From NCBI RefSeq assembly GCF_945915485.1, contig NZ_CAMEFJ010000008.1, positions 1 through 62,582 on the forward strand: a stretch of DNA of 62,582 nt, read 5' to 3'. Below the pieces are notes generated by a model, which did no database searches, was not told where the DNA came from, and saw only the letters and a program-made list of their open reading frames with translations. Every line of letters begins with the position of its first letter. Within the stretch, counting starts at the first letter, position 1. A program made the position numbers and the translations under genes. The stretch is from an uncultured Agrococcus sp. (GTDB lineage: Bacteria; Actinomycetota; Actinomycetes; Actinomycetales; Microbacteriaceae). Below, in pieces: positions 1 to 62,582 of the stretch.

Positions 1-42
1 CTCCTCAGGGCGCATCTCCTCAGGGCGCATCTCCTCAGGGCG
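1..42 (+). repeat. 15-bp tandem repeat encoding PQGAS
   Basis: About three direct copies of a 15-nt unit (CTCCTCAGGGCGCAT and close variants), in frame with the FHA protein and encoding the flexible linker. It probably extends upstream of the window. Confidence 0.8.
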
Positions 43-665
43 CGTCGCAAGGACCACCGCCGCAGAGTCCACCGCCGCAGGCGTCTCCTCCCCGGGGCGT
101 GCAGCAGCACGCACAGCAACAGCACGCTCCCCTGCAGCCGTCTGCTCCTCCTCCCGCCGGTCCTGGTCGGGTGCAGTACCAGCAGTCGCACCCTGCACAA
201 CAGCGGTCTGCGCCGCCTGCGCCACCGAGCGCGCCGCAGGCGTGGCAGGAGCCGATCGATGACGACACGGTCATGCACGGTGGTGCCGGGCTCGATGACG
301 ATGTCGCGGAAACCAGGATGGCCGGGCGACGCTCCGCCGCGGTAGCGACGATCGCGCTCGACACGGGCGAGACATTCGAATTGGAGGGAAGCGCGCTCCT
401 CGGCCGTAACCCGCGCGCGGGAGCAGACGAGAACATTGCGCACGCGCTCCCCATCGCGGACCCTTCGCAGTCGATTTCGAAGACGCATCTGCTGCTCGAA
501 GTCAATGGCGCCAAGGTGTTCGCGGTCGACCGGCATTCGACGAACGGTTCGTCGCTGGAGCGGTCGGGCCAAGTGGTCAACCTGCCTCCGGGGCATCGCG
601 TCGAGTTGTTCGGTAACGATATCGTTCGAATTGGAGACCGCTCCTTGCGGCTTCAACTGACGTAG
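1..665 (+). CDS. FHA-domain protein, 5' truncated by window edge (T7SS island)
   Basis: The frame is open from the window edge, so the N-terminus is missing. The visible part starts with at least three tandem PQGAS repeats, continues as a Pro/Gln-rich low-complexity linker, and ends in a forkhead-associated (FHA) domain over the last ~105 residues. FHA signatures are visible: a GR pair (LLGRNP), an S..H pair (SISKTHLLL) and HSTNGS. FHA domains bind phosphothreonine, which fits the Ser/Thr kinase gene two ORFs downstream. It is followed after 17 nt by another FHA gene, so probably the same operon. The missing N-terminus might hold a zinc ribbon or membrane domain; that cannot be judged here. 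Confidence 0.85.
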   Translation, partial: PQGASPQGASPQGASQGPPPQSPPPQASPPRGVQQHAQQQHAPLQPSAPPPAGPGRVQYQQSHPAQQRSAPPAPPSAPQAWQEPIDDDTVMHGGAGLDDDVAETRMAGRRSAAVATIALDTGETFELEGSALLGRNPRAGADENIAHALPIADPSQSISKTHLLLEVNGAKVFAVDRHSTNGSSLERSGQVVNLPPGHRVELFGNDIVRIGDRSLRLQLT

Positions 666-682
666 ATGGATGAGGGGGCGTC

Positions 683-1930
683 ATGATGCGATTCGTGCCC
701 GGCTCGGCATGGGCCGCGGTCGCAGGTTCGCGCGTCGTCGTGCTCCCCGCTTCGGCGGCGCCCGAGCAGGTGCAGCGTGCTTTCGACGCGCTCGCTGCCG
801 GCGATTCTCTGCAGGAGATCGCACAGGCTGCCCAGCGGTACGGCAACCCTCTCGCGCTTGCCGACTTCGGGGCGGAATGCCAGCTCGCTCGCCGTTCCGG
901 CGTGCCGGCCCGCCTCGACGACAAGGATCTCGAATCGAACGCATCGAAGTCGCTCATCTTCGAAAGCCTGCGGGGAGGGTCGCTTCTGGTCGGCGACCTT
1001 CGCGCGGAGGGCGAGCCGTCGTTTCCGATCACGCACGGTGTCGCCAAGGTAAGGGCACTCGTGCTTGACCTCGCGGATGTTTCTCTCGAAACACTCGTTC
1101 CCGAGGACCTCCCCGAACAAGAGACCACCGCCGATGAAGGGTCGTTGGAGGGCGGGATCATCGACTCCGTTCCCGGCTTTCAGCGCAGTGCACCGGCCCC
1201 GGCAACTCCCGCGGCGCGAGCATACGAAGATGCCCGGTCGGCCAGCGAGGAAGTGCCGGCCCGGCTGCCGGATTCCCCGCAGACCGGAGCCCAGCAGCCG
1301 GCCGTCGCGCAACCATCGTCTGCGCAGCCTCCTGCTGGACCGCAGTTTCCTGCCGCGCAGGAGCAGCTCGGCGATCACGACGGCAACACCGTTCGCGCAG
1401 AAGACGCAGCGGAACTGATAGCCCGAAACCGCGCTGAACGCTCTGCTCAGCAGCAGGAGCAGCATCTGCACGACAGCGGTCCGCAGGTACTGTCACTGGT
1501 GTGCCACGTCGGTCACGTGAACCCGCCGTCCGCATCCGTCTGCTCCGTGTGCGGCGGAACGATCGCGCAAGGGTCGCTGCAGCGTCGCCCACGGCCCGAT
1601 TTCGCTGTGGCCGCGCTCCCGAGCGGGGAGCGCATCCCACTTCACAACACGGTGGTCTTCGGGCGCAAGCCGCGCGCGAGAAGCTCCGATCCGCACACGC
1701 GGCTGATGCAGGTCGCGAGCCCGGACGAAGACATCTCCCGCAGCCACGTCGAGATGCGGATAGAAGACTGGAACGTCGTGGCAGAAGATCTCGGTTCCAC
1801 GAACGGCACGATGCTGCTGCGTCCAGGGCAGCAACCCCAGCGACTGCGCCCCGATACGCCGACGTTCCTCTGGCCGGGAGACAGGCTCGACATCGGCGAA
1901 GGTGTCGTCATCGAGGTGCAGACACCGTGA
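683..1930 (+). CDS. FHA-domain protein with zinc-ribbon-like Cys/His cluster (T7SS island)
   Basis: 415 residues, ATG preceded by GAGGGGG. Three parts are visible: an N-terminal domain starting MMRFVPGSAWAAVAGS; a middle Ala/Pro/Gln-rich linker; and a C-terminal region with a short C-H...CSVCGG cluster near residue 275-290, likely a zinc ribbon, followed by an FHA domain (VFGRKP, SRSHVEM, LGSTNGT). The N-terminal domain resembles the start of the FHA protein at 25814 (F-PG-AW pattern), so the two islands carry paralogues. Its stop overlaps the kinase start, indicating translational coupling. Likely a phosphothreonine-reading scaffold for the T7SS; no enzymatic motif seen. Confidence 0.85.
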   Translation: MMRFVPGSAWAAVAGSRVVVLPASAAPEQVQRAFDALAAGDSLQEIAQAAQRYGNPLALADFGAECQLARRSGVPARLDDKDLESNASKSLIFESLRGGSLLVGDLRAEGEPSFPITHGVAKVRALVLDLADVSLETLVPEDLPEQETTADEGSLEGGIIDSVPGFQRSAPAPATPAARAYEDARSASEEVPARLPDSPQTGAQQPAVAQPSSAQPPAGPQFPAAQEQLGDHDGNTVRAEDAAELIARNRAERSAQQQEQHLHDSGPQVLSLVCHVGHVNPPSASVCSVCGGTIAQGSLQRRPRPDFAVAALPSGERIPLHNTVVFGRKPRARSSDPHTRLMQVASPDEDISRSHVEMRIEDWNVVAEDLGSTNGTMLLRPGQQPQRLRPDTPTFLWPGDRLDIGEGVVIEVQTP

Positions 1931-3432
1931 GCCCGAAGCGAGCGCCGGCGCCGGCCCCCGACATCCCCGGTTATGACTTCCTGCAGGTACTCGGGTCCGG
2001 CGGATTCGCGGACGTGTATCTGTATCAGCAGGCGCTGCCGAGTCGACGCGTCGCGGTGAAAGTCCTGCTGCCTTCGCAGCTGAATCAGAACACCGTCGAG
2101 CACTTCCGCAACGAAGCGAACCTGATGGCGCAACTCTCCGAGCATCCGTCGATCGTGACGATCTACGGCGCTGCCGTGACGCCGGACGGGCGACCGTATC
2201 TCGCGATGGAGTACGCGCCGAAACCGAATCTCGGCTTGCGCTATCAGAAGGAGCGCTTCTCGGTTCCGGAGGTGCTCACGCTGGGCGTACAGATCGCCGG
2301 CGCTGTGGAAACCGCGCACCGGGCGGGAATCCTGCACCGTGACATCAAACCCGCGAACATTCTCGTCACCGCGTACAATCGCCCTGCGCTGACCGACTTC
2401 GGTATCGCGACTGCCGGCGGTGCAGTGCACGAGGAATCGGGGATGTCTGTGCCCTGGTCGCCGCCGGAAGCGTTTGCGAGCACCCCGTGGGCCGGCCCCG
2501 AATCAGACGTTTTCTCGCTCTCCGCAACGCTGTATACGCTGCTCGCGGGGCGTACACCGTTCGAGCTGCCGGGGGAGAGCAACGCGAGCCTCGACCTCAT
2601 CGCTCGAATAGAGGCCGGTGACGTCGCGCCGTTGGCACGAGGCGACGTGCCGGCAGAGCTCGAGAACACACTGCTGGCCGCCATGGCGGCGAACCCGAAT
2701 CGCCGATACTCGACGGCCCTCGATTTTGGCAGGGCGCTGCAGCGGGTAGAGGCGAGCATGGCGCTGCCGATAACGCAGATCGACGTGCTCGATGACTCGC
2801 TCGCTCCCGATGCGTCCGAGGTCGAAGACGGCGGTGCGACGAGAGTGCGGGGTGTCGTCACGATCGATGCGCAGGCCGATCGGCGAACGGACTCCGCCGT
2901 CCGTCACCACCACGCGCCGATTCAAGTGGACGACCGGACCGTGGTTCGGGCCGAGATCGGGGCCGGTGAACAGCCGGCGGCCCCCGCCGAGCTGCGGGAT
3001 GCCGAGCCTCCGCGCCGAACGCGAAGACGTTGGTTGCCGGTGACGATCGCGGCAGCCGTGCTGATCGCGGTGGTCGCTACCGTCGGCGGCTTGGTGATCT
3101 TCGGCAACAACGTGCTGGAGTCTGGCTCCAACCCGGATGAGACCGAGGATGCGCCCCCGCCTCCCGCGGCTCCTCCCAGCATGCCGATCGCCTTCGTCGC
3201 AGAGATCGACGGCGACGAGGTCCACTTCTCCTGGCAGAACCCGCAGCCGCGCGACGGCGACCGCTACCAGTACCGGTACGAGCCGTCGAACGGGAACCCC
3301 GAGACGGGATGGCTCGAGTCGCCAGAATTGACGGTACCCCTCGAACCGGAAGGACCGACGTGCTTGAGTGTCTCTATCGTGCGGGCATCCGGACAGTCTT
3401 CGCAGTCGGCCCAGGGATGCACAGATGAGTGA
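1927..3432 (+). CDS. Transmembrane Ser/Thr protein kinase (PknB-like) of the T7SS island
   Basis: 501 residues from a GTG that overlaps the upstream stop. The N-terminal kinase domain has a glycine loop (GSGGFADV, residues 23-30), catalytic Lys45 (VAVKV), HRDIKPAN with Asp near 139, and DFG with Asp near 157. An acidic/proline-rich juxtamembrane linker leads to one membrane segment at about 369-392 and an extracytoplasmic region of ~100 residues resembling a fibronectin-III-like fold (FSWQNPQPRDGD). FHA genes lie on both sides and a PP2C phosphatase at 24993, so it probably phosphorylates T7SS components. The usual PASTA sensor repeats of PknB are absent, so its external signal should differ. 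Confidence 0.92.
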   Translation: MSPKRAPAPAPDIPGYDFLQVLGSGGFADVYLYQQALPSRRVAVKVLLPSQLNQNTVEHFRNEANLMAQLSEHPSIVTIYGAAVTPDGRPYLAMEYAPKPNLGLRYQKERFSVPEVLTLGVQIAGAVETAHRAGILHRDIKPANILVTAYNRPALTDFGIATAGGAVHEESGMSVPWSPPEAFASTPWAGPESDVFSLSATLYTLLAGRTPFELPGESNASLDLIARIEAGDVAPLARGDVPAELENTLLAAMAANPNRRYSTALDFGRALQRVEASMALPITQIDVLDDSLAPDASEVEDGGATRVRGVVTIDAQADRRTDSAVRHHHAPIQVDDRTVVRAEIGAGEQPAAPAELRDAEPPRRTRRRWLPVTIAAAVLIAVVATVGGLVIFGNNVLESGSNPDETEDAPPPPAAPPSMPIAFVAEIDGDEVHFSWQNPQPRDGDRYQYRYEPSNGNPETGWLESPELTVPLEPEGPTCLSVSIVRASGQSSQSAQGCTDE

Positions 3433-4135
3433 TACGCGTAGCGAAATGCAGATCGAGTTCGCCGGCGAATGGTTCCGGGTCGACCAGGCTAAGCCGTTCG
3501 TCATCGGTCGCGAAGGCGATCTGGCTATCGACGACAATCAGTACCTGCACCGGCACTTCCTGCAGGTGGGCTTCAAAGACAGTCTCTGGTGGCTGACGAA
3601 TGTCGGGTCTCGACTCTCGGCGACGATCTCCAGCGGTGAGGGAACGGTGCAGTCATGGCTGGCGCCGGGAGCGGCCCTACCGCTGGTGTTCTCGGAGTGC
3701 GTCGTCGTCTTCACCGCCGGCCCGACGACGTATGAACTGACCATGGTGACCTCCCACGCGGAGTTCGAGTTCTCACCGGCCGCCCGCCACGTCGCCGGCG
3801 AAGAAACGGTTATGCCACTGCAGTTGAGCGATGTGCAGAAACTGCTGGTCGTCGCACTCGCGGAGCCCATGCTGCGGCGCGATGCCGCTGGCGTGAGCGA
3901 ACTGCCGACGAACTCGGCGACGGCACAGCGTCTCGGTTGGTCCATGACGACGTTCAACAGAAGGCTCGACGCGCTCTGCGACAAGCTCGATCAGATGGGA
4001 GTGCAGGGGATGCGCGCCGCACCGGGCAAACTGGCAACGAACCGCCGAGCGCGACTGGTCGAATACGGGGTATCGTCGAGGCTGGTTTCGCGGGCGGATC
4101 TCGCTCTGCTGGATAACGAGCAACAGAAGCAATAG
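3425..4135 (+). CDS. FHA-like protein with C-terminal helical, possibly DNA-binding domain
   Basis: 236 residues; ATG overlaps the end of the kinase gene, so probably translationally coupled. Residues ~8-105 look like an FHA-type beta sandwich (FVIGREGDLAI, HRHFLQV) but without the usual TNG, so phosphothreonine binding is uncertain. Residues ~135-225 are helical (LQLSDVQKLLVVALAEPML, TAQRLGWSMTTFNRRLDAL) and read like a helix-turn-helix. An FHA-HTH protein inside the kinase operon is a reasonable candidate for the factor that binds the palindromes in front of the T7SS operons, but that is inference. It could instead be a purely structural adaptor. Confidence 0.75.
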   Translation: MSDTRSEMQIEFAGEWFRVDQAKPFVIGREGDLAIDDNQYLHRHFLQVGFKDSLWWLTNVGSRLSATISSGEGTVQSWLAPGAALPLVFSECVVVFTAGPTTYELTMVTSHAEFEFSPAARHVAGEETVMPLQLSDVQKLLVVALAEPMLRRDAAGVSELPTNSATAQRLGWSMTTFNRRLDALCDKLDQMGVQGMRAAPGKLATNRRARLVEYGVSSRLVSRADLALLDNEQQKQ

Positions 4136-4171
4136 AGCTGACAACGGCGTTACGCTGACGAGAGGAAATTC

Positions 4172-7100
4172 GTGCGAGTCAAACTGACCCTGCATCGCGA
4201 TGGGATCGCCCCCACCGACGTTGTCGTGACCGCGGACTCCACCGCGACGGTCGAAGATGTCGCCAACCAGATCAAGGACGCCGATCCCGAGAAGACCATC
4301 TGGGCAGACGAAGGCGAGGTGCTGTCGTTAGCCGTCGCGCCGCCCACCGAGGAGCACAGGGTCCCTATGGCTCCCGACACGCTCATCGGTGAGGCACCCA
4401 TCGGCTCGGGCTTCAACGCGCAGGTCGTCAACCTCGGCCGTCGCACGTCTTCGGCGGAGATGAACCAGGGCGCCGAAGTCGTCGCGACTCTGCACGTAAC
4501 GGGGGGCCCCGCGAAGGGGCATGAATTCCAGCTGCGCTCCGGGCACGCGACGATAGGGCGCGACCCGTCGAGCGACCTGGTGATTCCCGACTCCCTGGTA
4601 TCGAAGCGCCACGCGCGCATCGAGGTCGGTGCCCACATCGAAGTCGTCGACCTGAACTCCTCGAACGGCGTTGTCGTCGACGGCGGCCGTGTGCAGCGGC
4701 TCACGGTCGTGCCGGGCCAGCCGTTCACGCTCGGCGATTCCGAACTGGTCGTGCAGGTCGTCGGCAACTTCAATTCCTCCGGCAAGGACCCGGTTCTGGA
4801 GCGGGGCGGAGCACTCATGTTCAACCGTTCGCCGGTCGTGGAGCCGCGGTATCCCGGTGAGGAGTTCAAAGAGCCGCGCATGCCGACGGAGCGCATCAAG
4901 AACGTGTTCCCGTGGCCGATGCTCGTGGCGCCGATTCTGATGGCCGGTGCCCTCTACGCGATGACGGGCCGTATCCGTTCGCTGCTCATCATGGCCGCCA
5001 CCCCCATGATGATGTTCGGTAATTTCATAACGCAGCGTCAGCGCATGGGCCAGCAGTTCAAAAAAGACGATGCGATCTTCGAGAAGCAGTACGAAGAGCT
5101 CGAGGAGATGTTCTACAAGCAGACACCCAAGGAACGCAAGGTCAGAAACCGCGAGGTGCCCGCCGTCGCGACCGTCTTCGATCAGGCGATGAAGCTGGGG
5201 CCGATGCTCTGGAGCCGCAGGCCCGAGCACTGGAACTTCCTCGGACTCCGGCTCGGCGTCGGCGACGATGACAGCCGGAATACGATCGGTGAGAGCGACA
5301 ACCCCGAGGTGCTTCCCGAGTATGTCGAGCGCGTCGACCACCTGCGGGATCGCTTCAAGTCAATAACCGATGTGCCGATCTTCGAGTCGTTGCAGACGGT
5401 CGGTTCCGTCGGCATCGCCGGGCCCAAGGCGATGACGAGTGACGTATTGCGGGGCGTCGCCGTCCAACTGCTCGGGATGCACGCCCCCAACGAGGTCGTG
5501 ACGGTTGCGCTCACCGACCCCGATTGGACGGAAGAGCTCGATTGGCTCAAGTGGATGCCGCACACATCCAGCGAACGGAATCCGCTCAAGGACCTCCCGC
5601 TGGCCGACTCGGCGTCATCCGGGACAGCGCTGCTGAACAGCCTGGAGGAGATCGTCTACGGACGGTCCAAGGGCGGCAACGGCAGGATGAAGCCGTTCAA
5701 GGACGACTGGAATCCGATGGACTTCGGTTCCGACATCGATCGTGCGCTCAGTGACGTGACCTTCAAGGGCAACACCGCGATCGTGCTGATCGTCGCCGGC
5801 AATCCTGACGTCGACAGGCCGCGTCTGACGCAGATCCTCGAGCGCGGCTCCGAAGTAGGTGTGTTCGCGTTGTTCGTAGCGCCGACGGTAGAAGCCCTTC
5901 CCGCGGCCTGCCGTAGCTTCATCGATGTGACGGCCGGCCTGCAGCAGGCGACCGTCGGTATCGTGCGCGCCGGTGAGCTGCACGAGGGTGTCAAGGTCGA
6001 GGGCGTCTCTAACCGCTACATGACGATGCTGGCGAAGCGACTCGCCCCCGTCGTCGACTCGTCGACCGTCATAGAAGACGCATCGGACATCCCGAACGCG
6101 GTGATGTTCCTCTCGCTGACCGGCCAGGAGATCGCGGACGAGCCGGGTGCGGTCGTCGAACGATGGCGCGAAAGCAATTCGATAATCGACCGATCGGGTC
6201 GAGAGATGCCACGGCTGAAGAAGGCGGGAGACCTGCGAGCCATCATGGGGCAGGGCTCCTCGGATGTCATGACCCTCGACCTCCGCACACAGGGGCCGCA
6301 CGCGCTCGTCGGCGGCACGACCGGTGCCGGTAAGTCGGAATTCCTGCAGGCGTGGGTGCTGGGTATGGCGGCTGCGCACAGCCCGGATCGCGTTACGTTC
6401 CTGTTCGTGGACTACAAGGGAGGCTCAGCTTTCGCGGACTGCGTCGAGCTGCCCCACTGCGTCGGGCTCGTCACCGACCTCTCTCCCCACCTCGTGCGGC
6501 GAGCCCTGACGTCGCTGCGCGCGGAACTGCATCACCGTGAGCACCTGTTCAACCGCAAGAAGGCGAAGGATCTGCTCGAGCTCGAAAAGCGTCAAGACCC
6601 TGAGACCCCTCCTGCTCTCGTGCTCGTCATCGATGAGTTCGCGGCGCTCGCGGGCGAGGTGCCCGAGTTCGTCGACGGCGTCGTCGACATCGCGCAGCGC
6701 GGTCGCTCGCTCGGTATCCACCTGATCATGGCGACGCAGCGCCCTGCCGGCGTTATCAAAGACAATCTGCGTGCCAACACCAACCTGCGCGTAGCGCTGC
6801 GCATGGCCGACGAGTCGGACTCCAAAGACGTCGTCGACGACCCCGTTGCGGCATCCTTCAGCCCCTCCATCCCCGGCCGCGGCATCGCGAAGACGGGGCC
6901 CGGACGCCTCGTGCCCTTCCAGTCGGCGTACGCGGGCGGTTGGACGACGGACGAAGAGGTCACGGCGGATGTTCGCGTTGCGGAACTGCGGTTCGGTTCG
7001 ACGCTGCAGTGGGAGGCCGATAAGGCACCCGAGGTCGAGCTGACCGACGAGGATCTCGGCCCCAACGACCAGAAGCGCATCGTGCAAACGGTTATCAAAG

Positions 7101-8680
7101 CCGCCGACAAGGCGAAGATCCCGCTGCCTCGCAGGCCGTGGCTCGATGATCTCGAGCAGACGATCGCGCTGGAGGATCAGCGTCTTGCCGACACGAACGA
7201 CAGCAACATCGTGCTCGGGCTCGCGGACATCCCCGAGCGGCAGCAGCAGTCGCCCGTGTACTTCCGCCCCGACCGAGACGGCTCGCTGCTGGTGTACGGA
7301 ACTTCCGGTTCAGGAAAGACGACGGTCCTGAAGTCGATCGCCGTCGCCGCCGGAATGAATCCGGAGCAGGGCGCGGCCGAAGTGTACGGGCTCGATTTCG
7401 CATCCGGCGCGCTGCGTTCGGCGGAGCGACTCCCGCAGGTGGGCTCCGTCATCGACGGGGATGACGCCGAGCGCGTGCAGCGCGTGCTGCGGTCGCTCGG
7501 CCGCGAACTCGACAGGAGGTCGAGGCTGTTCGGTGAGGTCGATGCCTCGAACCTGACCGAGTATCGCGAGATCGCCGATCCGAAGATGACTCGCATCATC
7601 GTGCTCATCGACAACTTCCCGGAGTTCAAGAACGGCTGGGAGATCACGGCGGCGAGAGCCCCGTACTACGCGAACTTCATGCGCATCCTCGGTGAGGGTC
7701 GGCCCCTCGGTGTCCACGCTGTGCTCACGGTCGACAGGGGCGGTTCCATCTCCTCGAGCGTCGCGTCCAACGTGTCTCGTCGCGTTATCCTGCGGCTTTC
7801 GGAAGAGACCGGTTACACGCTGCTGAACGTGCCACGCGATGTCTTGAACGAGCAGTCTCCTCCGGGTCGCGCGATCGTCGATGGCGCCGAAGTGCAGATG
7901 GCCGTCATCACGGGCACGCCGAACGTCGCCGAGCAGTCGAAGGCGATGGACAAACTGGCCGAGGAGCTCGTGGCGCGCGGTGTTGAACCGATCGAGGAGA
8001 TCGGGGCGCTGCCGACGAAGATCGATGTCGCCAAGATGCCGGACTCCGTCGACGGCTTCCCCGTCTGGGGCGTCGCGGAGGATACGCTTGCGCCGCGCGG
8101 CTTCGACGCGTTCGGTACGTTCGTGATCACCGGCCCGCCGCAGTCGGGCAGAACGACGGCGATGAAGGCGATCATCCACGCGATGGAACGCTTCGACCCC
8201 GAGGTCAAGATGTTCCACTTCGGCGGCCGTCGCTCGGTGCTCAAGGACTACCGCCCGTGGGTGAGGAGCGCGACGCGCGACGACGATGCGAAGGAGCTCG
8301 CGACCGAACTGGCCGAGATCCTCGTCGACGACTCCCTCCCCGGTCGCATCGCGATCTTCATGGAGGATGCCCCGCAGTTCGCAGACAGCGGCGCGGACCG
8401 GGCACTCCGCGGGATGCTGCAGGCGGTCAATAAGAGCGATCACGTGCTCTTCGGCGACGGCGACATCTCTCGCATGACGACGAGCGCCGGCGTTGTCGGC
8501 GAGCTGAAGCAGGGGCGACAGGGCATCATCCTCATGCCGGATACGCACGATGGCGACACGATGTTCAAGGTGCCGTTCCCCCGCGTGAAGCGCACGGAGT
8601 TCCCGGTCGGACGCGGCATCTTCGTCCAGGCAGGCAAGTGGATCACGATGCAGATGCCGCACGTGAAGGACGACGAGTAA
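4172..8680 (+). CDS. T7SS motor ATPase, EssC/EccC type, with N-terminal FHA domain
   Basis: 1502 residues from GTG with AGAGGAAA upstream. Order: a ubiquitin-like/beta-rich start (~1-60), an FHA domain (~105-200: TIGRDPSSD, SKRHARI, LNSSNG), a membrane segment pair (~247-290), then three FtsK/SpoIIIE-type ATPase domains. Domain 1 has Walker A GGTTGAGKSEF (Lys ~721) and Walker B LVLVIDEF. Domain 2 has GTSGSGKTT (Lys ~1049) but IDNF in place of a catalytic Glu. Domain 3 has GPPQSGRTT, with Arg replacing Lys (~1327). This matches single-chain EssC/EccC, which powers export of WXG100 and LXG substrates. EccB, EccD, EccE and mycosin are not in the window. Confidence 0.93.
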   Translation: MRVKLTLHRDGIAPTDVVVTADSTATVEDVANQIKDADPEKTIWADEGEVLSLAVAPPTEEHRVPMAPDTLIGEAPIGSGFNAQVVNLGRRTSSAEMNQGAEVVATLHVTGGPAKGHEFQLRSGHATIGRDPSSDLVIPDSLVSKRHARIEVGAHIEVVDLNSSNGVVVDGGRVQRLTVVPGQPFTLGDSELVVQVVGNFNSSGKDPVLERGGALMFNRSPVVEPRYPGEEFKEPRMPTERIKNVFPWPMLVAPILMAGALYAMTGRIRSLLIMAATPMMMFGNFITQRQRMGQQFKKDDAIFEKQYEELEEMFYKQTPKERKVRNREVPAVATVFDQAMKLGPMLWSRRPEHWNFLGLRLGVGDDDSRNTIGESDNPEVLPEYVERVDHLRDRFKSITDVPIFESLQTVGSVGIAGPKAMTSDVLRGVAVQLLGMHAPNEVVTVALTDPDWTEELDWLKWMPHTSSERNPLKDLPLADSASSGTALLNSLEEIVYGRSKGGNGRMKPFKDDWNPMDFGSDIDRALSDVTFKGNTAIVLIVAGNPDVDRPRLTQILERGSEVGVFALFVAPTVEALPAACRSFIDVTAGLQQATVGIVRAGELHEGVKVEGVSNRYMTMLAKRLAPVVDSSTVIEDASDIPNAVMFLSLTGQEIADEPGAVVERWRESNSIIDRSGREMPRLKKAGDLRAIMGQGSSDVMTLDLRTQGPHALVGGTTGAGKSEFLQAWVLGMAAAHSPDRVTFLFVDYKGGSAFADCVELPHCVGLVTDLSPHLVRRALTSLRAELHHREHLFNRKKAKDLLELEKRQDPETPPALVLVIDEFAALAGEVPEFVDGVVDIAQRGRSLGIHLIMATQRPAGVIKDNLRANTNLRVALRMADESDSKDVVDDPVAASFSPSIPGRGIAKTGPGRLVPFQSAYAGGWTTDEEVTADVRVAELRFGSTLQWEADKAPEVELTDEDLGPNDQKRIVQTVIKAADKAKIPLPRRPWLDDLEQTIALEDQRLADTNDSNIVLGLADIPERQQQSPVYFRPDRDGSLLVYGTSGSGKTTVLKSIAVAAGMNPEQGAAEVYGLDFASGALRSAERLPQVGSVIDGDDAERVQRVLRSLGRELDRRSRLFGEVDASNLTEYREIADPKMTRIIVLIDNFPEFKNGWEITAARAPYYANFMRILGEGRPLGVHAVLTVDRGGSISSSVASNVSRRVILRLSEETGYTLLNVPRDVLNEQSPPGRAIVDGAEVQMAVITGTPNVAEQSKAMDKLAEELVARGVEPIEEIGALPTKIDVAKMPDSVDGFPVWGVAEDTLAPRGFDAFGTFVITGPPQSGRTTAMKAIIHAMERFDPEVKMFHFGGRRSVLKDYRPWVRSATRDDDAKELATELAEILVDDSLPGRIAIFMEDAPQFADSGADRALRGMLQAVNKSDHVLFGDGDISRMTTSAGVVGELKQGRQGIILMPDTHDGDTMFKVPFPRVKRTEFPVGRGIFVQAGKWITMQMPHVKDDE

Positions 8681-8785
8681 CACGGCGTTCCTCCAGCACC
8701 GTGTGCCGTAGGGCCGCAACGGCGGTCATCGTGCCGTGCCCAAGCAGCCGTCGAGTGGCCGCGGGGGTGCGAATGGATCAGGGAA

Positions 8786-8799
8786 GGGGAGTTCTCCCC
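8786..8799. promoter_or_regulatory. Palindromic operator 1, GGGGAGTTCTCCCC
   Basis: Perfect inverted repeat GGGGAG-TT-CTCCCC, flanked by A and T that extend the symmetry. A TACGAT box starts 24 nt downstream (8824-8829), placing the palindrome at or just upstream of the -35 position of a promoter for the 8871-13236 operon. Four identical 14-mers occur elsewhere in the window. Confidence 0.8.
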
Positions 8800-8870
8800 T
8801 GTGCGCTTTCGGTGAGGTGACCATACGATGGTGAAGAACGACCGATCGTGTAGGGAAGGAACAGGCTCAC

Positions 8871-9173
8871 ATGGCTGGAGATGTCGATATTCCTTTCTCG
8901 TCGATGCAGACACTTTCGAACTCCCTGACCCGGATTATCGCCGAGTTCGATGATGCGGACGAGAGGACGACAGAACTGCTCGATGCTATCGATCGACCCC
9001 AGGATCGGGGCGAGCTCCGAGACGCTGCTGAAGATTTCGAGTCTCGCTGGGATGACAAACGCGAGACGCTGCGGCGCAAGCTCGAGAGCCTCCTGGAACG
9101 AGTCGACGAGACGAAGAGTGCTTGGGAAGAGTTGGATCTCGAGTTGCAGCAGATGCAGGAGAGTAGCGAATGA
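8871..9173 (+). CDS. Small helical WXG100/Lap-like partner protein, module A
   Basis: 100 residues, entirely helical in character, ATG preceded by GGAAGGAA. It has a central hinge FESRWDDKRETL comparable with the WxG turn of WXG100 proteins, and the last helix is charged. Homologous in pattern to the products at 14207 (FESRWSGKRRQL) and 26725 (FADNWDDTRGRF). Each is the first gene of a module and overlaps a large LXG-like gene by an ATGA-type junction. In characterised Firmicutes T7SS, small helical proteins upstream of LXG toxins act as targeting partners (Lap proteins); the same role is inferred here. Transcribed from the promoter with palindrome 1. Confidence 0.75.
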   Translation: MAGDVDIPFSSMQTLSNSLTRIIAEFDDADERTTELLDAIDRPQDRGELRDAAEDFESRWDDKRETLRRKLESLLERVDETKSAWEELDLELQQMQESSE

Positions 9174-10396
9174 GCAGAGCGGAATCACAGTACCTGCGAA
9201 CGACTCAGCCCGAGACGGATGGCGAACGCACAGTAGAGAATATCGTGGGGGATCACGCGACAATCCTTCGTCGCGGTCGCAACATCGAAACACTCGGCAA
9301 CCTGATGCAGCAAGCAGCGACCACCCTTGAGGGATTCGCGGATGGAAGCCTCGGAGCCGGGCTCTCGATCGACGGAATCCGCAAGGACGCAAAAGATGTT
9401 TACGAGGACCTCGACATCGCCGGAAAGTTGTACACTCCGAGCGGGGCCGCTCTCAAGGTGTACGCGGGCGCCTTGCGCGATGTGCAGAATGACACCGACT
9501 CCTTGGTTACGAATTCGGAATCGACCTGGGAAGAGGTCCGCGAGGCCGCAATTGCTCTGAACTCTGCAGTCAGCGACCAAGAGACCTTCGACGAGCGAGC
9601 CGACAACGCGGACTCAGGGGAGGACCTCGGAGACCGCCCCAGCTCGACAAGTGAAAGAACTCGATTCGACACTGCAGTGAGCGAGTGGGAATCGTACTGG
9701 GGCGCCTACGACGCTCCTGTCAGCGACTGGGAGTCGGCCTACAGCACGGCCGTCGCCAGCCTCGAGCAGGCCAATGAATCCGGCCCAGAGGATGGCTTCT
9801 GGGATAACGCCATGCCGTTCATCGAGGGCCTCCTGACGGTGCTTACGTGGATCGGTGTCATCGCGTTCGTGCTTTGCTTCTTCTTCACCGGTCCCCTGCT
9901 AGCGGTGTTCGCTGCCATCGCGCTCGTCGCGGGCATTATCGTCGTCCTGCTGGAAGCATCCAAGTTCCTTGCCGGGCGCGGTGATGTGCTGAGCCTGTGT
10001 CTTTCGATCGTCGGCGTCGTGCCGTTTGCCAAGCTCGCCACGCTCGGCAAGCACATCAAAGCGCTACCCACTGGGAAGTTCACGGGCGCGATGCGCCATT
10101 TGGGTTCGGATCTCGGGGATGGGCTGAGAGCGTTCCGGGGCATGAACCCGCGCATTTCCGGATTTCTGCCCTCGCTACCGTTTGAACTGGGCATTGCAGG
10201 AGTGGGGCACTTTCTCGTGAGGAACACCCCGACGCTGATTCGCGGTAACCGTGCTCGATGGCAAGAGCTAGCGGGCTTCCCCGGAGGTCCGAGCAACCTT
10301 GTAGAGGCGCTCGCCGGTGTCGCGGATGCGGGCGGTGGCGTGCTCGGGACGCTTGACGGCATTCTCAGCCTCAGCAATCAAGGTCGGCATTCCTAG
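9170..10396 (+). CDS. Large LXG-like T7SS cargo/membrane protein, module A
   Basis: 408 residues, overlapping the upstream gene by 4 nt. Residues ~1-215 are an elongated helical region rich in Trp/Glu (WESYWGAYDAP, WESAY), typical of LXG/WXG-type T7SS substrates. Residues ~218-262 are two hydrophobic membrane segments. The C-terminal ~140 residues are Gly-rich and of unknown fold (PFAKLATLGKHIKALP). It shares architecture and short patterns (YTPSGAALKVY versus YAPTGLHIRSY) with the product at 14530. Its C-terminus carries no motif I recognise, so toxic activity is only a possibility; it could also be a pore-like or structural T7SS protein. Confidence 0.65.
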   Translation: MSRAESQYLRTTQPETDGERTVENIVGDHATILRRGRNIETLGNLMQQAATTLEGFADGSLGAGLSIDGIRKDAKDVYEDLDIAGKLYTPSGAALKVYAGALRDVQNDTDSLVTNSESTWEEVREAAIALNSAVSDQETFDERADNADSGEDLGDRPSSTSERTRFDTAVSEWESYWGAYDAPVSDWESAYSTAVASLEQANESGPEDGFWDNAMPFIEGLLTVLTWIGVIAFVLCFFFTGPLLAVFAAIALVAGIIVVLLEASKFLAGRGDVLSLCLSIVGVVPFAKLATLGKHIKALPTGKFTGAMRHLGSDLGDGLRAFRGMNPRISGFLPSLPFELGIAGVGHFLVRNTPTLIRGNRARWQELAGFPGGPSNLVEALAGVADAGGGVLGTLDGILSLSNQGRHS

Positions 10397-10398
10397 CT

Positions 10399-11037
10399 GT
10401 GGGCATGGGAGGAAGTCTGCGAGCGGAATTGGTCAGTGGATCCGCTGATCGACCGAGCTTCGCCGTTCTCCTGCCCGACGGTTGGCGGTTCGACGAAGGT
10501 GACGCCGACCGATTCCACGAAGAAGTGTTGTCCGCGGTGGAGGATCTCCCTCCGGATGTGAAGCGTGCTCTCGAACCAGGCGTCCGCCAGATGGTGCAAC
10601 AGGCGAAGACTGCCCCAGGTAGCTCGCGCGTTGAACTGGCCGGAGTCATCCGCCAGGTGGAGGCGCCCGAGGATCAGTTCGTACCGATGAGCTTGACAGT
10701 CCACTGGTTTAGACCGCCGACCGGGGCAACCGTGCAGGCGTTCGGCCTTCGAATGATGGAGACGCGAGAAGCCAGGCCGCTCGAGGGTTCCTCCGGAGTG
10801 CTGCGTTGGATGGAGTCAGCTACGGTCGCTTCGGATGGTGAGAGCGGCGAGTTCGGTGGGCCCACGTATCTGATTCCTATCGAGGGAAACAAGCATCTGG
10901 CGCTCCTGATTCGCACGGTGCTGCCCATGCCCGAGCACCCCGATGCGAACATGGACTTCGTGCGAGAGTCGCTCTTCTTGCTGAGCGATTCGATCGTCAC
11001 GACACTACGATGGAAGCGTGAAGCAGTTCAGTCTTGA
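10399..11037 (+). CDS. Unassigned protein of the ~210-residue 'LPxGW' family, module A
   Basis: 212 residues from GTG directly after the LXG-like gene; an in-frame ATG two codons later is equally possible. It begins with FAVLLPDGWRF and ends with YLIPIEGNKHLALLIRTV and a TLRWKRE tail. The protein at 15766 has the same beginning (FRMAVPEGWIAF) and end (YLIPIPGAKRSRALQLV...TFAWEK), so they are homologues in the same place of each module. No signal peptide or membrane segment. Position suggests a chaperone, adaptor or immunity-like role for the upstream cargo; I do not recognise the family. Confidence 0.6.
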   Translation: MGMGGSLRAELVSGSADRPSFAVLLPDGWRFDEGDADRFHEEVLSAVEDLPPDVKRALEPGVRQMVQQAKTAPGSSRVELAGVIRQVEAPEDQFVPMSLTVHWFRPPTGATVQAFGLRMMETREARPLEGSSGVLRWMESATVASDGESGEFGGPTYLIPIEGNKHLALLIRTVLPMPEHPDANMDFVRESLFLLSDSIVTTLRWKREAVQS

Positions 11038-11578
11038 AGCCGACCCGGAGTTCTGGACACAAGTCGAGCCGGGTACGGAGCAGGAGGAATTCTTCGCTCT
11101 CTGGGCCGACGTTCCGAACACTCCTTGGAAAGCGATGCTGCATCACCATGGAGGCTACGCTCTCTCCTCGGCGAACGATCTCGGCAGTACCACGTGGTTG
11201 CTAAGTGATGAGCAGCTTGGCATTGCTGCCGCGGTCGTCCCGGTGTCCGCGGATGGCCCGGAGGTCGTGCATGACGCCGCCCACGCCGTCGATCTCGTGA
11301 ATCGACTCATGGGCCCCGGCATCGCCGAGCCCATAGTGACCGAGGCGATGTTCGGTGAGTTGGACGGATTCGCGGTAACGCACATCCACGAGCTTCCTGA
11401 TTGGTTGCGGCAGGAAGCGGGCGAGTCTGACCTGCAGTTGCTGCAGACGATCTTCGTGGCCGCCGACGGACACGGCACCGTCTACTTTGCGGCGATTTCT
11501 CCGCAGCTGTCTAATGTTGCCGGTCACGTGCTGATACCCATTGCGGCAGCGTTGCAGACGGCAGCGTGGCATGACTGA
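11018..11578 (+). CDS. Unassigned soluble protein, module A
   Basis: 186 residues from GTG, starting 20 nt before the previous stop, so tightly coupled. No membrane segment, signal peptide or catalytic motif is evident; the sequence alternates short hydrophobic strands with acidic helices (GIAAAVVPVSADGPEVVHD, FVAADGHGTVYFAAI). It occupies the place held by the product at 16383 in module B, although similarity between the two is weak by eye. Its stop overlaps the start of the next gene. Function unknown. Confidence 0.6.
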   Translation: MKQFSLEADPEFWTQVEPGTEQEEFFALWADVPNTPWKAMLHHHGGYALSSANDLGSTTWLLSDEQLGIAAAVVPVSADGPEVVHDAAHAVDLVNRLMGPGIAEPIVTEAMFGELDGFAVTHIHELPDWLRQEAGESDLQLLQTIFVAADGHGTVYFAAISPQLSNVAGHVLIPIAAALQTAAWHD

Positions 11579-12371
11579 GCATGACCCGTCGGTGTCGAAG
11601 CGATCCCACGCCGAGCCCGGCCCTGCTGAGCTGTCGTTTCAGGATCTAGGCGTGCATGGATTCACAGCCGACGCGCACCGAACAGCAGAAGAGTTCGCCG
11701 CTGATCACGCGCTGGAGATCACGACCTTACGCGAGGACGTGGAGGGTGCCTTCCGGCAGGGCGGGCCGCTCCGTATTCTTTCGTTCGTGATTCTGGTTCC
11801 GTCGGTGTTCCCGCTCTTTGGTCAGACCCATTACCGTCTCGCCGGCGGCGGGTTCGAAGTGCACGGCATGATCGCCAGTTATGTGTGCGCGCTGATGATG
11901 GCTGCTGTTCTCGCCGTCTCTCGCGGCCGACCGTTCGATAAACACACGCTCGGGATCTACCGATGGGTTGCCTTCGCGTGTGCGGCGGGCGCGGGGCTCG
12001 CATGGTGGAACGCCGGAGCACAGCTTTTGACGTGGCCTTTCACGATTGCTGCGATGCTCGTTGCAGCGTCATGGCTTGTGCTCGAGATGCAGCGACTGCG
12101 GCATCCGGATGTCGCCAAACTCCGGGAAGAAGACGCCATGGATCGCGCGGAGTTCCTGCGGCGCTCACTTCATGAAGAGCTACGCAAGTCTGTCCGACCT
12201 CCGGCCGCAACGTTGATCGAGCAAGCCTCGGAAAGATTCGCAGAACTCGCCGGAGCGGGTGGCTCGACGGGTGTTGCCGAAGCGCTGTTCTCAGAGGTCG
12301 TAGAGCGCACTGTTCCGATGCCCACGCAGCGGACGTTTGCCGAGGACAACGCCGCGAAACGTCGGAACTGA
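11571..12371 (+). CDS. Four-segment membrane protein, module A
   Basis: 266 residues; ATG overlaps the preceding stop. A ~60-residue acidic cytoplasmic head is followed by about four hydrophobic segments (ILSFVILVPSVFPLF, ASYVCALMMAAVLAV, WVAFACAAGAGLAW, TIAAMLVAASWLVL) and a charged ~95-residue helical tail. The product at 17127 has nearly the same length (265) and topology and sits at the same place in module B. Probably a module-specific membrane component accompanying the LXG-like cargo; function unknown. Confidence 0.6.
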   Translation: MTEHDPSVSKRSHAEPGPAELSFQDLGVHGFTADAHRTAEEFAADHALEITTLREDVEGAFRQGGPLRILSFVILVPSVFPLFGQTHYRLAGGGFEVHGMIASYVCALMMAAVLAVSRGRPFDKHTLGIYRWVAFACAAGAGLAWWNAGAQLLTWPFTIAAMLVAASWLVLEMQRLRHPDVAKLREEDAMDRAEFLRRSLHEELRKSVRPPAATLIEQASERFAELAGAGGSTGVAEALFSEVVERTVPMPTQRTFAEDNAAKRRN

Positions 12372-12585
12372 CCGTTTCACCTTCGAACGGCACGGCCGTC
12401 ACTCTTGTCATCGTCACGTATCTGACTCTGGTGCCAACTGTCGAAAGGCGGACATGCCGGAGTTCACGGGTCGGTTGACGTCCAGGAGGGAGGCGGTAGA
12501 CGGTGACTACAATCGACAGATGCATGCTGTCTTGGACGTTCGCGTGAGTTCCATGGGATGGCTGAAACCTCCGGAGGAATGAACT

Positions 12586-13236
12586 ATGCCGTCGGAATCG
12601 AACGAGAGCGAATCGAGGTCGCGGCTGATCATCCTTGGGCAGGAGCCTGAAACTTCGAATCGGATCTTCGCGTTCAATCCGGTGCTTGCTGCTTTTCCGG
12701 GGCCTTGGCGATACAGCCGCTCGCCCGTGCTCGGCGTTCTCTTGTTCGTCGTCGGTGTCGCGATGCTGATCGCGGATGTTGCCTGGTTCGCTCTGGATCT
12801 CTTTGCATTGGTTCCGGACAGGGACATGAACCACAGGTTGGCGTTCGCGTTCGTTGCGCTTGTTGTCGCCGGCGCCTTCATTGTTGCCGGAAGAGTTCTG
12901 CAGCGGGGAAGATTGCGGGACAGTGAGAGCGGAAAGCGCGTCAAAGAGGACACGTTCAATTTGGCCGGGTCCACTGAACTCGGTCAAGAGCTGCATGACG
13001 GGCTTCGAGTCGGCAAGGTAACGCAGCGTAAGCTTCTCAGCGGTGGTACCGGTGGTTGGAAACACGACTGCTTCGTGCGTGTCTACCGTTTTCCCGAGTT
13101 GAGCAGGGTAATAGCTACGGTGCATTTCGTGAGTGATGAAGGCGTGCACGTATGGCCGCCGCTGGGCATCACCCCCGAGTACGCGGACGAACTCACGGTC
13201 CGTGGGCACTCCGAGGCGAACATCAGTTACACCTAG
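12586..13236 (+). CDS. Two-segment membrane protein with conserved C-terminal domain, module A
   Basis: 216 residues, ATG after GGAGGAATGAACT. Two hydrophobic segments lie at about 45-70 and 82-103, followed by a ~110-residue soluble domain containing GGWKHDCFVRVYRF, FVSDEGVHVWPP and a final RGHSEANISYT. The relic at 17983-18321 is homologous to this C-terminal domain (GGWKQDLLLPLYT, VIDDGVLVWPP, GPDANYVG), so a full second copy once existed. It is separated from the preceding gene by 214 nt in which I see no gene. Function unknown. Confidence 0.6.
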   Translation: MPSESNESESRSRLIILGQEPETSNRIFAFNPVLAAFPGPWRYSRSPVLGVLLFVVGVAMLIADVAWFALDLFALVPDRDMNHRLAFAFVALVVAGAFIVAGRVLQRGRLRDSESGKRVKEDTFNLAGSTELGQELHDGLRVGKVTQRKLLSGGTGGWKHDCFVRVYRFPELSRVIATVHFVSDEGVHVWPPLGITPEYADELTVRGHSEANISYT

Positions 13237-13407
13237 CGGATCTCGTGCCTTGCAGTACACGAACCTTTCGGTGAGCGATGGAGAGAGTCTTTGGCAAACG
13301 CCGCAAGCGGAGTTCTTCCCCCTCCCGGGGGAAGATCAGGGATATGGACACCTCCCGCGGTCCTGACCTGGCAGTGTTGGAGCCGGCGATCCGTCACCTC
13401 AAGCTAA

Positions 13408-13602
13408 CAAAGAACCGCACGCTTTGAGCTCGTGGCGGCGCTTGCCGTTGAAGGTGTCATCGTGCGCCAGGAATTGAGCGCAGCTATCGATCAACTTGCA
13501 GTTCTGGATCTGATCTCGGCCGAAGAGCACGCCGCGGCGAAAAGGCTCGAGTTCGGAACGCTTGCGGCGACTCTTGGCACGAAACGCGAACGCCCTGCGG
13601 AG
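13408..13602 (+). pseudogene. Relic of the C-terminus of a module-B-type four-segment membrane protein
   Basis: An open stretch translating to ELSAAIDQLAVLDLISAEEH and ending LGTKRERP aligns with the C-terminal end of the gene at 17127 (ESLDGALDQLATDGLITPET, LGSDRPRP). Only the 3' ~60 codons remain, with no upstream membrane segments and no plausible ribosome binding site. It lies just before an operator-WXG100 unit, exactly where module B has its own relic. Confidence 0.65.
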
Positions 13603-13741
13603 GGGGTGGAATCACCAGGTGGGTGCTCTCTGAGTGCGGTCATGAACTGTGCAGGCCGACGCATCCCTGAGGCTGCAACCTGTCGCTTTGCGTGCACAGA
13701 AGGGAGATGCGGCCCCGTGAAAGCTCGGCGGTGATTGGCGA

Positions 13742-13755
13742 GGGGAGTTCTCCCC
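13742..13755. promoter_or_regulatory. Palindromic operator 2, GGGGAGTTCTCCCC
   Basis: Identical to operator 1. A TATCGT box follows at 13779-13784, 23 nt downstream, giving a promoter for the WXG100-like gene at 13841 and perhaps module B. Confidence 0.8.
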
Positions 13756-13797
13756 TTGGCAGTCGCTTGCGAGATTCGTATCGTGTTGTATGTAAGG

Positions 13798-13813
13798 GGC
13801 CCGGAGTCGGGCC
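13798..13813 (+). promoter_or_regulatory. 5'-leader hairpin of the first WXG100-like gene
   Basis: GGCCCG-gagt-CGGGCC stem in the untranslated leader, identical in the leader of the second copy. It may stabilise the mRNA. Confidence 0.5.
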
Positions 13814-13840
13814 GGTGTACACATTGAAGGGATGTGAACG

Positions 13841-14125
13841 ATGTCGGATTTCGGCGCCACGTATGACGAGATGGAGTCTGCTGCGAAGCAGTTGGACGAC
13901 GGTAAGGGCGAGATCGACGATCTGCTGGATAAGCTGCAGGGTTACGTTGATGACCTGGTGCAGGACGGCTTCAAGACGGAGAAGGCTTCTGGGAAGTTCC
14001 AGGAGGGCTACCAGGAGTTGACCGAGGGTATGAAGTCCGCCGCTGAGGGTGTGACGGATATGGCCGAGGGTCTGCGTCAGATGGCTCAGGCTATCCGCGA
14101 CCTGGACGACCAACTCGCCGGCTAG
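13841..14125 (+). CDS. WXG100-like secreted protein, copy 1
   Basis: 94 residues, two helices joined by a short turn; ATG preceded by GAAGGGATGTGAACG. The expected WxG turn is replaced by DGFKTEKASGKFQEGY, a variant without Trp. The tail (MAQAIRDLDDQLAG) has no obvious YxxxD/E export motif. WXG100 proteins form dimers that are exported by, and are needed for, the EccC/EssC motor. The protein is identical to that at 18442, and the DNA of the two copies, including ~50 nt of leader, differs at only about one coding position plus the stop codon. It has its own operator-type promoter and is followed by a hairpin. Confidence 0.85.
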   Translation: MSDFGATYDEMESAAKQLDDGKGEIDDLLDKLQGYVDDLVQDGFKTEKASGKFQEGYQELTEGMKSAAEGVTDMAEGLRQMAQAIRDLDDQLAG

Positions 14126-14133
14126 CAGTTTCC

Positions 14134-14171
14134 GGGTGCAGCCGCACCAGCAATCGGCTGCGGCTGCACCC
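14134..14171 (+). terminator. Hairpin after first WXG100-like gene (attenuator or mRNA-stabilising)
   Basis: Perfect 13-bp stem GGGTGCAGCCGCA / TGCGGCTGCACCC with a 12-nt loop. There is no T-run, so partial termination or 3'-end protection is more likely than full termination. This would favour high WXG100 output over module B. Confidence 0.55.
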
Positions 14172-14206
14172 TGTGACTGAACCAAGACAAGAAATGGGGT
14201 GCACTC

Positions 14207-14506
14207 GTGGCAGATGTGTTGATCAAATGGAGCTCGCTCTTGCGTCTGCAGGAGAACCTCTCGACCGTCATCGATGAATTGGAAGAGGCTCAGGACAACT
14301 CGAGTGCACTTGAGACCGCAATCGGTCATCCCTATGACAGGAGTGACTTGACGACGCTCACGGTCGACTTCGAGTCTCGTTGGAGTGGAAAACGGCGTCA
14401 GCTGATTCGCGACACCGAAAAGATCAAGGAGCACGTCGACGCTGTAGTCGAAGCGTTTCAGGAGTTCGACGATGACGCAGCGAGCCAGTTCGAGAACTCC
14501 CAATAG
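14207..14506 (+). CDS. Small helical WXG100/Lap-like partner protein, module B
   Basis: 99 residues from GTG (an ATG start is absent at this point), helical throughout, with hinge FESRWSGKRRQL that contains a true WxG (WSG). It resembles the products at 8871 and 26725 and likewise precedes an LXG-like gene, here by 23 nt. It follows the WXG100-like gene at 13841 and a hairpin, so it may be read through from operator 2. Role inferred: targeting partner of the cargo at 14530. Confidence 0.75.
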   Translation: MADVLIKWSSLLRLQENLSTVIDELEEAQDNSSALETAIGHPYDRSDLTTLTVDFESRWSGKRRQLIRDTEKIKEHVDAVVEAFQEFDDDAASQFENSQ

Positions 14507-14529
14507 CAGAGCACTGATCGAGGACTGAC

Positions 14530-15711
14530 ATGACACAGCCAAATTCTCCCGGCTGCCGCACGATCGAACCGCTCGTCGGTGACGGCGAAACCATTACCGA
14601 ACGTGGCCAGGCGATCTGGGACGCCGGCCGCGCAATGCGCAGCGGTGCGTTCACGTTGAAACGTGTAGCCGATGATCAAGACGGTCAGCGAGGCAAGGCG
14701 GTCGACAAGCTCCGCAAAGTCGCGGACGACACTCATGTGCTGCTGAAAGAGGCAGGAGACATGTACGCTCCCACTGGCCTGCACATTCGTTCGTACGGGC
14801 GCGTCGTCGAAGCTGTTCAAGGTCCGATTCAGACCCACGTCGAAAACTGCCAGTCGTACTGGGAGACGTATGTGTCGCTTCCAGGGAGTATCGACGGGAC
14901 GCCGCTGCCTTCCGACGTCGACGCCGACAGCCAGGAGGCGTCGGACCTCAGGGCGGACGACGCTGCGAAGCAGACCGCGTACGACAACTGGGAAGACGAG
15001 GCAAAACTTTTCGACGCCGAGTACGACACCTGGGAAGAGGCGTTCAATGAAGCGGTTTCCGGTATCGGAGACGTACTCGAAGGTGCCGTCGAAGACGGTT
15101 GGGCCGAGTGGTGGGACTCCGTTCTCGGTGGCCTCAAGACGGTGCTCACGTGGGTGTCCTTCGGACTCGCCATTCTTGCTCTCGTCGTCGGCGGCCCGAT
15201 CATCGCGATTCTTTCGCTCGTTGTCGGTCTTGTGCTGCTCGCGATTACGATTTACCAGTGGCGACGCGGAGATGCGAGCGGCTTCGAAGTGGCCCTCGCC
15301 GTTGTCAGCGTCATACCCTTCGGGCACATCACGAAGTTCATGGAAGGCGGATTCAAAGCCGGCATGAAGTCCTGGGTCGGGCTCTCGAGCATGAGCTGGG
15401 GCGACGACGTGGTCAGATGGGGCATGTCCGCTCGTGGCGGCCCGAACTTCTTCGGAAACATGCGGGGTCTTGCGCCCGAGGCCGGTTTCTTCGCGCCGAC
15501 GAGCGTTGTAGACGGATTCTCCAAGTTCTTTACCGGACAGGGATCTGACATGTGGGGGCCGATAGCGGGAGCGACGAGTACCTTCGAGAAGTTCGGGTAC
15601 GGCATTCAGACCCTATCCGGCATTTACAGCAAAGTCGGACTTTTCGGTTATGACGGCCGGGGCGGCTTTGTCGGTAGGACCGTTGAGTTCTTCTCTCTCC
15701 CGTTCAAGTGA
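14530..15711 (+). CDS. Large LXG-like T7SS cargo/membrane protein, module B
   Basis: 393 residues. N-terminal ~200 residues are helical and Trp-rich (YDNWEDEAKLFDAEYDTWEE), then two hydrophobic segments at ~205-242 (TVLTWVSFGLAILALVVGG...), then a ~150-residue Gly/Phe-rich C-terminal part ending GRTVEFFSLPFK. Layout matches the product at 9170, including TVLTW at the membrane entry and a VIPFGHI motif after the second segment (VVPFAKL in module A). The C-terminal parts differ, as in polymorphic cargo. No catalytic motif recognised. Confidence 0.65.
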   Translation: MTQPNSPGCRTIEPLVGDGETITERGQAIWDAGRAMRSGAFTLKRVADDQDGQRGKAVDKLRKVADDTHVLLKEAGDMYAPTGLHIRSYGRVVEAVQGPIQTHVENCQSYWETYVSLPGSIDGTPLPSDVDADSQEASDLRADDAAKQTAYDNWEDEAKLFDAEYDTWEEAFNEAVSGIGDVLEGAVEDGWAEWWDSVLGGLKTVLTWVSFGLAILALVVGGPIIAILSLVVGLVLLAITIYQWRRGDASGFEVALAVVSVIPFGHITKFMEGGFKAGMKSWVGLSSMSWGDDVVRWGMSARGGPNFFGNMRGLAPEAGFFAPTSVVDGFSKFFTGQGSDMWGPIAGATSTFEKFGYGIQTLSGIYSKVGLFGYDGRGGFVGRTVEFFSLPFK

Positions 15712-15765
15712 CCCGTCACGTGAGTTTCCGCAGTGTGCGGCTTGAAAACGTGATAGGCACGATAC

Positions 15766-16386
15766 ATGGGGAGTGAACTCAGACAGGAGCTCGGTGCGCC
15801 GCTGCTGCCGGACGTTCCGGCGTTCCGGATGGCGGTACCGGAGGGTTGGATCGCTTTCGCCGCTACGCCGGAGAACGAACGCGCGCTGCTGCAGCAGGCT
15901 TCGAAGCGGCTGATGCAGCAGCATCGCCCGGATCTCATGGCGGAAGTACAGGCGATGACAACGCAGAGCTTCAAGCGGCTTCGCTCCGAGCGCGGATTCA
16001 TGGTCGTCATGCCGGGTGATACGACCCCTGAGGAACTCTTCCTCCCCACTGCCATCCACGGTTCGGTGAGAGCGGCGACGGCCCAGTACACGCTCGATCA
16101 GGTAGTGAAGGGAGCGGTCGCTCGATGGGGAGCAAGGCCCCTCGATTCGAACAAGCAGATTGCTGCCTGGAGGCAAGAGGGCAAGATATCCGTGCAGGGC
16201 GAAGACGTATCGACCACGACGGCCGCGTACCTGATCCCGATCCCAGGAGCAAAGCGCTCGAGAGCGCTGCAGCTCGTTGCCGCATTCGTGCATCCCGATG
16301 AACGTGATCCAGATGACGATCTCATCGAGCAGTGGATCGACCTGATCGACGCCCACGTCGCCACATTCGCGTGGGAGAAGCCGTGA
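15766..16386 (+). CDS. Unassigned protein of the ~210-residue 'LPxGW' family, module B
   Basis: 206 residues, soluble. Starts with FRMAVPEGWIAFAATPENER and ends with YLIPIPGAKRSRALQLVAAF and a Trp-containing tail, closely paralleling the product at 10399 across its length. The next gene starts inside its stop codon (GTGA overlap), so the two are coupled. Located directly after the LXG-like gene in both modules; adaptor or immunity-like role is inferred only from position. Confidence 0.6.
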   Translation: MGSELRQELGAPLLPDVPAFRMAVPEGWIAFAATPENERALLQQASKRLMQQHRPDLMAEVQAMTTQSFKRLRSERGFMVVMPGDTTPEELFLPTAIHGSVRAATAQYTLDQVVKGAVARWGARPLDSNKQIAAWRQEGKISVQGEDVSTTTAAYLIPIPGAKRSRALQLVAAFVHPDERDPDDDLIEQWIDLIDAHVATFAWEKP

Positions 16387-17090
16387 AGCGACTTGGAGCA
16401 AGGCTCGACCCTGCATGCATGATCGGAATCCCGCATCCGGAAACTTTTGCCAACGGCGCTGAGATGGCGGATTGGGCCAGTCGGGCGGCTGAGCAACTCG
16501 CAGACAGCCAGCAGGCCGATGCTCTCGGTGAGGGCTTCACCGTTACTGCTGAACGGCTGCTGCAGGCGGTGGCTTCCTCGGCAGATGGGCGTGAAACGCT
16601 GGTTGTGCTGGTATTGGATGTCACGGGAGGAGCATGGACCGTCGTCCGATTCGGCATGGACGATACGCCGTTGTCGCAGGCTGATGTGGATCTCTTCCTG
16701 TGGCCGGACGCGTTGCTCCCCCCGCGAATCCTGGGGTTCGAAACGGAAGCGATGGGCCAGGGCGCGATGTCGACGTTCATGCTCGCGGACGAAAGTGGTG
16801 CTCAACTCGGCCATGTTCGGTGGTGTTTTTCGAAAGCGTCGGGCGCGGTCATTGCGCAGACCGATCCGATGCCGGCGGGCTGGCTCTCAGGCCTGCAACC
16901 GCAGCTCGTGGATCTTGTGATGAGCGTGACCCCGGAAGGTCTCGAAGCGCAGAAGGGTGATTCCTTCGCGAGTCAAGAGCCTACTTTCGAGCCGCCGCGC
17001 GTCGATCACGACGAGTGGGAGGTTCTTGCGGAAGTTGATCAGGATGACTCTTCTGAGTCGGACCGAGCGGATTCCGAAGAGAGCCGGTAG
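16383..17090 (+). CDS. Unassigned acidic-tailed protein, module B
   Basis: 235 residues from a GTG overlapping the preceding stop; a longer reading from 16332 would overlap the upstream gene by 55 nt and is less likely. It has an IPHPETFANGAEMADWASRA start that loosely matches the LPxGW pattern, a middle similar in layout to the product at 29065 (RLLQAVASSADGRETL versus RLLHAAERARRGKAEQL), and an Asp/Glu/Ser-rich tail. No membrane segments. Function unknown. Confidence 0.6.
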   Translation: MKRLGARLDPACMIGIPHPETFANGAEMADWASRAAEQLADSQQADALGEGFTVTAERLLQAVASSADGRETLVVLVLDVTGGAWTVVRFGMDDTPLSQADVDLFLWPDALLPPRILGFETEAMGQGAMSTFMLADESGAQLGHVRWCFSKASGAVIAQTDPMPAGWLSGLQPQLVDLVMSVTPEGLEAQKGDSFASQEPTFEPPRVDHDEWEVLAEVDQDDSSESDRADSEESR

Positions 17091-17126
17091 CGGCGAGTGG
17101 GGGAGTCTTTCGGAAAGGAGGCAGGC

Positions 17127-17924
17127 GTGGAGTCACCCAAGCAACTCGTAGCCAACAGGGAGTCGTGGTCGGAGGATGACTGGTGGCTCCTGGAAGCGGC
17201 CGCCTTCCGAAACAACGGGAGCGTGTTGCGCGAACTCGCCGGTAACATGCCGATGCGTCTCTGGAGCGTCGCGCTGCCCAACTCGGGCGGGAAGCTTTTT
17301 ACTTTCGTCAACGGTCTCATGATCTTCGTGTTGCTGGTGAGTTCGTATCTGCTCATGCCCTTACTCTCGGTCAGGAGCATCGTATTGGCGGCGAGAGGCT
17401 TTGAGGTTCCCGTCGTCGCCTGGCATCTTGGAGCGGCAGCCGCAGTAGCGCTGGTCCCGCTGCTGTATTTCGCCGTGCGTGCACTCGCAAGCGTCCGTGC
17501 CGCCCTCGAGCAAAAGGGTGTTACCGTGCCGGCGGTGCTCGTGCTCGTGTCAAGCGCGATTCAGCTTGTGGTCGGCGTCGTTGCGTGGTCAGATTCCGGT
17601 ACGGTCGGTTCTCCGCTCTGGTTCGTCGCATCGATAGCTGCGGCCCTGGGCGCGGGGTTCGCTCTGCTGGTGCGACGATCGGGGAGCACAGCTGCTGCTG
17701 CCCGGACGGGGTCGGCGGTCGATTCGCTCGATGAGGCGACTCGTGCGGCTGTTCGGGAATCACTCGACGGTGCTCTCGATCAGTTGGCAACGGACGGTTT
17801 AATCACGCCCGAGACTCGAGACGATGCGAAAGCATTGCCGCTCGGGCAACTGGGGGCAATGCTGGGTTCTGATCGTCCGCGCCCCGCGCCCGGTGACGAG
17901 CAGCGTCCGGCTGGAGCTCTGTAG
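17127..17924 (+). CDS. Four-segment membrane protein, module B
   Basis: 265 residues; GTG chosen because AAAGGAGG lies 4 nt upstream, better than an earlier GTG at 17097. A Trp-rich N-terminal part is followed by four hydrophobic segments (FVNGLMIFVLLVSSYLL, AAAVALVPLLYFAV, AVLVLVSSAIQLVVGVV, FVASIAAALGAGFALLV) and a ~75-residue helical tail containing ESLDGALDQLATDGLITPET. The tail is the part preserved in the relic at 13408. Length and topology match the product at 11571. Function unknown. Confidence 0.6.
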   Translation: MESPKQLVANRESWSEDDWWLLEAAAFRNNGSVLRELAGNMPMRLWSVALPNSGGKLFTFVNGLMIFVLLVSSYLLMPLLSVRSIVLAARGFEVPVVAWHLGAAAAVALVPLLYFAVRALASVRAALEQKGVTVPAVLVLVSSAIQLVVGVVAWSDSGTVGSPLWFVASIAAALGAGFALLVRRSGSTAAAARTGSAVDSLDEATRAAVRESLDGALDQLATDGLITPETRDDAKALPLGQLGAMLGSDRPRPAPGDEQRPAGAL

Positions 17925-17982
17925 GCAGCGGGCTTTGGCTGCGGTCGCATAGAAACCTCGCAGCAGACGAAGCCGCTGATGG

Positions 17983-18321
17983 AACAGCAGCGGGTACACC
18001 ACCGAAGATGGCAAGAAGTACGCGGAGCAGTCCATTAGCCTCAGCGGAGCGGTGGAGTGCGGGCACGAGATCTACGCGGGACTCTCCAGCAGCACACTCA
18101 CCGAAGACGTGCTCACGACGGGACAGCGTTCGGGCGGATGGAAGCAGGATCTCCTCTTGCCTCTCTATACGAGAGAAGATGAAGAAGCTGCGCTGTCAAC
18201 CCTGCACTACGTCATCGACGACGGAGTGCTCGTATGGCCGCCCGTTGAGGTCGCCACGGGGCACGCGCTCGAACTGACGAAAGCGCGCTACGTCGGCCCG
18301 GATGCAAACTACGTCGGTTAG
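17983..18321 (+). pseudogene. 5'-truncated relic of a two-segment membrane protein (like 12586)
   Basis: Open from just after a stop at 17977 to 18321, encoding only the soluble C-terminal domain: SGGWKQDLLLPLYT, VIDDGVLVWPPVEV, GPDANYVG. These match GGWKHDCFVRVYRF, FVSDEGVHVWPPLGI and RGHSEANISYT at 12586-13236. The membrane part and a proper start are missing; a GTG at 18052 could start an 89-residue protein but lacks a clear ribosome binding site. Confidence 0.65.
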
Positions 18322-18341
18322 AAGCTGAGAACCGTCTGTGT

Positions 18342-18355
18342 GGGGAGTTCTCCCC
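18342..18355. promoter_or_regulatory. Palindromic operator 3, GGGGAGTTCTCCCC
   Basis: Identical 14-mer; TAGTGT box at 18380-18385, 24 nt downstream. Drives the second WXG100-like gene. Confidence 0.8.
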
Positions 18356-18441
18356 TTTGCACGGTGAGTGGCTCGCTTCTAGTGTTGTGTATGTAAGGGG
18401 CCCGGAGTCGGGCCGGTGTACACATTGAAGGGATGTGAACG

Positions 18442-18726
18442 ATGTCGGATTTCGGCGCCACGTATGACGAGATGGAGTCTGCTGCGAAGCAGTTGGACGA
18501 CGGTAAGGGCGAGATCGACGATCTGCTGGATAAGCTGCAGGGTTACGTTGATGACCTGGTGCAGGACGGCTTCAAGACGGAGAAGGCTTCTGGGAAGTTC
18601 CAGGAGGGCTACCAGGAGTTGACCGAGGGTATGAAGTCCGCCGCTGAGGGTGTGACGGATATGGCCGAGGGTCTGCGTCAGATGGCTCAGGCTATCCGCG
18701 ACCTGGACGACCAGCTCGCCGGCTAA
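18442..18726 (+). CDS. WXG100-like secreted protein, copy 2
   Basis: 94 residues, identical to the product at 13841. The DNA is also almost identical from about 50 nt upstream of the ATG to the stop; I see one synonymous change (CAA/CAG near the end) and TAG versus TAA. Outside that segment the flanks differ apart from the operator. This copy appears monocistronic: own operator-type promoter, the same leader hairpin, and a strong terminator 17 nt after the stop. Near identity indicates a recent duplication or ongoing gene conversion. Confidence 0.85.
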   Translation: MSDFGATYDEMESAAKQLDDGKGEIDDLLDKLQGYVDDLVQDGFKTEKASGKFQEGYQELTEGMKSAAEGVTDMAEGLRQMAQAIRDLDDQLAG

Positions 18727-18742
18727 CTACCGCCAGATTTTC

Positions 18743-18776
18743 CGAAAGCGGGGTTCGTGCGCGAACCCCGCTTTCG
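18743..18776 (+). terminator. Terminator closing the first T7SS island
   Basis: Perfect 15-bp stem CGAAAGCGGGGTTCG / CGAACCCCGCTTTCG with a TGCG loop, preceded by ATTTT; no long T-run follows. Located immediately after the second WXG100-like gene. Confidence 0.7.
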
Positions 18777-19228
18777 CCATCCCGGCTTCTGTTCGTGCAT
18801 TCCACCGCATCGATCGGCCGCAGATGCGCGAGAGCCGTCGCGCTCCTTTCGTCCTGGGCGAGCATCCCTGCCATGATGCGTTACATTCTTGAAAGGAGTT
18901 TCACCGATAGCGGCGTCGCTCTGCGGGTTCACCGAGCGAATGTCCCGTGCTGGGTGAACCCTCACCGACACGCGGGCTTTGGGTAGGCTCATCACACAGC
19001 GAGCAAGAAGGACTGAGATACAACGATGTCGCGAGAACCGGTCGAGCGGAATACCCCGCCTGGATCACCCGAGAGAACCGGGGCCGCAGACGGTATTCGA
19101 CAGTTCAACACTCCTTCACCTGGAGTTCGTGTTCGGGTTCGCGCCTCGCAACGATCGGCCCCTACGCTCGATCGAGTGCCCGCATCCGCCACCATCACCG
19201 CGATCGCCTGCTCTTCAGGCGGTATCGC
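18777..19228. other. Intergenic region before the Ugp-like operon
   Basis: No convincing gene. It holds an inverted repeat GGGTTCACC (18925-18933) / GGTGAACCC (18953-18961) with a 19-nt spacer, 23 nt upstream of a TAGGCT -10-like box at 18984-18989. The repeat may be an operator for the importer operon. The TAGGCT box lacks a good -35. Confidence 0.5.
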
Positions 19229-20167
19229 ATGACGACGAAAGCGCCGGAGCGGACGACGAAGACAAGGGAACGACAGCACCGCAGCGCACGACGGAAGCGG
19301 TCGCGTTGGAACTGGACGCTCTTCCTGCTGTTCGCGGGGCCGAACATCGGATTGATTCTGATGTTCATCTATTACCCGCTGATTGCGAACATCCGATTCT
19401 CGACGCTGAATTGGCGGCTCGGCTCAGACTCCGCGCAGTACATCGGCTTCGACAACTTCGTCCGATTCTTCACGTCGGATACCGGAGTCGAAGTGTGGCG
19501 AGTCACCGGTATCTTCACCATCGCAACCGTTATCGGTTCGATGGTGCTGGGGCTGCTCCTCGCCGTCGTCTTGAACCGCAAGCTCCCGGGGCGAACCGTC
19601 GTGCGCACCGCGGTGTTCTCGCCCTACGTGCTGTCCGGTGTCGGCGTCGGCCTCGTCTGGAGCTTCATCTTCGACCCGAACCTCGGTGTTCTCGGTCACG
19701 TGTTCCGCTTCTTCGGGCAGCGATCGCCCGAGTGGTTCCTCGATCCGGACCTTGCGCTCGTCATGGTCATCGTCGTATACATCTGGAAGAACCTCGGTTA
19801 CTGCGCCGTGATCTTCCTCGCGGGGCTGCAGTCGATCCCCGATGATCTGCTCGAGGCGGCGAGCATCGATAGAGCGGGGTCCGTGCGCCGATTCTTCAAG
19901 GTCGTGCTGCCGCTGCTGAGCCCCACGATGTTCTTCATCCTGATCACGAGCATCCTCAGCTCCATGCAGGCCTTCGACGTGCTGCGCATCATGACTCCGA
20001 CCGGCCACGGCACCAACACCATCCTCTTCGAGGTGTACCTGCAGTCGTTCGGCGCCTACCAGCGAGCCGGATACTCCGCGGCGATCTCCGTCGTGCTGTT
20101 CCTCGTGCTCTTCCTGATCACGGCCGTGCAGATTCGGTACGTCGAGCGGAAGGTGCACTACGCATGA
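19229..20167 (+). CDS. ugpA: ABC importer permease, UgpA/MalF type
   Basis: 312 residues from an ATG after CGGTATCGC; longer in-frame readings begin in implausible low-quality sequence. A basic cytoplasmic N-terminus is followed by six hydrophobic segments starting LFLLFAGPNIGLILMFIYYP. The cytoplasmic EAA loop (EAASIDRAGSVRRFFKVVLPLL) that contacts the ATPase is clear. The partner permease overlaps its end by ATGA. With the binding protein and ATPase downstream this makes a carbohydrate-uptake-1 family importer; the binding protein favours sn-glycerol-3-phosphate or glycerophosphodiesters, although another sugar cannot be excluded. Confidence 0.75.
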   Translation: MTTKAPERTTKTRERQHRSARRKRSRWNWTLFLLFAGPNIGLILMFIYYPLIANIRFSTLNWRLGSDSAQYIGFDNFVRFFTSDTGVEVWRVTGIFTIATVIGSMVLGLLLAVVLNRKLPGRTVVRTAVFSPYVLSGVGVGLVWSFIFDPNLGVLGHVFRFFGQRSPEWFLDPDLALVMVIVVYIWKNLGYCAVIFLAGLQSIPDDLLEAASIDRAGSVRRFFKVVLPLLSPTMFFILITSILSSMQAFDVLRIMTPTGHGTNTILFEVYLQSFGAYQRAGYSAAISVVLFLVLFLITAVQIRYVERKVHYA

Positions 20168-21009
20168 AGCGCGCGCTGAGGCCCAAAGACGTCTGGTCTG
20201 CCATCGCAGGCGGCTACATCCCCATGCTGTTGGCTCTGCTGATCATCGTGCTCCCGCTGCTGTGGATGGTGCTGTCGTCGTTCAAACCCGTCAGCGAAAT
20301 CGTCACGACGACACCCGGACTGCTGCCGGAAGACCCCACTTTCGCGAATTACGAGCAGGTCGCCAGCCGCGTACCGCTCGCGCAGGTATTCCTGAACAGC
20401 ATCATCACGACCGCAGTCGGAGCGACCATCAAAGTCTTCCTCGCGATCACGACGGCGTATGCGCTCGTCTTCATCAACGTTCGTTTCAAGAACCTGATCT
20501 TCCTCGGGATTCTCGTAGCGCTGATGGTGCCGCCAGAGGTTGCGATGCTGCCGAACTACTTGACGGTTTCCGGGCTCGGCGGACGAGATCAACTGTGGGG
20601 CATCATCCTGCCCGGGCTCGGCACGGCATTCGGCACCTTCCTGCTGCGGCAACAGTTCAAAACCGTTCCCTACGCGCTCGTGGAGGCCGCCGAACTCGAC
20701 GGAGCGGGCCACTGGAAGCGCCTCTGGCGGGTCATCGTCCCCGTCACGAAACCCACGATCGCAACGGTTGCGCTCGTCACGATCGTGAACGAGTGGAACA
20801 ACTTCCTGTGGCCGCTCATCATCATCGACTCGACGAACAAGATGACGCTCCCCGTCGGCCTCAATCTGCTCAACTCGATCGAATCCGACACCGCTACCTA
20901 CGGTGTTCTGATGGCGGGCGCCGTGCTCGTGATCGCGCCCGTGCTGATCGTTTTCGCCATGCTTCAGCGTTACATCGTTGCCGGCCTCACCCAGGGCGCC
21001 GTCAAGTGA
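20164..21009 (+). CDS. ugpE: ABC importer permease, UgpE/MalG type
   Basis: 281 residues, ATG overlapping the preceding stop. Six hydrophobic segments, and an EAA loop EAAELDGAGHWKRLWRVIVP followed by PTIATVALVTIVNEWNNFLWP, the typical MalG/UgpE C-terminal signature. Forms the heterodimeric membrane channel with the product at 19229. The binding-protein gene starts 29 nt later behind a perfect AAGGAGG, so it is probably translated much more strongly than the permeases. Confidence 0.78.
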   Translation: MKRALRPKDVWSAIAGGYIPMLLALLIIVLPLLWMVLSSFKPVSEIVTTTPGLLPEDPTFANYEQVASRVPLAQVFLNSIITTAVGATIKVFLAITTAYALVFINVRFKNLIFLGILVALMVPPEVAMLPNYLTVSGLGGRDQLWGIILPGLGTAFGTFLLRQQFKTVPYALVEAAELDGAGHWKRLWRVIVPVTKPTIATVALVTIVNEWNNFLWPLIIIDSTNKMTLPVGLNLLNSIESDTATYGVLMAGAVLVIAPVLIVFAMLQRYIVAGLTQGAVK

Positions 21010-21038
21010 CACTCTCTACAAACAAGGAGGAATCCCTT

Positions 21039-22385
21039 ATGTCCACCACGATCTCACCTCGCAGGCTTCGCCGCGGGATGGCCGCGGGCGCTGCCATCGC
21101 CGCTGCGAGCCTCGTGCTCACCGCATGCGGCCCCACAACCGGTGGCGGCGACGATAACGGAACCGATTCCGACATCGACTACTCGGACATCGAGCCGGCC
21201 GACTCGATCACCTTCTGGACGAACCACCCGGGCGGCTCGATCGACGTCGAGACCGAACTCATCGAGGCGTTCGAAGAGGAGACCGGCATCTCGGTCGACC
21301 ACGTCACCGCCGGAGCCAACTACGAAGAGGTCTCCGAACGCTTCCAGACGGCTCAGGCCTCCGGGGATGTCGGCGACGTCATCGTGCTCTCCGACGCCAC
21401 CTGGTTCCCGAACTACCTGAACGACTCGCTCGCGCCGCTCGACCCGCTGTTCGACGCGATCGACGCCGACACCGGCACGTACGTCGAAGCGCTCTACACC
21501 GACTACCTCTACGAGGACCAGCACTACGGTGCCCCCTTCGCACGCTCGACGCCGCTGTTCTACTACAACGCCGACCACTACGAGGCCGCAGGCCTCACGG
21601 ACGCACCCGAGACCTGGGACGAGATGCTCACGCACGCGCAGGCGCTTTCGGATGCCGATACCGGTGCTTCCCCCTTCGCTTTCCCACCCCAGGCCGAGTA
21701 CCCGGCCTGGACGATGTCGAACCTCGTGTGGAGCCACGGCGGCGCGTGGAGCGACGAGTGGGACTTCTCGTCGCTGACGAGCGACGGCACGATCGAGGCG
21801 CTGGAACTCGCGCAGGGCGTCGTCAACGACGATCTCGCCACCGTCGTCAGCGGTGACCCGGCGACCGACTTCTCCGCCGGTGCGATCAGCCAGGTCGTCG
21901 CATCGACGGGTTCGCTTGGCGGCATCCTCGAGACGGCCGACTTCGAGGTCGGCGTCGGCTTCCTGCCGCTCGGCCCGACAGGAGAGAACGAGGTCGTCCC
22001 GACCGGTGGTGCCGGCCTGAGCATCGCCGACAAGACGACGCCGGAGCGTCAGCTCGCTGCCGCCATGTTCATCGACTTCGTCACGAACGCCGAGAACACC
22101 GCAACGTTCTCGGCAGCCACCGGGTACCTGCCGGTACGCACCGACTCCGACATGAGCGAGGTCTACTCGGAGACCCCGGCGTTCGAGGTCGCCGTGAACC
22201 AGCTCGAGAACGCCCGTTCGCAGGACTTCGCGCGCGTGTTCCTGCCGGGTGGCGATCTGAACCTGTCGCAGGCGCTGCAGCGCATCCTGACGTCCGATGT
22301 CGACGTCACGGATGAGCTCGAGTCGCTGCAGGCGACACTGCAGGATCTCTACGACAGCGATCTCGCACCGTTGCTCGACGAGTAG
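21039..22385 (+). CDS. ugpB: ABC importer substrate-binding lipoprotein, UgpB-like
   Basis: 448 residues; twin-Arg-like/basic start, hydrophobic stretch and lipobox LTAC with Cys30, followed by a Gly/Asp linker. The mature part is a solute-binding fold with FARSTPLFYYN, VASTGSLGGI, GGAGLSI and ATGYLPVR, which parallel positions in E. coli UgpB (STPVLYYN, ASSGSL, GGASL, TGYLP). Anchored outside the membrane, it delivers ligand to the permeases. Ligand assignment to glycerol-3-phosphate or its diesters rests on this resemblance only. Confidence 0.72.
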   Translation: MSTTISPRRLRRGMAAGAAIAAASLVLTACGPTTGGGDDNGTDSDIDYSDIEPADSITFWTNHPGGSIDVETELIEAFEEETGISVDHVTAGANYEEVSERFQTAQASGDVGDVIVLSDATWFPNYLNDSLAPLDPLFDAIDADTGTYVEALYTDYLYEDQHYGAPFARSTPLFYYNADHYEAAGLTDAPETWDEMLTHAQALSDADTGASPFAFPPQAEYPAWTMSNLVWSHGGAWSDEWDFSSLTSDGTIEALELAQGVVNDDLATVVSGDPATDFSAGAISQVVASTGSLGGILETADFEVGVGFLPLGPTGENEVVPTGGAGLSIADKTTPERQLAAAMFIDFVTNAENTATFSAATGYLPVRTDSDMSEVYSETPAFEVAVNQLENARSQDFARVFLPGGDLNLSQALQRILTSDVDVTDELESLQATLQDLYDSDLAPLLDE

Positions 22386-22394
22386 AACATCGTT

Positions 22395-22420
22395 GGGGTC
22401 GGGTCGATGGGCCCGACCCC
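22395..22420 (+). terminator. Intra-operon hairpin after the binding-protein gene
   Basis: GGGGTCGGG / CCCGACCCC stem with an 8-nt loop, no T-run, 10 nt after the stop. Probably protects the 3' end of the abundant binding-protein message and reduces readthrough to the ATPase gene. Confidence 0.55.
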
Positions 22421-22502
22421 ACGAGCAACCGGTCACGCGGCAACTCGCTGCTGCACAGCACGAACCACCGCGATGACCTCATGAAGGAAGGAAGCACCCG
22501 AG

Positions 22503-23621
22503 ATGGACGTCACTCTCAGCGAAGTCGGGTTGAAATATCCCGGTGCCGACCGCAACGCGGTCGAGGACATCGACCTGCACATAACCGACGGCGAGTTCCT
22601 GGTGCTCGTCGGCCCCTCCGGTTGCGGAAAGTCGACGACACTGCGGATGCTCGCGGGCCTCGAACTGCCGACGGAGGGCACGATCTTCTTCGGCGAAGAA
22701 GACGTCACGACGACGCCGGCCGCCGAGCGCGACATCGCCATGGTGTTTCAGAACTACGCCCTCTACCCGCATATGACGGTGGAGAGCAACATGGAGTTCG
22801 CGCTGAAGAACACGCGTGTTCCGAAAGAGGAACGCAAGCGCCGCATCCTCGAGGCCGCGGAGCTGCTCGACATCGACCAGTACCTGAGCAGGAAACCGCG
22901 ACAGCTATCGGGCGGACAGCGTCAGCGCGTCGCGATGGGTCGTGCGATCGTGCGAAACCCGCAGGTCTTCCTCATGGACGAACCACTGTCGAACCTCGAC
23001 GCGAAGCTCAGGGTGCAGACGCGCACGCAGATCTCGCAGCTGCAGCGACGTCTCGGCGTCACGACGGTCTACGTGACGCACGATCAGACCGAAGCGATGA
23101 CCATGGGTGACCGCGTCGTCGTCATGAACGAAGGACGCATCGAGCAGATCGGCACGCCGAAAGAGCTCTACAACCGACCCGAGACACTGTTCGTCGCGAG
23201 CTTCATCGGCTCGCCGACCATGAACCTCCTGCCCGGCAGGGTCGAGTCCGACTCCGGAGGAGGGAAGCGCGTTCGCGTCGGCCGCAACACTCTGCCGGTT
23301 CCTGCCGGATTGCAGTTCGAACACGAGAGTGTCGTCGTCGGCGTTCGCCCCGAGGACCTCGTGCTCCCCGACAGCGATGCACTGGAAGACGCAGAACGCG
23401 AAGACCAGTTCACGATCAACATATCCCTCGTCGAATCCATCGGCTCGGACGTGTACGTCTACGGAACAGCAGGCGGCGCCGATGAGGAGTCCAGGGTCGT
23501 CGCGCGCATCGATAAAGACCTCGAGCCGACCGCGGGCGAGAAACTGACGCTCGCAGCGGATGCTCGAAGGGTGCTGTTCTTCGACGCCGAGACGGAAAAG
23601 CTCGTCGGATCGGGAGCGTAG
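22503..23621 (+). CDS. ugpC: ABC importer ATPase, UgpC/MsmK family
   Basis: 372 residues, ATG behind GAAGGAAGGAAG. Walker A GPSGCGKSTT, Q-loop VFQNYALYPHMTV, signature LSGGQRQRVAMGRAI, Walker B VFLMDEPLSNLD and switch His in YVTHDQTEAM are all present. A C-terminal regulatory TOBE-type domain (~240-372) follows (GSPTMNLLPGRV, VVGVRPEDLVLP). It energises the permease pair encoded upstream. MsmK-type ATPases may serve several importers, so it may not be exclusive to this operon. Confidence 0.85.
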   Translation: MDVTLSEVGLKYPGADRNAVEDIDLHITDGEFLVLVGPSGCGKSTTLRMLAGLELPTEGTIFFGEEDVTTTPAAERDIAMVFQNYALYPHMTVESNMEFALKNTRVPKEERKRRILEAAELLDIDQYLSRKPRQLSGGQRQRVAMGRAIVRNPQVFLMDEPLSNLDAKLRVQTRTQISQLQRRLGVTTVYVTHDQTEAMTMGDRVVVMNEGRIEQIGTPKELYNRPETLFVASFIGSPTMNLLPGRVESDSGGGKRVRVGRNTLPVPAGLQFEHESVVVGVRPEDLVLPDSDALEDAEREDQFTINISLVESIGSDVYVYGTAGGADEESRVVARIDKDLEPTAGEKLTLAADARRVLFFDAETEKLVGSGA

Positions 23622-23768
23622 ACAGCGCCCGCCCTCTGCGCTTCTGCCTCCGCTGGACGGAAGACGCACGCTCAGCGCTGCTTGACAGACGTTTCCGTTC
23701 TCGCACGGCCGGCGTCCTGGAGTAAGTCAACCTCTAAGCTGATGCGGAGAGCGATCGAAGGGGTGCAC

Positions 23769-24902
23769 ATGGCGGGATCACGAATTCGTCGGCGCCGCGC
23801 GGCAACCGGTCGTCGTGTCGCTCCCGATCGCGACCGCGCATCCCGGTGGCCGCTGTCGAACCCGTTCGCGTTCGGATTCCTGTTCGCGCTCGGCGCTCTC
23901 GCCGCGATCGTCCTCGGGCTCGCGGTCTCGAACCTGTCGACGGTAATGATCTCGATCGTGCTCGCACTTTTCGCGGCGCTGGGCCTCGATCCCCTCGTCG
24001 TGATGCTGGAACGCCGCGGCATATCCCGAGCGCTCGCGATCGTCATCGTCTACGTCTCGTTCGCGCTCATCATCGTCGGCATCCTGCTGCTCATCGTGCC
24101 GCAGGTGGTGCGGCAGATCGCGCAGTTCTTCGAGGATGCTCCCGGACTGATCGCCGACGTGCAGCGTGCGGACTGGTTCGCCTGGATGCAGGAGAACCTC
24201 GGCGATGCCATGGCGGGCAGCGTTGCGCAAGTGCACGACTTCATCACGAACCCCGGCAATATCGCAGCCATCAGCGGCGGCGTCCTGCAGGTGGGTGCCA
24301 CGATCGCCCAGACCGTTTCCGGTCTTGTCATCGTGCTTGTGCTGAGCCTGTACTTCCTAGCGGCACTGCCGCGGATGAAGCAGTCGTTCTACCGCCTCGC
24401 GCCCGCCTATTCTCGTGCGCGCGTCGCCGATCTCACCGAGAAGATCACGGGGTCGATCGGCGGTTACCTCATGGGCATGGTGATCCTCGCGACGCTGAAC
24501 GCACTGTTCGTGATGGTGCTGCACTTGGCACTGCAGCTGCCGTTCGCGCTGCTGCTGACGGTGCTCGCGTTCTGCATTACGCTCATCCCGCTGATCGGTT
24601 CTGTTCTCTTCTGGGCCATCGCATCGGTGCTCGCGCTCTTCACGAGCCCTGTCGTGGCGCTGGCGTTCGCGATCATCTATCTGCTCTACATGCAGCTGGA
24701 GGCGTACTGGCTGACGCCGAGGGTCATGAACCGCACCGTTTCGGTGCCCGGTTCGCTCGTGGTCATCGGTGCGCTCGTCGGCGGAACCCTGCTGGGGCTG
24801 CTCGGCGCTCTGGTTGCGATCCCCGTGACGGCATCGCTGCTGCTCATCCTGAATGAAGTCGTGATTCCCAAACAGGACGCCAAGAGACGCAAACGATCGT
24901 AA
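23769..24902 (+). CDS. AI-2E family (PerM-like) membrane protein
   Basis: 377 residues; ATG chosen because GAAGGGG stands 5 nt upstream. Basic N-terminal tail, two segments (FGFLFALGALAAIVLGLAV, VMISIVLALFAALGLDPLV), a soluble central helix region, then further segments with the conserved GSIGGYLMG and LEAYWLTPRVMNRTVSVPG. The family contains the proposed AI-2 exporter TqsA and Na+/H+ antiporter-like members, so transport role is likely but substrate unknown. Monocistronic; a T7SS operator begins 4 nt after its stop. A paralogue lies at 34863. Confidence 0.85.
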   Translation: MAGSRIRRRRAATGRRVAPDRDRASRWPLSNPFAFGFLFALGALAAIVLGLAVSNLSTVMISIVLALFAALGLDPLVVMLERRGISRALAIVIVYVSFALIIVGILLLIVPQVVRQIAQFFEDAPGLIADVQRADWFAWMQENLGDAMAGSVAQVHDFITNPGNIAAISGGVLQVGATIAQTVSGLVIVLVLSLYFLAALPRMKQSFYRLAPAYSRARVADLTEKITGSIGGYLMGMVILATLNALFVMVLHLALQLPFALLLTVLAFCITLIPLIGSVLFWAIASVLALFTSPVVALAFAIIYLLYMQLEAYWLTPRVMNRTVSVPGSLVVIGALVGGTLLGLLGALVAIPVTASLLLILNEVVIPKQDAKRRKRS

Positions 24903-24905
24903 CGA

Positions 24906-24919
24906 GGGGAGTTCTCCCC
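24906..24919. promoter_or_regulatory. Palindromic operator 4, GGGGAGTTCTCCCC
   Basis: Identical 14-mer; TACGCT box at 24944-24949, exactly 24 nt downstream. Promoter for the phosphatase-FHA pair of the second T7SS island. Confidence 0.8.
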
Positions 24920-24992
24920 GGTGCGAAGATCCGTACTCTGCCATACGCTCGTAAACGCCCGGTAAATAAGGCGGACGGATTGGGGACATCCC

Positions 24993-25817
24993 ATGGAGCA
25001 GGAAGTACGGGAGTTTCGTTATCACCACGACGCCGTCAGCCTGCGCTGGAGCGCCGTCACGCACGTGGGGATGCGGAGGCAGCTGAACGAGGACTCCTTC
25101 GATGCATCGTTTCCCGTCTTCCTCGTGGCAGACGGGATGGGCGGTCACGCTGCGGGCGACCGAGCGAGCACTCTCGCCCTGAGCGCGTTCGATCGACTCC
25201 ACGGCAGATCGCTTCCCGAGCCGTACCAGGTGGAGTCGGCCCTCGAACGGTCGTTCGCCGCAGTGCTCGGCTCGGGCGATGAGGGAGCCGGCACAACGCT
25301 CACGGGCGCCGTCGTCACGACAACGGGCAGCGGCATCTACTGGTACCTCGTCAACGTCGGGGACTCGCGCACGTATCTGCTGCAGGACGGTGTCCTCCGG
25401 CAGCTGAGCGTCGATCACTCGGTCGTGCAGGAGATGATCGAGTCGGGTGAGGTAACGCGTGAGGACGCAAGGAGCCATCCGCTGCGCAACGTCATAACGC
25501 GCTCCATCGGCGGTGGCCAGGTAACGCCTCCCGATACGTGGCTCACGCCGGTGCAGAGAAACCAGCGTTTGCTGGTCTGCTCCGACGGGCTCTCCGGTGA
25601 ACTCGACGACGAAGTGCTCGCGCGAGTCCTGCGCTCGCATCCTTCGCCGGCACACGCGACAGCAGAACTGTTGCGGCTTGCGCTGGCTTCCGGCGCACGC
25701 GACAACGTCAGCGTCGTCATCGTCGATGTCGATGCCGTCGATCAGGACGACACGGGCTGGCAGGACACCGATTTCGACCTCATGTTCGACACTGTGCCGC
25801 GTGGCGGTACGCCGTGA
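24993..25817 (+). CDS. PP2C-type Ser/Thr protein phosphatase (PstP/Stp-like), T7SS island 2
   Basis: 274 residues, soluble. Metal-binding motifs of PP2C phosphatases are visible: HVGMRRQLNEDSF, VADGMGGHAAGD, GAGTTLTGAVV, NVGDSRTYLLQDG and a final ARDNVSVVIVD. It should remove phosphate from Ser/Thr, and its promoter palindrome links it to the kinase island at 1-8.7 kb, so it is probably the eraser for that kinase. Unlike typical PstP it has no membrane segment. The stop overlaps the next FHA gene. Confidence 0.92.
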   Translation: MEQEVREFRYHHDAVSLRWSAVTHVGMRRQLNEDSFDASFPVFLVADGMGGHAAGDRASTLALSAFDRLHGRSLPEPYQVESALERSFAAVLGSGDEGAGTTLTGAVVTTTGSGIYWYLVNVGDSRTYLLQDGVLRQLSVDHSVVQEMIESGEVTREDARSHPLRNVITRSIGGGQVTPPDTWLTPVQRNQRLLVCSDGLSGELDDEVLARVLRSHPSPAHATAELLRLALASGARDNVSVVIVDVDAVDQDDTGWQDTDFDLMFDTVPRGGTP

Positions 25818-26644
25818 AGCTGTCGTTCGCACCCGGCAGGGCGTGGTGCATTGCGGGCGAGACCGCCGTCGCCGTGCTTGACCCGGATGCCCCGGTCGCC
25901 GACATCGACCGCGCCCACGACATCGTCGCCCACGGCGGCGGCGCAAGCGAACTCGCGGCCGCCATCGGGCAGAGCGCTCTCGCGGTGGTGTCCACGACGC
26001 ACGGCGTCAACACGCTCTTGCGTTACCGAGGAGTCCCGGCCGTCGTCGATGGCGAACCCCTGAACTCCTCCGGAACCGGTAACGGCGGGGCACCGGCGCC
26101 CGAACTGATCCCGGGGAGTCTGCTCGAACTGGGGAACACGGGATCGCTGGCAGCGGCTGCTCTGCCGTTCCTCGGCGGTGTCACTCGTGTCGCTTCGCTG
26201 CGGGTGACATTCGAGGTCGACGCGACGCCAGGAGTGGTTGCCAGAGCGGCAGAGGTAGGGGCGCCCGAAACCGATGAGCTCTCCGTCTTCACGAGCATCC
26301 CGGGCGACGGGCATCCGGCGCTGGTACTGCAGTCGGGGGAGCGCATCCCGCTCGACCGCGGTGTCCTGGTGGGTAGACGCCCCGAATCGGATCGGGTCGA
26401 CGGAGGGCGCCCTCCGCGGCTGGTGACGGTCGGGGGGCTGAGCATGGTGATATCCCGCACGCATCTGCGCGTCGAATCCACCCAGGGAGGGGTCATGGCG
26501 ACCGATCTCGGCTCCACCAACGGCACGACCGTCTCGCGGCCGGGAACCCTGACGCAGCGCTTGCGGGCCGATGTGCCAACGAGATTGCACGCGGGCGACA
26601 TTCTCGGGCTCGGCGACGGAGTTGCTATAGCGCTCAGCGATTGA
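25814..26644 (+). CDS. FHA-domain protein, T7SS island 2
   Basis: 276 residues from GTG overlapping the phosphatase stop. N-terminal domain MKLSFAPGRAWCIAGETAV resembles that of the product at 683; a linker follows; the C-terminal ~100 residues are an FHA domain (VLVGRRPESD, ISRTHLRV, LGSTNGT). Unlike its paralogue it has no Cys cluster. Presumably reads phosphothreonine marks controlled by the kinase/phosphatase pair. Operator 5 begins 10 nt after the stop, so the next module is a separate transcription unit. Confidence 0.85.
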   Translation: MKLSFAPGRAWCIAGETAVAVLDPDAPVADIDRAHDIVAHGGGASELAAAIGQSALAVVSTTHGVNTLLRYRGVPAVVDGEPLNSSGTGNGGAPAPELIPGSLLELGNTGSLAAAALPFLGGVTRVASLRVTFEVDATPGVVARAAEVGAPETDELSVFTSIPGDGHPALVLQSGERIPLDRGVLVGRRPESDRVDGGRPPRLVTVGGLSMVISRTHLRVESTQGGVMATDLGSTNGTTVSRPGTLTQRLRADVPTRLHAGDILGLGDGVAIALSD

Positions 26645-26653
26645 CCGCCACCA

Positions 26654-26667
26654 GGGGAGTTCTCCCC
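26654..26667. promoter_or_regulatory. Palindromic operator 5, GGGGAGTTCTCCCC
   Basis: Identical 14-mer; TAGGCT box at 26691-26696, 23 nt downstream. Promoter for module C. Confidence 0.8.
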
Positions 26668-26724
26668 TTGGTCGACGTGTCGGGCTTGCTTAGGCTGATC
26701 TCAAGAGCTGACCCGGGAGGAACC

Positions 26725-26997
26725 GTGCCTGACGTATCGCTGGACTATGCAGTTCTTCGAGGAGCTGTCACGAATCTCGAATATGTTGCGAAGCAGTTCG
26801 AGGCGTCCGGAGACACTGCCTCGGCAGCCGCCGCGGCGACGGGCCACCAGCATCTCTCGGGTCGCGTTCAGGAGTTCGCGGACAACTGGGACGACACACG
26901 CGGCAGGTTCCGCCGGGCGGCGGAAGACCTCGCGAAGTCGATCGACGAGATTCGCGATGCGTTCGAGACCTTCGATGACGAAGCCGCATCGCACTGA
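26725..26997 (+). CDS. Small helical WXG100/Lap-like partner protein, module C
   Basis: 90 residues; GTG chosen because GGGAGGAACC directly precedes it and because it lies downstream of the -10 box, unlike the longer reading from 26641. Helical, with hinge FADNWDDTRGRF, matching the partners of modules A and B. Its stop overlaps the ATG of the large gene (TGATG), so one-to-one coupled translation is expected. Inferred role: targeting partner for the lipase-like cargo. Confidence 0.75.
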   Translation: MPDVSLDYAVLRGAVTNLEYVAKQFEASGDTASAAAAATGHQHLSGRVQEFADNWDDTRGRFRRAAEDLAKSIDEIRDAFETFDDEAASH

Positions 26998-28706
26998 TGT
27001 CGCTTTCACCGCTCGAAGGAGAGCCGTTCGTCGTCGAAGGGCACGGCACGACGTACATCAACACCGCGAAGGCAATCGGAGAAGCGGTCGACCTGTTGCG
27101 GAAGATCAGGGACGACGATACGACGATCTCGAAAGCCGTCGACCGCATCCGTGATGACGCGAGCGATGTCTCCGGTGAGATCGAGCTTGCGACCGAGCGC
27201 TATGAGGTAACGGGGACAGCGCTGGTCGACTACGCGGCCGAACTGCGCGCCGCGCAGCAGGAAGCAGAGGCCGCGATAGAAGATTGGGAATCGGCGCAGC
27301 AGCTGCTCGACGATGCCAGGGCGGCCCGGTCGCAGGCTGCCGCGAACTCCGAGGAACGCAACCCGGACCTGTCAGCGCACGATGCGACGATCGGCGGCTA
27401 CGAGTCGGCGATGGGGACAGCCGAGAGCAGCCGGGATGCCGCCGAACGCCGGAAGAACGAGGCGGCGGAGCACGCGGCAGCGCTGATCCAGGACATCATC
27501 GGCGACGCCGAGATCAACGACTCGTGGTGGGACGACGTCAAGGGCTTCTTCAGCGACGCCTGGGACTGGATCGGCGAAGCACTCACAGAACTGCTGAAGT
27601 TCATCGCAGGCATGGCGATACAGATAGGGCTCGCGCTGCTTGCGGTCGCACTCATCGTCGCTGCTCTTTCGGCGGCGACGTTCGCTGGAGCGCTGCTGCT
27701 CGCCATCGCCGGCATCGGCATCGCGGCATTCGTCCTCACCGGTGGGGCGGACGCCTTCCTCGAATCACTGTTCGCAACGGGAGACTGGCAGCGCGCAGTC
27801 GTCGCCGGCCTCGTCAAGACGCTTACGGAAATGTTCCCGGGGGTGCTGGACAGCCTCCTGGAGCTCGAGAAGGGGAGGCCGGAGCACAAGGCATCGTTCG
27901 ACCACGAGGGCCGTGTCGACCTGAGCGATATGTCGCCGGGAGAGTTCCTCGCATGGTTGCAGGAGGGCAATCTGGATGCCGACAAGCAGGTGGGTATCGA
28001 TATGCCGGACGGCCTCGACAACGAGACCTCCTCGGCCGTCACCGTCACAGAAGTAGTCGGGCCGGACGGAGACGCCAGGTACGTCGTCAACATCCCGAGC
28101 ACGCAGGTGTGGGTACCGGGAGGGGACGCGCTCAACGACATCACTTCGGGGGTCGCGGGCAAGATGGGGGATGAGCGCACGCAGCTCGAACAAGCGGTTA
28201 TCGATGCGATGGAACGTGCCGGTGTCGCACCCGGTGACAGCGTGATTCTGTCGGGTTGGAGCCTGGGCGGCATCACCGCCGGCAACCTGGCGGCCGACCC
28301 GGACTTCGCGTCGACGTACGACGTCGATGGTGTTGTCGCGGCAGGCTCAGCACTCGATGACACATCGATTCCGCCGCACATCCCCGTGCTGCAGTTCGAG
28401 CACGCGAACGGTGACGGCGGCATCCTCAACGATCCGATCCCCGCCATAACCGACCCCGATAATCCCAGCCACCGTCACGACCCGAACCGCACGATCGTGA
28501 CCGTGTCGCCGCCGGACGGGACGGGGTTCGTTCCGCACGTCGGCGATGCCTACGGTGAGACGATGCAGGATCAAGGAGATCAGACGGGTTCGAGCGCCGA
28601 GCAGTGGGTAGAGGACAATCTCGGCGACTACCGCGGCGACGGCTCCAGCGGCTCGTCGCAGTCGCACGTGTACCAGCGCGGCACGCCAGAGGTGCCGGTA
28701 CACTGA
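26997..28706 (+). CDS. LXG-like T7SS cargo with C-terminal lipase-like alpha/beta-hydrolase domain, module C
   Basis: 569 residues. Residues ~1-165 form an LXG/WXG-type coiled-coil region; ~200-252 are hydrophobic membrane segments; ~300-569 read as an alpha/beta hydrolase. The nucleophile elbow is SGWSLGG (Ser ~422) after VILSG, preceded by the strand VVNIPSTQVW. A candidate catalytic His lies in FVPHVGDAY, and acidic residues in between could complete the triad. This is the only large module protein here with a recognisable enzyme domain, suggesting a secreted or surface lipase/esterase effector. The C-terminal ~40 residues are Ser/Gly/Gln-rich. Confidence 0.75.
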   Translation: MSLSPLEGEPFVVEGHGTTYINTAKAIGEAVDLLRKIRDDDTTISKAVDRIRDDASDVSGEIELATERYEVTGTALVDYAAELRAAQQEAEAAIEDWESAQQLLDDARAARSQAAANSEERNPDLSAHDATIGGYESAMGTAESSRDAAERRKNEAAEHAAALIQDIIGDAEINDSWWDDVKGFFSDAWDWIGEALTELLKFIAGMAIQIGLALLAVALIVAALSAATFAGALLLAIAGIGIAAFVLTGGADAFLESLFATGDWQRAVVAGLVKTLTEMFPGVLDSLLELEKGRPEHKASFDHEGRVDLSDMSPGEFLAWLQEGNLDADKQVGIDMPDGLDNETSSAVTVTEVVGPDGDARYVVNIPSTQVWVPGGDALNDITSGVAGKMGDERTQLEQAVIDAMERAGVAPGDSVILSGWSLGGITAGNLAADPDFASTYDVDGVVAAGSALDDTSIPPHIPVLQFEHANGDGGILNDPIPAITDPDNPSHRHDPNRTIVTVSPPDGTGFVPHVGDAYGETMQDQGDQTGSSAEQWVEDNLGDYRGDGSSGSSQSHVYQRGTPEVPVH

Positions 28707-28711
28707 GCCCC

Positions 28712-29062
28712 GTGACCTGGACATCAGAGGCCCGTCAGCACATGCGCGAGCTCGAAGGGGTCGTCGACGTTTCGTTCGCGGAGTCGACCGACGGGTTGCC
28801 GTTCTCGAAGTCCTTCCGCGCCGAAGTGCAGCTCACGTCGGTCGGCGAGCAGACGATGCCAGAGCTCATCGAAAGTATTCTTCGTTGTGTATATGAAGCC
28901 GGCGGGCCCAGCGTTCCGCGCGGATCACTCGGATTCTTCGTCATAGCAGACGGCGTGCGTGAGAACCTTCGCGCGAAGCGGTTGGCGCTGCCGGAGGGCC
29001 TGCGCGCGTGGGGATCGTCGGTCACGGTTCCCGACGGATGGCTTCGTCGGCGGTTCGAGTGA
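28712..29062 (+). CDS. Small unassigned protein, module C
   Basis: 116 residues from GTG, 5 nt after the cargo stop. Soluble; no membrane segment or known motif. Begins TWTSEARQHMRELEGVVDV and ends with VPDGWLRRRFE, reminiscent of the PxGW motif of the neighbouring family. Position directly behind a lipase-like cargo would fit an immunity or chaperone gene, but nothing in the sequence proves it. The next gene starts 2 nt after (or overlaps) its stop. Confidence 0.55.
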   Translation: MTWTSEARQHMRELEGVVDVSFAESTDGLPFSKSFRAEVQLTSVGEQTMPELIESILRCVYEAGGPSVPRGSLGFFVIADGVRENLRAKRLALPEGLRAWGSSVTVPDGWLRRRFE

Positions 29063-29064
29063 CG

Positions 29065-29703
29065 ATGACACTGCGCCTGACGCTGCCGGGGACGTGGTTC
29101 GAAGTTCCTCTGCGTTCCGAGAACGTCAGCGATCGCCTGCGGGAGTTCGCCCGTGAACTGCTCGGAGCCGAGGACCGATTCGCATCTCGCCGGGCGCTGC
29201 TGCACCAGCGGCTGCTCCACGCGGCCGAGCGTGCCCGACGCGGGAAAGCGGAGCAACTGCACGTCGGTGTGGCGTTGACGGAGGACGTGCCGCTGCCCGG
29301 GACGATCAGCGTCTACCCGTCCGTTGCCGTCTCGGCGACGAGATCTGTCGATGCGAAGACCGTCATCGATACATTCATCCCCTCCGTGATCCGTGCCGAG
29401 ACCGACCCCGTCGGTGGTGATCCGGTGCCCGGCGCGGACGACCGGATATTCGAGGTCGGCGAGCGGCGGATTCTGCGGAGGCCGCGCATCCGCTTCGACC
29501 CTGACCCGGATATCCCGCCCGGCATGCTGATCGACTACTGGCTGACCGTGCCCGGCACGAACCGTGTGCAGCTGGTGCACGTTTCGATTCCGGAAGCACT
29601 GCACACGACGCTGTACGCGACGCTGTTCGACGAGATCGTGTTCGCGTCGAAGCCCGCCGGCGGTGCCACGCTGCGCAGTGAACTGCTTCTGCCCGACTCA
29701 TAA
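29065..29703 (+). CDS. Unassigned protein of the ~210-residue 'LPxGW' family, module C
   Basis: 212 residues from ATG; a GTG two codons upstream overlapping the previous stop is an alternative. Starts with LRLTLPGTWFEVPLRSEN, the module C version of the LP-x-x-W start seen at 10399 and 15766, and shares layout with 16383 (RLLHAAERARRGKAEQLHV). No membrane segments. Presence of the family after every LXG-like gene in the window ties it to T7SS cargo handling or protection. Confidence 0.55.
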   Translation: MTLRLTLPGTWFEVPLRSENVSDRLREFARELLGAEDRFASRRALLHQRLLHAAERARRGKAEQLHVGVALTEDVPLPGTISVYPSVAVSATRSVDAKTVIDTFIPSVIRAETDPVGGDPVPGADDRIFEVGERRILRRPRIRFDPDPDIPPGMLIDYWLTVPGTNRVQLVHVSIPEALHTTLYATLFDEIVFASKPAGGATLRSELLLPDS

Positions 29704-29728
29704 CCCCTGCCGCCACTGTTGGGTGGGT

Positions 29729-29798
29729 ACACTTCTCGGTCCATGCATGGCGACACGCCCGTATAGCGCGTTCATTCCAGCTATAGACCGAGAAGTGT
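29729..29798. repeat. 70-nt inverted-repeat element R1
   Basis: Perfect 13-bp terminal inverted repeats ACACTTCTCGGTC / GACCGAGAAGTGT around a ~44-nt core. 29 nt of the core (29749-29777) recur exactly in reverse orientation at 37004-37032. Confidence 0.8.
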
Positions 29799-29947
29799 TA
29801 CCGCCAGATGAGGAAAAGGGAGGCCCGAACTCGGGGATGGGGGATTTCGTCAAGGGTTGAAGGGGCGGTAGTTGGAGTAAGCCAAGCGCGAGCGGCGGGC
29901 CGGTACGACGTATTCACCAAGAGTTCACGGTGGGCGATACCGCGCAC

Positions 29948-29977
29948 TTGACCGGAAGAACCGCGGCACCGTAGACT
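29948..29977 (+). promoter_or_regulatory. str operon promoter
   Basis: TTGACC (29948-29953) and TAGACT (29972-29977) with an 18-nt spacer, close to the vegetative actinobacterial consensus, ~215 nt upstream of rpsL. Confidence 0.7.
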
Positions 29978-30191
29978 TGCTCGGGTGTGCTTATAACGTT
30001 TGCCGTGCTCGAAAGAAATCGCGGCAAAACCTAACACACTTGGGCAATCGGTATTCCCGAGCTCCCACGGCATATTCGACACTTCCATCACGGGAGGCGC
30101 CGCGTGCGCACGTCGAATGATCCGATGGTCTGCTGCCGCCCGGCAGGAGAAAAGTCATCGAAGCTGTCACCGTGCAGCAGGAAGAGGCAAC

Positions 30192-30566
30192 GTGCCTACT
30201 ATTCAGCAATTGGTTCGCAAGGGCCGGTCGCCGAAGGTCACCACGACCAAGGCGCCCGCTCTGAAGGCGAATCCCCAGCGACGTGGCGTGTGCACCCGTG
30301 TGTACACCACCACGCCCAAGAAGCCGAACTCGGCGCTCCGTAAGGTCGCTCGTGTCAAGCTCTCGAACGGCATCGAGGTCACGGCGTACATCCCCGGCGA
30401 GGGCCACAACCTCCAGGAGCACTCGATGGTGCTCGTCCGTGGCGGTCGTGTCAAGGACCTTCCGGGTGTCCGTTACCGCATTGTGCGCGGCGCGCTCGAC
30501 ACGCAGGCGGTCAAGGGCCGTCAGCAGGGCCGCAGCCACTACGGCGCGAAGAAGGAGAAGAAGTAA
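30192..30566 (+). CDS. rpsL: 30S ribosomal protein uS12
   Basis: 124 residues from GTG with AGGAAGAGG upstream; length is typical. The sequence starts [11 protein letters not shown] and contains [15 protein letters not shown] and the [18 protein letters not shown] loop, the classical streptomycin-resistance regions (Lys in TPKKPNS and in the PGxGHN region). Protein of the decoding centre on the small subunit. First gene of rpsL-rpsG-fusA-tuf; its stop overlaps rpsG by one base. Confidence 0.98.
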
Positions 30567-31036
30567 TGCCACGCAAGGGCCCAGCTCCCAAGCGCCCGGT
30601 CATTGCTGACCCCGTCTACGGCGCACCGGTTGTAAGCCAGCTCGTCAACAAGATCCTTCTCGACGGCAAGAAGGGCCTCGCCGAGCGCATCGTCTACGGT
30701 GCTCTCTCGGGCGTCGCAGCCAAGTCGGGACAGGATGCGGTTGTCGTGCTCAAGAAGGCACTCGACAACATCCGCCCTACGCTCGAGGTGAAGTCTCGCC
30801 GCGTCGGCGGTTCCACCTACCAGGTGCCCGTCGAGGTCAAGCCCCACCGTGCGAACACGCTGGCCCTGCGCTGGCTCGTTTCGTACGCGAAGACCCGTCG
30901 TGAGAAGAGCATGACGGAACGCCTCATGAACGAGATCCTCGATGCTTCCAACGGCCTCGGTGCCGCTGTGAAGCGCCGTGAGGACACCCACAAGATGGCC
31001 GAGTCGAACAAGGCATTCGCCCACTACCGCTGGTAA
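30566..31036 (+). CDS. rpsG: 30S ribosomal protein uS7
   Basis: 156 residues, the usual length; ATG shares a base with the rpsL stop. Contains [38 protein letters not shown] and [20 protein letters not shown]-type C-terminal sequence characteristic of uS7. It nucleates assembly of the 30S head on 16S rRNA and is commonly an autoregulator of this operon. The fusA gene follows after 66 nt. Confidence 0.98.
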
Positions 31037-31102
31037 TTGGTTACGGGCGGGGCCGCACCCGGCTCCGCCCGCATCCACCGCATCACTCACACGGAGGAAC
31101 TC

Positions 31103-33217
31103 GTGGCACAAGACGTGCTCACAGACCTGAAGAAGGTCCGCAACATCGGCATCATGGCGCACATCGATGCCGGCAAGACCACAACGACCGAGCGCATCCT
31201 GTTCTACACGGGTGTCAACCACAAGATGGGTGAGACCCACGACGGCGGCGCGACCACGGACTGGATGGAGCAGGAGCAGGAGCGCGGCATCACGATCACG
31301 TCCGCCGCGGTCACTTGCTTCTGGGAGAACAACCAGATCAACATCATCGACACGCCTGGCCACGTCGACTTCACCGTTGAGGTGGAGCGTTCGCTGCGCG
31401 TGCTCGACGGCGCCGTCGCAGTGTTCGACGGCAAGGAAGGTGTTGAGCCGCAGTCGGAGACCGTCTGGCGTCAGGCCGACAAGTACGACGTGCCTCGCAT
31501 CTGTTTCGTCAACAAGATGGACAAGCTCGGTGCCGACTTCTACTACACGGTCGACACCATCGTGAGCCGTCTCGGGGCGAAACCGCTCGTGCTGCAGCTG
31601 CCGATCGGCGCCGAGAGCTCCTTCGAGGGCATTATCGACCTCGTCGAGATGAACGCGAAGACCTGGCGCGGCGACGCCAAGGGTGACGTGAAGATGGGCG
31701 CCGAGTACGCCGTCGAGGAGATCCCGGAGGACCTCAAGGCTCGCGCCGAGGAGTACCGCGCGAAGCTCATTGAGGCAGTCGCGGAAACCGATGAAGCACT
31801 CATGGAGAAGTTCTTTGAGGGCGAGGAGCTGACGCAGGAGGAGATCAAGAGCGGCATCCGCAAGCTTACGATCGCCAGTGAGGTCTACCCGGTCCTGTGC
31901 GGTTCGGCATTCAAGAACCGCGGTGTGCAGCCGATGCTCGATGCTGTCGTGGACTACCTGCCGAACCCGCTCGATGTTCCCGCTATCCCCGGTCACAAGG
32001 CCGGCGACGAAGACGCAGTCGTGGAGCGCAAGGCTGGCCGCGATGAGCCCTTCTCGGCGCTCGCGTTCAAGGTTGCCGTGCACCCGTTCTTCGGTCGCCT
32101 GACCTACGTACGCGTGTACTCGGGCCAGGTCGACTCCGGCGCTCAGCTCATCAACTCCACGAAGGGCAAGAAGGAGCGCGTCGGGAAGATCTTCCAGATG
32201 CACGCGAACAAGGAGAACCCGGTTGACTTCATGACCGCCGGGCACATCTACGCAGTCATCGGCCTCAAGGACACCACGACCGGTGACACGCTCTCCGACC
32301 CGCAGAACCCCGTTGTTCTCGAGTCGATGACCTTCCCCGACCCGGTGATCGAAGTTGCGATCGAGCCGAAGACGAAGGCCGACCAGGAGAAGCTGGGTAC
32401 CGCCATCCAGAAGCTCGCAGAAGAGGACCCGACGTTCCGGACCGAACTTAATCCCGAGACCGGTCAGACGACCATCAAGGGTATGGGCGAGCTGCACCTC
32501 GACATCCTCGTCGACCGCATGAAGCGTGAATTCCGCGTGGAGGCGAACGTCGGTAAGCCGCAGGTTGCCTACCGCGAAACGATCAACAGCACGGTCGAGC
32601 GCTACGACTACACCCATAAGAAGCAGACCGGTGGTAGCGGTCAGTTCGCGAAGGTGCAGATCAAGCTCGAGCCCATGGTGGTCGAGGGCGACGAGACGTA
32701 CGAGTTCGAGAATGCGGTCACAGGTGGCCGCATCCCGCGCGAGTACATCCCGTCGGTCGATGCGGGCATCCAGGATGCCATGCAGATCGGCGTGCTCGCC
32801 GGCTTCCCGACCGTAGGTGTCAAGGCGACGCTCATGGACGGTCAAGCGCACGACGTCGACTCCTCGGAGATGGCGTTCAAGATCGCCGGTTCGATGGCGT
32901 ATAAGGAAGCCGCCCGCAGGGCGAATCCTGTTCTCCTCGAGCCGCTCATGGCCGTTGAGGTCCGTACTCCCGAGGAGTACATGGGCGACGTCATCGGTGA
33001 CCTGAACTCGCGTCGCGGGCAGATCCAGTCGATGGAGGATGCCCAGGGCGTTAAGGTCGTCAAGGCACAGGTTCCGCTTTCCGAGATGTTCGGATACGTT
33101 GGTGACCTGCGCTCCAAGACTTCGGGACGCGCCGTCTACTCGATGGAGTTCTCGACTTACGCCGAGGTGCCCAAGGCAGTCTCGGAAGAGATCGTCCAGA
33201 AGGCCAAGGGCGAGTAA
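31103..33217 (+). CDS. fusA: Translation elongation factor G
   Basis: 704 residues; GTG chosen after CGGAGGAAC. P-loop [19 protein letters not shown], switch region [19 protein letters not shown] and [10 protein letters not shown] are all present, followed by domains II-V (C-terminal [31 protein letters not shown]). It catalyses GTP-driven translocation and, with RRF, ribosome recycling. Third gene of the str operon. A hairpin without T-run lies in the 155 nt before tuf, consistent with separate tuning of tuf. Confidence 0.98.
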
Positions 33218-33226
33218 GCCCGCGAT

Positions 33227-33261
33227 GAGCGCTGGGGAGGCATCCCGCCAATCCAGCGCTC
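33227..33261 (+). terminator. Hairpin between fusA and tuf
   Basis: GAGCGCTGG / CCAGCGCTC stem with a 17-nt loop and no T-run. It may attenuate readthrough or mark an mRNA processing point ahead of tuf. Confidence 0.5.
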
Positions 33262-33372
33262 GACCCGGGTTTCCGACATAGTCCGGCGCCCCGTAATATA
33301 ACTTCATACCCCGAAACCTCTTAGTCGCATACCGCGTCTGAGGGTCCAGAGAATAGTCCTAGGAGGGACACA

Positions 33373-34566
33373 GTGGCTAAGGCCAAGTTCGAGCGGACCA
33401 AGCCGCACGTCAACATCGGAACGATCGGTCACGTCGACCACGGTAAGACGACCCTGTCTGCCGCAATTTCGAAGGTGTTGGCTGACAAGTACCCGTCCGC
33501 CACCAACGTGCAGCGCGACTTCGGAACCATTGACTCGGCTCCTGAGGAGCGTCAGCGCGGTATTACGATCAACATCTCGCACATCGAGTACGAGACCCCG
33601 AAGCGCCACTACGCGCACGTCGACGCACCCGGTCACGCCGACTATGTCAAGAACATGATCACCGGTGCGGCTCAGATGGATGGTGCGATCCTCGTGGTTG
33701 CATCGACCGACGGCCCCATGGCGCAGACTCGCGAGCACGTGCTGCTTGCAAAGCAGGTCGGTGTTCCGTACCTGATGGTTGCTCTCAACAAGTCCGACAT
33801 GGTCGACGACGAGGAGATCCTGGAGCTCGTTGAGCTCGAGGTTCGTGAACTCCTCTCGAGCCAGGGCTTCGATGGCGACAACGCTCCCGTCGTTCGCGTT
33901 TCAGCGCTCAAGGCGCTCGAGGGCGAAGAGAAGTGGGTTCAGGCGATCCTCGACCTCATGGATGCCGCGGACGAGAACATCCCCGACCCGGTCCGTGACC
34001 GCGACAAGCCGTTCCTGATGCCCGTTGAGGACGTCTTCACGATCACCGGTCGTGGAACCGTTGTCACCGGTCGCGCCGAGCGCGGCACGCTCGGGATCAA
34101 CTCCGAGGTCGAGATCGTCGGCATCCGCGCGACGCAGAAGACCACGGTTACCGGTATCGAGATGTTCCACAAGCAGCTCGACGAGGCATGGGCAGGCGAG
34201 AACTGTGGTCTGCTGCTTCGCGGTACCAAGCGCGAAGACGTCGAGCGCGGTCAGGTTGTCGTCAAGCCCGGTTCGGTTACGCCGCACACGGACTTCGAGG
34301 GCACCGCGTACATCCTCGCCAAGGACGAGGGTGGCCGTCACAACCCGTTCTTCACGAACTACCGCCCGCAGTTCTACTTCCGTACCACGGACGTGACCGG
34401 TGTTATCACCCTCCCCGAGGGCACCGAAATGGTCATGCCCGGTGACACCACCGACATGTCGGTCGAGCTGATCCAGCCGATCGCTATGGAGGAGGGCCTC
34501 GGCTTCGCCATCCGTGAGGGTGGTCGTACGGTCGGCGCCGGTACGGTGACCAAGGTCATCAAGTAG
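33373..34566 (+). CDS. tuf: Translation elongation factor Tu
   Basis: 397 residues; GTG after CTAGGAGGGACACA. GTPase motifs [23 protein letters not shown] and NKSDMVDD are visible, and the C-terminal domains include [22 protein letters not shown]-type sequence and RTTDVTGVI. Delivers aminoacyl-tRNA to the ribosome. Last gene of the str operon, followed by a strong terminator. Probably has an additional promoter in the 155-nt gap, but I cannot place it confidently. Confidence 0.98.
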
Positions 34567-34581
34567 TACTCCGGTACGCAT

Positions 34582-34613
34582 CGAAAGGGCTCCGCTTCTG
34601 CGGGGCCCTTTCG
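34582..34613 (+). terminator. tuf terminator
   Basis: CGAAAGGGC-TCCGC stem pairing with GCGGG-GCCCTTTCG around a TTCT loop, followed by CTTTGCC; 16 nt after the tuf stop. Confidence 0.75.
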
Positions 34614-34676
34614 CTTTGCCGCCTGCCCTTCCCACCCTTCCCATCCCCCTCCCTTCTCGCCCTCCCCCTCCCAGGG

Positions 34677-34723
34677 TGCGAAAAACTTCGAAACGTGACG
34701 GTCATGTTTCGAAGTTTTTCGCA
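34677..34723. repeat. Long perfect palindrome downstream of tuf
   Basis: 18-bp arms TGCGAAAAACTTCGAAAC and GTTTCGAAGTTTTTCGCA around an 11-nt centre that is itself nearly symmetric (TGAC-G-GTCA). It is AT-richer than the surroundings and preceded by a ~50-nt pyrimidine tract (34621-34672). No other copy found in the window. Confidence 0.75.
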
Positions 34724-34862
34724 TATTTTGGGTGGGTGAGCGGTTGGGCCGGTGCACCGCCGCGGACTGTGCGGGCAGGATGCGGCGCTTCTCAGGGCTC
34801 GGGCACTACGCTGGAATCGATCGGCCCGGCAACCCCGGTGGCAATGACGAAAGTGGGCAGTT

Positions 34863-36020
34863 ATGTGGTTCTTCGCAAGACGCGCACCTCAGCAGGTACC
34901 CGAGACGCAGGATAAGTCGTCCAAGGTGAGTTCGATGTGGAGCGACAGTCTCGGCCGTGCCGCGACGCGAGCCGCACAGATCATTCTCGTGCTGATCATA
35001 GTTGCCGGCGCCATCTTCGGAATGACGCAGTTGACGCTCGTGATCATCCCCGTGCTGCTCGCGCTCATCTTCGCCTCCGCCTTCGAGCCCGTCATGCGCT
35101 GGATGCGCGACCGCGGCGTGCCCAGCCTTGTTGCGACGATCCTGGCGCTGCTGGCGATCGTCGCGGCACTGACGGGCGTCGGCTGGCTGATCACCTGGCA
35201 GGTCCGTGATCAGTGGGAAACGCTCTATGAGCAGGCGCAACAGGGTGTCTCGGAGTTGATCGTCTGGTTCCAGGACCTGCCGTTCACGATTACGGAGGAA
35301 CAGTTCACCGAGTTCCAGGACACCGCGGTCGAATTTCTCACTTCGAGCCAGTTCGGCAGCGGTGCACTCGCCGGTGTGAGCGCTGCGGCGAGCTTCTTCA
35401 CCGGCCTGGTGTTGATGATCGTGGTGCTGTTCTTCTTCCTGAAGGATGGCCCGCAGATCTGGCAGTTCCTGCTCCGGCCGTTCCAGGGCGAGCGCTACGA
35501 GCGCGCGGAGCGAGTCGGCCGCAAGACCGTGGAGACGCTCGGCAGCTACGTTCGCGGCACTGCGACTGTTGCGGCAGTAGACGCGCTCGGCATCTTGCTC
35601 GGCCTGCTCATCCTCGGTTGGGTCGGGTTCCCGATTCCGTTGGCGATCCCACTTGCGCTGCTCGTGTTCGTGCTGGCGTTCATCCCGCTCGTCGGTGCCA
35701 CGCTCGCGGGAACTCTGGCTGCACTCGTTGCGTTCGTTGCCCACGACATCTGGATCGCGCTCGTAGTCATCGGCATCGTGGTCCTGGTCAACCAGATCGA
35801 AGGAAACTTCCTGCAGCCGGTTGTGATGGGTCGTACGCTGAAGCTGCACGCGCTCGTCGTTTTGGTCGCATTGACCATCGGTACGGTTCTTGCGGGCATC
35901 GTCGGAGCGGTACTCGCCGTGCCCATCGCCGCTGTCGCGTGGGGCATCATCCAGGTCTGGGACGGAGAAGATAAGCCCGCCTATATGTGGCGTCAGAAAC
36001 GACGAGAGTCGATGAAGTAG
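34863..36020 (+). CDS. AI-2E family (PerM-like) membrane protein, second copy
   Basis: 385 residues; start ATG has only a weak upstream ribosome site. Seven to eight hydrophobic segments: AAQIILVLIIVAGAIFGM, LTLVIIPVLLALIFASAF, ATILALLAIVAALTGVGW, a soluble central part, then FFTGLVLMIVVLFFFLKDGP and the family signature VNQIEGNFLQPVVMGRTLKL. Paralogous to the protein at 23769 with a similar membrane plan. Transport role likely, substrate unknown. The next gene starts 7 nt later, so they may be cotranscribed. Confidence 0.85.
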   Translation: MWFFARRAPQQVPETQDKSSKVSSMWSDSLGRAATRAAQIILVLIIVAGAIFGMTQLTLVIIPVLLALIFASAFEPVMRWMRDRGVPSLVATILALLAIVAALTGVGWLITWQVRDQWETLYEQAQQGVSELIVWFQDLPFTITEEQFTEFQDTAVEFLTSSQFGSGALAGVSAAASFFTGLVLMIVVLFFFLKDGPQIWQFLLRPFQGERYERAERVGRKTVETLGSYVRGTATVAAVDALGILLGLLILGWVGFPIPLAIPLALLVFVLAFIPLVGATLAGTLAALVAFVAHDIWIALVVIGIVVLVNQIEGNFLQPVVMGRTLKLHALVVLVALTIGTVLAGIVGAVLAVPIAAVAWGIIQVWDGEDKPAYMWRQKRRESMK

Positions 36021-36027
36021 GGGCGCA

Positions 36028-36594
36028 ATGGTCGATATCATCGACTTCGATGTCGAAACCACCGATATCGAGGGGCTCATGCTGATGCGCATGAAGCAGG
36101 TGTTCGAGGACCGCGGCGCTGTGAGGGAATTTTTCCGGACATCCGCCTTCCGGGACGCGGGATACGAGCTGCCGCCCTTTCAGCAGATCAACGTCACGGA
36201 GACGAGGCCCGGCGCGGTGCGGGGCATGCACGGCGAGGTGATGACGAAGCTCGTCGCCATCGTCCACGGCACGGCCTACGGTGCGTGGGTGGATGCGCGG
36301 CCCGAGTCCCCGACGCGCGGCGCAGTCGTACAGGTGGCGCTGCAGCAGGGTACGCAGGTGCTCGTGCCGGAGGGCGTGTGCAATGGATTCCAGTCGACGG
36401 GCGAGACTCCCACGCAGTATGTGTACTGCTTCACGCGGGAGTGGACTCCGGGCATGCAGAGTATCGCGATCACACCGCTGGATCCGCAGCTCGGGATTCG
36501 GTGGCCTTTGCCCATCGATGCGAGCGATCGCGAAATTATCTCTGAGAAGGATTCCGAGGCGCCCACCTTGGCTCAGGTTCTCGCCCCGCTGTAA
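36028..36594 (+). CDS. RmlC-like cupin, dTDP-4-dehydrorhamnose 3,5-epimerase family
   Basis: 188 residues, usual family length. The sequence contains QINVTETRPGAVRGMHGEV, TKLVAIVHGTAYGAWVDAR, VPEGVCNGFQ and YVYCFTREW, following the RmlC order of strands and the conserved RGxH element with its catalytic-type His. It would epimerise a dTDP-4-keto-6-deoxysugar in deoxysugar/cell-wall glycan synthesis. No other rml genes are nearby, so substrate specificity is uncertain. It closely follows the AI-2E family gene. Confidence 0.78.
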   Translation: MVDIIDFDVETTDIEGLMLMRMKQVFEDRGAVREFFRTSAFRDAGYELPPFQQINVTETRPGAVRGMHGEVMTKLVAIVHGTAYGAWVDARPESPTRGAVVQVALQQGTQVLVPEGVCNGFQSTGETPTQYVYCFTREWTPGMQSIAITPLDPQLGIRWPLPIDASDREIISEKDSEAPTLAQVLAPL

Positions 36595-36658
36595 TCTTGA
36601 AAAGAGGAGCCGTACGGCGTCGAACAGCGACGACGTGCGCAGCAACCCAAGGAGCATC

Positions 36659-36931
36659 ATGACGACGAGCCAGCAACAGAACCAGTCGACCGGCCTGAGC
36701 CTGACCTCGATGATCCTCGGCATCGTCAGCCTGTTCTTCGGTTGGACCTTCCTCGTGCCGATCATCGGCTTGATCCTCGGGTTCATGGGGCTCAAGCGCG
36801 AGCCGCGCGGCAAGGGCCTAGCCATCACGGGCCTGATCCTGAACGGTCTGTGCGTTATCGGCTGGGTTATCGCGACGATCATCCTACTGACCGTGGGAGG
36901 AGCGTTCTTCGGGGCGTTCCTTTTCGTATAG
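36659..36931 (+). CDS. Small membrane protein, DUF4190-like
   Basis: 90 residues; ATG behind CAAGGAGCATC. A polar Gln/Ser/Thr-rich start, then two hydrophobic segments (SMILGIVSLFFGWTFLVPIIG, GLILNGLCVIGWVIATIILL) flanking LGFMGLKREPRGKGLAITG, the pattern of DUF4190 proteins. Located in the membrane; function unknown. Separated by 64 nt from the epimerase gene. Confidence 0.75.
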   Translation: MTTSQQQNQSTGLSLTSMILGIVSLFFGWTFLVPIIGLILGFMGLKREPRGKGLAITGLILNGLCVIGWVIATIILLTVGGAFFGAFLFV

Positions 36932-36982
36932 CCGATCGTCGAGCATTCGCGTATACATCGAGCAGAGCTCTTCGTAACGGGC

Positions 36983-37046
36983 ACACTTCTCGGTCAATAG
37001 GCCGAATGAACGCGCTATACGGGCGTGTCGCCGCGCATAGAGAGGC
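36983..37046. repeat. Truncated inverted-repeat element R2
   Basis: Left end ACACTTCTCGGTC is identical to R1, and 37004-37032 is the exact reverse complement of 29749-29777 in R1. The right terminal repeat has decayed (AGAGGCGCC instead of GACCGAGAAGTGT). Confidence 0.75.
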
Positions 37047-37208
37047 GCCGGCCCCGGAACCCCTGGCGATGGGGATGAGGAGCAGGGCAGACGCTGCAGA
37101 GATGCTGGTTCGCAGGGCTGCAGGCCGTGTGAGCCTGGCGTTCGTTCTCGCCCGGCACTCATCCCGCGCATCCCACGCCACAGCTGCGTTCCCGCCATCG
37201 CGCGTGAG

Positions 37209-37279
37209 AACTTCTCGGTGCATTCCGGACGACACGCCGACGGCACCTCGGAGTGTCGACGCAAAAGCACCGAGAAGTT
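37209..37279. repeat. 71-nt inverted-repeat element R3
   Basis: 13-bp perfect ends AACTTCTCGGTGC / GCACCGAGAAGTT with a core sharing GACACGCCG with R4. Lies directly downstream of the IclR gene on the minus strand and may double as its terminator (TTCTC-containing stem). Confidence 0.78.
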
Positions 37280-37293
37280 TTCAGGGCAGGGGG

Positions 37294-38058
37294 CTACTGC
37301 TTCGCGGTGCCACCGAGGCGACGCGTCAGATCGGCGGCGGCGCTCTGCACCGCCGCGCCCAGCTCGATCCATGCTTCGGATTCGACGGCCGCGAGACGGA
37401 AAGTCAGCCCTATCGCTGCTGTCGGGTACCCTGCCGCATCGAACGCCGCGGCGGCCACGGAACCGTAGTTGGCATCCACGTCTCCCGACTCCGTCGCGTA
37501 CCCGCGGTCGGCCGTCGCGCGCAGTAGAGACCGCAGTTCCGATCTCGATCGCACACTGCCTTCGAACTCGGTTGTCGTCGGCAGGTTCGCGAGCACCTGC
37601 GAGTAGGGCAGCGCCGTGAGCAGCGCTCTTCCCGTCGCAGTGTGGAGTGCGGGCAGCCGTACGCCCACTTTCGACACCGTGGTCGGGGAGCGAGAGCCCT
37701 GTGCGCGTGCCGCATACACGATGTCACTGCCCGCGAGCACTGCCAGATGCGCCGTCGCGGGAACGGCAGTGGCGGAGACAGCGCGTTCGAGCACGGGCTG
37801 GCCGAGACGCTCCAGCCGTGTGGCGGCGCCGGCACGGGAGCCGATTTCACGCACCTTGGCGCTCGGGCCGAAGGCGCCGAGCTCCGGATAGTGCACGAGA
37901 AAGCCCTCGTCGCGCATGACCTGCAGCAACTGGTACGCGCTCGAGCGGGGCATATCGAGCTCGCGGGCCACCGTCGCGGCGCGAGTCGGGCCAACCTGTT
38001 CCGCAAGCAGCGCCAACACTCGGAGAGCATTGCGCGCTGCGGGCATGCGAACTCCCAT
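37294..38058 (-). CDS. IclR-family transcriptional regulator, probable hut repressor
   Basis: 254 residues; ATG chosen because GGAGG lies 5 nt upstream; an upstream reading to 38091 has no such site. N-terminal winged helix (NALRVLALLAEQVGPTRAAT, ARELDMPRSSAYQLLQVM), then the IclR effector domain (ALHTATGRALLTALPYSQVL, GYATESGDVDANYGSVAAAA, AIGLTFRLAAV). Divergent from hutHUI across an 82-nt gap, so it most likely controls histidine utilisation in response to a pathway metabolite. A small palindrome lies in the gap. Confidence 0.85.
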   Translation of the reverse strand: MGVRMPAARNALRVLALLAEQVGPTRAATVARELDMPRSSAYQLLQVMRDEGFLVHYPELGAFGPSAKVREIGSRAGAATRLERLGQPVLERAVSATAVPATAHLAVLAGSDIVYAARAQGSRSPTTVSKVGVRLPALHTATGRALLTALPYSQVLANLPTTTEFEGSVRSRSELRSLLRATADRGYATESGDVDANYGSVAAAAFDAAGYPTAAIGLTFRLAAVESEAWIELGAAVQSAAADLTRRLGGTAKQ

Positions 38059-38070
38059 TACAGCCTCCAG

Positions 38071-38086
38071 GTCTGATATTTCAGAC
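38071..38086. promoter_or_regulatory. Candidate IclR operator between regulator and hutH
   Basis: GTCTGA-TATT-TCAGAC, perfect 6-bp arms, centred in the divergent promoter region only 12 nt upstream of the regulator start; suits autoregulation plus hut control. Confidence 0.55.
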
Positions 38087-38140
38087 ACCATTCTATGTCA
38101 GGCTGTATCCGACCTGCGCGTGAAGGGGTGAAATAGGGGC

Positions 38141-39661
38141 ATGTCAATCACCATCGGGGATGCGCCGCTGACGCGGCACGAAGTCGTAGCCGTCGTTCGA
38201 GCAGGGGAGACGGTCGACCTGAGTTCGGCGGGGCTCGAGCGGGTCGATCACGCTCGCCGCATCATCGACGACCTGGCGAATGACACGAACCCGCACTACG
38301 GCATCTCAACCGGCTTCGGCGCACTTGCGAACACGCAAATCGCTCCCGCGGATCGCGCAGCGCTGCAGCGGTCGCTCGTGCGTTCGCACGCGGCATCGAG
38401 CGGCGAGCGAGTCGAGAATGAAGTTGTGCGCGGCCTCATGCTGCTGCGTCTGCAGACGCTCATGACGGGGCACACGGGCGCGCGACGTGCAACCGTCGAG
38501 CTGTACGCCGGGATGCTCAACGCCGGCATCGTTCCGCACGTTCGTGAGTACGGCTCGCTCGGTTGTTCAGGGGACCTCGCGCCTTTGGCGCACATTGCGC
38601 TCGCGGCAATGGGGGAGGGCGCGGTCACGTATCGCGGCCGGGATGTTCCGGCTGCCGATGCGCTCGCTGATGCGGGACTCGCGCCCGTGCAGCTGGCGGA
38701 GAAGGAAGGGCTCGCGCTCATCAACGGCACCGACGGGATGCTCGCGATGCTCTGCCTCGCGCTGAACGATCTCGAGCGCCTGCTGCTGACCGCCGACCTC
38801 ACGGCCGCCATGAGCGTCGAGGGTCTTCTTGGAACCGATGCGCCCTTCGCAGCCGATCTCATGGCGATGCGCCCGCATCCCGGCCAGGCGGCAAGCGCTG
38901 CGAACATCGCGGCGCTCCTGCAGGGCAGCCCCATCGTAGCGAGCCACAAGGGCCCGGAGGACACGCGCGTGCAGGATGCCTACTCGCTGCGCTGCGCACC
39001 GCAGGTGCACGGGACAGCACGAGACACGCACGCGCACGCCGCGCGAGTCGCCGTGGTCGAACTCGCCAGCGCGATCGACAATCCGGTCGTCACCGCCGAC
39101 GGCAGGGTCGTTTCGAACGGCAACTTCCACGGCGCGCCAGTTGCCGTAGTGCTCGATTTCCTGGCCATCGCGATCGCCGATGTCGCTTCGATGAGCGAAC
39201 GCCGCACCGATCGCTTCCTCGACAAGTCGCGCAGCTTCGGCCTGACACCGTTCCTCGCAGCTGACCCGGGGGTCGACTCGGGCCTCATGATCGCTCAGTA
39301 CACGCAGGCCGGCATCGTCAGCGAGATGAAGCGCCTCGCGGTTCCGGCATCCGTCGACTCGATTCCCTCCAGCGCCATGCAGGAAGACCACGTCTCGATG
39401 GGTTGGGGTGCTGCGCGAAAGCTCCGCAGGGCGGTCGATGGGCTGCAGCGCGTGCTCGCGATCGAGTTGATGACCGCCGCGCGAGGCACCGAAATGCGCG
39501 AGGATCCCGCGGGCGAGCGGACGGGGCGCGTCATCGCCGGATTGCGCGAGACCGTCGACGGCGTGGGCCCGGACAGAGTTCTGGCAGACGAGATCGAGGC
39601 GACGGTGCAGTTCGTCGCCTCGGGCCGCGCCGTAGAAGAAGCACAGCTGGTCTTCTCCTAG
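38141..39661 (+). CDS. hutH: Histidine ammonia-lyase
   Basis: 506 residues. Converts histidine to urocanate and ammonia using a self-formed MIO prosthetic group. The precursor tripeptide here is Cys142-Ser143-Gly144 in GSLGCSGDLAPLAH, where many homologues have Ala-Ser-Gly; a Cys-Ser-Gly variant is compatible with MIO formation. Other family marks: YGISTGFG (Tyr near the active site), PGQAASAANIAALL, RCAPQVHG and VDSIPSSAMQEDHVSMG. First gene of hutHUI; a large hairpin separates it from hutU. No hutG or hutF is seen in the window. Confidence 0.96.
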   Translation: MSITIGDAPLTRHEVVAVVRAGETVDLSSAGLERVDHARRIIDDLANDTNPHYGISTGFGALANTQIAPADRAALQRSLVRSHAASSGERVENEVVRGLMLLRLQTLMTGHTGARRATVELYAGMLNAGIVPHVREYGSLGCSGDLAPLAHIALAAMGEGAVTYRGRDVPAADALADAGLAPVQLAEKEGLALINGTDGMLAMLCLALNDLERLLLTADLTAAMSVEGLLGTDAPFAADLMAMRPHPGQAASAANIAALLQGSPIVASHKGPEDTRVQDAYSLRCAPQVHGTARDTHAHAARVAVVELASAIDNPVVTADGRVVSNGNFHGAPVAVVLDFLAIAIADVASMSERRTDRFLDKSRSFGLTPFLAADPGVDSGLMIAQYTQAGIVSEMKRLAVPASVDSIPSSAMQEDHVSMGWGAARKLRRAVDGLQRVLAIELMTAARGTEMREDPAGERTGRVIAGLRETVDGVGPDRVLADEIEATVQFVASGRAVEEAQLVFS

Positions 39662-39684
39662 CGGAGTAACCAGCGACTCCAGAT

Positions 39685-39725
39685 GGTTTTTATGGGTCAA
39701 GACGCCGTCCAGACCCATAAAAACC
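39685..39725 (+). promoter_or_regulatory. Long hairpin between hutH and hutU
   Basis: 14-bp perfect arms GGTTTTTATGGGTC / GACCCATAAAAACC around a 13-nt loop; with one mismatch the stem extends to ~21 bp (CAGAT / TTCTG). No T-run follows, so stabilisation or a regulatory role is more likely than termination. Confidence 0.65.
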
Positions 39726-39775
39726 TTCTGAAGCAGAAGGAACAGCCGCGAATTGCAGAAGCAGAGGGGAACATC

Positions 39776-41449
39776 ATGACGCAGATCACACCATCGGGGC
39801 CCAGGCCGGTGCAGGCCGCAAGAGGAGCAGAGCTCCAGACGAAGGGGTGGCAGCAGGAGGCCGTGCTGCGAATGCTGCAGAACAACCTCGACCCCGAGGT
39901 CGCCGAGCATCCCGACGACCTTGTCGTCTACGGCGGCACCGGCCGCGCCTGCCGCAGCTGGGGTGCGTACGACGCGATCGTTCGCGAGCTGCAGCAGCTC
40001 GAAGCGGACGAGACGCTGCTCGTGCAGTCCGGCAAGCCGGTCGGCGTGCTGCGCACGAACGAATGGGCGCCGCGCGTACTGATCGCCAATTCGAACCTCG
40101 TGGGCGACTGGGCGACGTGGCCCGAGTTCCGTAGGCTCGAGGCCGAGGGGCTCATGATGTACGGCCAGATGACCGCGGGGTCCTGGATCTACATCGGCAC
40201 CCAGGGCATCCTGCAGGGCACGTTCGAGACCTTCGCGGCGGTTGCGCGCGCGACAGGGCGCGATTCGTTGCGCGGCACGATCACCCTGACGGCCGGGCTC
40301 GGCGGGATGGGCGGTGCGCAGCCGCTCGCCGTCACGATGAACGACGGGGTTGCGATCTGCGTCGACGTCGACCTCTCGCGTATCGAACGTCGCATCGAGC
40401 ACCGCTACCTCGATGTTCTCGCTGACAGTGTCGAAGATGCCGTCGCGCGTGCCGTTGCCGCACGCGACGCCGGTGAGGCGATCTCGATCGGCATCCACGG
40501 CAACGCCGCCGAGGTCTTCCCCGAGCTGCTCGACATGGATGCGCCGATCGACATCGTCACCGACCAGACCAGTGCCCACGACCCGCTCGCCTACCTCCCC
40601 GCCGGCGTCGCGTTCGACGACTGGCAGAGCGAGCGCGGGCGTGACCCGCAGGCGTTCACGGATGCTGCGCGGGCATCCATGGCGAAGCACGTGGAGGCGA
40701 TGGTCCGCTTTCAGGAGCGCGGCGCCGAGGTCTTCGATTACGGCAATTCGATTCGCACGGAGGCGAAACTCGGCGGCTTCGAGGACGCTTTCGCCTTCCC
40801 CGGATTCGTTCCCGCATACATCCGACCGCTGTTCTGCGAGGGCAAGGGGCCGTTCCGCTGGGTAGCGCTCTCCGGCGACCCGGAAGACATCGCGAAGACC
40901 GACCGCGCGATTCTCGAACTCTTCCCCGACAACGCGCACCTGCGTCGCTGGATCACGATGGCGGGCGAGCGTGTGCACTTCCAGGGACTGCCGGCGCGCA
41001 TCTGCTGGCTCGGGTCCGAGGAGCGGCACCTCGCGGGGCTGAAGTTCAACGAGATGGTGGCCTCCGGTGAGCTGAAAGCACCGATCGTCATCGGGCGCGA
41101 CCACCTCGACAGCGGCTCTGTCGCGAGCCCGTATCGCGAGACCGAGGCGATGAAGGACGGCTCGGATGCCGTGGCCGACTGGCCGCTGCTGAACGCGCTC
41201 GTGAACACGGCATCGGGAGCGAGCTGGGTATCGCTGCATCACGGTGGCGGTGTCGGCATCGGGCGATCGATTCACGCGGGCCAGGTCACGGTCGCCGACG
41301 GCACGGCGCTCGCGGCCGAGAAGCTCGAGCGCGTGCTGCGGAACGATCCGGCGATGGGCGTTCTACGACACGTCGATGCCGGCTACGAAGAGGCCGAGGA
41401 ATTTGCCGACGAGCACGGCATCCGAGTGCCGATGCGGCAGCAGGCTTGA
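39776..41449 (+). CDS. hutU: Urocanate hydratase
   Basis: 557 residues, the typical length; ATG chosen after AGAGGGGAACATC rather than the upstream ATG that lies in the intercistronic hairpin. Converts urocanate to imidazolonepropionate using tightly bound NAD+. Visible family motifs: [58 protein letters not shown] and the C-terminal [17 protein letters not shown]. Second gene of the hut operon; hutI follows 13 nt later. Confidence 0.97.
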
Positions 41450-41462
41450 GGCGGTATCTGAC

Positions 41463-42626
41463 ATGAGCACGGTCATCACCGGTATCGGCGAACTCACGAC
41501 GAACGACGACGAGCTCGGCAGGCTGCACAACGCAGCGGTCGTGATCGACGAGGGCCGCGTCGCCTGGGTGGGCGCGGCATCCGAGGCTCCGGATGCGGAT
41601 GAGCGCGTCGACGCAGAAGGGCGTGCGGTGCTGCCGGGCTGGGTCGACAGCCACACGCACATGGTCTTCGCCGGCGATCGCACTGAGGAGTTCGAAGCGC
41701 GTATGGCGGGCGAGGCATACGCTGCCGGCGGTATCAACGTCACCGTCGAGGCGACGCGTGCCGCGAGCGATGAGGAGCTTCTGGCCAACCTTGACCGGCT
41801 CGCGGCTGAAGCACTGCGCGGCGGCACCACTGCATTTGAGACGAAGACCGGCTACGGTCTGACCGTTGATGACGAAGTGCGCTCGGCGCGAGTTGCTCGC
41901 TCGCGGGCGGAGGCGGTGACCTTTCTCGGAGCGCATCTCGTGCCCGCGGGAGCGGATGCGAACGAGTATCTCGCACTCGCTACGGGTCCGATGCTGGATG
42001 CTGTCGCGCCGCTCGTCGACGCCGTCGACGTCTTCTGCGAACACGGCGCCTTCGATGAGGAGCAGAGCCGCGCTGTTCTGCGCGCCGGGCAGTCGAAGGG
42101 ACTGGGTCTACGGGTGCACGGCAATCAGCTGGGGCCCGGGCCGGGTGCGCGTCTCGCTGTCGAGCACGGTGCGCTGAGCGTCGATCACGTGGCCTTCCTC
42201 GACGCTGCCGAGATCGGGATGCTCGCCGATTCGTGGTCGGGTGGCGCTCGCGGCACGGTCGCGACGGTGCTGCCCGCGTGCGATCTTTCGACGCGGATGC
42301 CCTTGGCGCCCGCTCGCGACCTCGTGGACGCGGGGGCGGTCGTGGCGATCGCGTCGAACGCGAACCCGGGCACGTCGTATACGACGTCGATGGCGTTCTG
42401 CGTCGCGACGGCGGTGCTGCAGATGCGGCTGACGATCGAGGAGGCCGTGCGAGCGGCGACGCTCGGCGGGGCTATCGCGCTCGGCCGCCCGGACCTCGGG
42501 CGCGTATCCGTCGGCGCCCGTGCAGACCTGCAGCTACTCGATGCGCCGTCGGTCACACATCTGGCCTATCGTCCGGGAGTTCCGCTGACGAGCGCCGTGT
42601 GGCAGCGCGGTGAACGCGTGGTGTGA
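41463..42626 (+). CDS. hutI: Imidazolonepropionase
   Basis: 387 residues; ATG 13 nt after hutU. Hydrolyses imidazolonepropionate to formiminoglutamate. Amidohydrolase metal ligands and loops are visible: DSHTHMVFAGDR, FETKTGYGLT, LRVHGNQLGPGPG, SVDHVAFLD and ASNANPGTSYT (usually D/N at the metal Asp position). C-terminal beta-sandwich VGARADLQLLDAPS. The pathway's last step (HutG or HutF) is not encoded nearby, so it must lie elsewhere if the pathway is complete. Confidence 0.95.
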   Translation: MSTVITGIGELTTNDDELGRLHNAAVVIDEGRVAWVGAASEAPDADERVDAEGRAVLPGWVDSHTHMVFAGDRTEEFEARMAGEAYAAGGINVTVEATRAASDEELLANLDRLAAEALRGGTTAFETKTGYGLTVDDEVRSARVARSRAEAVTFLGAHLVPAGADANEYLALATGPMLDAVAPLVDAVDVFCEHGAFDEEQSRAVLRAGQSKGLGLRVHGNQLGPGPGARLAVEHGALSVDHVAFLDAAEIGMLADSWSGGARGTVATVLPACDLSTRMPLAPARDLVDAGAVVAIASNANPGTSYTTSMAFCVATAVLQMRLTIEEAVRAATLGGAIALGRPDLGRVSVGARADLQLLDAPSVTHLAYRPGVPLTSAVWQRGERVV

Positions 42627-42716
42627 GGCTCGAAGGTATCCACGAATTCGTTTCTGGCCCCACCGCGGAGCGCAGCTTCGGCTGGATGGGCGCCGTGAAC
42701 GAAGGGAGCGGCTACG

Positions 42717-42845
42717 ATGACTGTCATGACCACGCAGGCACCGAGCTTTCTGCCGCACGGACGGGAGTTCACGCGTGCGGACGTTGCCGACCTCCCTGCC
42801 GCACCGTTTCCCGTGACCTTCACGCCGGCATCCCTCATCGACTGA
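42717..42845 (+). CDS. Hypothetical 42-residue ORF
   Basis: ATG behind GAAGGGAGCGGCTACG, product ends ...FTPASLID. It contains FLPHGREFTRADVADLPAAP. No membrane segment. Its TGA overlaps the ATG of the following small membrane-protein gene (TGATG), which suggests coupled translation and argues that it is expressed, perhaps as a leader ORF. Family not recognised; it could also be a remnant of a larger gene. Confidence 0.45.
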   Translation: MTVMTTQAPSFLPHGREFTRADVADLPAAPFPVTFTPASLID

Positions 42846-43093
42846 TGTCCGATCTGGCGTTGGAGGAGTCACCCGGTGACGATGAGCTGCTCGACGCCCT
42901 CGAGTCGATCAGTGACGAGTCTCGACCCAGAGGACGCCGGCCGTTCTGGCTGCTCGGGCTTATTGTCGTGATGTCGCTGATCGTCGCGGCGTACGTGCCG
43001 GTCTTCTGGGGTACGTTTATGGGTTCTCCACTGGCTCAGACCGACTTTTGGCAGGCGATCGTGACGCTTGTCGTACTGCTGACCGCGCTGTAG
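42845..43093 (+). CDS. Hypothetical small membrane protein
   Basis: 82 residues. Acidic N-terminus (LALEESPGDDELLDALESIS), basic RPRGRRP before the first hydrophobic segment (FWLLGLIVVMSLIVAAYVPVF) and a second one at the end (AIVTLVVLLTAL). ATG overlaps the stop of the 42-residue ORF upstream. Downstream of the hut operon but without evident link to histidine breakdown. Function unknown. Confidence 0.6.
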   Translation: MSDLALEESPGDDELLDALESISDESRPRGRRPFWLLGLIVVMSLIVAAYVPVFWGTFMGSPLAQTDFWQAIVTLVVLLTAL

Positions 43094-43210
43094 CGGCACC
43101 GCCGGAACATCCCTGCGGCAAGGGGGGCCGCACTGAGCGCCTGCTGTTTTCGCTTCGTGCAGGCATTCGGCTGCCACCCGAATCGAAGTTCGTGTCACGT
43201 GGCAGGGTCG

Positions 43211-43363
43211 TTACAGGGCGCCCAGTCGGCTCCACCACTGGATGCAGAAGCCCGAGTCGCCCGATCCGCGAACGCGGAGGCGGTCGATGCCCCAGCCTTC
43301 GTAGCTGCTCGTCCACATGCCCGTGCCGGGGTCGACCCTGTTGGTGCGCGCAGTCCATTGTAG
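43211..43363 (-). pseudogene. C-terminal gene relic
   Basis: On the minus strand an open stretch ends WGIDRLRVRGSGDSGFCIQW and a stop at 43211, with unusually Trp/Arg/Gly-rich, protein-like composition (NRVDPGTGMWTSSYEGWG). No start codon with a ribosome site can be assigned and the frame is lost upstream. The rest of 43094-43415 shows no gene. Confidence 0.4.
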
Positions 43364-43415
43364 CGAGCGAATCCCGACTCGGCCCCGACCGGGTCGCCGG
43401 CTCCGCTACCCTCGC

Positions 43416-44801
43416 CTACTCCCCGAACACCTTGCCGGGGTTCATGATGCCCGCCGGGTCGAAGGCGGCCTTGATGCGGCGCTGCAACTCGTATTGCGCA
43501 TCCCCGAGTTCGTCGCGCAACCAGCGGCTCTTCAGCGTGCCGACGCCGTGCTCGCCCGTGAGTGTACCGCCGAGGTCGATCGCCTTCGTGAAGATCTCGT
43601 CGGCGGCCCGCCAGACGGCTTCCGTCGGTTCAGCCTCGTCGAAGACGAAAGCGGGATGCAGGTTGCCGTCGCCCGCGTGCGCCACGGTCGACACCGTCAC
43701 CCCGTATCGCTGGCCGACGTCGTTGCAGAACGCGAACATCTCGGCCATGCGCGAGCGGGGCACCGCGACGTCCTCGACCAGTACATTGCCGGCGGCTTCC
43801 ATCGCCGGCATCATCTGTCGCCGAGCTTCCGCGAGGTGCGCTGACCGTTCGAGATCGTTCGTGAGCTCGACCTTGGCGCCGAACCGTTCGAGGACCTCGG
43901 CGGCCGCCTTCGCCGTCTGTTCGCCGTCATTGTCATCGGTCTGCAGCAACACGAATGCGCCCTGCAGTGTCGTGCGAGTATACGAAGCGAGCAACTGAAT
44001 CCCGACGGATCCGATGAGTTCCATAACCGCCGGTCGGATGCGTGCGGCGGTCACAGCAGCGCACGCTTCCGCGGCAGCCTGCTCATCCGGGAACTCCGCC
44101 CCGATCGTCCAGAGTTCGCCTGGCACGAGCGGCCGCAGTTTCAGCGTTGCGCCGACGACCACGCCCAGTGTCCCCTCCGAACCGATCATGAGTGCAGCGA
44201 GATCGTAGCCCGTGACGCCCTTGACGGTGCGGTGCCCGAGGTGCAGCAGTTCTCCGTTCGGCAGTACGACATCGAGCCCGAGCACCGCCTCTCGCGTGAC
44301 GCCGTACTTCGCGCACAGTAGGCCGCCGGCGTTCGTCGCAATATTGCCGCCCACGGTCGAGATCGCGCGGCTGGCGGGGTCTGGGGCCCACCAGAACCCG
44401 TGCGGCTCGAGTTGCTCGTTGAGGGTAGCGTTCAAGATGCCCGGTTCCACTACTGCGAGTTGGTCAGCGGCGTTCACTTCTAGCATGCGGTTCATGCGCA
44501 GCAGCGAGAGGCTGATGCTGTTGCTTCCCGCGATGGCGGCGCCGGCAAGCCCCGTTCCTGCTCCTCGCGGGACCACAGGGATGCCGTGAGCGTGTGCGAC
44601 GCGCATGACGTGCTGCACGTCCTCGACCGACTGCGCGTGAACAACTGCGATGGGCATGCCGTCCGCGATTTTGCCCGACCGGTCTGCCCTCGCAGCACTC
44701 AGCTCGGCACTGTCGTTCGAGAGCGCTCCTTCGCTGAGCCCTTCGGCGAGTGCTTCAAGCACGGCCTCCGTCATCGTGCTGGGCGGTGCGGTTTCGGTCA
44801 T
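43416..44801 (-). CDS. FAD-linked oxidase, GlcD/D-lactate dehydrogenase family
   Basis: 461 residues; ATG chosen for AAGGAGA 7 nt upstream, 33 nt inside the longest reading. FAD-binding PCMH domain motifs VVPRGAGTGLAGAAI, STVGGNIATNAGG, KGVTGYDLAALMIGSEGT; C-terminal HAGDGNLHPAF and GTLTGEHGVGTLKSRWL complete the glycolate/D-lactate/2-hydroxyglutarate dehydrogenase pattern. Oxidises a 2-hydroxyacid at the membrane or in the cytosol with a downstream electron acceptor. No GlcE or GlcF partners are adjacent. Divergence of function within the family is large. Confidence 0.88.
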   Translation of the reverse strand: MTETAPPSTMTEAVLEALAEGLSEGALSNDSAELSAARADRSGKIADGMPIAVVHAQSVEDVQHVMRVAHAHGIPVVPRGAGTGLAGAAIAGSNSISLSLLRMNRMLEVNAADQLAVVEPGILNATLNEQLEPHGFWWAPDPASRAISTVGGNIATNAGGLLCAKYGVTREAVLGLDVVLPNGELLHLGHRTVKGVTGYDLAALMIGSEGTLGVVVGATLKLRPLVPGELWTIGAEFPDEQAAAEACAAVTAARIRPAVMELIGSVGIQLLASYTRTTLQGAFVLLQTDDNDGEQTAKAAAEVLERFGAKVELTNDLERSAHLAEARRQMMPAMEAAGNVLVEDVAVPRSRMAEMFAFCNDVGQRYGVTVSTVAHAGDGNLHPAFVFDEAEPTEAVWRAADEIFTKAIDLGGTLTGEHGVGTLKSRWLRDELGDAQYELQRRIKAAFDPAGIMNPGKVFGE

Positions 44802-44857
44802 CCGTCGATCTCCTTCGATAGGCACTCCTGCCATTGTGCCGCAGGCTGCGAGGCGTG

Positions 44858-44935
44858 CCGAAATGCTGGAATGTGCTGGGGATCTGGAAATCCGTCAGCA
44901 CTTCGGTCACGATCGTCGATTCTCCAGCATTTCGG
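44858..44935. repeat. 78-nt inverted-repeat element
   Basis: Perfect 13-bp ends CCGAAATGCTGGA / TCCAGCATTTCGG, with an inner TGCTG / CAGCA pair, in the gap between the flavoprotein gene and the Lrp gene. Its right end lies 11 nt from the stop of the Lrp gene. Similar in size to the R elements but of different sequence. Confidence 0.7.
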
Positions 44936-44945
44936 GCGAGCCCGC

Positions 44946-45422
44946 TCACGGTGTTCGTTCGGCAGCTGCTGCGAACGCCGGCAGTGTGCGTTGCTCGAAG
45001 TGCGTAGTCAGCACGATTGACGAGGATGTTCGCACAGGAGTGGGATGCTCGCTGATGCGGTCGAGGACGCGCTGGAGGTCCGCGTTCGAGGTCGCGACAA
45101 CGCGGCAGAGGATGTCGAAATCGCCCGACACCGTGTGAACTTCGGTTACTTCGGGGATGGCCGCGAGGAAGTCGCCGAGCTGCGTATGACCGGCGCGCTG
45201 CTCTACCCTCACCGAGACGAAGGCCGAAACCGGGTAGCCGAACTCCGCGGTGTTCAACCGTGGCGCGAAGGACGCTATCGCGCCTCCCGCGACGAGCTTG
45301 TCGAGCCTCGACTGGACGGTCGCTCGAGCGAGTCCGAGCCGACGGCTCGCTTCGAGCACGCCTATCCGTGGTTCATCGCTGAACAGCTGAACGATGCTGG
45401 CGTCGATGCTGTCGATGCGCAT
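44946..45422 (-). CDS. Lrp/AsnC-family transcriptional regulator
   Basis: 158 residues; ATG after GAGGAGACACGGG. N-terminal helix-turn-helix (DASIVQLFSDEPRIGVLEAS, RRLGLARATVQSRLDKL), then the RAM ligand-binding domain (VSAFVSVRVEQ, VTEVHTVSGDFDILCRVVA). Such proteins sense amino acids as octameric complexes. It is divergent from the E1-alpha gene across a 296-nt AT-richer gap, the arrangement often seen for BkdR-type activators of branched-chain 2-oxoacid dehydrogenase operons, so it probably controls that operon. Confidence 0.88.
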   Translation of the reverse strand: MRIDSIDASIVQLFSDEPRIGVLEASRRLGLARATVQSRLDKLVAGGAIASFAPRLNTAEFGYPVSAFVSVRVEQRAGHTQLGDFLAAIPEVTEVHTVSGDFDILCRVVATSNADLQRVLDRISEHPTPVRTSSSIVLTTHFEQRTLPAFAAAAERTP

Positions 45423-45718
45423 CCCGTGTCTCCTCACGTTCTGATGTTGCGAAAACGCAAGCGTCGGTGGTGGACGAGTCGCGCCGTACGACCCGTGCAC
45501 AGCTAACGCTCGAAGATACTGCTGCAATCGGGCGCGCACGCGCCGATTCGATCTTCTCTGTCTTCAATCATGATGACTTCAGGTTATCAATATGACTAGC
45601 AATCGCGGGAGATCTGTAGACAAGTTGCACAAACTGTATGCCATATTCATCGCAGCTTGTGTCCGACGAGTGGCGACCGTACCGTGGACGAGTTACCAAT
45701 GCAGTGAGGAGCCCTTTC

Positions 45719-46756
45719 GTGACCGTCCCACCGATTGCGTCGCCGGCGCCGGAGCACCTCTGGCCGCCGCAGATCCCGATCGAAACGCCTGCCGACACTC
45801 TGAGAGCGCTCGCCCGGCACATGCTCGTCTCGCGCACCCTCGATGTCGAGGCCGTCCGCTGGCAGCGACAGGGCATCCTGCCGGCGTTCCCGCCCGCGTT
45901 CGGTCAGGAGGCCGCGCAGGTCGGGAGTGCGTTCGCGCTCGACAAGACGCGTGACATGGCGTTCATCACCTACCGCGACCACGGCGTCATCGCGGCGCTC
46001 GAGAGTGACCTCACCGACTACATGGGCAGCCATCTCGCGCTCTGGAACGGCGGATTCGCCGACCCCAACGAAGCGCGGCACACACCGCTGCAGGCCGTTG
46101 TCGGTTCCACGGGCATTCAGGCGATGGGATGGGCGTACGCGCAGAAGCTCGAGGGCTCGGGCGGCGCGGCACTCGCGTACTTCGGTGACGGCGCATCCAG
46201 CCAGGGTGACGTGCACGAGGCGTTCAACTTCGCATCCGTGATGGAGGCGCCGGTCGTGTTCTTCGTGCAGAACAATCAGTGGTCGCTGTCGACTCCGCTG
46301 CACCTGCAGGTCGCGGGAGGCAGCATCGCCGACCGCGCCGCAGGCTATGCGATGCCGTCGATCAAGATCGATGGCGATGATGTCGCAGAAGTGTTCGAGG
46401 CGACGCGGGTCGCACTCGACTATGCGCGCGAGCACGGCCCCGTCGTGATCGAGGCCTTCACCTATCGCCGCGGACCGCACGCGACGAGCGACGACCCGAG
46501 CCGATATCGCACGCTCGAAGAGGAGCGGATGCTCGGCCCCGACCCGGTCGATCGAGTCAAGGATGCGATCGCCGACGACTCGTGGTGGCAGCGGGCTACG
46601 GCAGACGCCGAGGAGGCGGTCGCGGCAGTGCGCGAGGGCATGACCAGGCCGCGATATGTGCACGGCGATGAGATGTTCGACTTCGTCTTCCAGGAGAAGA
46701 CACCGCAGATCGCTGCGCAACAGCAGCAGTGGCGAGAGGAGACCGACCGTGACTGA
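45719..46756 (+). CDS. Thiamine-dependent 2-oxoacid/acetoin dehydrogenase E1, alpha subunit
   Basis: 345 residues; GTG after GTGAGGAGCCCTTTC. Thiamine-diphosphate motif GDGASSQGDVHEAFNFASVM...NNQWS is intact, as are FGQEAAQVGSAFAL and the phosphorylation-loop region YRRGPHATSDDPSRYR. Forms the decarboxylating E1 heterotetramer with the next gene. Sequence is of the pyruvate/branched-chain type; the Lrp neighbour favours branched-chain 2-oxoacids, while the alpha/beta hydrolase downstream recalls acetoin dehydrogenases. Its stop overlaps the E1-beta start. Confidence 0.87.
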   Translation: MTVPPIASPAPEHLWPPQIPIETPADTLRALARHMLVSRTLDVEAVRWQRQGILPAFPPAFGQEAAQVGSAFALDKTRDMAFITYRDHGVIAALESDLTDYMGSHLALWNGGFADPNEARHTPLQAVVGSTGIQAMGWAYAQKLEGSGGAALAYFGDGASSQGDVHEAFNFASVMEAPVVFFVQNNQWSLSTPLHLQVAGGSIADRAAGYAMPSIKIDGDDVAEVFEATRVALDYAREHGPVVIEAFTYRRGPHATSDDPSRYRTLEEERMLGPDPVDRVKDAIADDSWWQRATADAEEAVAAVREGMTRPRYVHGDEMFDFVFQEKTPQIAAQQQQWREETDRD

Positions 46757-47759
46757 GACGCTGGTACCGCAGGGCGCAGTGCCGACCGCGCAGAGCCTCT
46801 CGACGCAGCAGGCGCTGAATCGTGCGATGCGCGACATCCTCGCATCAGACCCGAAATCGCTCGTCTTCGGCGAAGACGTCGGCAAACTCGGCGGCGTCTT
46901 CCGCGTCACCGACGGGCTGCAGGCCGAGTTCGGCGCGGAGCGCGTCATCGACACTCCGCTTGCCGAGTCGGGCATCCTGGGCATGGCGGCAGGGCTCGCC
47001 ATGGCGGGTTATCGGCCAATCCCCGAGGTGCAGTTCGACGGGTTCGCGTATCCCGCGATGAACCAGCTCATCAGCCAGATCGCCCGCACGAACTATCGCA
47101 CTCGCGGCACGATGCCGATGCAGATGGTGCTGCGCATCCCGAGCTACGGCGGCATCCGCGCTCCCGAGCTGCACGGCGAATCGATCGAGTCGACGCTTGC
47201 GCACGTTCCCGGGCTGAAGGTCGTTTCGCCCTCGAACCCCCACCAGGCGTATCACCTGCTCCGCAAGGCGCACGAGATGCCCGACCCGGTCATGTTCATG
47301 GAGCCGAAGTCGCGCTACTGGAACCGCGGCGATGTCGACTTCGACAACCCCGGTGATCTCGCAGGATCGCTCGTGGCGCACGAAGGCGAAGACCTCACGA
47401 TCATCACCTGGGGCGCAATGGTCGCCAAGGCTGTCGAAGTCGCCGAGCTTGCAGCGGAAGACGAGGTATCGATCGAGGTGATCGACGCGCGCTGGCTCAA
47501 GCCGCTCGACGAGGAAGGTCTCGTCGCCTCGGTCGCGAAGACCGGTCGGGCCGTGGTCGTGCACGAGGCACCGCGCACCGCCGGCCTGGGCGCCGAGATC
47601 GGGCAGCTGCTGACCGAGCGCCTCTGGGGCCGGATGCAGGCCCCTGTCGAGCGGGTCACGGGTTACGATGTACCCACGCCCGCAGGAGATCTCGAAGACG
47701 AATACATCCCCGGCATCGACCGCATCCTGTTCGGTGTGCAACGCAGTTTGGAGTACTAA
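46749..47759 (+). CDS. Thiamine-dependent 2-oxoacid/acetoin dehydrogenase E1, beta subunit
   Basis: 336 residues from a GTG overlapping the alpha stop. Transketolase-like pyrimidine-binding domain: LVFGEDVGKLGGVFRVTDGL, DTPLAESGILGMAAGLAMAG, EVQFDGFAYPAMNQL, then VVSPSNPHQAYHLL and a C-terminal domain with VIDARWLKPLD and VVVHEAPRTAGLGAEI. Supplies the catalytic His/Glu side of the E1 active site. The stop codon shares a base with the ATG of the lipoyl protein. Confidence 0.9.
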   Translation: MTETLVPQGAVPTAQSLSTQQALNRAMRDILASDPKSLVFGEDVGKLGGVFRVTDGLQAEFGAERVIDTPLAESGILGMAAGLAMAGYRPIPEVQFDGFAYPAMNQLISQIARTNYRTRGTMPMQMVLRIPSYGGIRAPELHGESIESTLAHVPGLKVVSPSNPHQAYHLLRKAHEMPDPVMFMEPKSRYWNRGDVDFDNPGDLAGSLVAHEGEDLTIITWGAMVAKAVEVAELAAEDEVSIEVIDARWLKPLDEEGLVASVAKTGRAVVVHEAPRTAGLGAEIGQLLTERLWGRMQAPVERVTGYDVPTPAGDLEDEYIPGIDRILFGVQRSLEY

Positions 47760-48079
47760 TGGCTGAGCGTTCTTTTCCGCTTCCCGATCTCGGTGAGGGG
47801 CTCATCGACGCGACGATTCTCGAGTGGCTCGTGGAGCCCGGTCAGTGGGTCGAGCGCAACACCCCGATCGTCGAGGTCGAAACCACGAAGTCTGCGATCG
47901 AGCTGCCGAGCCCGATCGCAGGCACCGTGAAAACGCTGCACGGCGAAGACGGCGACACCGTCAACGTCGGCGACCCGTTGATCACATTCGAAGTGTCGGA
48001 TGACGAAGCCGGCATCGTCGGCACCGTGCCGCAGGAGCAGAAGAAAGAACGACGGGTACGCCTGTCGAAGAAGAACTGA
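47759..48079 (+). CDS. Stand-alone lipoyl-domain protein (truncated E2)
   Basis: 106 residues. One complete lipoyl domain: FPLPDLGEGLIDATILEWLV, then EVETTKSAIELPSPIAGTV with lipoylation Lys44, and LHGEDGDTVNVGDPLITFEV. A ~25-residue basic tail ends RVRLSKKN. A normal E2 continues with a subunit-binding domain and a ~230-residue acyltransferase, both missing here. There is no frameshifted remainder: the following gene begins in its stop codon and encodes an alpha/beta hydrolase instead. It can carry the acyl group but not transfer it to CoA by itself. Confidence 0.88.
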   Translation: MAERSFPLPDLGEGLIDATILEWLVEPGQWVERNTPIVEVETTKSAIELPSPIAGTVKTLHGEDGDTVNVGDPLITFEVSDDEAGIVGTVPQEQKKERRVRLSKKN

Positions 48080-48846
48080 TGCGGCACGTCGCAAGCGCAG
48101 ACGGCACGGAGATCGCCGTCCACGAACTCGGCGACGCATCCGGCCCCGCAGTGCTGCTCCTGCACGGTTTCGCCTCGAGCACGCAGCGCAACTGGGTCGA
48201 TGCAGGCTGGGACCGCGCGTTGACCGAGGCCGGATTCCGCGGCATCGGCATGGATCTCCGCGGTCACGGCGAAAGCGTCAAGCCCACGGGCGAGGACGCC
48301 TACGACGTCGCCCGGTTCTTCGAAGACGTGGACGCGGTGATTCGGTCGCTCGACTCGGAACCGGATGCTCTGCTCGGCTGCCTCGGTTACTCGATGGGCT
48401 CTCGCCTCGCCTACCGGTACGCGGGCGCGCATCCCGAAGTGTTCTCCTCCCTCGTGCTTGGGGGACTACCCGCTTCGGACCCGTTCGAAGGCATCGACCG
48501 GGATATGGCGGTGGAGGCCCTAGCCGGTCGTCTGGAAGCCACCGGGCCCACGGCATTCGTCGTGCAATTGGCGACGATCTTCCCCGAGGCGAACCCGCAG
48601 GTGCTGCTCGACGTTGTTTTCGGAGTCTCCCGTGCGCCCTTCAGACCGGCCGAGGATCCCCCCGCTGTGCCGATGCTGCTGATGAGCGGCGACAAGGACG
48701 ACCGCGCTGACGACACGGAGTCGATCGTGTCGATGGCGCCGGATGCGCGGTTCGCGCCGATCCCGGGCCGCAATCACCTCAATGCGATCACGAGCCGCAC
48801 ATTCAAGGGCGGCGCGTTCGACTTCTTTAGCGCGCACCTGCGATAG
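48079..48846 (+). CDS. Alpha/beta hydrolase coupled to the lipoyl protein
   Basis: 255 residues; ATG overlaps the lipoyl-protein stop. Alpha/beta-hydrolase marks: VLLLHGFASST oxyanion region, MDLRGHGES, nucleophile elbow GYSMGS (Ser ~105), MLLMSGDKDDR with the acidic residue, and GRNHLNAI with the catalytic His. In acetoin-dehydrogenase E2 (AcoC) proteins a lipoyl domain is fused to an alpha/beta-hydrolase domain; here the same two parts are separate but overlapping genes. It may therefore act on the acyl-lipoyl intermediate, or simply be an unrelated esterase in the operon. Confidence 0.82.
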   Translation: MRHVASADGTEIAVHELGDASGPAVLLLHGFASSTQRNWVDAGWDRALTEAGFRGIGMDLRGHGESVKPTGEDAYDVARFFEDVDAVIRSLDSEPDALLGCLGYSMGSRLAYRYAGAHPEVFSSLVLGGLPASDPFEGIDRDMAVEALAGRLEATGPTAFVVQLATIFPEANPQVLLDVVFGVSRAPFRPAEDPPAVPMLLMSGDKDDRADDTESIVSMAPDARFAPIPGRNHLNAITSRTFKGGAFDFFSAHLR

Positions 48847-48974
48847 ACGCTGAAAGGTGCGCTGCAGCGCGCCTCGAAGTGGATATTCCATCCGGCCCCT
48901 CGCTCTGCTGCATTTTTCAGCGCTCATCACGGGATCATGAGACGCTGGAAGTGCCGACAACATGAGGGACACCG
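48847..48974. repeat. Imperfect inverted repeat between hydrolase and Smr genes
   Basis: GACGCTGAAAGGTGCGCTGC near 48846 pairs imperfectly with GCTGCATTTTTCAGCGCTC near 48908-48927, giving a ~80-nt stem-loop that may terminate the dehydrogenase operon. Confidence 0.4.
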
Positions 48975-49226
48975 ATGAAGCTGAAACTCGACCTGCACGA
49001 CATCTACAACAGGGGCACCGACATCGACCGTGCACTGAACGACATTATGGATGAGGCGGAACACAAACGCGTGAAGACGGTCGAGATCATTCCGGGTAAG
49101 GGGAGTGGTCAGCTCAAAAAACGTGTCTTGCGATTCCTTGACCGCAAGGACATCAAAGCGCGGTACCACCGCGTCGAAAAGGACAGCAAGAACTTCGGGC
49201 GCCTCTTCGTGTACTTCAAGCACTGA
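48975..49226 (+). CDS. Small Smr-domain protein
   Basis: 83 residues, ATG after GAGGGACACCG. Essentially a lone Smr domain: LDLHDIYNRGTDIDRALNDI at the start and VEIIPGKGSGQLKKRVLRFL in the middle, followed by a beta strand FGRLFVYFKH. Smr domains occur at the C-terminus of MutS2 and as free proteins, with nicking or RNA-cleaving/ribosome-rescue roles in studied members. The usual HG motif is here PGKG. Monocistronic; the hairpin-rich region follows. Precise role unknown. Confidence 0.8.
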   Translation: MKLKLDLHDIYNRGTDIDRALNDIMDEAEHKRVKTVEIIPGKGSGQLKKRVLRFLDRKDIKARYHRVEKDSKNFGRLFVYFKH

Positions 49227-49327
49227 CGACCCTCGCTCGTTCAACGCGGGCAGCGGCGTCTTTGCCATCACGCCACTGCTTTTCGCCCCCACTGCTGGTT
49301 ATCCCTCGCCCGCGCGAGCTTTCCTGC

Positions 49328-49397
49328 CAACTTCTCGGTCGCTGGGCGGCGACACGCCGTGAGGAGGCGCTCTCGTCGCCAGGCGACCGAGAAGTTG
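49328..49397. repeat. 70-nt inverted-repeat element R4
   Basis: 15-bp perfect ends CAACTTCTCGGTCGC / GCGACCGAGAAGTTG around a core with GGCGACACGCCG. Same family as R1-R3. Confidence 0.8.
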
Positions 49398-49410
49398 ACG
49401 CGCGGACGTT

Positions 49411-49496
49411 TGCCCAAGGTGCTGCGGGACGCGAAAAACCCCCGGCAGATAGCCGGGGGTTTTCTCCTCGGTACCGCTTCGCGGTGCCTCGGCGCA
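49411..49496. terminator. Terminator-like repeat unit T1
   Basis: Shared lead TGCCCAAGGTGCTGCGGGAC, then AAAAA-CCCCCGGC-agata-GCCGGGGG-TTTT (49434-49463), a bidirectional intrinsic-terminator shape, then a second small hairpin (GGTACCGCTTCGCGGTGCC). Confidence 0.7.
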
Positions 49497-49568
49497 CTCG
49501 ACGCAATCGCAGTGCGATTGCTTAGGAGCTGAGCGCGCTATCCATACGTTTTGTCCTATAAGCCCGCG

Positions 49569-49697
49569 CTTGCCCCAAGGTGCTGCGGGACGCGAAAAGG
49601 CCCCGGTAGAACACCGGGGCCTTTTCTGTCCCTTGCACCAAGCTGATTCACAGAAGTCAGCTTTCCGTTGAGAGTCACAGCAAAACTTTCAACGTGT
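49569..49697. terminator. Terminator-like repeat unit T2 with three-hairpin tail
   Basis: Lead TTGCCCCAAGGTGCTGCGGG, then a perfect 13-bp stem AAAAGGCCCCGGT / ACCGGGGCCTTTT (49595-49625), then a 72-nt tail containing AGCTGA/TCAGCT and TTGA/TCAA stems, duplicated at 50537-50608. Confidence 0.7.
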
Positions 49698-49755
49698 GAC
49701 TCACAATACGGACGCCCCCTATGGAATGACCCTTGTACTTTCTATGCGTCGACTA

Positions 49756-50178
49756 TTAGGGTCTGAGCTGGCTACAGGTAATCACGATGTCAATGGATTC
49801 CTCACTGCGGGAGACGGGAGACTCCGTATAAAAGCAATCTCGATCAGCCACCATCTCGATGCCGCCAACGGAGATCTCGATGTCGATGCAGACGTCGTGA
49901 TCCGGAATATTGACCACGTAGCAGCCGGTCATCGAACTGGTTTCGCCGGGCGCAGGGCGCGTCAGCGACATCTCAAGAGTCAGCTCACCCGCCTGCCACA
50001 AATCACGGCCTTCTTCGTGCAGTAGGGGAGTGAACCGGTAATCCGTAGCAGCCAGGCCCAATGAGTCGTCAGGAAGAGTCGAGGGCCGATCGTCGGCTAA
50101 TGTCCCACTCCCGGAAAAACCGGCAGTCAGAACCGCAAGCGTGAGAGCGGCAGCCGCCAACACGCGAAGCACCCTCAT
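49756..50178 (-). CDS. Small secreted protein of unknown function
   Basis: 140 residues; ATG chosen at the start of a clear signal peptide (MRVLRVLAAAALTLAVLTAG, then SGSGTLADD). The mature part has four Cys residues (CYVVNIPDHDVC, DRDCFY, a final Cys in ITCSQLRP), probably two disulfides, and two hydrophobic strands. Family not recognised. It is isolated: flanked on both sides by a ~72-nt direct repeat block and terminator-like hairpins, as though the gene were inserted into, or carried by, that repeat array. Confidence 0.65.
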   Translation of the reverse strand: MRVLRVLAAAALTLAVLTAGFSGSGTLADDRPSTLPDDSLGLAATDYRFTPLLHEEGRDLWQAGELTLEMSLTRPAPGETSSMTGCYVVNIPDHDVCIDIEISVGGIEMVADRDCFYTESPVSRSEESIDIVITCSQLRP

Positions 50179-50225
50179 AAGTGCCAGCCTACGAAAGCAA
50201 CGGGCAAGAAGAAAGGTGTCGTCGC

Positions 50226-50310
50226 GCTTGCCCCAAGGTGCTGCGGGACGCGAAGTACCCCCGGCAGATTGCCGGGCATTTTCTCCTCGGTACCGCTTCG
50301 GGGTGCCTCG
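50226..50310. repeat. Terminator-like repeat unit T3 (degenerate)
   Basis: Lead CGCTTGCCCCAAGGTGCTGC, weakened stem CCCGGC-agatt-GCCGGG (50260-50276) followed by CATTTTCT, then the TACCGCTTCGGGGTGCC hairpin. Confidence 0.6.
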
Positions 50311-50354
50311 GCGCCCGCGCGGTGATCGCATGCGATCACCTTGGACGCGCGGAC

Positions 50355-50435
50355 GCTTGCCCAAGGTGCTGCGGGACGCGAAAAACCCCCGGCAGATTGC
50401 CGGGGGTTTTCTCCTCGGTGCCTTTCGGCCCCTCG
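50355..50435. terminator. Terminator-like repeat unit T4
   Basis: Lead CGCTTGCCCAAGGTGCTGCG; AAAACCCCCGGC / GCCGGGGGTTTT stem (50382-50410) with AGATT loop. Confidence 0.7.
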
Positions 50436-50479
50436 GCGCGTTTGCGGCGACCGCGATGCGGCCGCTTGGGACGCAAACG

Positions 50480-50608
50480 CGCTTGCCCAAGGTGCAAGGG
50501 ACGCGAAAATGCCCCCGGAGAGCCCGGGGGCATTTTCTGTCCCTTGCACCAAGCTGATTCTCAGAAGTCAGCTTTCGTTGAAAGCCACAGCACAACTTTC
50601 AACGTGGT
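50480..50608. terminator. Terminator-like repeat unit T5 with three-hairpin tail
   Basis: Outer 11-bp stem GGTGCAAGGGA / TCCCTTGCACC (50491-50550) encloses AAAATGCCCCCGG / CCGGGGGCATTTT. The tail (50537-50608) is a near copy of 49626-49697 and includes CGTTGAAAG / CTTTCAACG (50576-50604). Confidence 0.75.
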
Positions 50609-50682
50609 TAAAGATTAGGAACTCAAGCCTGGAATCAGCCTGACGAACGCTATGAGCCAGCTATTAGACGTTCGGAGCGCTG

Positions 50683-51375
50683 CTAGACGATGTCTGGGCT
50701 GCGAGTGAGGCTCGAGACGATCCGCACATCCGAGCGGCCGTCGTATCGGTAGCCAGACCCGCGGACCGTGCGGATGATGTCTGCATAATCGCCGAGCTTC
50801 GCACGCAGACGACGGATGTGGACGTCGACGGTCCGCGCGTTGGGGCGCTCGGCGTCATCCCCGTCCTTCCAAACGATGTCGATCAGCTCCTGCCGCTCGA
50901 CCGCGCGTCCCGTGCGCAGCACGATGGACTGCAGCAGCTCGAACTCCTTGTAGGTGAGTGTTGTCTGCTCGCCATCGATCGCGACGCGATTGCGCCCGAA
51001 GTCGATCGTGACCCCGAGATCGGCCTCGGGCTCGTCTTCCGGTTCTGGCGTGCGCAGGGAAGGGTCCTGCAGTGCACGTCGAACCACGTCGATGTCCCGC
51101 CCGCCGGCTTCGGCAGGCGCGAGCGCAACTGCGGCGTGCGTCTGCGCCGATGGTGAAAGTCGGTCGGTGAGTTCACGCAGCTCGCGCACCAGGGTGGCGA
51201 GGTCGATGCCGTCCTGCTCCTGGCTGTCTTCTCCGAGGCCAACGTAGAGCACGAACCCGCGTGCTTCGGGCTGCGCGGGGACAGCGCGGATGTGCGAACG
51301 AGTCGGAGCCGTCGGCTGCGGTGCCGCGGGGGCGTCGGTGATGTGCGGTCGAATGTCGGTAAGGGCGATAGCCAT
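50683..51375 (-). CDS. Winged-helix (OmpR-type) DNA-binding protein without a canonical receiver
   Basis: 230 residues. The C-terminal ~100 residues are a clear OmpR/PhoB winged helix: LTYKEFELLQSIVLRTGRAV, RQELIDIVWKDG, RTVDVHIRRLRAKLGDYADI and IRTVRGSGYRYD. The N-terminal ~120 residues are Ala/Pro-rich then a small strand/helix region (FVLYVGLGEDSQEQDGI) and lack the Asp/Lys pattern of a phosphoacceptor receiver. Typical members of this kind act without a cognate kinase. A minus-strand terminator lies 75 nt upstream; target genes are unknown. Confidence 0.82.
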   Translation of the reverse strand: MAIALTDIRPHITDAPAAPQPTAPTRSHIRAVPAQPEARGFVLYVGLGEDSQEQDGIDLATLVRELRELTDRLSPSAQTHAAVALAPAEAGGRDIDVVRRALQDPSLRTPEPEDEPEADLGVTIDFGRNRVAIDGEQTTLTYKEFELLQSIVLRTGRAVERQELIDIVWKDGDDAERPNARTVDVHIRRLRAKLGDYADIIRTVRGSGYRYDGRSDVRIVSSLTRSPDIV

Positions 51376-51448
51376 GGGTTTGCCTTCCAGAGTGTGCCGG
51401 AGCTGCGCTCAACGGCAACTGCCAAATGAGTCTTCTTGAGAAATAGAA

Positions 51449-51470
51449 AACCGGCGGAGATCCGCCGGTT
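51449..51470 (-). terminator. Intrinsic terminator on the minus strand
   Basis: AACCGGCGGA-ga-TCCGCCGGTT stem; read on the minus strand it is followed by TTCTATTTCTC. Separates upp-side transcription from the winged-helix gene. Confidence 0.7.
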
Positions 51471-51746
51471 GCATGTAGTGGTCGATGGGGATGACTACAT
51501 GCACATTCGGCACATGGCGAACATCGGCATCATCATGCCGGTAAGTCCCTTGGCGACGGAAGCGGTCGCGGGCTGCTTGATGTTCGTCATGTCGAACAAG
51601 ATATGGCAGCTCTCACAGCCGAGTCAAGTTCTTGAGCGGAAGAGCGTGTCGGGCATTCGCCGCCATGCTGGGCATACCCCGGTCAGGCGGCGTCAGCTCG
51701 TGGCGAGCCGGAGCCGGGTGCAGCGTCCACGCATCCCGCCCGGCGT

Positions 51747-51832
51747 GGACATTGAGATGCGGCGTTGTGCTGGAGAAGCGGCAAATATCGCCGCGTTTCG
51801 GTGCGTTTTGCGAATAGCGCCGCTTCTCGGTG
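51747..51832. repeat. 86-nt repeat D1
   Basis: Starts GGACATTGAGATGCGGCGTT and ends TCTCGGTG; about 80% alike to D2 at 51939-52024. D1 can also fold through AGAAGCGGC / GCCGCTTCT arms. Confidence 0.7.
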
Positions 51833-51938
51833 TCTCAGACGGGCCTGCTGTGCCGTGCCAGGATGCCGGGGTGGTCGGCCGTGCCCGAGGGGTTGCGTCT
51901 GTTCGGGATGCCGCGCTCACCTCGCGACCGGCAGCCGC

Positions 51939-52024
51939 GGACATTGAGATGCGGCGTTGTGCTGTAAAAATGGCGAAAATTGCCGTGTTTCGATGTGTTT
52001 TGTGAGTAGCGCCTTATCTCGGTG
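51939..52024. repeat. 86-nt repeat D2
   Basis: Same start and end as D1, 192 nt further on in the same orientation. Differences are mostly C-to-T or G-to-A type, and the arm symmetry of D1 is lost. Confidence 0.7.
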
Positions 52025-52110
52025 CGGCAGCGCCACTCCTCGGCCGGGACGGCCTCGGCACTGCGATGCGAGTGGCGTCCCGAAAGGGACCCCACCATTG
52101 ACGCACCGCG

Positions 52111-52749
52111 CTACTCTGCCGTGCCGTACAACCTGTCGCCGGCATCCCCGAGGCCGGGCACGATGAACCCGCGTTCGTCGAGTCGTTCGTCGAGTGCCCC
52201 GAGCACGATCTTGAGATTGTCGTTAGCACCGAAATCGCGATCCATGCGCTCGACGCCCTCCGGTGTTCCGAGAATGCACACCGCCGTGACATCGACTGCG
52301 CCGCGGTCGAACAGGTACTGCACAGCTGCGGCGAGCGAGCCACCGGTCGCGAGCATCGGGTCGAGCACGAAGCACTGCCGGTCGCGCAGATCATCGGGGA
52401 GGCGCTCTGCATAGGTGTACGGTTCAAGCGTCTCCTCATTGCGGGCCATGCCGAGGAACCCCACCTCTGCTGTCGGCACCAGCGCGGTCATCCCGTCGAG
52501 CATCCCGAGGCCCGCGCGCAGAATCGGCACGACGAGCGGGCGCGGCTTTGCGATCGCGACCCCTGTCGTCGCGGTGACTGGCGTGTTGATCTCTTTCGGG
52601 GCGACCCTGACCTCCCGGGTCGCTTCGTATGCCAGCAGTGTCATAAGTTCGGACACGAGAGCGCGGAAGGTCGGCGAAGGCGTTCGCTCGTCCCGTAGCA
52701 CCGTGAGCTTGTGCGTAATGAGCGGATGGTCGGCTACATGGACTCGCAT
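52111..52749 (-). CDS. upp: Uracil phosphoribosyltransferase
   Basis: 212 residues, family-typical. Converts uracil and PRPP to UMP in pyrimidine salvage. Motifs: [20 protein letters not shown] at the start, [14 protein letters not shown], the PRPP-binding [16 protein letters not shown] and the uracil-binding C-terminus [17 protein letters not shown]. Monocistronic on the minus strand, divergent from tadA. Confidence 0.97.
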
Positions 52750-53321
52750 ACGTTCAATTTACCGCGCGCGACCGGACGCGGGTCTGTCCAATGGCGGAAC
52801 GTGCGAACGCGGTCCGGCTTTCGCGAGCCCGAACCGTGGAACCACGACACAGAATACGAGCTCGCATCAACCGGCGGCCGTGGCCGCTGTGTAGCCCGCG
52901 CGTTGCATTGTCGTAGGCGGATGCAGCTCCGCTGTTCCCGGAATCGAAGCCACTGACGGATTTCACGCTTCGCCGTGCCAGAAACCAGACGTCATTTCAT
53001 CGCTCTGCCGGCTTAGAAGTCGCGTCAAGGGTGCTGTCTTCCTCCGTGCGGAACTCGAAGTGAGGCCGTTCACGGTAACTGCAACGAGGTCGCTCCACCC
53101 GAGAGTCTTCCGTCGAGCGTCGAAACTCATGGATCCGATCCATCGGATCGAAGCCCATCCTTCCTATCGTTGTTTCGATCGTCCGGATGGCGCCGTCGAG
53201 CGTCAACCCGTGGTGCGGAACACCTTCGTGACAACGTCCGGTCGGCTCGAGCTCTCAGTAGAGTCGAGTGCACGAGATGAACGTCCGGCCGCTACCGAGC
53301 CGAAGGAAGAAAGACCAGAGC
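52750..53321. other. Intergenic region between upp and tadA
   Basis: About 570 nt. A minus-strand ORF of 69 codons (52997-53206, TTG start) reads plausibly as protein (TIGRMGFDPMDRIHEFRRST) but has no ribosome site, so I do not call it. A TAGAGT -10-like box near 53269 may serve tadA. No tRNA cloverleaf recognised. Confidence 0.45.
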
Positions 53322-53792
53322 ATGCGAGTCGATCCCGCGTACGAAGCGCACATGCGCCGCGCTATGGATCTCGCGCGCCTCGCATCGGAACGCGAGCCGC
53401 AGGATGTGCCAGTGGGCGCAGTGCTGCTGGATGCTGCCGGCAAGGAAATCGCATCGGGAGCGAACGTCCGAGAACTGCACAACGACCCAGCGGGGCACGC
53501 AGAACTCGTCGCGATGAGAGGCGCGGCACGGATGCGCGAAGACTGGCATCTCGATGGCTGCACCCTGGTCGTGACGCTCGAACCCTGCCCTATGTGCGCG
53601 GGGGCGATAGCGCAGTCGCGACTGCGTCGCGTCGTGTTCGGGGCGTGGGATGACAAGGCCGGTGCTGCTGGCTCCGTTGTCGACCTGCTTCGCGATAGAA
53701 GATTGCCTCACCGGGTAGAAGTCGTGGGGGGAGTGCTCGAGCAGGAATGCGCTGAGCAATTGCGTGCGTTCTTCGCTGGACGCAGAACATAA
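53322..53792 (+). CDS. tadA: tRNA-specific adenosine deaminase
   Basis: 156 residues from the ATG of MRVDPAYEAHMRRAMDLARL; an upstream ATG at 53268 would add 18 residues of unlikely sequence. Zinc/catalytic motifs are intact: HAE in PAGHAELVAMR and PCPMCAGAI (PCxxC), with VPVGAVLLD before them. Deaminates A34 to inosine in tRNA-Arg(ACG). Typical length and motif spacing. C-terminal ECAEQLRAFF matches the family. The putP gene follows 126 nt later. Confidence 0.93.
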   Translation: MRVDPAYEAHMRRAMDLARLASEREPQDVPVGAVLLDAAGKEIASGANVRELHNDPAGHAELVAMRGAARMREDWHLDGCTLVVTLEPCPMCAGAIAQSRLRRVVFGAWDDKAGAAGSVVDLLRDRRLPHRVEVVGGVLEQECAEQLRAFFAGRRT

Positions 53793-53918
53793 CAATTCCA
53801 TAGCGAAACTTCCCGAAACCCGTAAATGCGGTGGATATCGAAACTGAGAAGTGACAGGGTGAGTGCACACAGCAGAGGTCAATGGCGACCTGCAATCGAA
53901 TATTGAAGAAGGAAGACA

Positions 53919-55460
53919 ATGGACCAGGCATTCCTGTACATCGCCCTGGGCGTGTACTTCGCGGGCATGATCTTTATCGGTTATCGCGCGTACAAGAAGA
54001 CCAGCGGCCATGAAGGCTATATGATCGCCGGTCGAGGGCTACCCCCGTGGGTCGCGGCGCTGAGCGCCGGAGCATCGGATATGTCCGGTTGGCTGATCAT
54101 GGGCCTCCCGGGCGCCATCTACGTCGCCGGTCTCATCGAAGGCTGGATTGCGGTCGGGCTGACGCTCGGCGCATATCTCAACTGGAAGCTCGTCGCGCCT
54201 CGTCTGCGCGCTTATACGCAGGTGTCGAAGAACTCGATCACGCTGCCCAGTTACTTCGAGAACAGGCTCCGCGACAAGTCGCGTCTCCTGCGCATCGTCT
54301 CCAGCGTGATCATCCTCGTGTTCTTCACGCTGTACGTTTCGTCGGGCATGGTGGCAGGCGGTGTCTTCTTCGAGAGCGCCTTCGACTCGACCTACATCAT
54401 CGGCATGATCATCGTCACGGTCGTGACCCTCACGTACACCCTCTTCGGCGGATTCCTCGGTTCGTCGATGACCGACGTCGCGCAGGGCATCATGATGCTG
54501 ATCGCATTGATCATCGTGCCCGTCGCCGCGGTTATCGCGGTCGGGGGCCCGGCAGAGGCGACCGCGCTCGTACGCCAGCTCGAACCCAGCCACTTCGATG
54601 TCTTCGGCGGAACGGGCTTGACGAGCGCCACGATCATCGGTGTGCTCTCCGGTCTCGCGTGGGGGCTCGGGTATTTCGGGCAGCCGCACATCGTCGTGCG
54701 CTTCATGGCGATGCGTTCTCCGCACGACGCCAAGGCGGCCCGTCGCATCGGCATCTCCTGGCAGATCGTTTCCCTCATCGGTGCAGTGATCGCCGGCCTT
54801 ATCGGTATCGCCTACGTCTCGCAGAACAACATCGACCTCGGTGACCCGGAGACGATCGTGCTGATGATGTCGCAGGCGCTGCTGCATCCGCTGATCGCGG
54901 GCCTCGTACTCGCTGCCGTACTGGCCGCGATCATGAGCACGTTCTCGAGCCAGCTCATCGTCTGCTCGTCGGCACTGGTCGAGGATGTCTACCGGGGTTT
55001 GAAGAAGAACCCGCCGTCCGAGAAGCAGTTGGTGCTGCTGGGTCGCCTCTGTGTCCTGGGTGTCGCGCTCATCGCGGCGCTGCTGGCCATCAACCCGAAC
55101 GACACGATCCTCGGGCTCGTGAGCTTCGCGTGGGCGGGCTTCGGCGCATCCTTCGGCCCGATCATCCTGCTGAGCCTCTTCTGGCGCAAGCTCACCAACT
55201 GGGGCGCACTGGCGGCGATGGTCATGGGTTCGGTGACCGTGTTCGTCTGGGATGCCCTCGCTAAGATCGAGGACGGCCCGGTCATCTTCAGCCTCTACGG
55301 ACTCCTGCCCGCGTTCATCCTCGCGATGCTCACGGCCGTCGTCGTAAGCCTGGCCACCTACAAGCCGAACGGGGAGATCGAGGAAGAGTTCACTGAGACC
55401 GGCACGCTGGTCGCCGTCGGCAAGCCCGGTGACACCGGTGCTACTGACGTGAAGAGCTGA
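53919..55460 (+). CDS. putP: Sodium/proline symporter
   Basis: 513 residues; ATG after GAAGAAGGAAGACA. Thirteen or so hydrophobic segments of the SSS (LeuT-fold) family. Characteristic PutP stretches: LSAGASDMSGWLIMGLPGAI, LGYFGQPHIVVRFMAMRS, LAAIMSTFSSQLIVCSSALV and VSFAWAGFGASFGPIILLSL. Imports proline with Na+ at the cytoplasmic membrane. Monocistronic with a strong shared terminator. proC lies 1.6 kb away, but there is no sign that the two are co-regulated. Confidence 0.93.
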   Translation: MDQAFLYIALGVYFAGMIFIGYRAYKKTSGHEGYMIAGRGLPPWVAALSAGASDMSGWLIMGLPGAIYVAGLIEGWIAVGLTLGAYLNWKLVAPRLRAYTQVSKNSITLPSYFENRLRDKSRLLRIVSSVIILVFFTLYVSSGMVAGGVFFESAFDSTYIIGMIIVTVVTLTYTLFGGFLGSSMTDVAQGIMMLIALIIVPVAAVIAVGGPAEATALVRQLEPSHFDVFGGTGLTSATIIGVLSGLAWGLGYFGQPHIVVRFMAMRSPHDAKAARRIGISWQIVSLIGAVIAGLIGIAYVSQNNIDLGDPETIVLMMSQALLHPLIAGLVLAAVLAAIMSTFSSQLIVCSSALVEDVYRGLKKNPPSEKQLVLLGRLCVLGVALIAALLAINPNDTILGLVSFAWAGFGASFGPIILLSLFWRKLTNWGALAAMVMGSVTVFVWDALAKIEDGPVIFSLYGLLPAFILAMLTAVVVSLATYKPNGEIEEEFTETGTLVAVGKPGDTGATDVKS

Positions 55461-55493
55461 CCCGCCTCGGTGCGCGGTGACGCACCGAACAGC

Positions 55494-55530
55494 AGCGGCC
55501 CTTGCACATCCGAGGATGGCAAGGGCCGCT
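55494..55530. terminator. Bidirectional terminator between putP and 55546
   Basis: 12-bp perfect stem AGCGGCCCTTGC / GCAAGGGCCGCT with a 13-nt loop, lying between two convergent genes. Confidence 0.75.
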
Positions 55531-55545
55531 TAGCGTTGTCGTCGT

Positions 55546-55920
55546 TTACTGCCAGAGCACCGCGATCAGCACGTTGATGGTTGCGAAGCCACCGGCCATG
55601 TGGAAGAACTTCTTGGCAGGGCGCTGGTTCTCACCGGCCGCCTTGAGCTTACGCTGCTGAAGCAGACCGATCAGTGCGCCGACGAATGCGAGCAGTGCCA
55701 CCAGGCTCTTGATGCCGAGCTTCATGTGGTTGGGGTCGGCGCCCATCCCCATCAACAGGCCGTACATGCCGATGCCGGAGATGAGCTGAATTGCACCACC
55801 GATCACCATGACGGGGAAGTTCCAGTTCTCGTTACGGCGAAGATTCGCCAGGAATGTTCCGACGAGAAGAGCGAGACCGATGAAGTGGGCGACGAGCAGA
55901 ATCAAGTGCAAAACATCCAT
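55546..55920 (-). CDS. Small integral membrane protein
   Basis: 124 residues, ATG at 55920. Four hydrophobic segments: LILLVAHFIGLALLVGTFLA, VMVIGGAIQLISGIGMYGLL, LVALLAFVGALIGLLQQ and a C-terminal GGFATINVLIAVLW. No catalytic motif, although scattered His residues (HFIG, HMKLG, FHMAGG) are compatible with metal or haem contact. Function unknown. Convergent with putP, divergent from nothing recognisable. Confidence 0.75.
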   Translation of the reverse strand: MDVLHLILLVAHFIGLALLVGTFLANLRRNENWNFPVMVIGGAIQLISGIGMYGLLMGMGADPNHMKLGIKSLVALLAFVGALIGLLQQRKLKAAGENQRPAKKFFHMAGGFATINVLIAVLWQ

Positions 55921-56070
55921 ATAACAAGGGTAACTGGCTCGACAAAGGTGTATTGAAGCCGGAAATGCCGGATGCTCGCCCCGGTGCCACATGCAGAGCA
56001 TCGAGCGTTCCGCACTCGCCCTTTACAACCGAGCCGAAATCAGCTGACGGCGATGCCGCCGTGAAGTCGG

Positions 56071-57033
56071 TTAGTTACCCGACTGGATCACGACGACATC
56101 GGTTGAAAGTTCGACCCCGGGGTCGTCGATCATGATGTCGGGCTCGATGTAGATGACTCTGGCATCCGCGACGTTCCGTCGGATATGCCCTTCGAGATCG
56201 TTGATCGCGCGCGCGATGTCCTGTGTCGTGTAGGTGGGAGGGAACGCCACCTTCGCCGCGATCATGAGCTCCTCCGGCCCCAGATACAGGGTCTTCATGT
56301 GGATGAGGCCCTCGACCCGCTCGTTCTCATTGATGATGTCGCGGATCTTGATCCAGTCGTCCTCGGTCGCGCCCTCGCCGATCAGCAGCGACTTCATCTC
56401 GATCGCCAGAACGATCGCCACGACGACGAGCAGGGCCCCGATGACGAGCGTCGCGACGGCATCGAACACGGGGTTCCCGGTGAGCGCCGTCAGACCGACG
56501 CCGACAAACGCGAACACGAGACCGAGTAGCGCGGCGATGTCCTCGAGCAGGATGACCGGCAGCTCCGGCGACTTCGATTTGCGGATGAAGGAGATCCAGC
56601 CGGCACCCCCACGAACCTGGTTCGACTCCTTGATGGCGGTGCGCAGCGAGAACGACTCGGCGATGATCGCGCCGGTCAGCACCAGCATCGGAATCCACCA
56701 CAGTGTCAGCTCGTGCGGGTTCTGCAGCTTGTTGACGCCCTCGTAGATCGAGAAGAGGCCACCGACCGAGAACAGCACCAGCGCGACGATGAACGCCCAG
56801 ATGTAACGCTCGCGTCCGTAGCCGAAGGGATGCTCGCGATCCGCCTTCTTCTTCGCCAGGCGGCCGCCGAGCAGCAGCAAGAGCTGATTCCCGGCGTCTG
56901 CGACCGAGTGGATGGCCTCGGCAAGCATTGCTGAAGAGCCGGAGAAAGCCCACGCGATGAACTTCATCACCGCGATTGACAGGTTCGCAAAAAACGCGGC
57001 GATGACCGATTTCGTTCCGTGTGACGCGCTCAC
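56071..57033 (-). CDS. Cation diffusion facilitator (divalent metal efflux protein)
   Basis: 320 residues; GTG at 57033 chosen because upstream codons run into the proC promoter region and carry no hydrophobic pattern. Six membrane segments, with the metal-site motif AIHSVADAGNQ in segment 2 and EDIAALLGLV in segment 5, HPFGYGRERY after segment 2, and a C-terminal cytoplasmic ferredoxin-like domain (GLIHMKTLYLGPEELMIAAK). Exports Zn2+, Mn2+ or similar in exchange for protons. Divergent from proC with a 37-nt gap. Confidence 0.88.
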   Translation of the reverse strand: MSASHGTKSVIAAFFANLSIAVMKFIAWAFSGSSAMLAEAIHSVADAGNQLLLLLGGRLAKKKADREHPFGYGRERYIWAFIVALVLFSVGGLFSIYEGVNKLQNPHELTLWWIPMLVLTGAIIAESFSLRTAIKESNQVRGGAGWISFIRKSKSPELPVILLEDIAALLGLVFAFVGVGLTALTGNPVFDAVATLVIGALLVVVAIVLAIEMKSLLIGEGATEDDWIKIRDIINENERVEGLIHMKTLYLGPEELMIAAKVAFPPTYTTQDIARAINDLEGHIRRNVADARVIYIEPDIMIDDPGVELSTDVVVIQSGN

Positions 57034-57070
57034 GCTTACGAGTCTACGCGGGAGGAATACGCTGGGGGTT

Positions 57071-57904
57071 ATGAATGTCTCAGATACGCCATCTATTGCT
57101 TTCCTCGGCACGGGTTCGATGAGCGGGGCCATCCTCGCCGGTCTCGTGCAGCAGCGTGAAAAGTTCGGGTCGCTCTCGGCCACGACTCGCTCTGAGGAGT
57201 CCGCGGCGAAGATCGCGAGCGACGGCGTCGAAGCCGTTGCGCTGGCTGCTGAGCCGGACGCGAATCGACGTCTGGCCGCAGCAGCGGACGTCGTAGTACT
57301 CGGCGTGAAGCCGTACCAGATCGTTGAGCTTCTGCGTGAGATCTCCGATGCTCTGCGCTCCGGGACGATCGTTGTGTCGGTTGCGGCGGGCATCACGACG
57401 GCGGTCATGGAGGCCGAGGTCGGCGACGACATCGCCGTTGTTCGTGTCATGCCGAACACGCCGAGCCATGTCGGATTGGGCGTTGCGGGCATTGCAGCCG
57501 GCACCGGCGCGGGCGAGGGCGCAGTGGACGTCACCCGTACGATCTTCGGGGCCGTTGGTACGGCGCTGGTCATCGACGAGTCTCAGATCGACGCCCTCTC
57601 CTCGATCTCCGGGTCGGGGCCGGCGTACGTGTTCCTGTTCATCGAGCAGTGGACTCGCGTTGCTCTCGAGCTGGGCTTCGACGAGCGTCAAGCGGCAGCG
57701 ATGGTGCAGGGCACTTTCCGGGGCGCGAGCGAGTTGCTTGCCGCATCCGACGTCGACCCCGCAGAGTTGCGCCGACGGGTGACGAGCCCGAAGGGCACGA
57801 CAGAGCAGGCGCTCGCGGTCCTGCAGGGTGCGGGGCTGGATGCGGTGTTCCGCGAGGCTGCGGATGCCGCCATCGCGCGGGCGAAAGAGCTCGCAGCGGA
57901 GTAG
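57071..57904 (+). CDS. proC: Pyrroline-5-carboxylate reductase
   Basis: 277 residues from ATG after GGAGGAATACGCTGGGGGTT. Final step of proline synthesis, reducing pyrroline-5-carboxylate with NAD(P)H. Dinucleotide-binding IAFLGTGSMSGAIL at the N-terminus, VVLGVKPYQIVELL, VVRVMPNTPSHVGLG and the signature SGSGPAYVFLFIEQW plus VTSPKGTTEQAL are all visible. Typical length. The upstream reading to 56912 is not plausible. Confidence 0.96.
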   Translation: MNVSDTPSIAFLGTGSMSGAILAGLVQQREKFGSLSATTRSEESAAKIASDGVEAVALAAEPDANRRLAAAADVVVLGVKPYQIVELLREISDALRSGTIVVSVAAGITTAVMEAEVGDDIAVVRVMPNTPSHVGLGVAGIAAGTGAGEGAVDVTRTIFGAVGTALVIDESQIDALSSISGSGPAYVFLFIEQWTRVALELGFDERQAAAMVQGTFRGASELLAASDVDPAELRRRVTSPKGTTEQALAVLQGAGLDAVFREAADAAIARAKELAAE

Positions 57905-57909
57905 TGGGG

Positions 57910-58215
57910 CTAGCGTCGTGGCTCGATGTACTTCTCGTACACCACCGCCCAGGCGCTGAAAGCGACTGCACCGGCGGCGAACAGGCCGACGCGCTGCATT
58001 CGGGTTCCCGGACTCCGTGTGGCGGCAACCGCGAGTCCGGCGCTCGCGATCGCGTTCATCGTCCCCCAGGCCGCGTTTGCGCCGGGGCCCGAGTCCTTGC
58101 CGGCCAAGGGCGTGAGCATCCGCCTTCCGCGGAAGGCGGTCAGGAGGTGTGGCAGGCTGTTGGCTGCGAAGACACCGCTTGCGAAAGCTGCGAAGCTGCC
58201 GGCGGTGCGTCCCAT
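57910..58215 (-). CDS. Small membrane protein of unknown function
   Basis: 101 residues. Hydrophobic stretches SFAAFASGVFAANSLPHLL, NAIASAGLAVAA and LFAAGAVAFSAWAVVY; the first is followed by the basic RGRRM. Motif FAANSLPHLLTAFRGRRM is distinctive but not one I can assign. Convergent with proC, stop only 5 nt from the proC stop. Function unknown. Confidence 0.65.
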   Translation of the reverse strand: MGRTAGSFAAFASGVFAANSLPHLLTAFRGRRMLTPLAGKDSGPGANAAWGTMNAIASAGLAVAATRSPGTRMQRVGLFAAGAVAFSAWAVVYEKYIEPRR

Positions 58216-58285
58216 ACGTAGATTCTGCCATCCGGGCTAGCCGCGTTGCGCGAACACACGGTGCGTGCGCAACCGCGAGATCGCG

Positions 58286-58954
58286 TCACGCATGCGGGCC
58301 CCGGAACATCTGCCTGCCCGCATTGATGACCTGCATTACCTCACCCTGGCGGAGACCCTCTGCTGCGGGTACGTAGATGAAGCGATGGTGGCGGTTCCAT
58401 ACCGGCCCGATTACCGGTGACAGTCGTGCGCGTAGCTCCTGCGGGAGCCGTTGGTTGACGTTCGCGAAACCCGAGGGTGAAAGCTCCATGACAGCGCGTC
58501 TGACGAAGCCGCTATCGCGTTCGGCCGGAACCATTCGGTGCCCGGCCCGCCCGAAGTCGTCCCACGGGATGGGCCCGACGCCTCGAAGCGTGAGCCCCGA
58601 TTCCTGGATGATGACCGGACTCACCTCGGTCGCGCGAAAACGGCGCTGTTTGCGCAGAGCTCTCGTCAAGAGCAGCAGCGCGACGATGAGCATTCCCGCA
58701 ACCGACACCATGCCCGCTAGGGCTCCGAAGGGGAGATTCGTCGGGCCGGCGATGATCATCGGTACCAGGACTACCCCCGGGATCAGTAGCGAAACGAGCA
58801 CGATGAGCGCGACGAGCGCTGCGCTGAGCCCTCCCGACCAGATCGCCGGCTTACCCGCGAGCGTCACACGTCCGGTCGCGTGGAGCACCGAGAGCGCTTG
58901 CTGAACATGTACGGCCGCGCGAGCCTGATCCCCGCTGCTGAGGTTCCGTGCCAT
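58286..58954 (-). CDS. Membrane protein of unknown function
   Basis: 222 residues from ATG; a TTG at 58975 overlapping the upstream stop would add 7 residues and is the alternative. Two hydrophobic segments (SAALVALIVLVSLLIPGVVLV, ALAGMVSVAGMLIVALLLLTR) and a ~115-residue cytoplasmic domain with VIIQESGLTLRGVGPIPWDD, a PH-domain-like strand pattern. It follows the SEC-C-motif gene closely on the minus strand, so probably cotranscribed. Function unknown. Confidence 0.7.
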   Translation of the reverse strand: MARNLSSGDQARAAVHVQQALSVLHATGRVTLAGKPAIWSGGLSAALVALIVLVSLLIPGVVLVPMIIAGPTNLPFGALAGMVSVAGMLIVALLLLTRALRKQRRFRATEVSPVIIQESGLTLRGVGPIPWDDFGRAGHRMVPAERDSGFVRRAVMELSPSGFANVNQRLPQELRARLSPVIGPVWNRHHRFIYVPAAEGLRQGEVMQVINAGRQMFRGPHA

Positions 58955-58971
58955 CGGTGACACGGTAGCCG

Positions 58972-59373
58972 TCAATGCTGGACGCCGTGCTCAGTAACCT
59001 CTCCGCCAACGTACAGCCACGCCCGATCCCGCACGAAGCGGCTGCGCTCGCGCAGTCGACCAGGGCCCTCGCTCGACCGATAGTGCGCTACGAACTCGAC
59101 GACGCCATCCCGATCGAAGGGGCCGCCCGCGACCGTTTCAACGATGTCGAGTCGCAGCCAGCGGATGCCCGGCTCGATTCCGACGTTTGCCGGCCGGGAG
59201 CTCGGATGCCAACTGCTCAGCAGATACGTCTCGTCTCCGACCGCGAACGCGGTGAAACGGGAACGCATGAGCGACTCGGCCGTCGGAGCATCCCGCTCGC
59301 CGGCGTGAACCGGCCTGCAGCACTCGCCGAACGTCAGGCCCGCGCCGCACGGGCATCGCAAAGCGGCGTCCAC
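58972..59373 (-). CDS. SEC-C motif / YchJ-like protein
   Basis: 133 residues from GTG 2 nt after the TrkA-like stop. N-terminal zinc-binding Cys cluster CPCGAGLTFGECCRPV typical of SEC-C/YchJ proteins, then SLMRSRFTAFAVGDETYLL and an NTF2-like half ending VEFVAHYRSSEGPGRL-type sequence and RFVRDRAWLYVGG. YchJ-family proteins are small cytosolic proteins of unclear function. Operon position behind trkH-trkA is probably incidental. Confidence 0.85.
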   Translation of the reverse strand: MDAALRCPCGAGLTFGECCRPVHAGERDAPTAESLMRSRFTAFAVGDETYLLSSWHPSSRPANVGIEPGIRWLRLDIVETVAGGPFDRDGVVEFVAHYRSSEGPGRLRERSRFVRDRAWLYVGGEVTEHGVQH

Positions 59374-59375
59374 GC

Positions 59376-60047
59376 TCAGCCTCCCAGCGATGCGAAGCGT
59401 TCGATATCGCGCTGGTCGCCCGAGACGATGATGAGATCGTGATTCGAAACCACGGTCTGCGGCTCCGCGTAGGTGAACTCGCCACCGGGGCTCTTCACAC
59501 CGACGACCGTGAGGTTGAATTTCGACCTCACCTTCGAATCTGCCAGGCTTATGCCCCGGATGGGCTTCGGAGGATACATCTTCACGATGGCGAAGTCGCC
59601 GTCGAACTGGATGAAGTCGAGCATCCTGCCCGAGACGAGGTGGGCGACGCGTTCCCCTGCCTCCGCCTCCGGATAGATGACGTGATTCGCGCCGATGCGC
59701 GACAGGATCTTGCCGTGGGACTGGTTGAGCGCCTTCGCCCAGATCTGCGGCACTCCGAGGTCGACGAGATTCGCCGTCACGAGCACGCTCGCCTCGATGG
59801 ACGAGCCGACCGCGCACACCGCGATCTGGAAATCCTTGGCGCCGATCTGCTGCAGCGCATCGATCGAACGGGCATCCGCCTGCACCGCGTGCGTTATGCG
59901 CTCGGACCACTTCTGGACGAGTTCCATGTTCGTGTCGACCGCGAGCACCTCGCGTCCGAGCCGCTGCAGCTGGCCGGCGGTGGCGGCGCCGAACCGACCG
60001 AGGCCGACGATCAGGACGGGGGCGTCGTGGGGAATCCGGTCAACCAA
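59376..60047 (-). CDS. TrkA/KtrA-family potassium uptake regulator
   Basis: 223 residues from TTG, 8 nt inside the end of the TrkH-like gene; an upstream start at 60125 would overlap it far more. RCK N-domain with Rossmann motif VLIVGLGRFGAATAGQL and AVDTNMELVQKW, then RCK C-domain (GISLADSKVRSKFNLTVVGV, HDLIIVSGDQRDIERF). Forms a cytosolic ring that gates the K+ channel subunit in response to nucleotides. Coupled to the TrkH gene, as usual for Ktr systems. Confidence 0.9.
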   Translation of the reverse strand: MVDRIPHDAPVLIVGLGRFGAATAGQLQRLGREVLAVDTNMELVQKWSERITHAVQADARSIDALQQIGAKDFQIAVCAVGSSIEASVLVTANLVDLGVPQIWAKALNQSHGKILSRIGANHVIYPEAEAGERVAHLVSGRMLDFIQFDGDFAIVKMYPPKPIRGISLADSKVRSKFNLTVVGVKSPGGEFTYAEPQTVVSNHDLIIVSGDQRDIERFASLGG

Positions 60048-61476
60048 CGAGGGGCCTTTCTGTCGGGCGGTTGAACAACCGCGGCCGTTGCCGCGAGGCA
60101 AGTGCTGCCGCGAGCGTAACACCACCTATGCGACCGACCAGCATGGTGAGCGCGAGGATGGCCTTCGCTGCGGCAGGCAGCTCGGCACTCGTGAATCCGG
60201 CGGTCAGACCGCACGTGGCGAACGCGCTGATGACGTCGAACAACACGACCGACAGCGGTTGTTCGGTCAGTTGCAGCAGCACGATCGTGACGACGGCGAC
60301 GATCGTCGCGCTCCACAGCGTGACCGCGACCGAGAGGCGAAGGATGTCGGCGGGGATCGCCTTGCCGAAGACTTCCATGTGCTCTCGCCCGCGCGCCTCG
60401 GCGATCGCGGCGAGGAACAGCATCGCGAGCGTCGTGACCTTGATGCCGCCCGCGGTCGAAGCCGAGCCTCCTCCGACGAACATCAGCATGTTCGTCACGA
60501 GCATGCTCGACTGGTGCAGCTGCGACGGGTCGAACGTGGCGAACCCGCCCGAACGGGTCATCGCCGACATGAACATCGCCTGCAGCACCTGCTGCCCCGC
60601 ATCCTCTCCTCCCCAGGACTGCTGGTTCCCGAACTCGAGGGCGAGATAGACGGCGCCTCCAGCGAAGAGCAGCATCGCCGAAACCGAAATCGTGAGCTTC
60701 ACGTGCAGTGACCAGTAACGAGGGTTGCCGAGGTTGCGCAGCAGCACGAAGTAGACCGGGAACCCCAACGAGCCGACGAAGACACCGAGCATCAGAACGC
60801 ACAGGAACCACGGATCGGTCGCGAACTCCGTCACCCCGGCGCTCGTCGGGGTGAAACCCGAATTCGTGAACGCCATGAACGACCAGTAGACCGACTCGTA
60901 GAGGGCGTCCCCGAAGGGCTTCCCGGCGAGCAGGAGGCGCGGGAGGAGCAGGAGGATGAGCGCGGCTTCGAACACCAGCACGCTGATCACGACGAGCCGC
61001 AGCAGAGCGCTCATGTCGCCGAGCCTGATCGCCTGGCTCTCCGAGACGGCACCGCGCCGCATTCTGCCGGGATTCGCCTCGCCCGCTGCCATGAGCCGCT
61101 GACGCAGCCCGAGCCGTCGCGCGACGATCATCCCGAGGAACGATGTCAGCGTCAGCACGCCGATCCCGCCGACCTGCACGCCCAACAGCGTCAGGAAGTC
61201 GCCGAACGGCGACCAGTGACCTGCCATGTCGACGACCGTGAGCCCCGTGACGCTCACGACACTGACCGCGGTGAAGAGTGCGTCGAAGAAGTTCGTCGCA
61301 GTGCCGGATGCCGACGCAACGGGTGTCATGAACAGCACGGCGAACAGCAGGTTGATCGCTGCGAAGACCACGATCGCGAAGCGGGCCGGGTAATTCTGCG
61401 CGAACCCGTCGACGCCCTGTCGCATCCGCGTGAAGACGCCGGGGCGGCGCTCGTCCGGAGTGACGCGCTTGGCCAC
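60040..61476 (-). CDS. TrkH/KtrB-family potassium uptake channel subunit
   Basis: 478 residues; GTG chosen for GGGAGGCAGG 10 nt upstream, with an alternative GTG at 61500. Fourfold M1-P-M2 repeats with selectivity loops near TAVSVVSVTGLTVVDMAGHW, SFMAFTNSGFTPTS, MSAMTRSGGFATFD and ISAFATCGLTAGFT, each with the filter Gly. Moves K+ (or Na+-coupled K+) across the membrane under control of the TrkA-like partner. Length fits KtrB rather than longer E. coli TrkH. Probably first gene of a four-gene operon running to 58286. Confidence 0.92.
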   Translation of the reverse strand: MAKRVTPDERRPGVFTRMRQGVDGFAQNYPARFAIVVFAAINLLFAVLFMTPVASASGTATNFFDALFTAVSVVSVTGLTVVDMAGHWSPFGDFLTLLGVQVGGIGVLTLTSFLGMIVARRLGLRQRLMAAGEANPGRMRRGAVSESQAIRLGDMSALLRLVVISVLVFEAALILLLLPRLLLAGKPFGDALYESVYWSFMAFTNSGFTPTSAGVTEFATDPWFLCVLMLGVFVGSLGFPVYFVLLRNLGNPRYWSLHVKLTISVSAMLLFAGGAVYLALEFGNQQSWGGEDAGQQVLQAMFMSAMTRSGGFATFDPSQLHQSSMLVTNMLMFVGGGSASTAGGIKVTTLAMLFLAAIAEARGREHMEVFGKAIPADILRLSVAVTLWSATIVAVVTIVLLQLTEQPLSVVLFDVISAFATCGLTAGFTSAELPAAAKAILALTMLVGRIGGVTLAAALASRQRPRLFNRPTERPLVG

Positions 61477-61674
61477 GTGCCTACCTGCCTCCCTGATCAC
61501 ACAGCGTCGGGTCGATTGATCCGGCAGATAGTGATACTAGCCCCGTCACTGCGCCTACGAGAAGGGGATGCTGTCACAAATTCTCCGATCACGCGTCGTC
61601 GATTCGGCCGGTAAGGCGGCGAAGTTCAGCGGGTTCCCTGCGGCCGGGTCGTGAATGCTGCAAAGATAAGGGGT

Positions 61675-62202
61675 ATGGGAGACATCTTCTCTGTTGTCGC
61701 AGACTCCACAAGGCGCGAGATCCTCGAGGTGCTACTCGAGCGACGGTCCAACGGCGCGGAAGCCAGCGTGAGTGAAATCGTCGACGCCCTCGGCGTGACG
61801 CAACCGACGGTGTCCAAGCACCTCAAGGTGTTGCGCGAAGCCGGTCTCGCGACCGTGCGAGACGAGGGCCAGCATCGCTACTACTCGATCGACGTCCAGC
61901 CCCTCGATGAACTCGACGACTGGTTGATGCCCTTCATCTTCGCCGAGCACTCCGACGACCAGCACGATGGCTTGGGTGCCGCGGCATTCGCCGCGTGGGC
62001 CGACGTGACGGGGTCGTTGCGCAGCGCCGCCGAGCAGGCGCGCAACCGTACCGCGCAGGCCAAGGATGCCGTCGAACGTGTCGCGCACGACCCCAAGCCC
62101 TTCGGTGAGTCGGTCGGTCGTCGTGCGGCCGAGGTCGTGCACGAGGCACGGAGCCGCGCGGAAGACGCGATAGAGCAGACACGGGATCGCCTGGGTCGCT
62201 GA
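61675..62202 (+). CDS. ArsR-family transcriptional regulator with extended helical tail
   Basis: 175 residues; ATG after AAGATAAGGGGT rather than the longer reading from 61651. Winged helix: FSVVADSTRREILEVLLERR, VSEIVDALGVTQPTVSKHLK, VLREAGLATVRDEGQHRYYS. The metal-binding Cys of metal-sensing ArsR proteins are absent. The C-terminal ~75 residues form a long Ala/Arg/Glu-rich amphipathic helix (SLRSAAEQARNRTAQAKDAV) unusual for the family and reminiscent of apolipoprotein-like tails. Targets unknown. Confidence 0.87.
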   Translation: MGDIFSVVADSTRREILEVLLERRSNGAEASVSEIVDALGVTQPTVSKHLKVLREAGLATVRDEGQHRYYSIDVQPLDELDDWLMPFIFAEHSDDQHDGLGAAAFAAWADVTGSLRSAAEQARNRTAQAKDAVERVAHDPKPFGESVGRRAAEVVHEARSRAEDAIEQTRDRLGR

Positions 62203-62483
62203 CGGCTGGCGCATGCCGGTATCTGCGCCCTTCGGTTCAGTGCGCAGTTCAGGTCGGTATTCCCACTAGATAGCGGCTCGAGTCGCGCGCTGAAGCGCGA
62301 GGCGGGCGGGTCTCGGAGCAGTAGTCGGCATCCGCCTCGTGCCTGCTCGTAACGTGGTGCGACTGGCCCGCGCTCCTGTTGGATGTGCGCTCGAGCGCTA
62401 CAGCCTGTAACATTGCGAGAGTGACTTTTTTGCGGCGGACTGGCCGCAGCCGTCCACGCAAGTATTAAGAAGGTGAGGAACCT
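62203..62483. other. Intergenic region upstream of the bS22-type gene
   Basis: 281 nt with no gene. GTAACATTG near 62407-62415 offers a TAACAT -10-like box; the ~70-nt stretch after it would be the leader of the gene at 62484. Confidence 0.45.
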
Positions 62484-62582
62484 ATGGGTTCTGTTGTAAA
62501 GAAGCGCCGCAAGCGCATGTCGAAGAAGAAGCACCGCAAGCGTCTTCGTAAGACACGCCACCAGCGTCGTAACAAGAAGTAG
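62484..62582 (+). CDS. bS22-type small ribosomal protein (AURKAIP1/COX24 domain)
   Basis: 32 residues, ATG after AAGGTGAGGAACCT; the stop is the last base of the window. Sequence MGSVVKKRRKRMSKKKHRKR continues with LRKTRHQRRNKK: about two-thirds of residues are Lys or Arg. This matches the tiny actinobacterial AURKAIP1/COX24-domain protein found bound to 16S rRNA in mycobacterial 30S structures (bS22). It is easily missed because of its length. Binds near the decoding region; probably monocistronic and highly expressed. Confidence 0.93.
   Translation: MGSVVKKRRKRMSKKKHRKRLRKTRHQRRNKK

What the first reader, a model, noticed from the sequence alone, without database searches (positions are those of the whole stretch)
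8786..26696. Five identical palindromes with fixed spacing to a -10 box define a T7SS regulon
GGGGAGTTCTCCCC occurs exactly at 8786, 13742, 18342, 24906 and 26654, always before a T7SS-island operon and nowhere else that I found. Each is followed, after 23-24 nt, by a TANNNT hexamer (TACGAT, TATCGT, TAGTGT, TACGCT, TAGGCT). The palindrome therefore sits where a -35 element or a class-II activator site would be. It links two islands separated by 6 kb of unrelated genes. I know of no described actinobacterial regulator with this site.
Basis: partly seen in the sequence, partly recalled or inferred. Interest (0 to 1): 0.88.

Follow-up and report, generated by a model that had tools for sequence, protein, structure and literature searches.

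The report
Shared DNA switch for type-VII secretion
A short palindromic DNA sign sits at one fixed distance in front of type-VII secretion genes in this actinobacterium and in many of its relatives, and it is probably read by a regulator protein encoded beside the secretion machine, which would switch the set on together.

Summary
GGGGAGTTCTCCCC lies at all five places, each 23-24 nt before a TANNNT box. The assembly has 8 exact and no one-mismatch copies. Six of the 8 precede T7SS-locus or T7SS-effector genes with this spacing, one on another contig; two do not fit.
The element is widespread. In 128 non-redundant sites found with the plain 14-mer, TANNNT lies 23-25 nt away on the TT side in 65, on the AA side in 7. 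A WXG100-like gene follows 57 of 132 promoter-like sites, against 1 of 132 on the other side. The two central bases vary between lineages.
Proposed reader: the 236-aa protein at 3425-4135, directly upstream of EssC/EccC, modelled as an FHA fold plus a LuxR-type DNA-binding fold. It co-occurs with sites: 38/111 against 4/188 family genomes, 35/74 against 11/124 order genomes, also among T7SS-bearing genomes only. The palindrome abuts a weak -35 and is centred near -43, the class-II activator position. Binding and activation are inferred, not shown.

The parts
8786..8799 (+). palindromic operator 1, upstream of the WXG100-like gene 8871-9173
   Evidence: exact 14-mer; TACGAT 24 nt downstream
8801..8829 (+). 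inferred promoter 1: -35 GTGCGC 8801-8806, 17-bp spacer, -10 TACGAT 8824-8829
   Evidence: sequence
13742..13755 (+). palindromic operator 2, upstream of WXG100 gene 13841-14125
13756..13784 (+). inferred promoter 2: TTGGCA, 17 bp, TATCGT
   Evidence: sequence
18342..18355 (+). palindromic operator 3, upstream of WXG100 gene 18442-18726
18357..18385 (+). inferred promoter 3: TTGCAC, 17 bp, TAGTGT
   Evidence: sequence
24906..24919 (+). palindromic operator 4, upstream of PP2C phosphatase 24993-25817 and FHA gene 25814-26644
24921..24949 (+). inferred promoter 4: GTGCGA, 17 bp, TACGCT
   Evidence: sequence
26654..26667 (+). palindromic operator 5, upstream of a WXG100-like gene 26725-26997 and a T7SS-signal protein gene 26997-28706
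26668..26696 (+). inferred promoter 5: TTGGTC, 17 bp, TAGGCT
   Evidence: sequence
3425..4135 (+). candidate regulator, 236 aa: FHA-like N-terminal domain plus LuxR/GerE-fold C-terminal domain
   Evidence: alignment A2; AF2 model; PDB matches; co-occurrence with sites
4172..8680 (+). T7SS ATPase, EssC/EccC type with N-terminal FHA
   Evidence: Pfam FHA and FtsK_SpoIIIE; TIGR03928 E 1.4e-160, below that model's curated cut-off
1501..3432 (+). Ser/Thr protein kinase (start codon uncertain)
   Evidence: Pfam Pkinase 1.4e-37
99..1930 (+). two FHA-domain genes, 99-665 and 683-1930
   Evidence: Pfam FHA
8871..9173 (+). WXG100-sized protein, first gene behind operator 1
   Evidence: sub-threshold WXG100/T7SS NCBIfam matches only
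13841..14125 (+). WXG100 protein, identical to 18442-18726
   Evidence: Pfam WXG100 3.9e-15
18442..18726 (+). WXG100 protein, identical copy
   Evidence: Pfam WXG100 3.9e-15; identity block
24993..26644 (+). PP2C phosphatase and FHA gene behind operator 4
   Evidence: Pfam PP2C and FHA
26725..28706 (+). WXG100-like gene and T7SS_signal gene behind operator 5
   Evidence: weak WXG100; T7SS_signal 3.8e-5, below cut-off

Best explanation
The palindrome is the operator of a T7SS regulon shared by many Micrococcales and present at a related locus in Gordonia. A homodimer of the FHA + LuxR-fold protein encoded at 3425-4135 most likely binds GGGGAG-N2-CTCCCC (about 18 bp with the flanking AT..AT), centred at about -42.5 to -44.5. 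From there it recruits the housekeeping RNA polymerase to promoters with a weak -35 that abuts the site and a TANNNT -10 box, i.e. class-II activation. This would turn on WXG100 substrates, effector/immunity operons and accessory (PP2C/FHA) genes together. The FHA-like domain probably couples this to the state of the secretion machine or to the linked kinase and phosphatase. Shown here: the site, spacing, orientation, downstream genes, conservation and co-occurrence. Inferred: binding, dimerisation, activation rather than repression, and the input signal.
Against: No binding or expression data. The regulator is a T7SS-locus gene, so co-inheritance alone could give part of the correlation, and genomes are not independent. 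29 of 74 genomes with the protein lack both exact TT and TG sites; 19 of 124 without it have at least one and 3 have two or more. In Gordonia and Gordonia-like loci the site precedes a different small GerE (LuxR) gene in 9 of 11, the other two being cut short, not a WXG100 gene. 63 of 128 plain 14-mer sites show no TANNNT at 23-25 nt. Two of 8 own sites do not fit. Neither FHA nor GerE Pfam models match the protein by sequence; pTM is only 0.46. In plain Foldseek the two top rows are unrelated enzymes with TM 0.15, FHA domains follow from rank 3, and none of the quorum-sensing LuxR proteins is among the 50 rows shown; the LuxR match comes from the second look.
Confidence: 0.68

Rival explanations
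1. The operator and regulon are real, but another protein reads the site, for example a LuxR/NarL-type response regulator (the extended site TGGGGAG-TT-CTCCCCA has 7-2-7 form, a form recalled for NarL-type sites). The FHA/LuxR-fold protein would then be a co-inherited T7SS component.
For: The genome has 20 GerE-domain matches. In Gordonia-type loci a small GerE protein is the first gene behind the site.
Against: The Gordonia-type GerE protein gives no match at E<=1e-9 in G000 nor in site-rich genomes such as G327, G427 and G441. With a home-made profile of five HTHs, GerE-type genes were found only in the Gordonia-type loci among those held at that time. The FHA/LuxR-fold gene keeps its association even among T7SS+ genomes.
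Confidence: 0.2
2. Same protein and site, but it works as a repressor, as EspM does at whiB6 (PMC7002343, passages).
For: EspM, the nearest characterised FHA+HTH T7SS regulator that I found, represses whiB6.
Against: The site lies upstream of and adjoining a weak -35 with a fixed distance, the usual activator geometry (recalled); an operator for a repressor more often overlaps -35/-10 or the start.
Confidence: 0.12
3. The palindrome is the -35 element of an alternative sigma factor.
For: Fixed distance to the -10 box.
Against: 23-25 nt between site and -10 is too long for a -35 element; a separate -35-like hexamer sits 17 bp from the -10 in all five window sites; the site is symmetric.
Confidence: 0.02
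4. Chance or copied repeat (duplicated promoters).
For: The WXG100 genes behind sites 2 and 3 are an identical duplication.
Against: The sequence between palindrome and -10 box differs at all five sites; 0.07 exact copies expected in the genome; recurrence in 42 of 299 family genomes, with 1 reversed-control hit.
Confidence: 0.01

Closest known systems
EspM (Rv3863/MMAR_5438) of mycobacterial ESX-1
   Same: N-terminal FHA plus C-terminal HTH; regulates T7SS genes (PMC7002343 passages; PMC11005418 abstract and passages)
   Different: EspM represses whiB6 and has a larger C-terminal half; the NCBIfam EspM model does not match the window protein at E<=1; the word palindrome does not occur in the main text of PMC7002343
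FHA+LuxR subfamily of Rhodococcus and Nocardia (PMC3466318, passages)
   Same: Same pair of domain types
   Different: Those were found by a recognisable LuxR_C domain; here neither Pfam model matches. No T7SS role came up in the passages I saw; homology could not be tested
TraR/LuxR-type class-II activators
   Same: DNA-binding fold; about 18-bp palindrome abutting the -35 near -42 (promoter geometry recalled)
   Different: FHA-like domain instead of an autoinducer-binding domain
T7SSd of Actinomycetota (PMC11217815, sections 9 and 16)
   Same: ATPase with N-terminal FHA, Ser/Thr kinase, WXG100 protein
   Different: No transcription factor is described for T7SSd in those sections; the only one in the passages found is TsiN of T7SSi

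Membership tests
EspM family (NCBIfam NF052403) | match to the EspM model | tested here: not met
   no match at E<=1 for the window protein or a Gordonia orthologue
EspM family (NCBIfam NF052403) | FHA plus HTH architecture | tested here: met
   by fold only: AF2 model and PDB matches
EspM family (NCBIfam NF052403) | binds the whiB6-espM region and represses whiB6 | not testable with these tools
   no experiment possible
LuxR/GerE DNA-binding domain | Pfam PF00196 match | tested here: not met
   not among matches at E<=5 (HMMER's filters drop most matches above 0.1); HTH_8 E 0.11 and HTH_24 E 0.14 were
LuxR/GerE DNA-binding domain | fold of the tetrahelical DNA-binding domain | tested here: met
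FHA domain | Pfam FHA match | tested here: not met
   no match at E<=5
FHA domain | FHA fold | tested here: met
FHA domain | phosphothreonine-binding residues | tested here: inconclusive
   by eye GR is kept, but the SRxH and TNGT motifs of another FHA protein of the window are replaced (YLHRHF, GSRLSA)
T7SSd | ATPase with N-terminal FHA | tested here: met
T7SSd | WXG100 protein and Ser/Thr kinase in the locus | tested here: met
T7SSd | large Ig-like TsdI and small TsdH | not tested
   long proteins of unknown domains follow sites in relatives (L057, L065, L138), not scanned for Ig-like domains; the locus start is cut by the contig end
Class-II activated promoter | activator site centred near -42 and abutting -35 | tested here: met
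   by sequence; transcription start inferred
Class-II activated promoter | activator dependence | not testable with these tools
   needs expression data

The most novel reading that the evidence does not exclude
A previously undescribed FHA/LuxR-fold regulator is the dedicated master activator of the T7SSd-like secretion system across Micrococcales (and of a linked gene in Gordonia). It has kept its operator nearly unchanged over several families and couples machine state or kinase/phosphatase signalling to WXG100s, effector/immunity operons and, in the window's genus, a structured small RNA.
Probability: 0.5. Interest if true: 0.8.

Novelty: new variant of a known kind. Interest (0 to 1): 0.68.

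Why it matters
I found no described regulator or operator for this kind of actinobacterial T7SS in nine searches of a library that holds open-licence papers only. A near-invariant, genome-scannable operator plus a linked candidate regulator makes the question directly testable in harmless strains, lets one predict T7SS substrates and effector operons away from the locus (as on contig C26), and gives a parallel to EspM built from different parts.

Tried and rejected
Gordonia-type GerE protein as the shared reader: rejected, since no match at E<=1e-9 was found in the window genome or in site-rich genomes such as G327, G427 and G441. A pair of large LuxR proteins on C23 lies by a surface-type protein and, among the genes read there, no T7SS gene was seen. 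Rfam: no match in the RNA-like elements (at gathering scores; at E<=1 gave one CRISPR-repeat match elsewhere in L013). Solved structures by sequence: four weak, unrelated matches. A second peak at 34 nt, suggested by C48: not seen among TT sites (2 on the TT side, 3 on the AA side; 6 against 2 at 33-35), but 3 of 31 TG sites have a box there, so it stays open. In-frame stops reported for four regulator genes: in G457 the gene itself reads through openly; G431, G292 and G095 were not looked at. Phylum draw: 16 of 296 genomes have a site, 14 of them one only, with 4 reversed-control hits, so outside the window's order the 14-mer is close to background.
Full report
OBSERVATION. The window is one whole contig (C8) of a 2.81-Mb assembly rated 86% complete. 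In that assembly the 14-mer occurs 8 times exactly, never with one mismatch, and never reversed; the window's base composition predicts 0.07 exact and 2.6 one-mismatch copies. Of the three copies outside the window, C26:4191 has TACGAT at 24 nt and is followed by a WXG100_2 protein, an Ntox15 toxin and a GAD-like/Tdi1-type immunity protein. C48:7548 lies 34 nt before a TACCTT box, about one helical turn further, in front of an unknown leaderless-looking gene; the same arrangement occurs in G012. C17:6010 has no promoter behind it that I could see. So 6 of 8 copies fit.

PROMOTER ANATOMY. In all five window sites a TTG or GTG hexamer starts 0 or 1 nt after the palindrome and is separated by exactly 17 bp from the -10 box. 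The 23/24-nt variation is thus a one-base shift of the -35 against the palindrome. The centre of the palindrome is at about -42.5 or -43.5 from the expected start. Leaderless-looking genes behind the -10 box (15 of 135 first ORFs) support the assigned -10.

CONSERVATION. Plain 14-mer searches found sites in 14 of 24 genus genomes, 42 of 299 in the family (1 reversed-control hit), 46 of 198 in the order (no control hit) and 16 of 296 in the phylum (4 control hits). The window's own genome is counted in each. Sites of G022 and G002 are identical to those of Agrococcus sp. Marseille-P2731 and Agrococcus baldri, so the window's genus is probably Agrococcus. Over 214 non-redundant sites, TANNNT is at 24 nt in 94 and at 25 nt in 47, with 0-3 at the other positions from 10 to 49; TT side 146, AA side 8 at 22-26 nt. 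That set includes loci picked for ATCG, so I repeated it on 128 plain-14-mer sites: 65 against 7 at 23-25 nt, with 6 and 2 at control distances 33-35. In the 65 promoter-like ones the flanks are mostly AT before (A 0.74, T 0.68) and AT after (A 0.85, T 0.83), giving an 18-bp palindrome.

WHAT LIES BEHIND THE SITES. With a WXG100 profile built from 24 short first ORFs, 57 of 132 promoter-like sites have a WXG100-like ORF on the TT side and 1 of 132 on the other side; non-promoter sites 6 of 83 and 1 of 83 (the profile seeds come from the same set, which favours the first figure). Independently, Pfam WXG100 matches 51 of 134 first ORFs (135 less one identical protein), WXG100_2 26 (these may overlap), GerE 9, EspC-type 5, PP2C 1 (ORF choice is heuristic, and no such control was run with Pfam). 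The rest include lipoprotein-like and long proteins and unknowns. In the 11 Gordonia or Gordonia-like loci (four named, seven judged by sequence) an orthologue of the candidate regulator is present, and in 9 a small GerE gene follows the site.

THE CANDIDATE REGULATOR. The window protein at 3425-4135 is 46-51% identical to the Gordonia-type proteins and lies directly upstream of EssC. It co-occurs with sites in two draws: order 35/74 against 11/124, and for two or more sites 15/74 against 0/124; family 38/111 against 4/188, and 16/111 against 0/188. The draws share 12 genomes and are not independent of phylogeny; collapsed by genus (counted by hand) the order draw still gives 20/32 against 6/41, p 5e-5. 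To separate the regulator from T7SS as such, I searched EssC/EccC in the same 198 genomes: among 132 positive at E<=1e-60, sites occur in 30/65 with the regulator and 9/67 without (p 4.8e-5), two or more in 14/65 and 0/67; in 9 genomes with the regulator but no such ATPase hit, 5 have a site. Among 28 genomes with site and regulator on one contig that I picked by hand from the tables, the nearest site is 4.4-4.9 kb away in 15; in the window the EssC gene fills this space. In G457 the site heads a run of same-strand genes ending in the regulator, which suggests autoregulation.

CENTRE OF THE SITE. In 39 genomes with the regulator but no exact site, many one-mismatch matches differ only in the two central bases (TG, TC, GT), and several stand immediately 3' of EssC (G324, G338, G379, G492, G496, list cut by the tool). 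The 39 T7SS+ genomes without the regulator have many one-mismatch matches too (20 in G362), so totals alone do not separate the groups. As a separate test, exact GGGGAGTGCTCCCC in the 198 order genomes gave 27/74 against 11/124 (p 3.7e-6) and, for two or more, 11/74 against 0/124; TANNNT at 24-25 nt in 9 of the 31 such sites read. TT and TG together: 45/74 against 19/124; two or more 27/74 against 3/124. Of 13 genomes that I picked because a site lies near EssC, 11 have it 18-119 bp after the ATPase match.

MECHANISM. Most likely a dimer binds the palindrome and contacts the polymerase at the -35 (class II). Activation is inferred from geometry only. The FHA-like domain has lost, by eye, most phosphothreonine-binding residues (motif recalled), so it may sense machine assembly by protein contact rather than by phosphothreonine.

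KNOWN WORK. EspM is the closest functional relative I found (PMC7002343, passages; PMC11005418, abstract and passages), but its NCBIfam model does not match. FHA+LuxR proteins of Rhodococcus and Nocardia were listed in a census, with no T7SS role in the passages seen (PMC3466318). T7SSd was described without a transcription factor in the sections I read (PMC11217815, sections 9 and 16). A letter search for the 14-mer in papers gave one unrelated paper (listing only).

Noticed in passing
L012 1291-1514 (-), and the same place behind the site in L013, L015, L018, L019, L021: In 6 of 24 genus genomes the same site and -10 box precede a conserved element of about 165 nt ending in a terminator-like hairpin. 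RNAalifold on the 6 sequences gives 50 pairs, 8 with changes on both sides, and Rfam has no match in it: a candidate small RNA of this regulon.
   Followed up: partly
L020, L027 after the site: A second kind of C-rich, two-hairpin element (by eye) follows the site in G019 and G023.
   Followed up: no
13787-14112 and 18388-18713: 326-bp identical block with identical WXG100 genes. Upstream of it the spacer has diverged, while the palindrome is identical again, as if gene conversion stops at the -10 box and the operator is kept by selection.
   Followed up: partly
L010 4191-6256 (C26 of the same genome): WXG100_2, Ntox15 toxin and GAD-like/Tdi1 immunity genes on another contig behind the same operator.
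   Followed up: partly
L008 (C48 of the window's genome) and L026 (G012): Site next to TGTGGATAA (a DnaA-box-like word, recalled) before an unknown leaderless-looking gene with its -10 box about one helical turn further away.
   Followed up: no
L278 7595-7622 (G427): Two copies of the site abut head to head, so that 28 bp form one inverted pair.
   Followed up: no
L269 8552-14700 (G441): Four sites within about 6 kb, three of them before small leaderless-looking genes.
   Followed up: no
10399-11037 and 15766-16386: Proteins with an LPDGW/VPEGW motif and no Pfam match above cut-off; by eye a similar motif recurs in first genes behind sites in L146, L154, L180, L188 and L282: a possible undescribed T7SS accessory family.
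   Followed up: no
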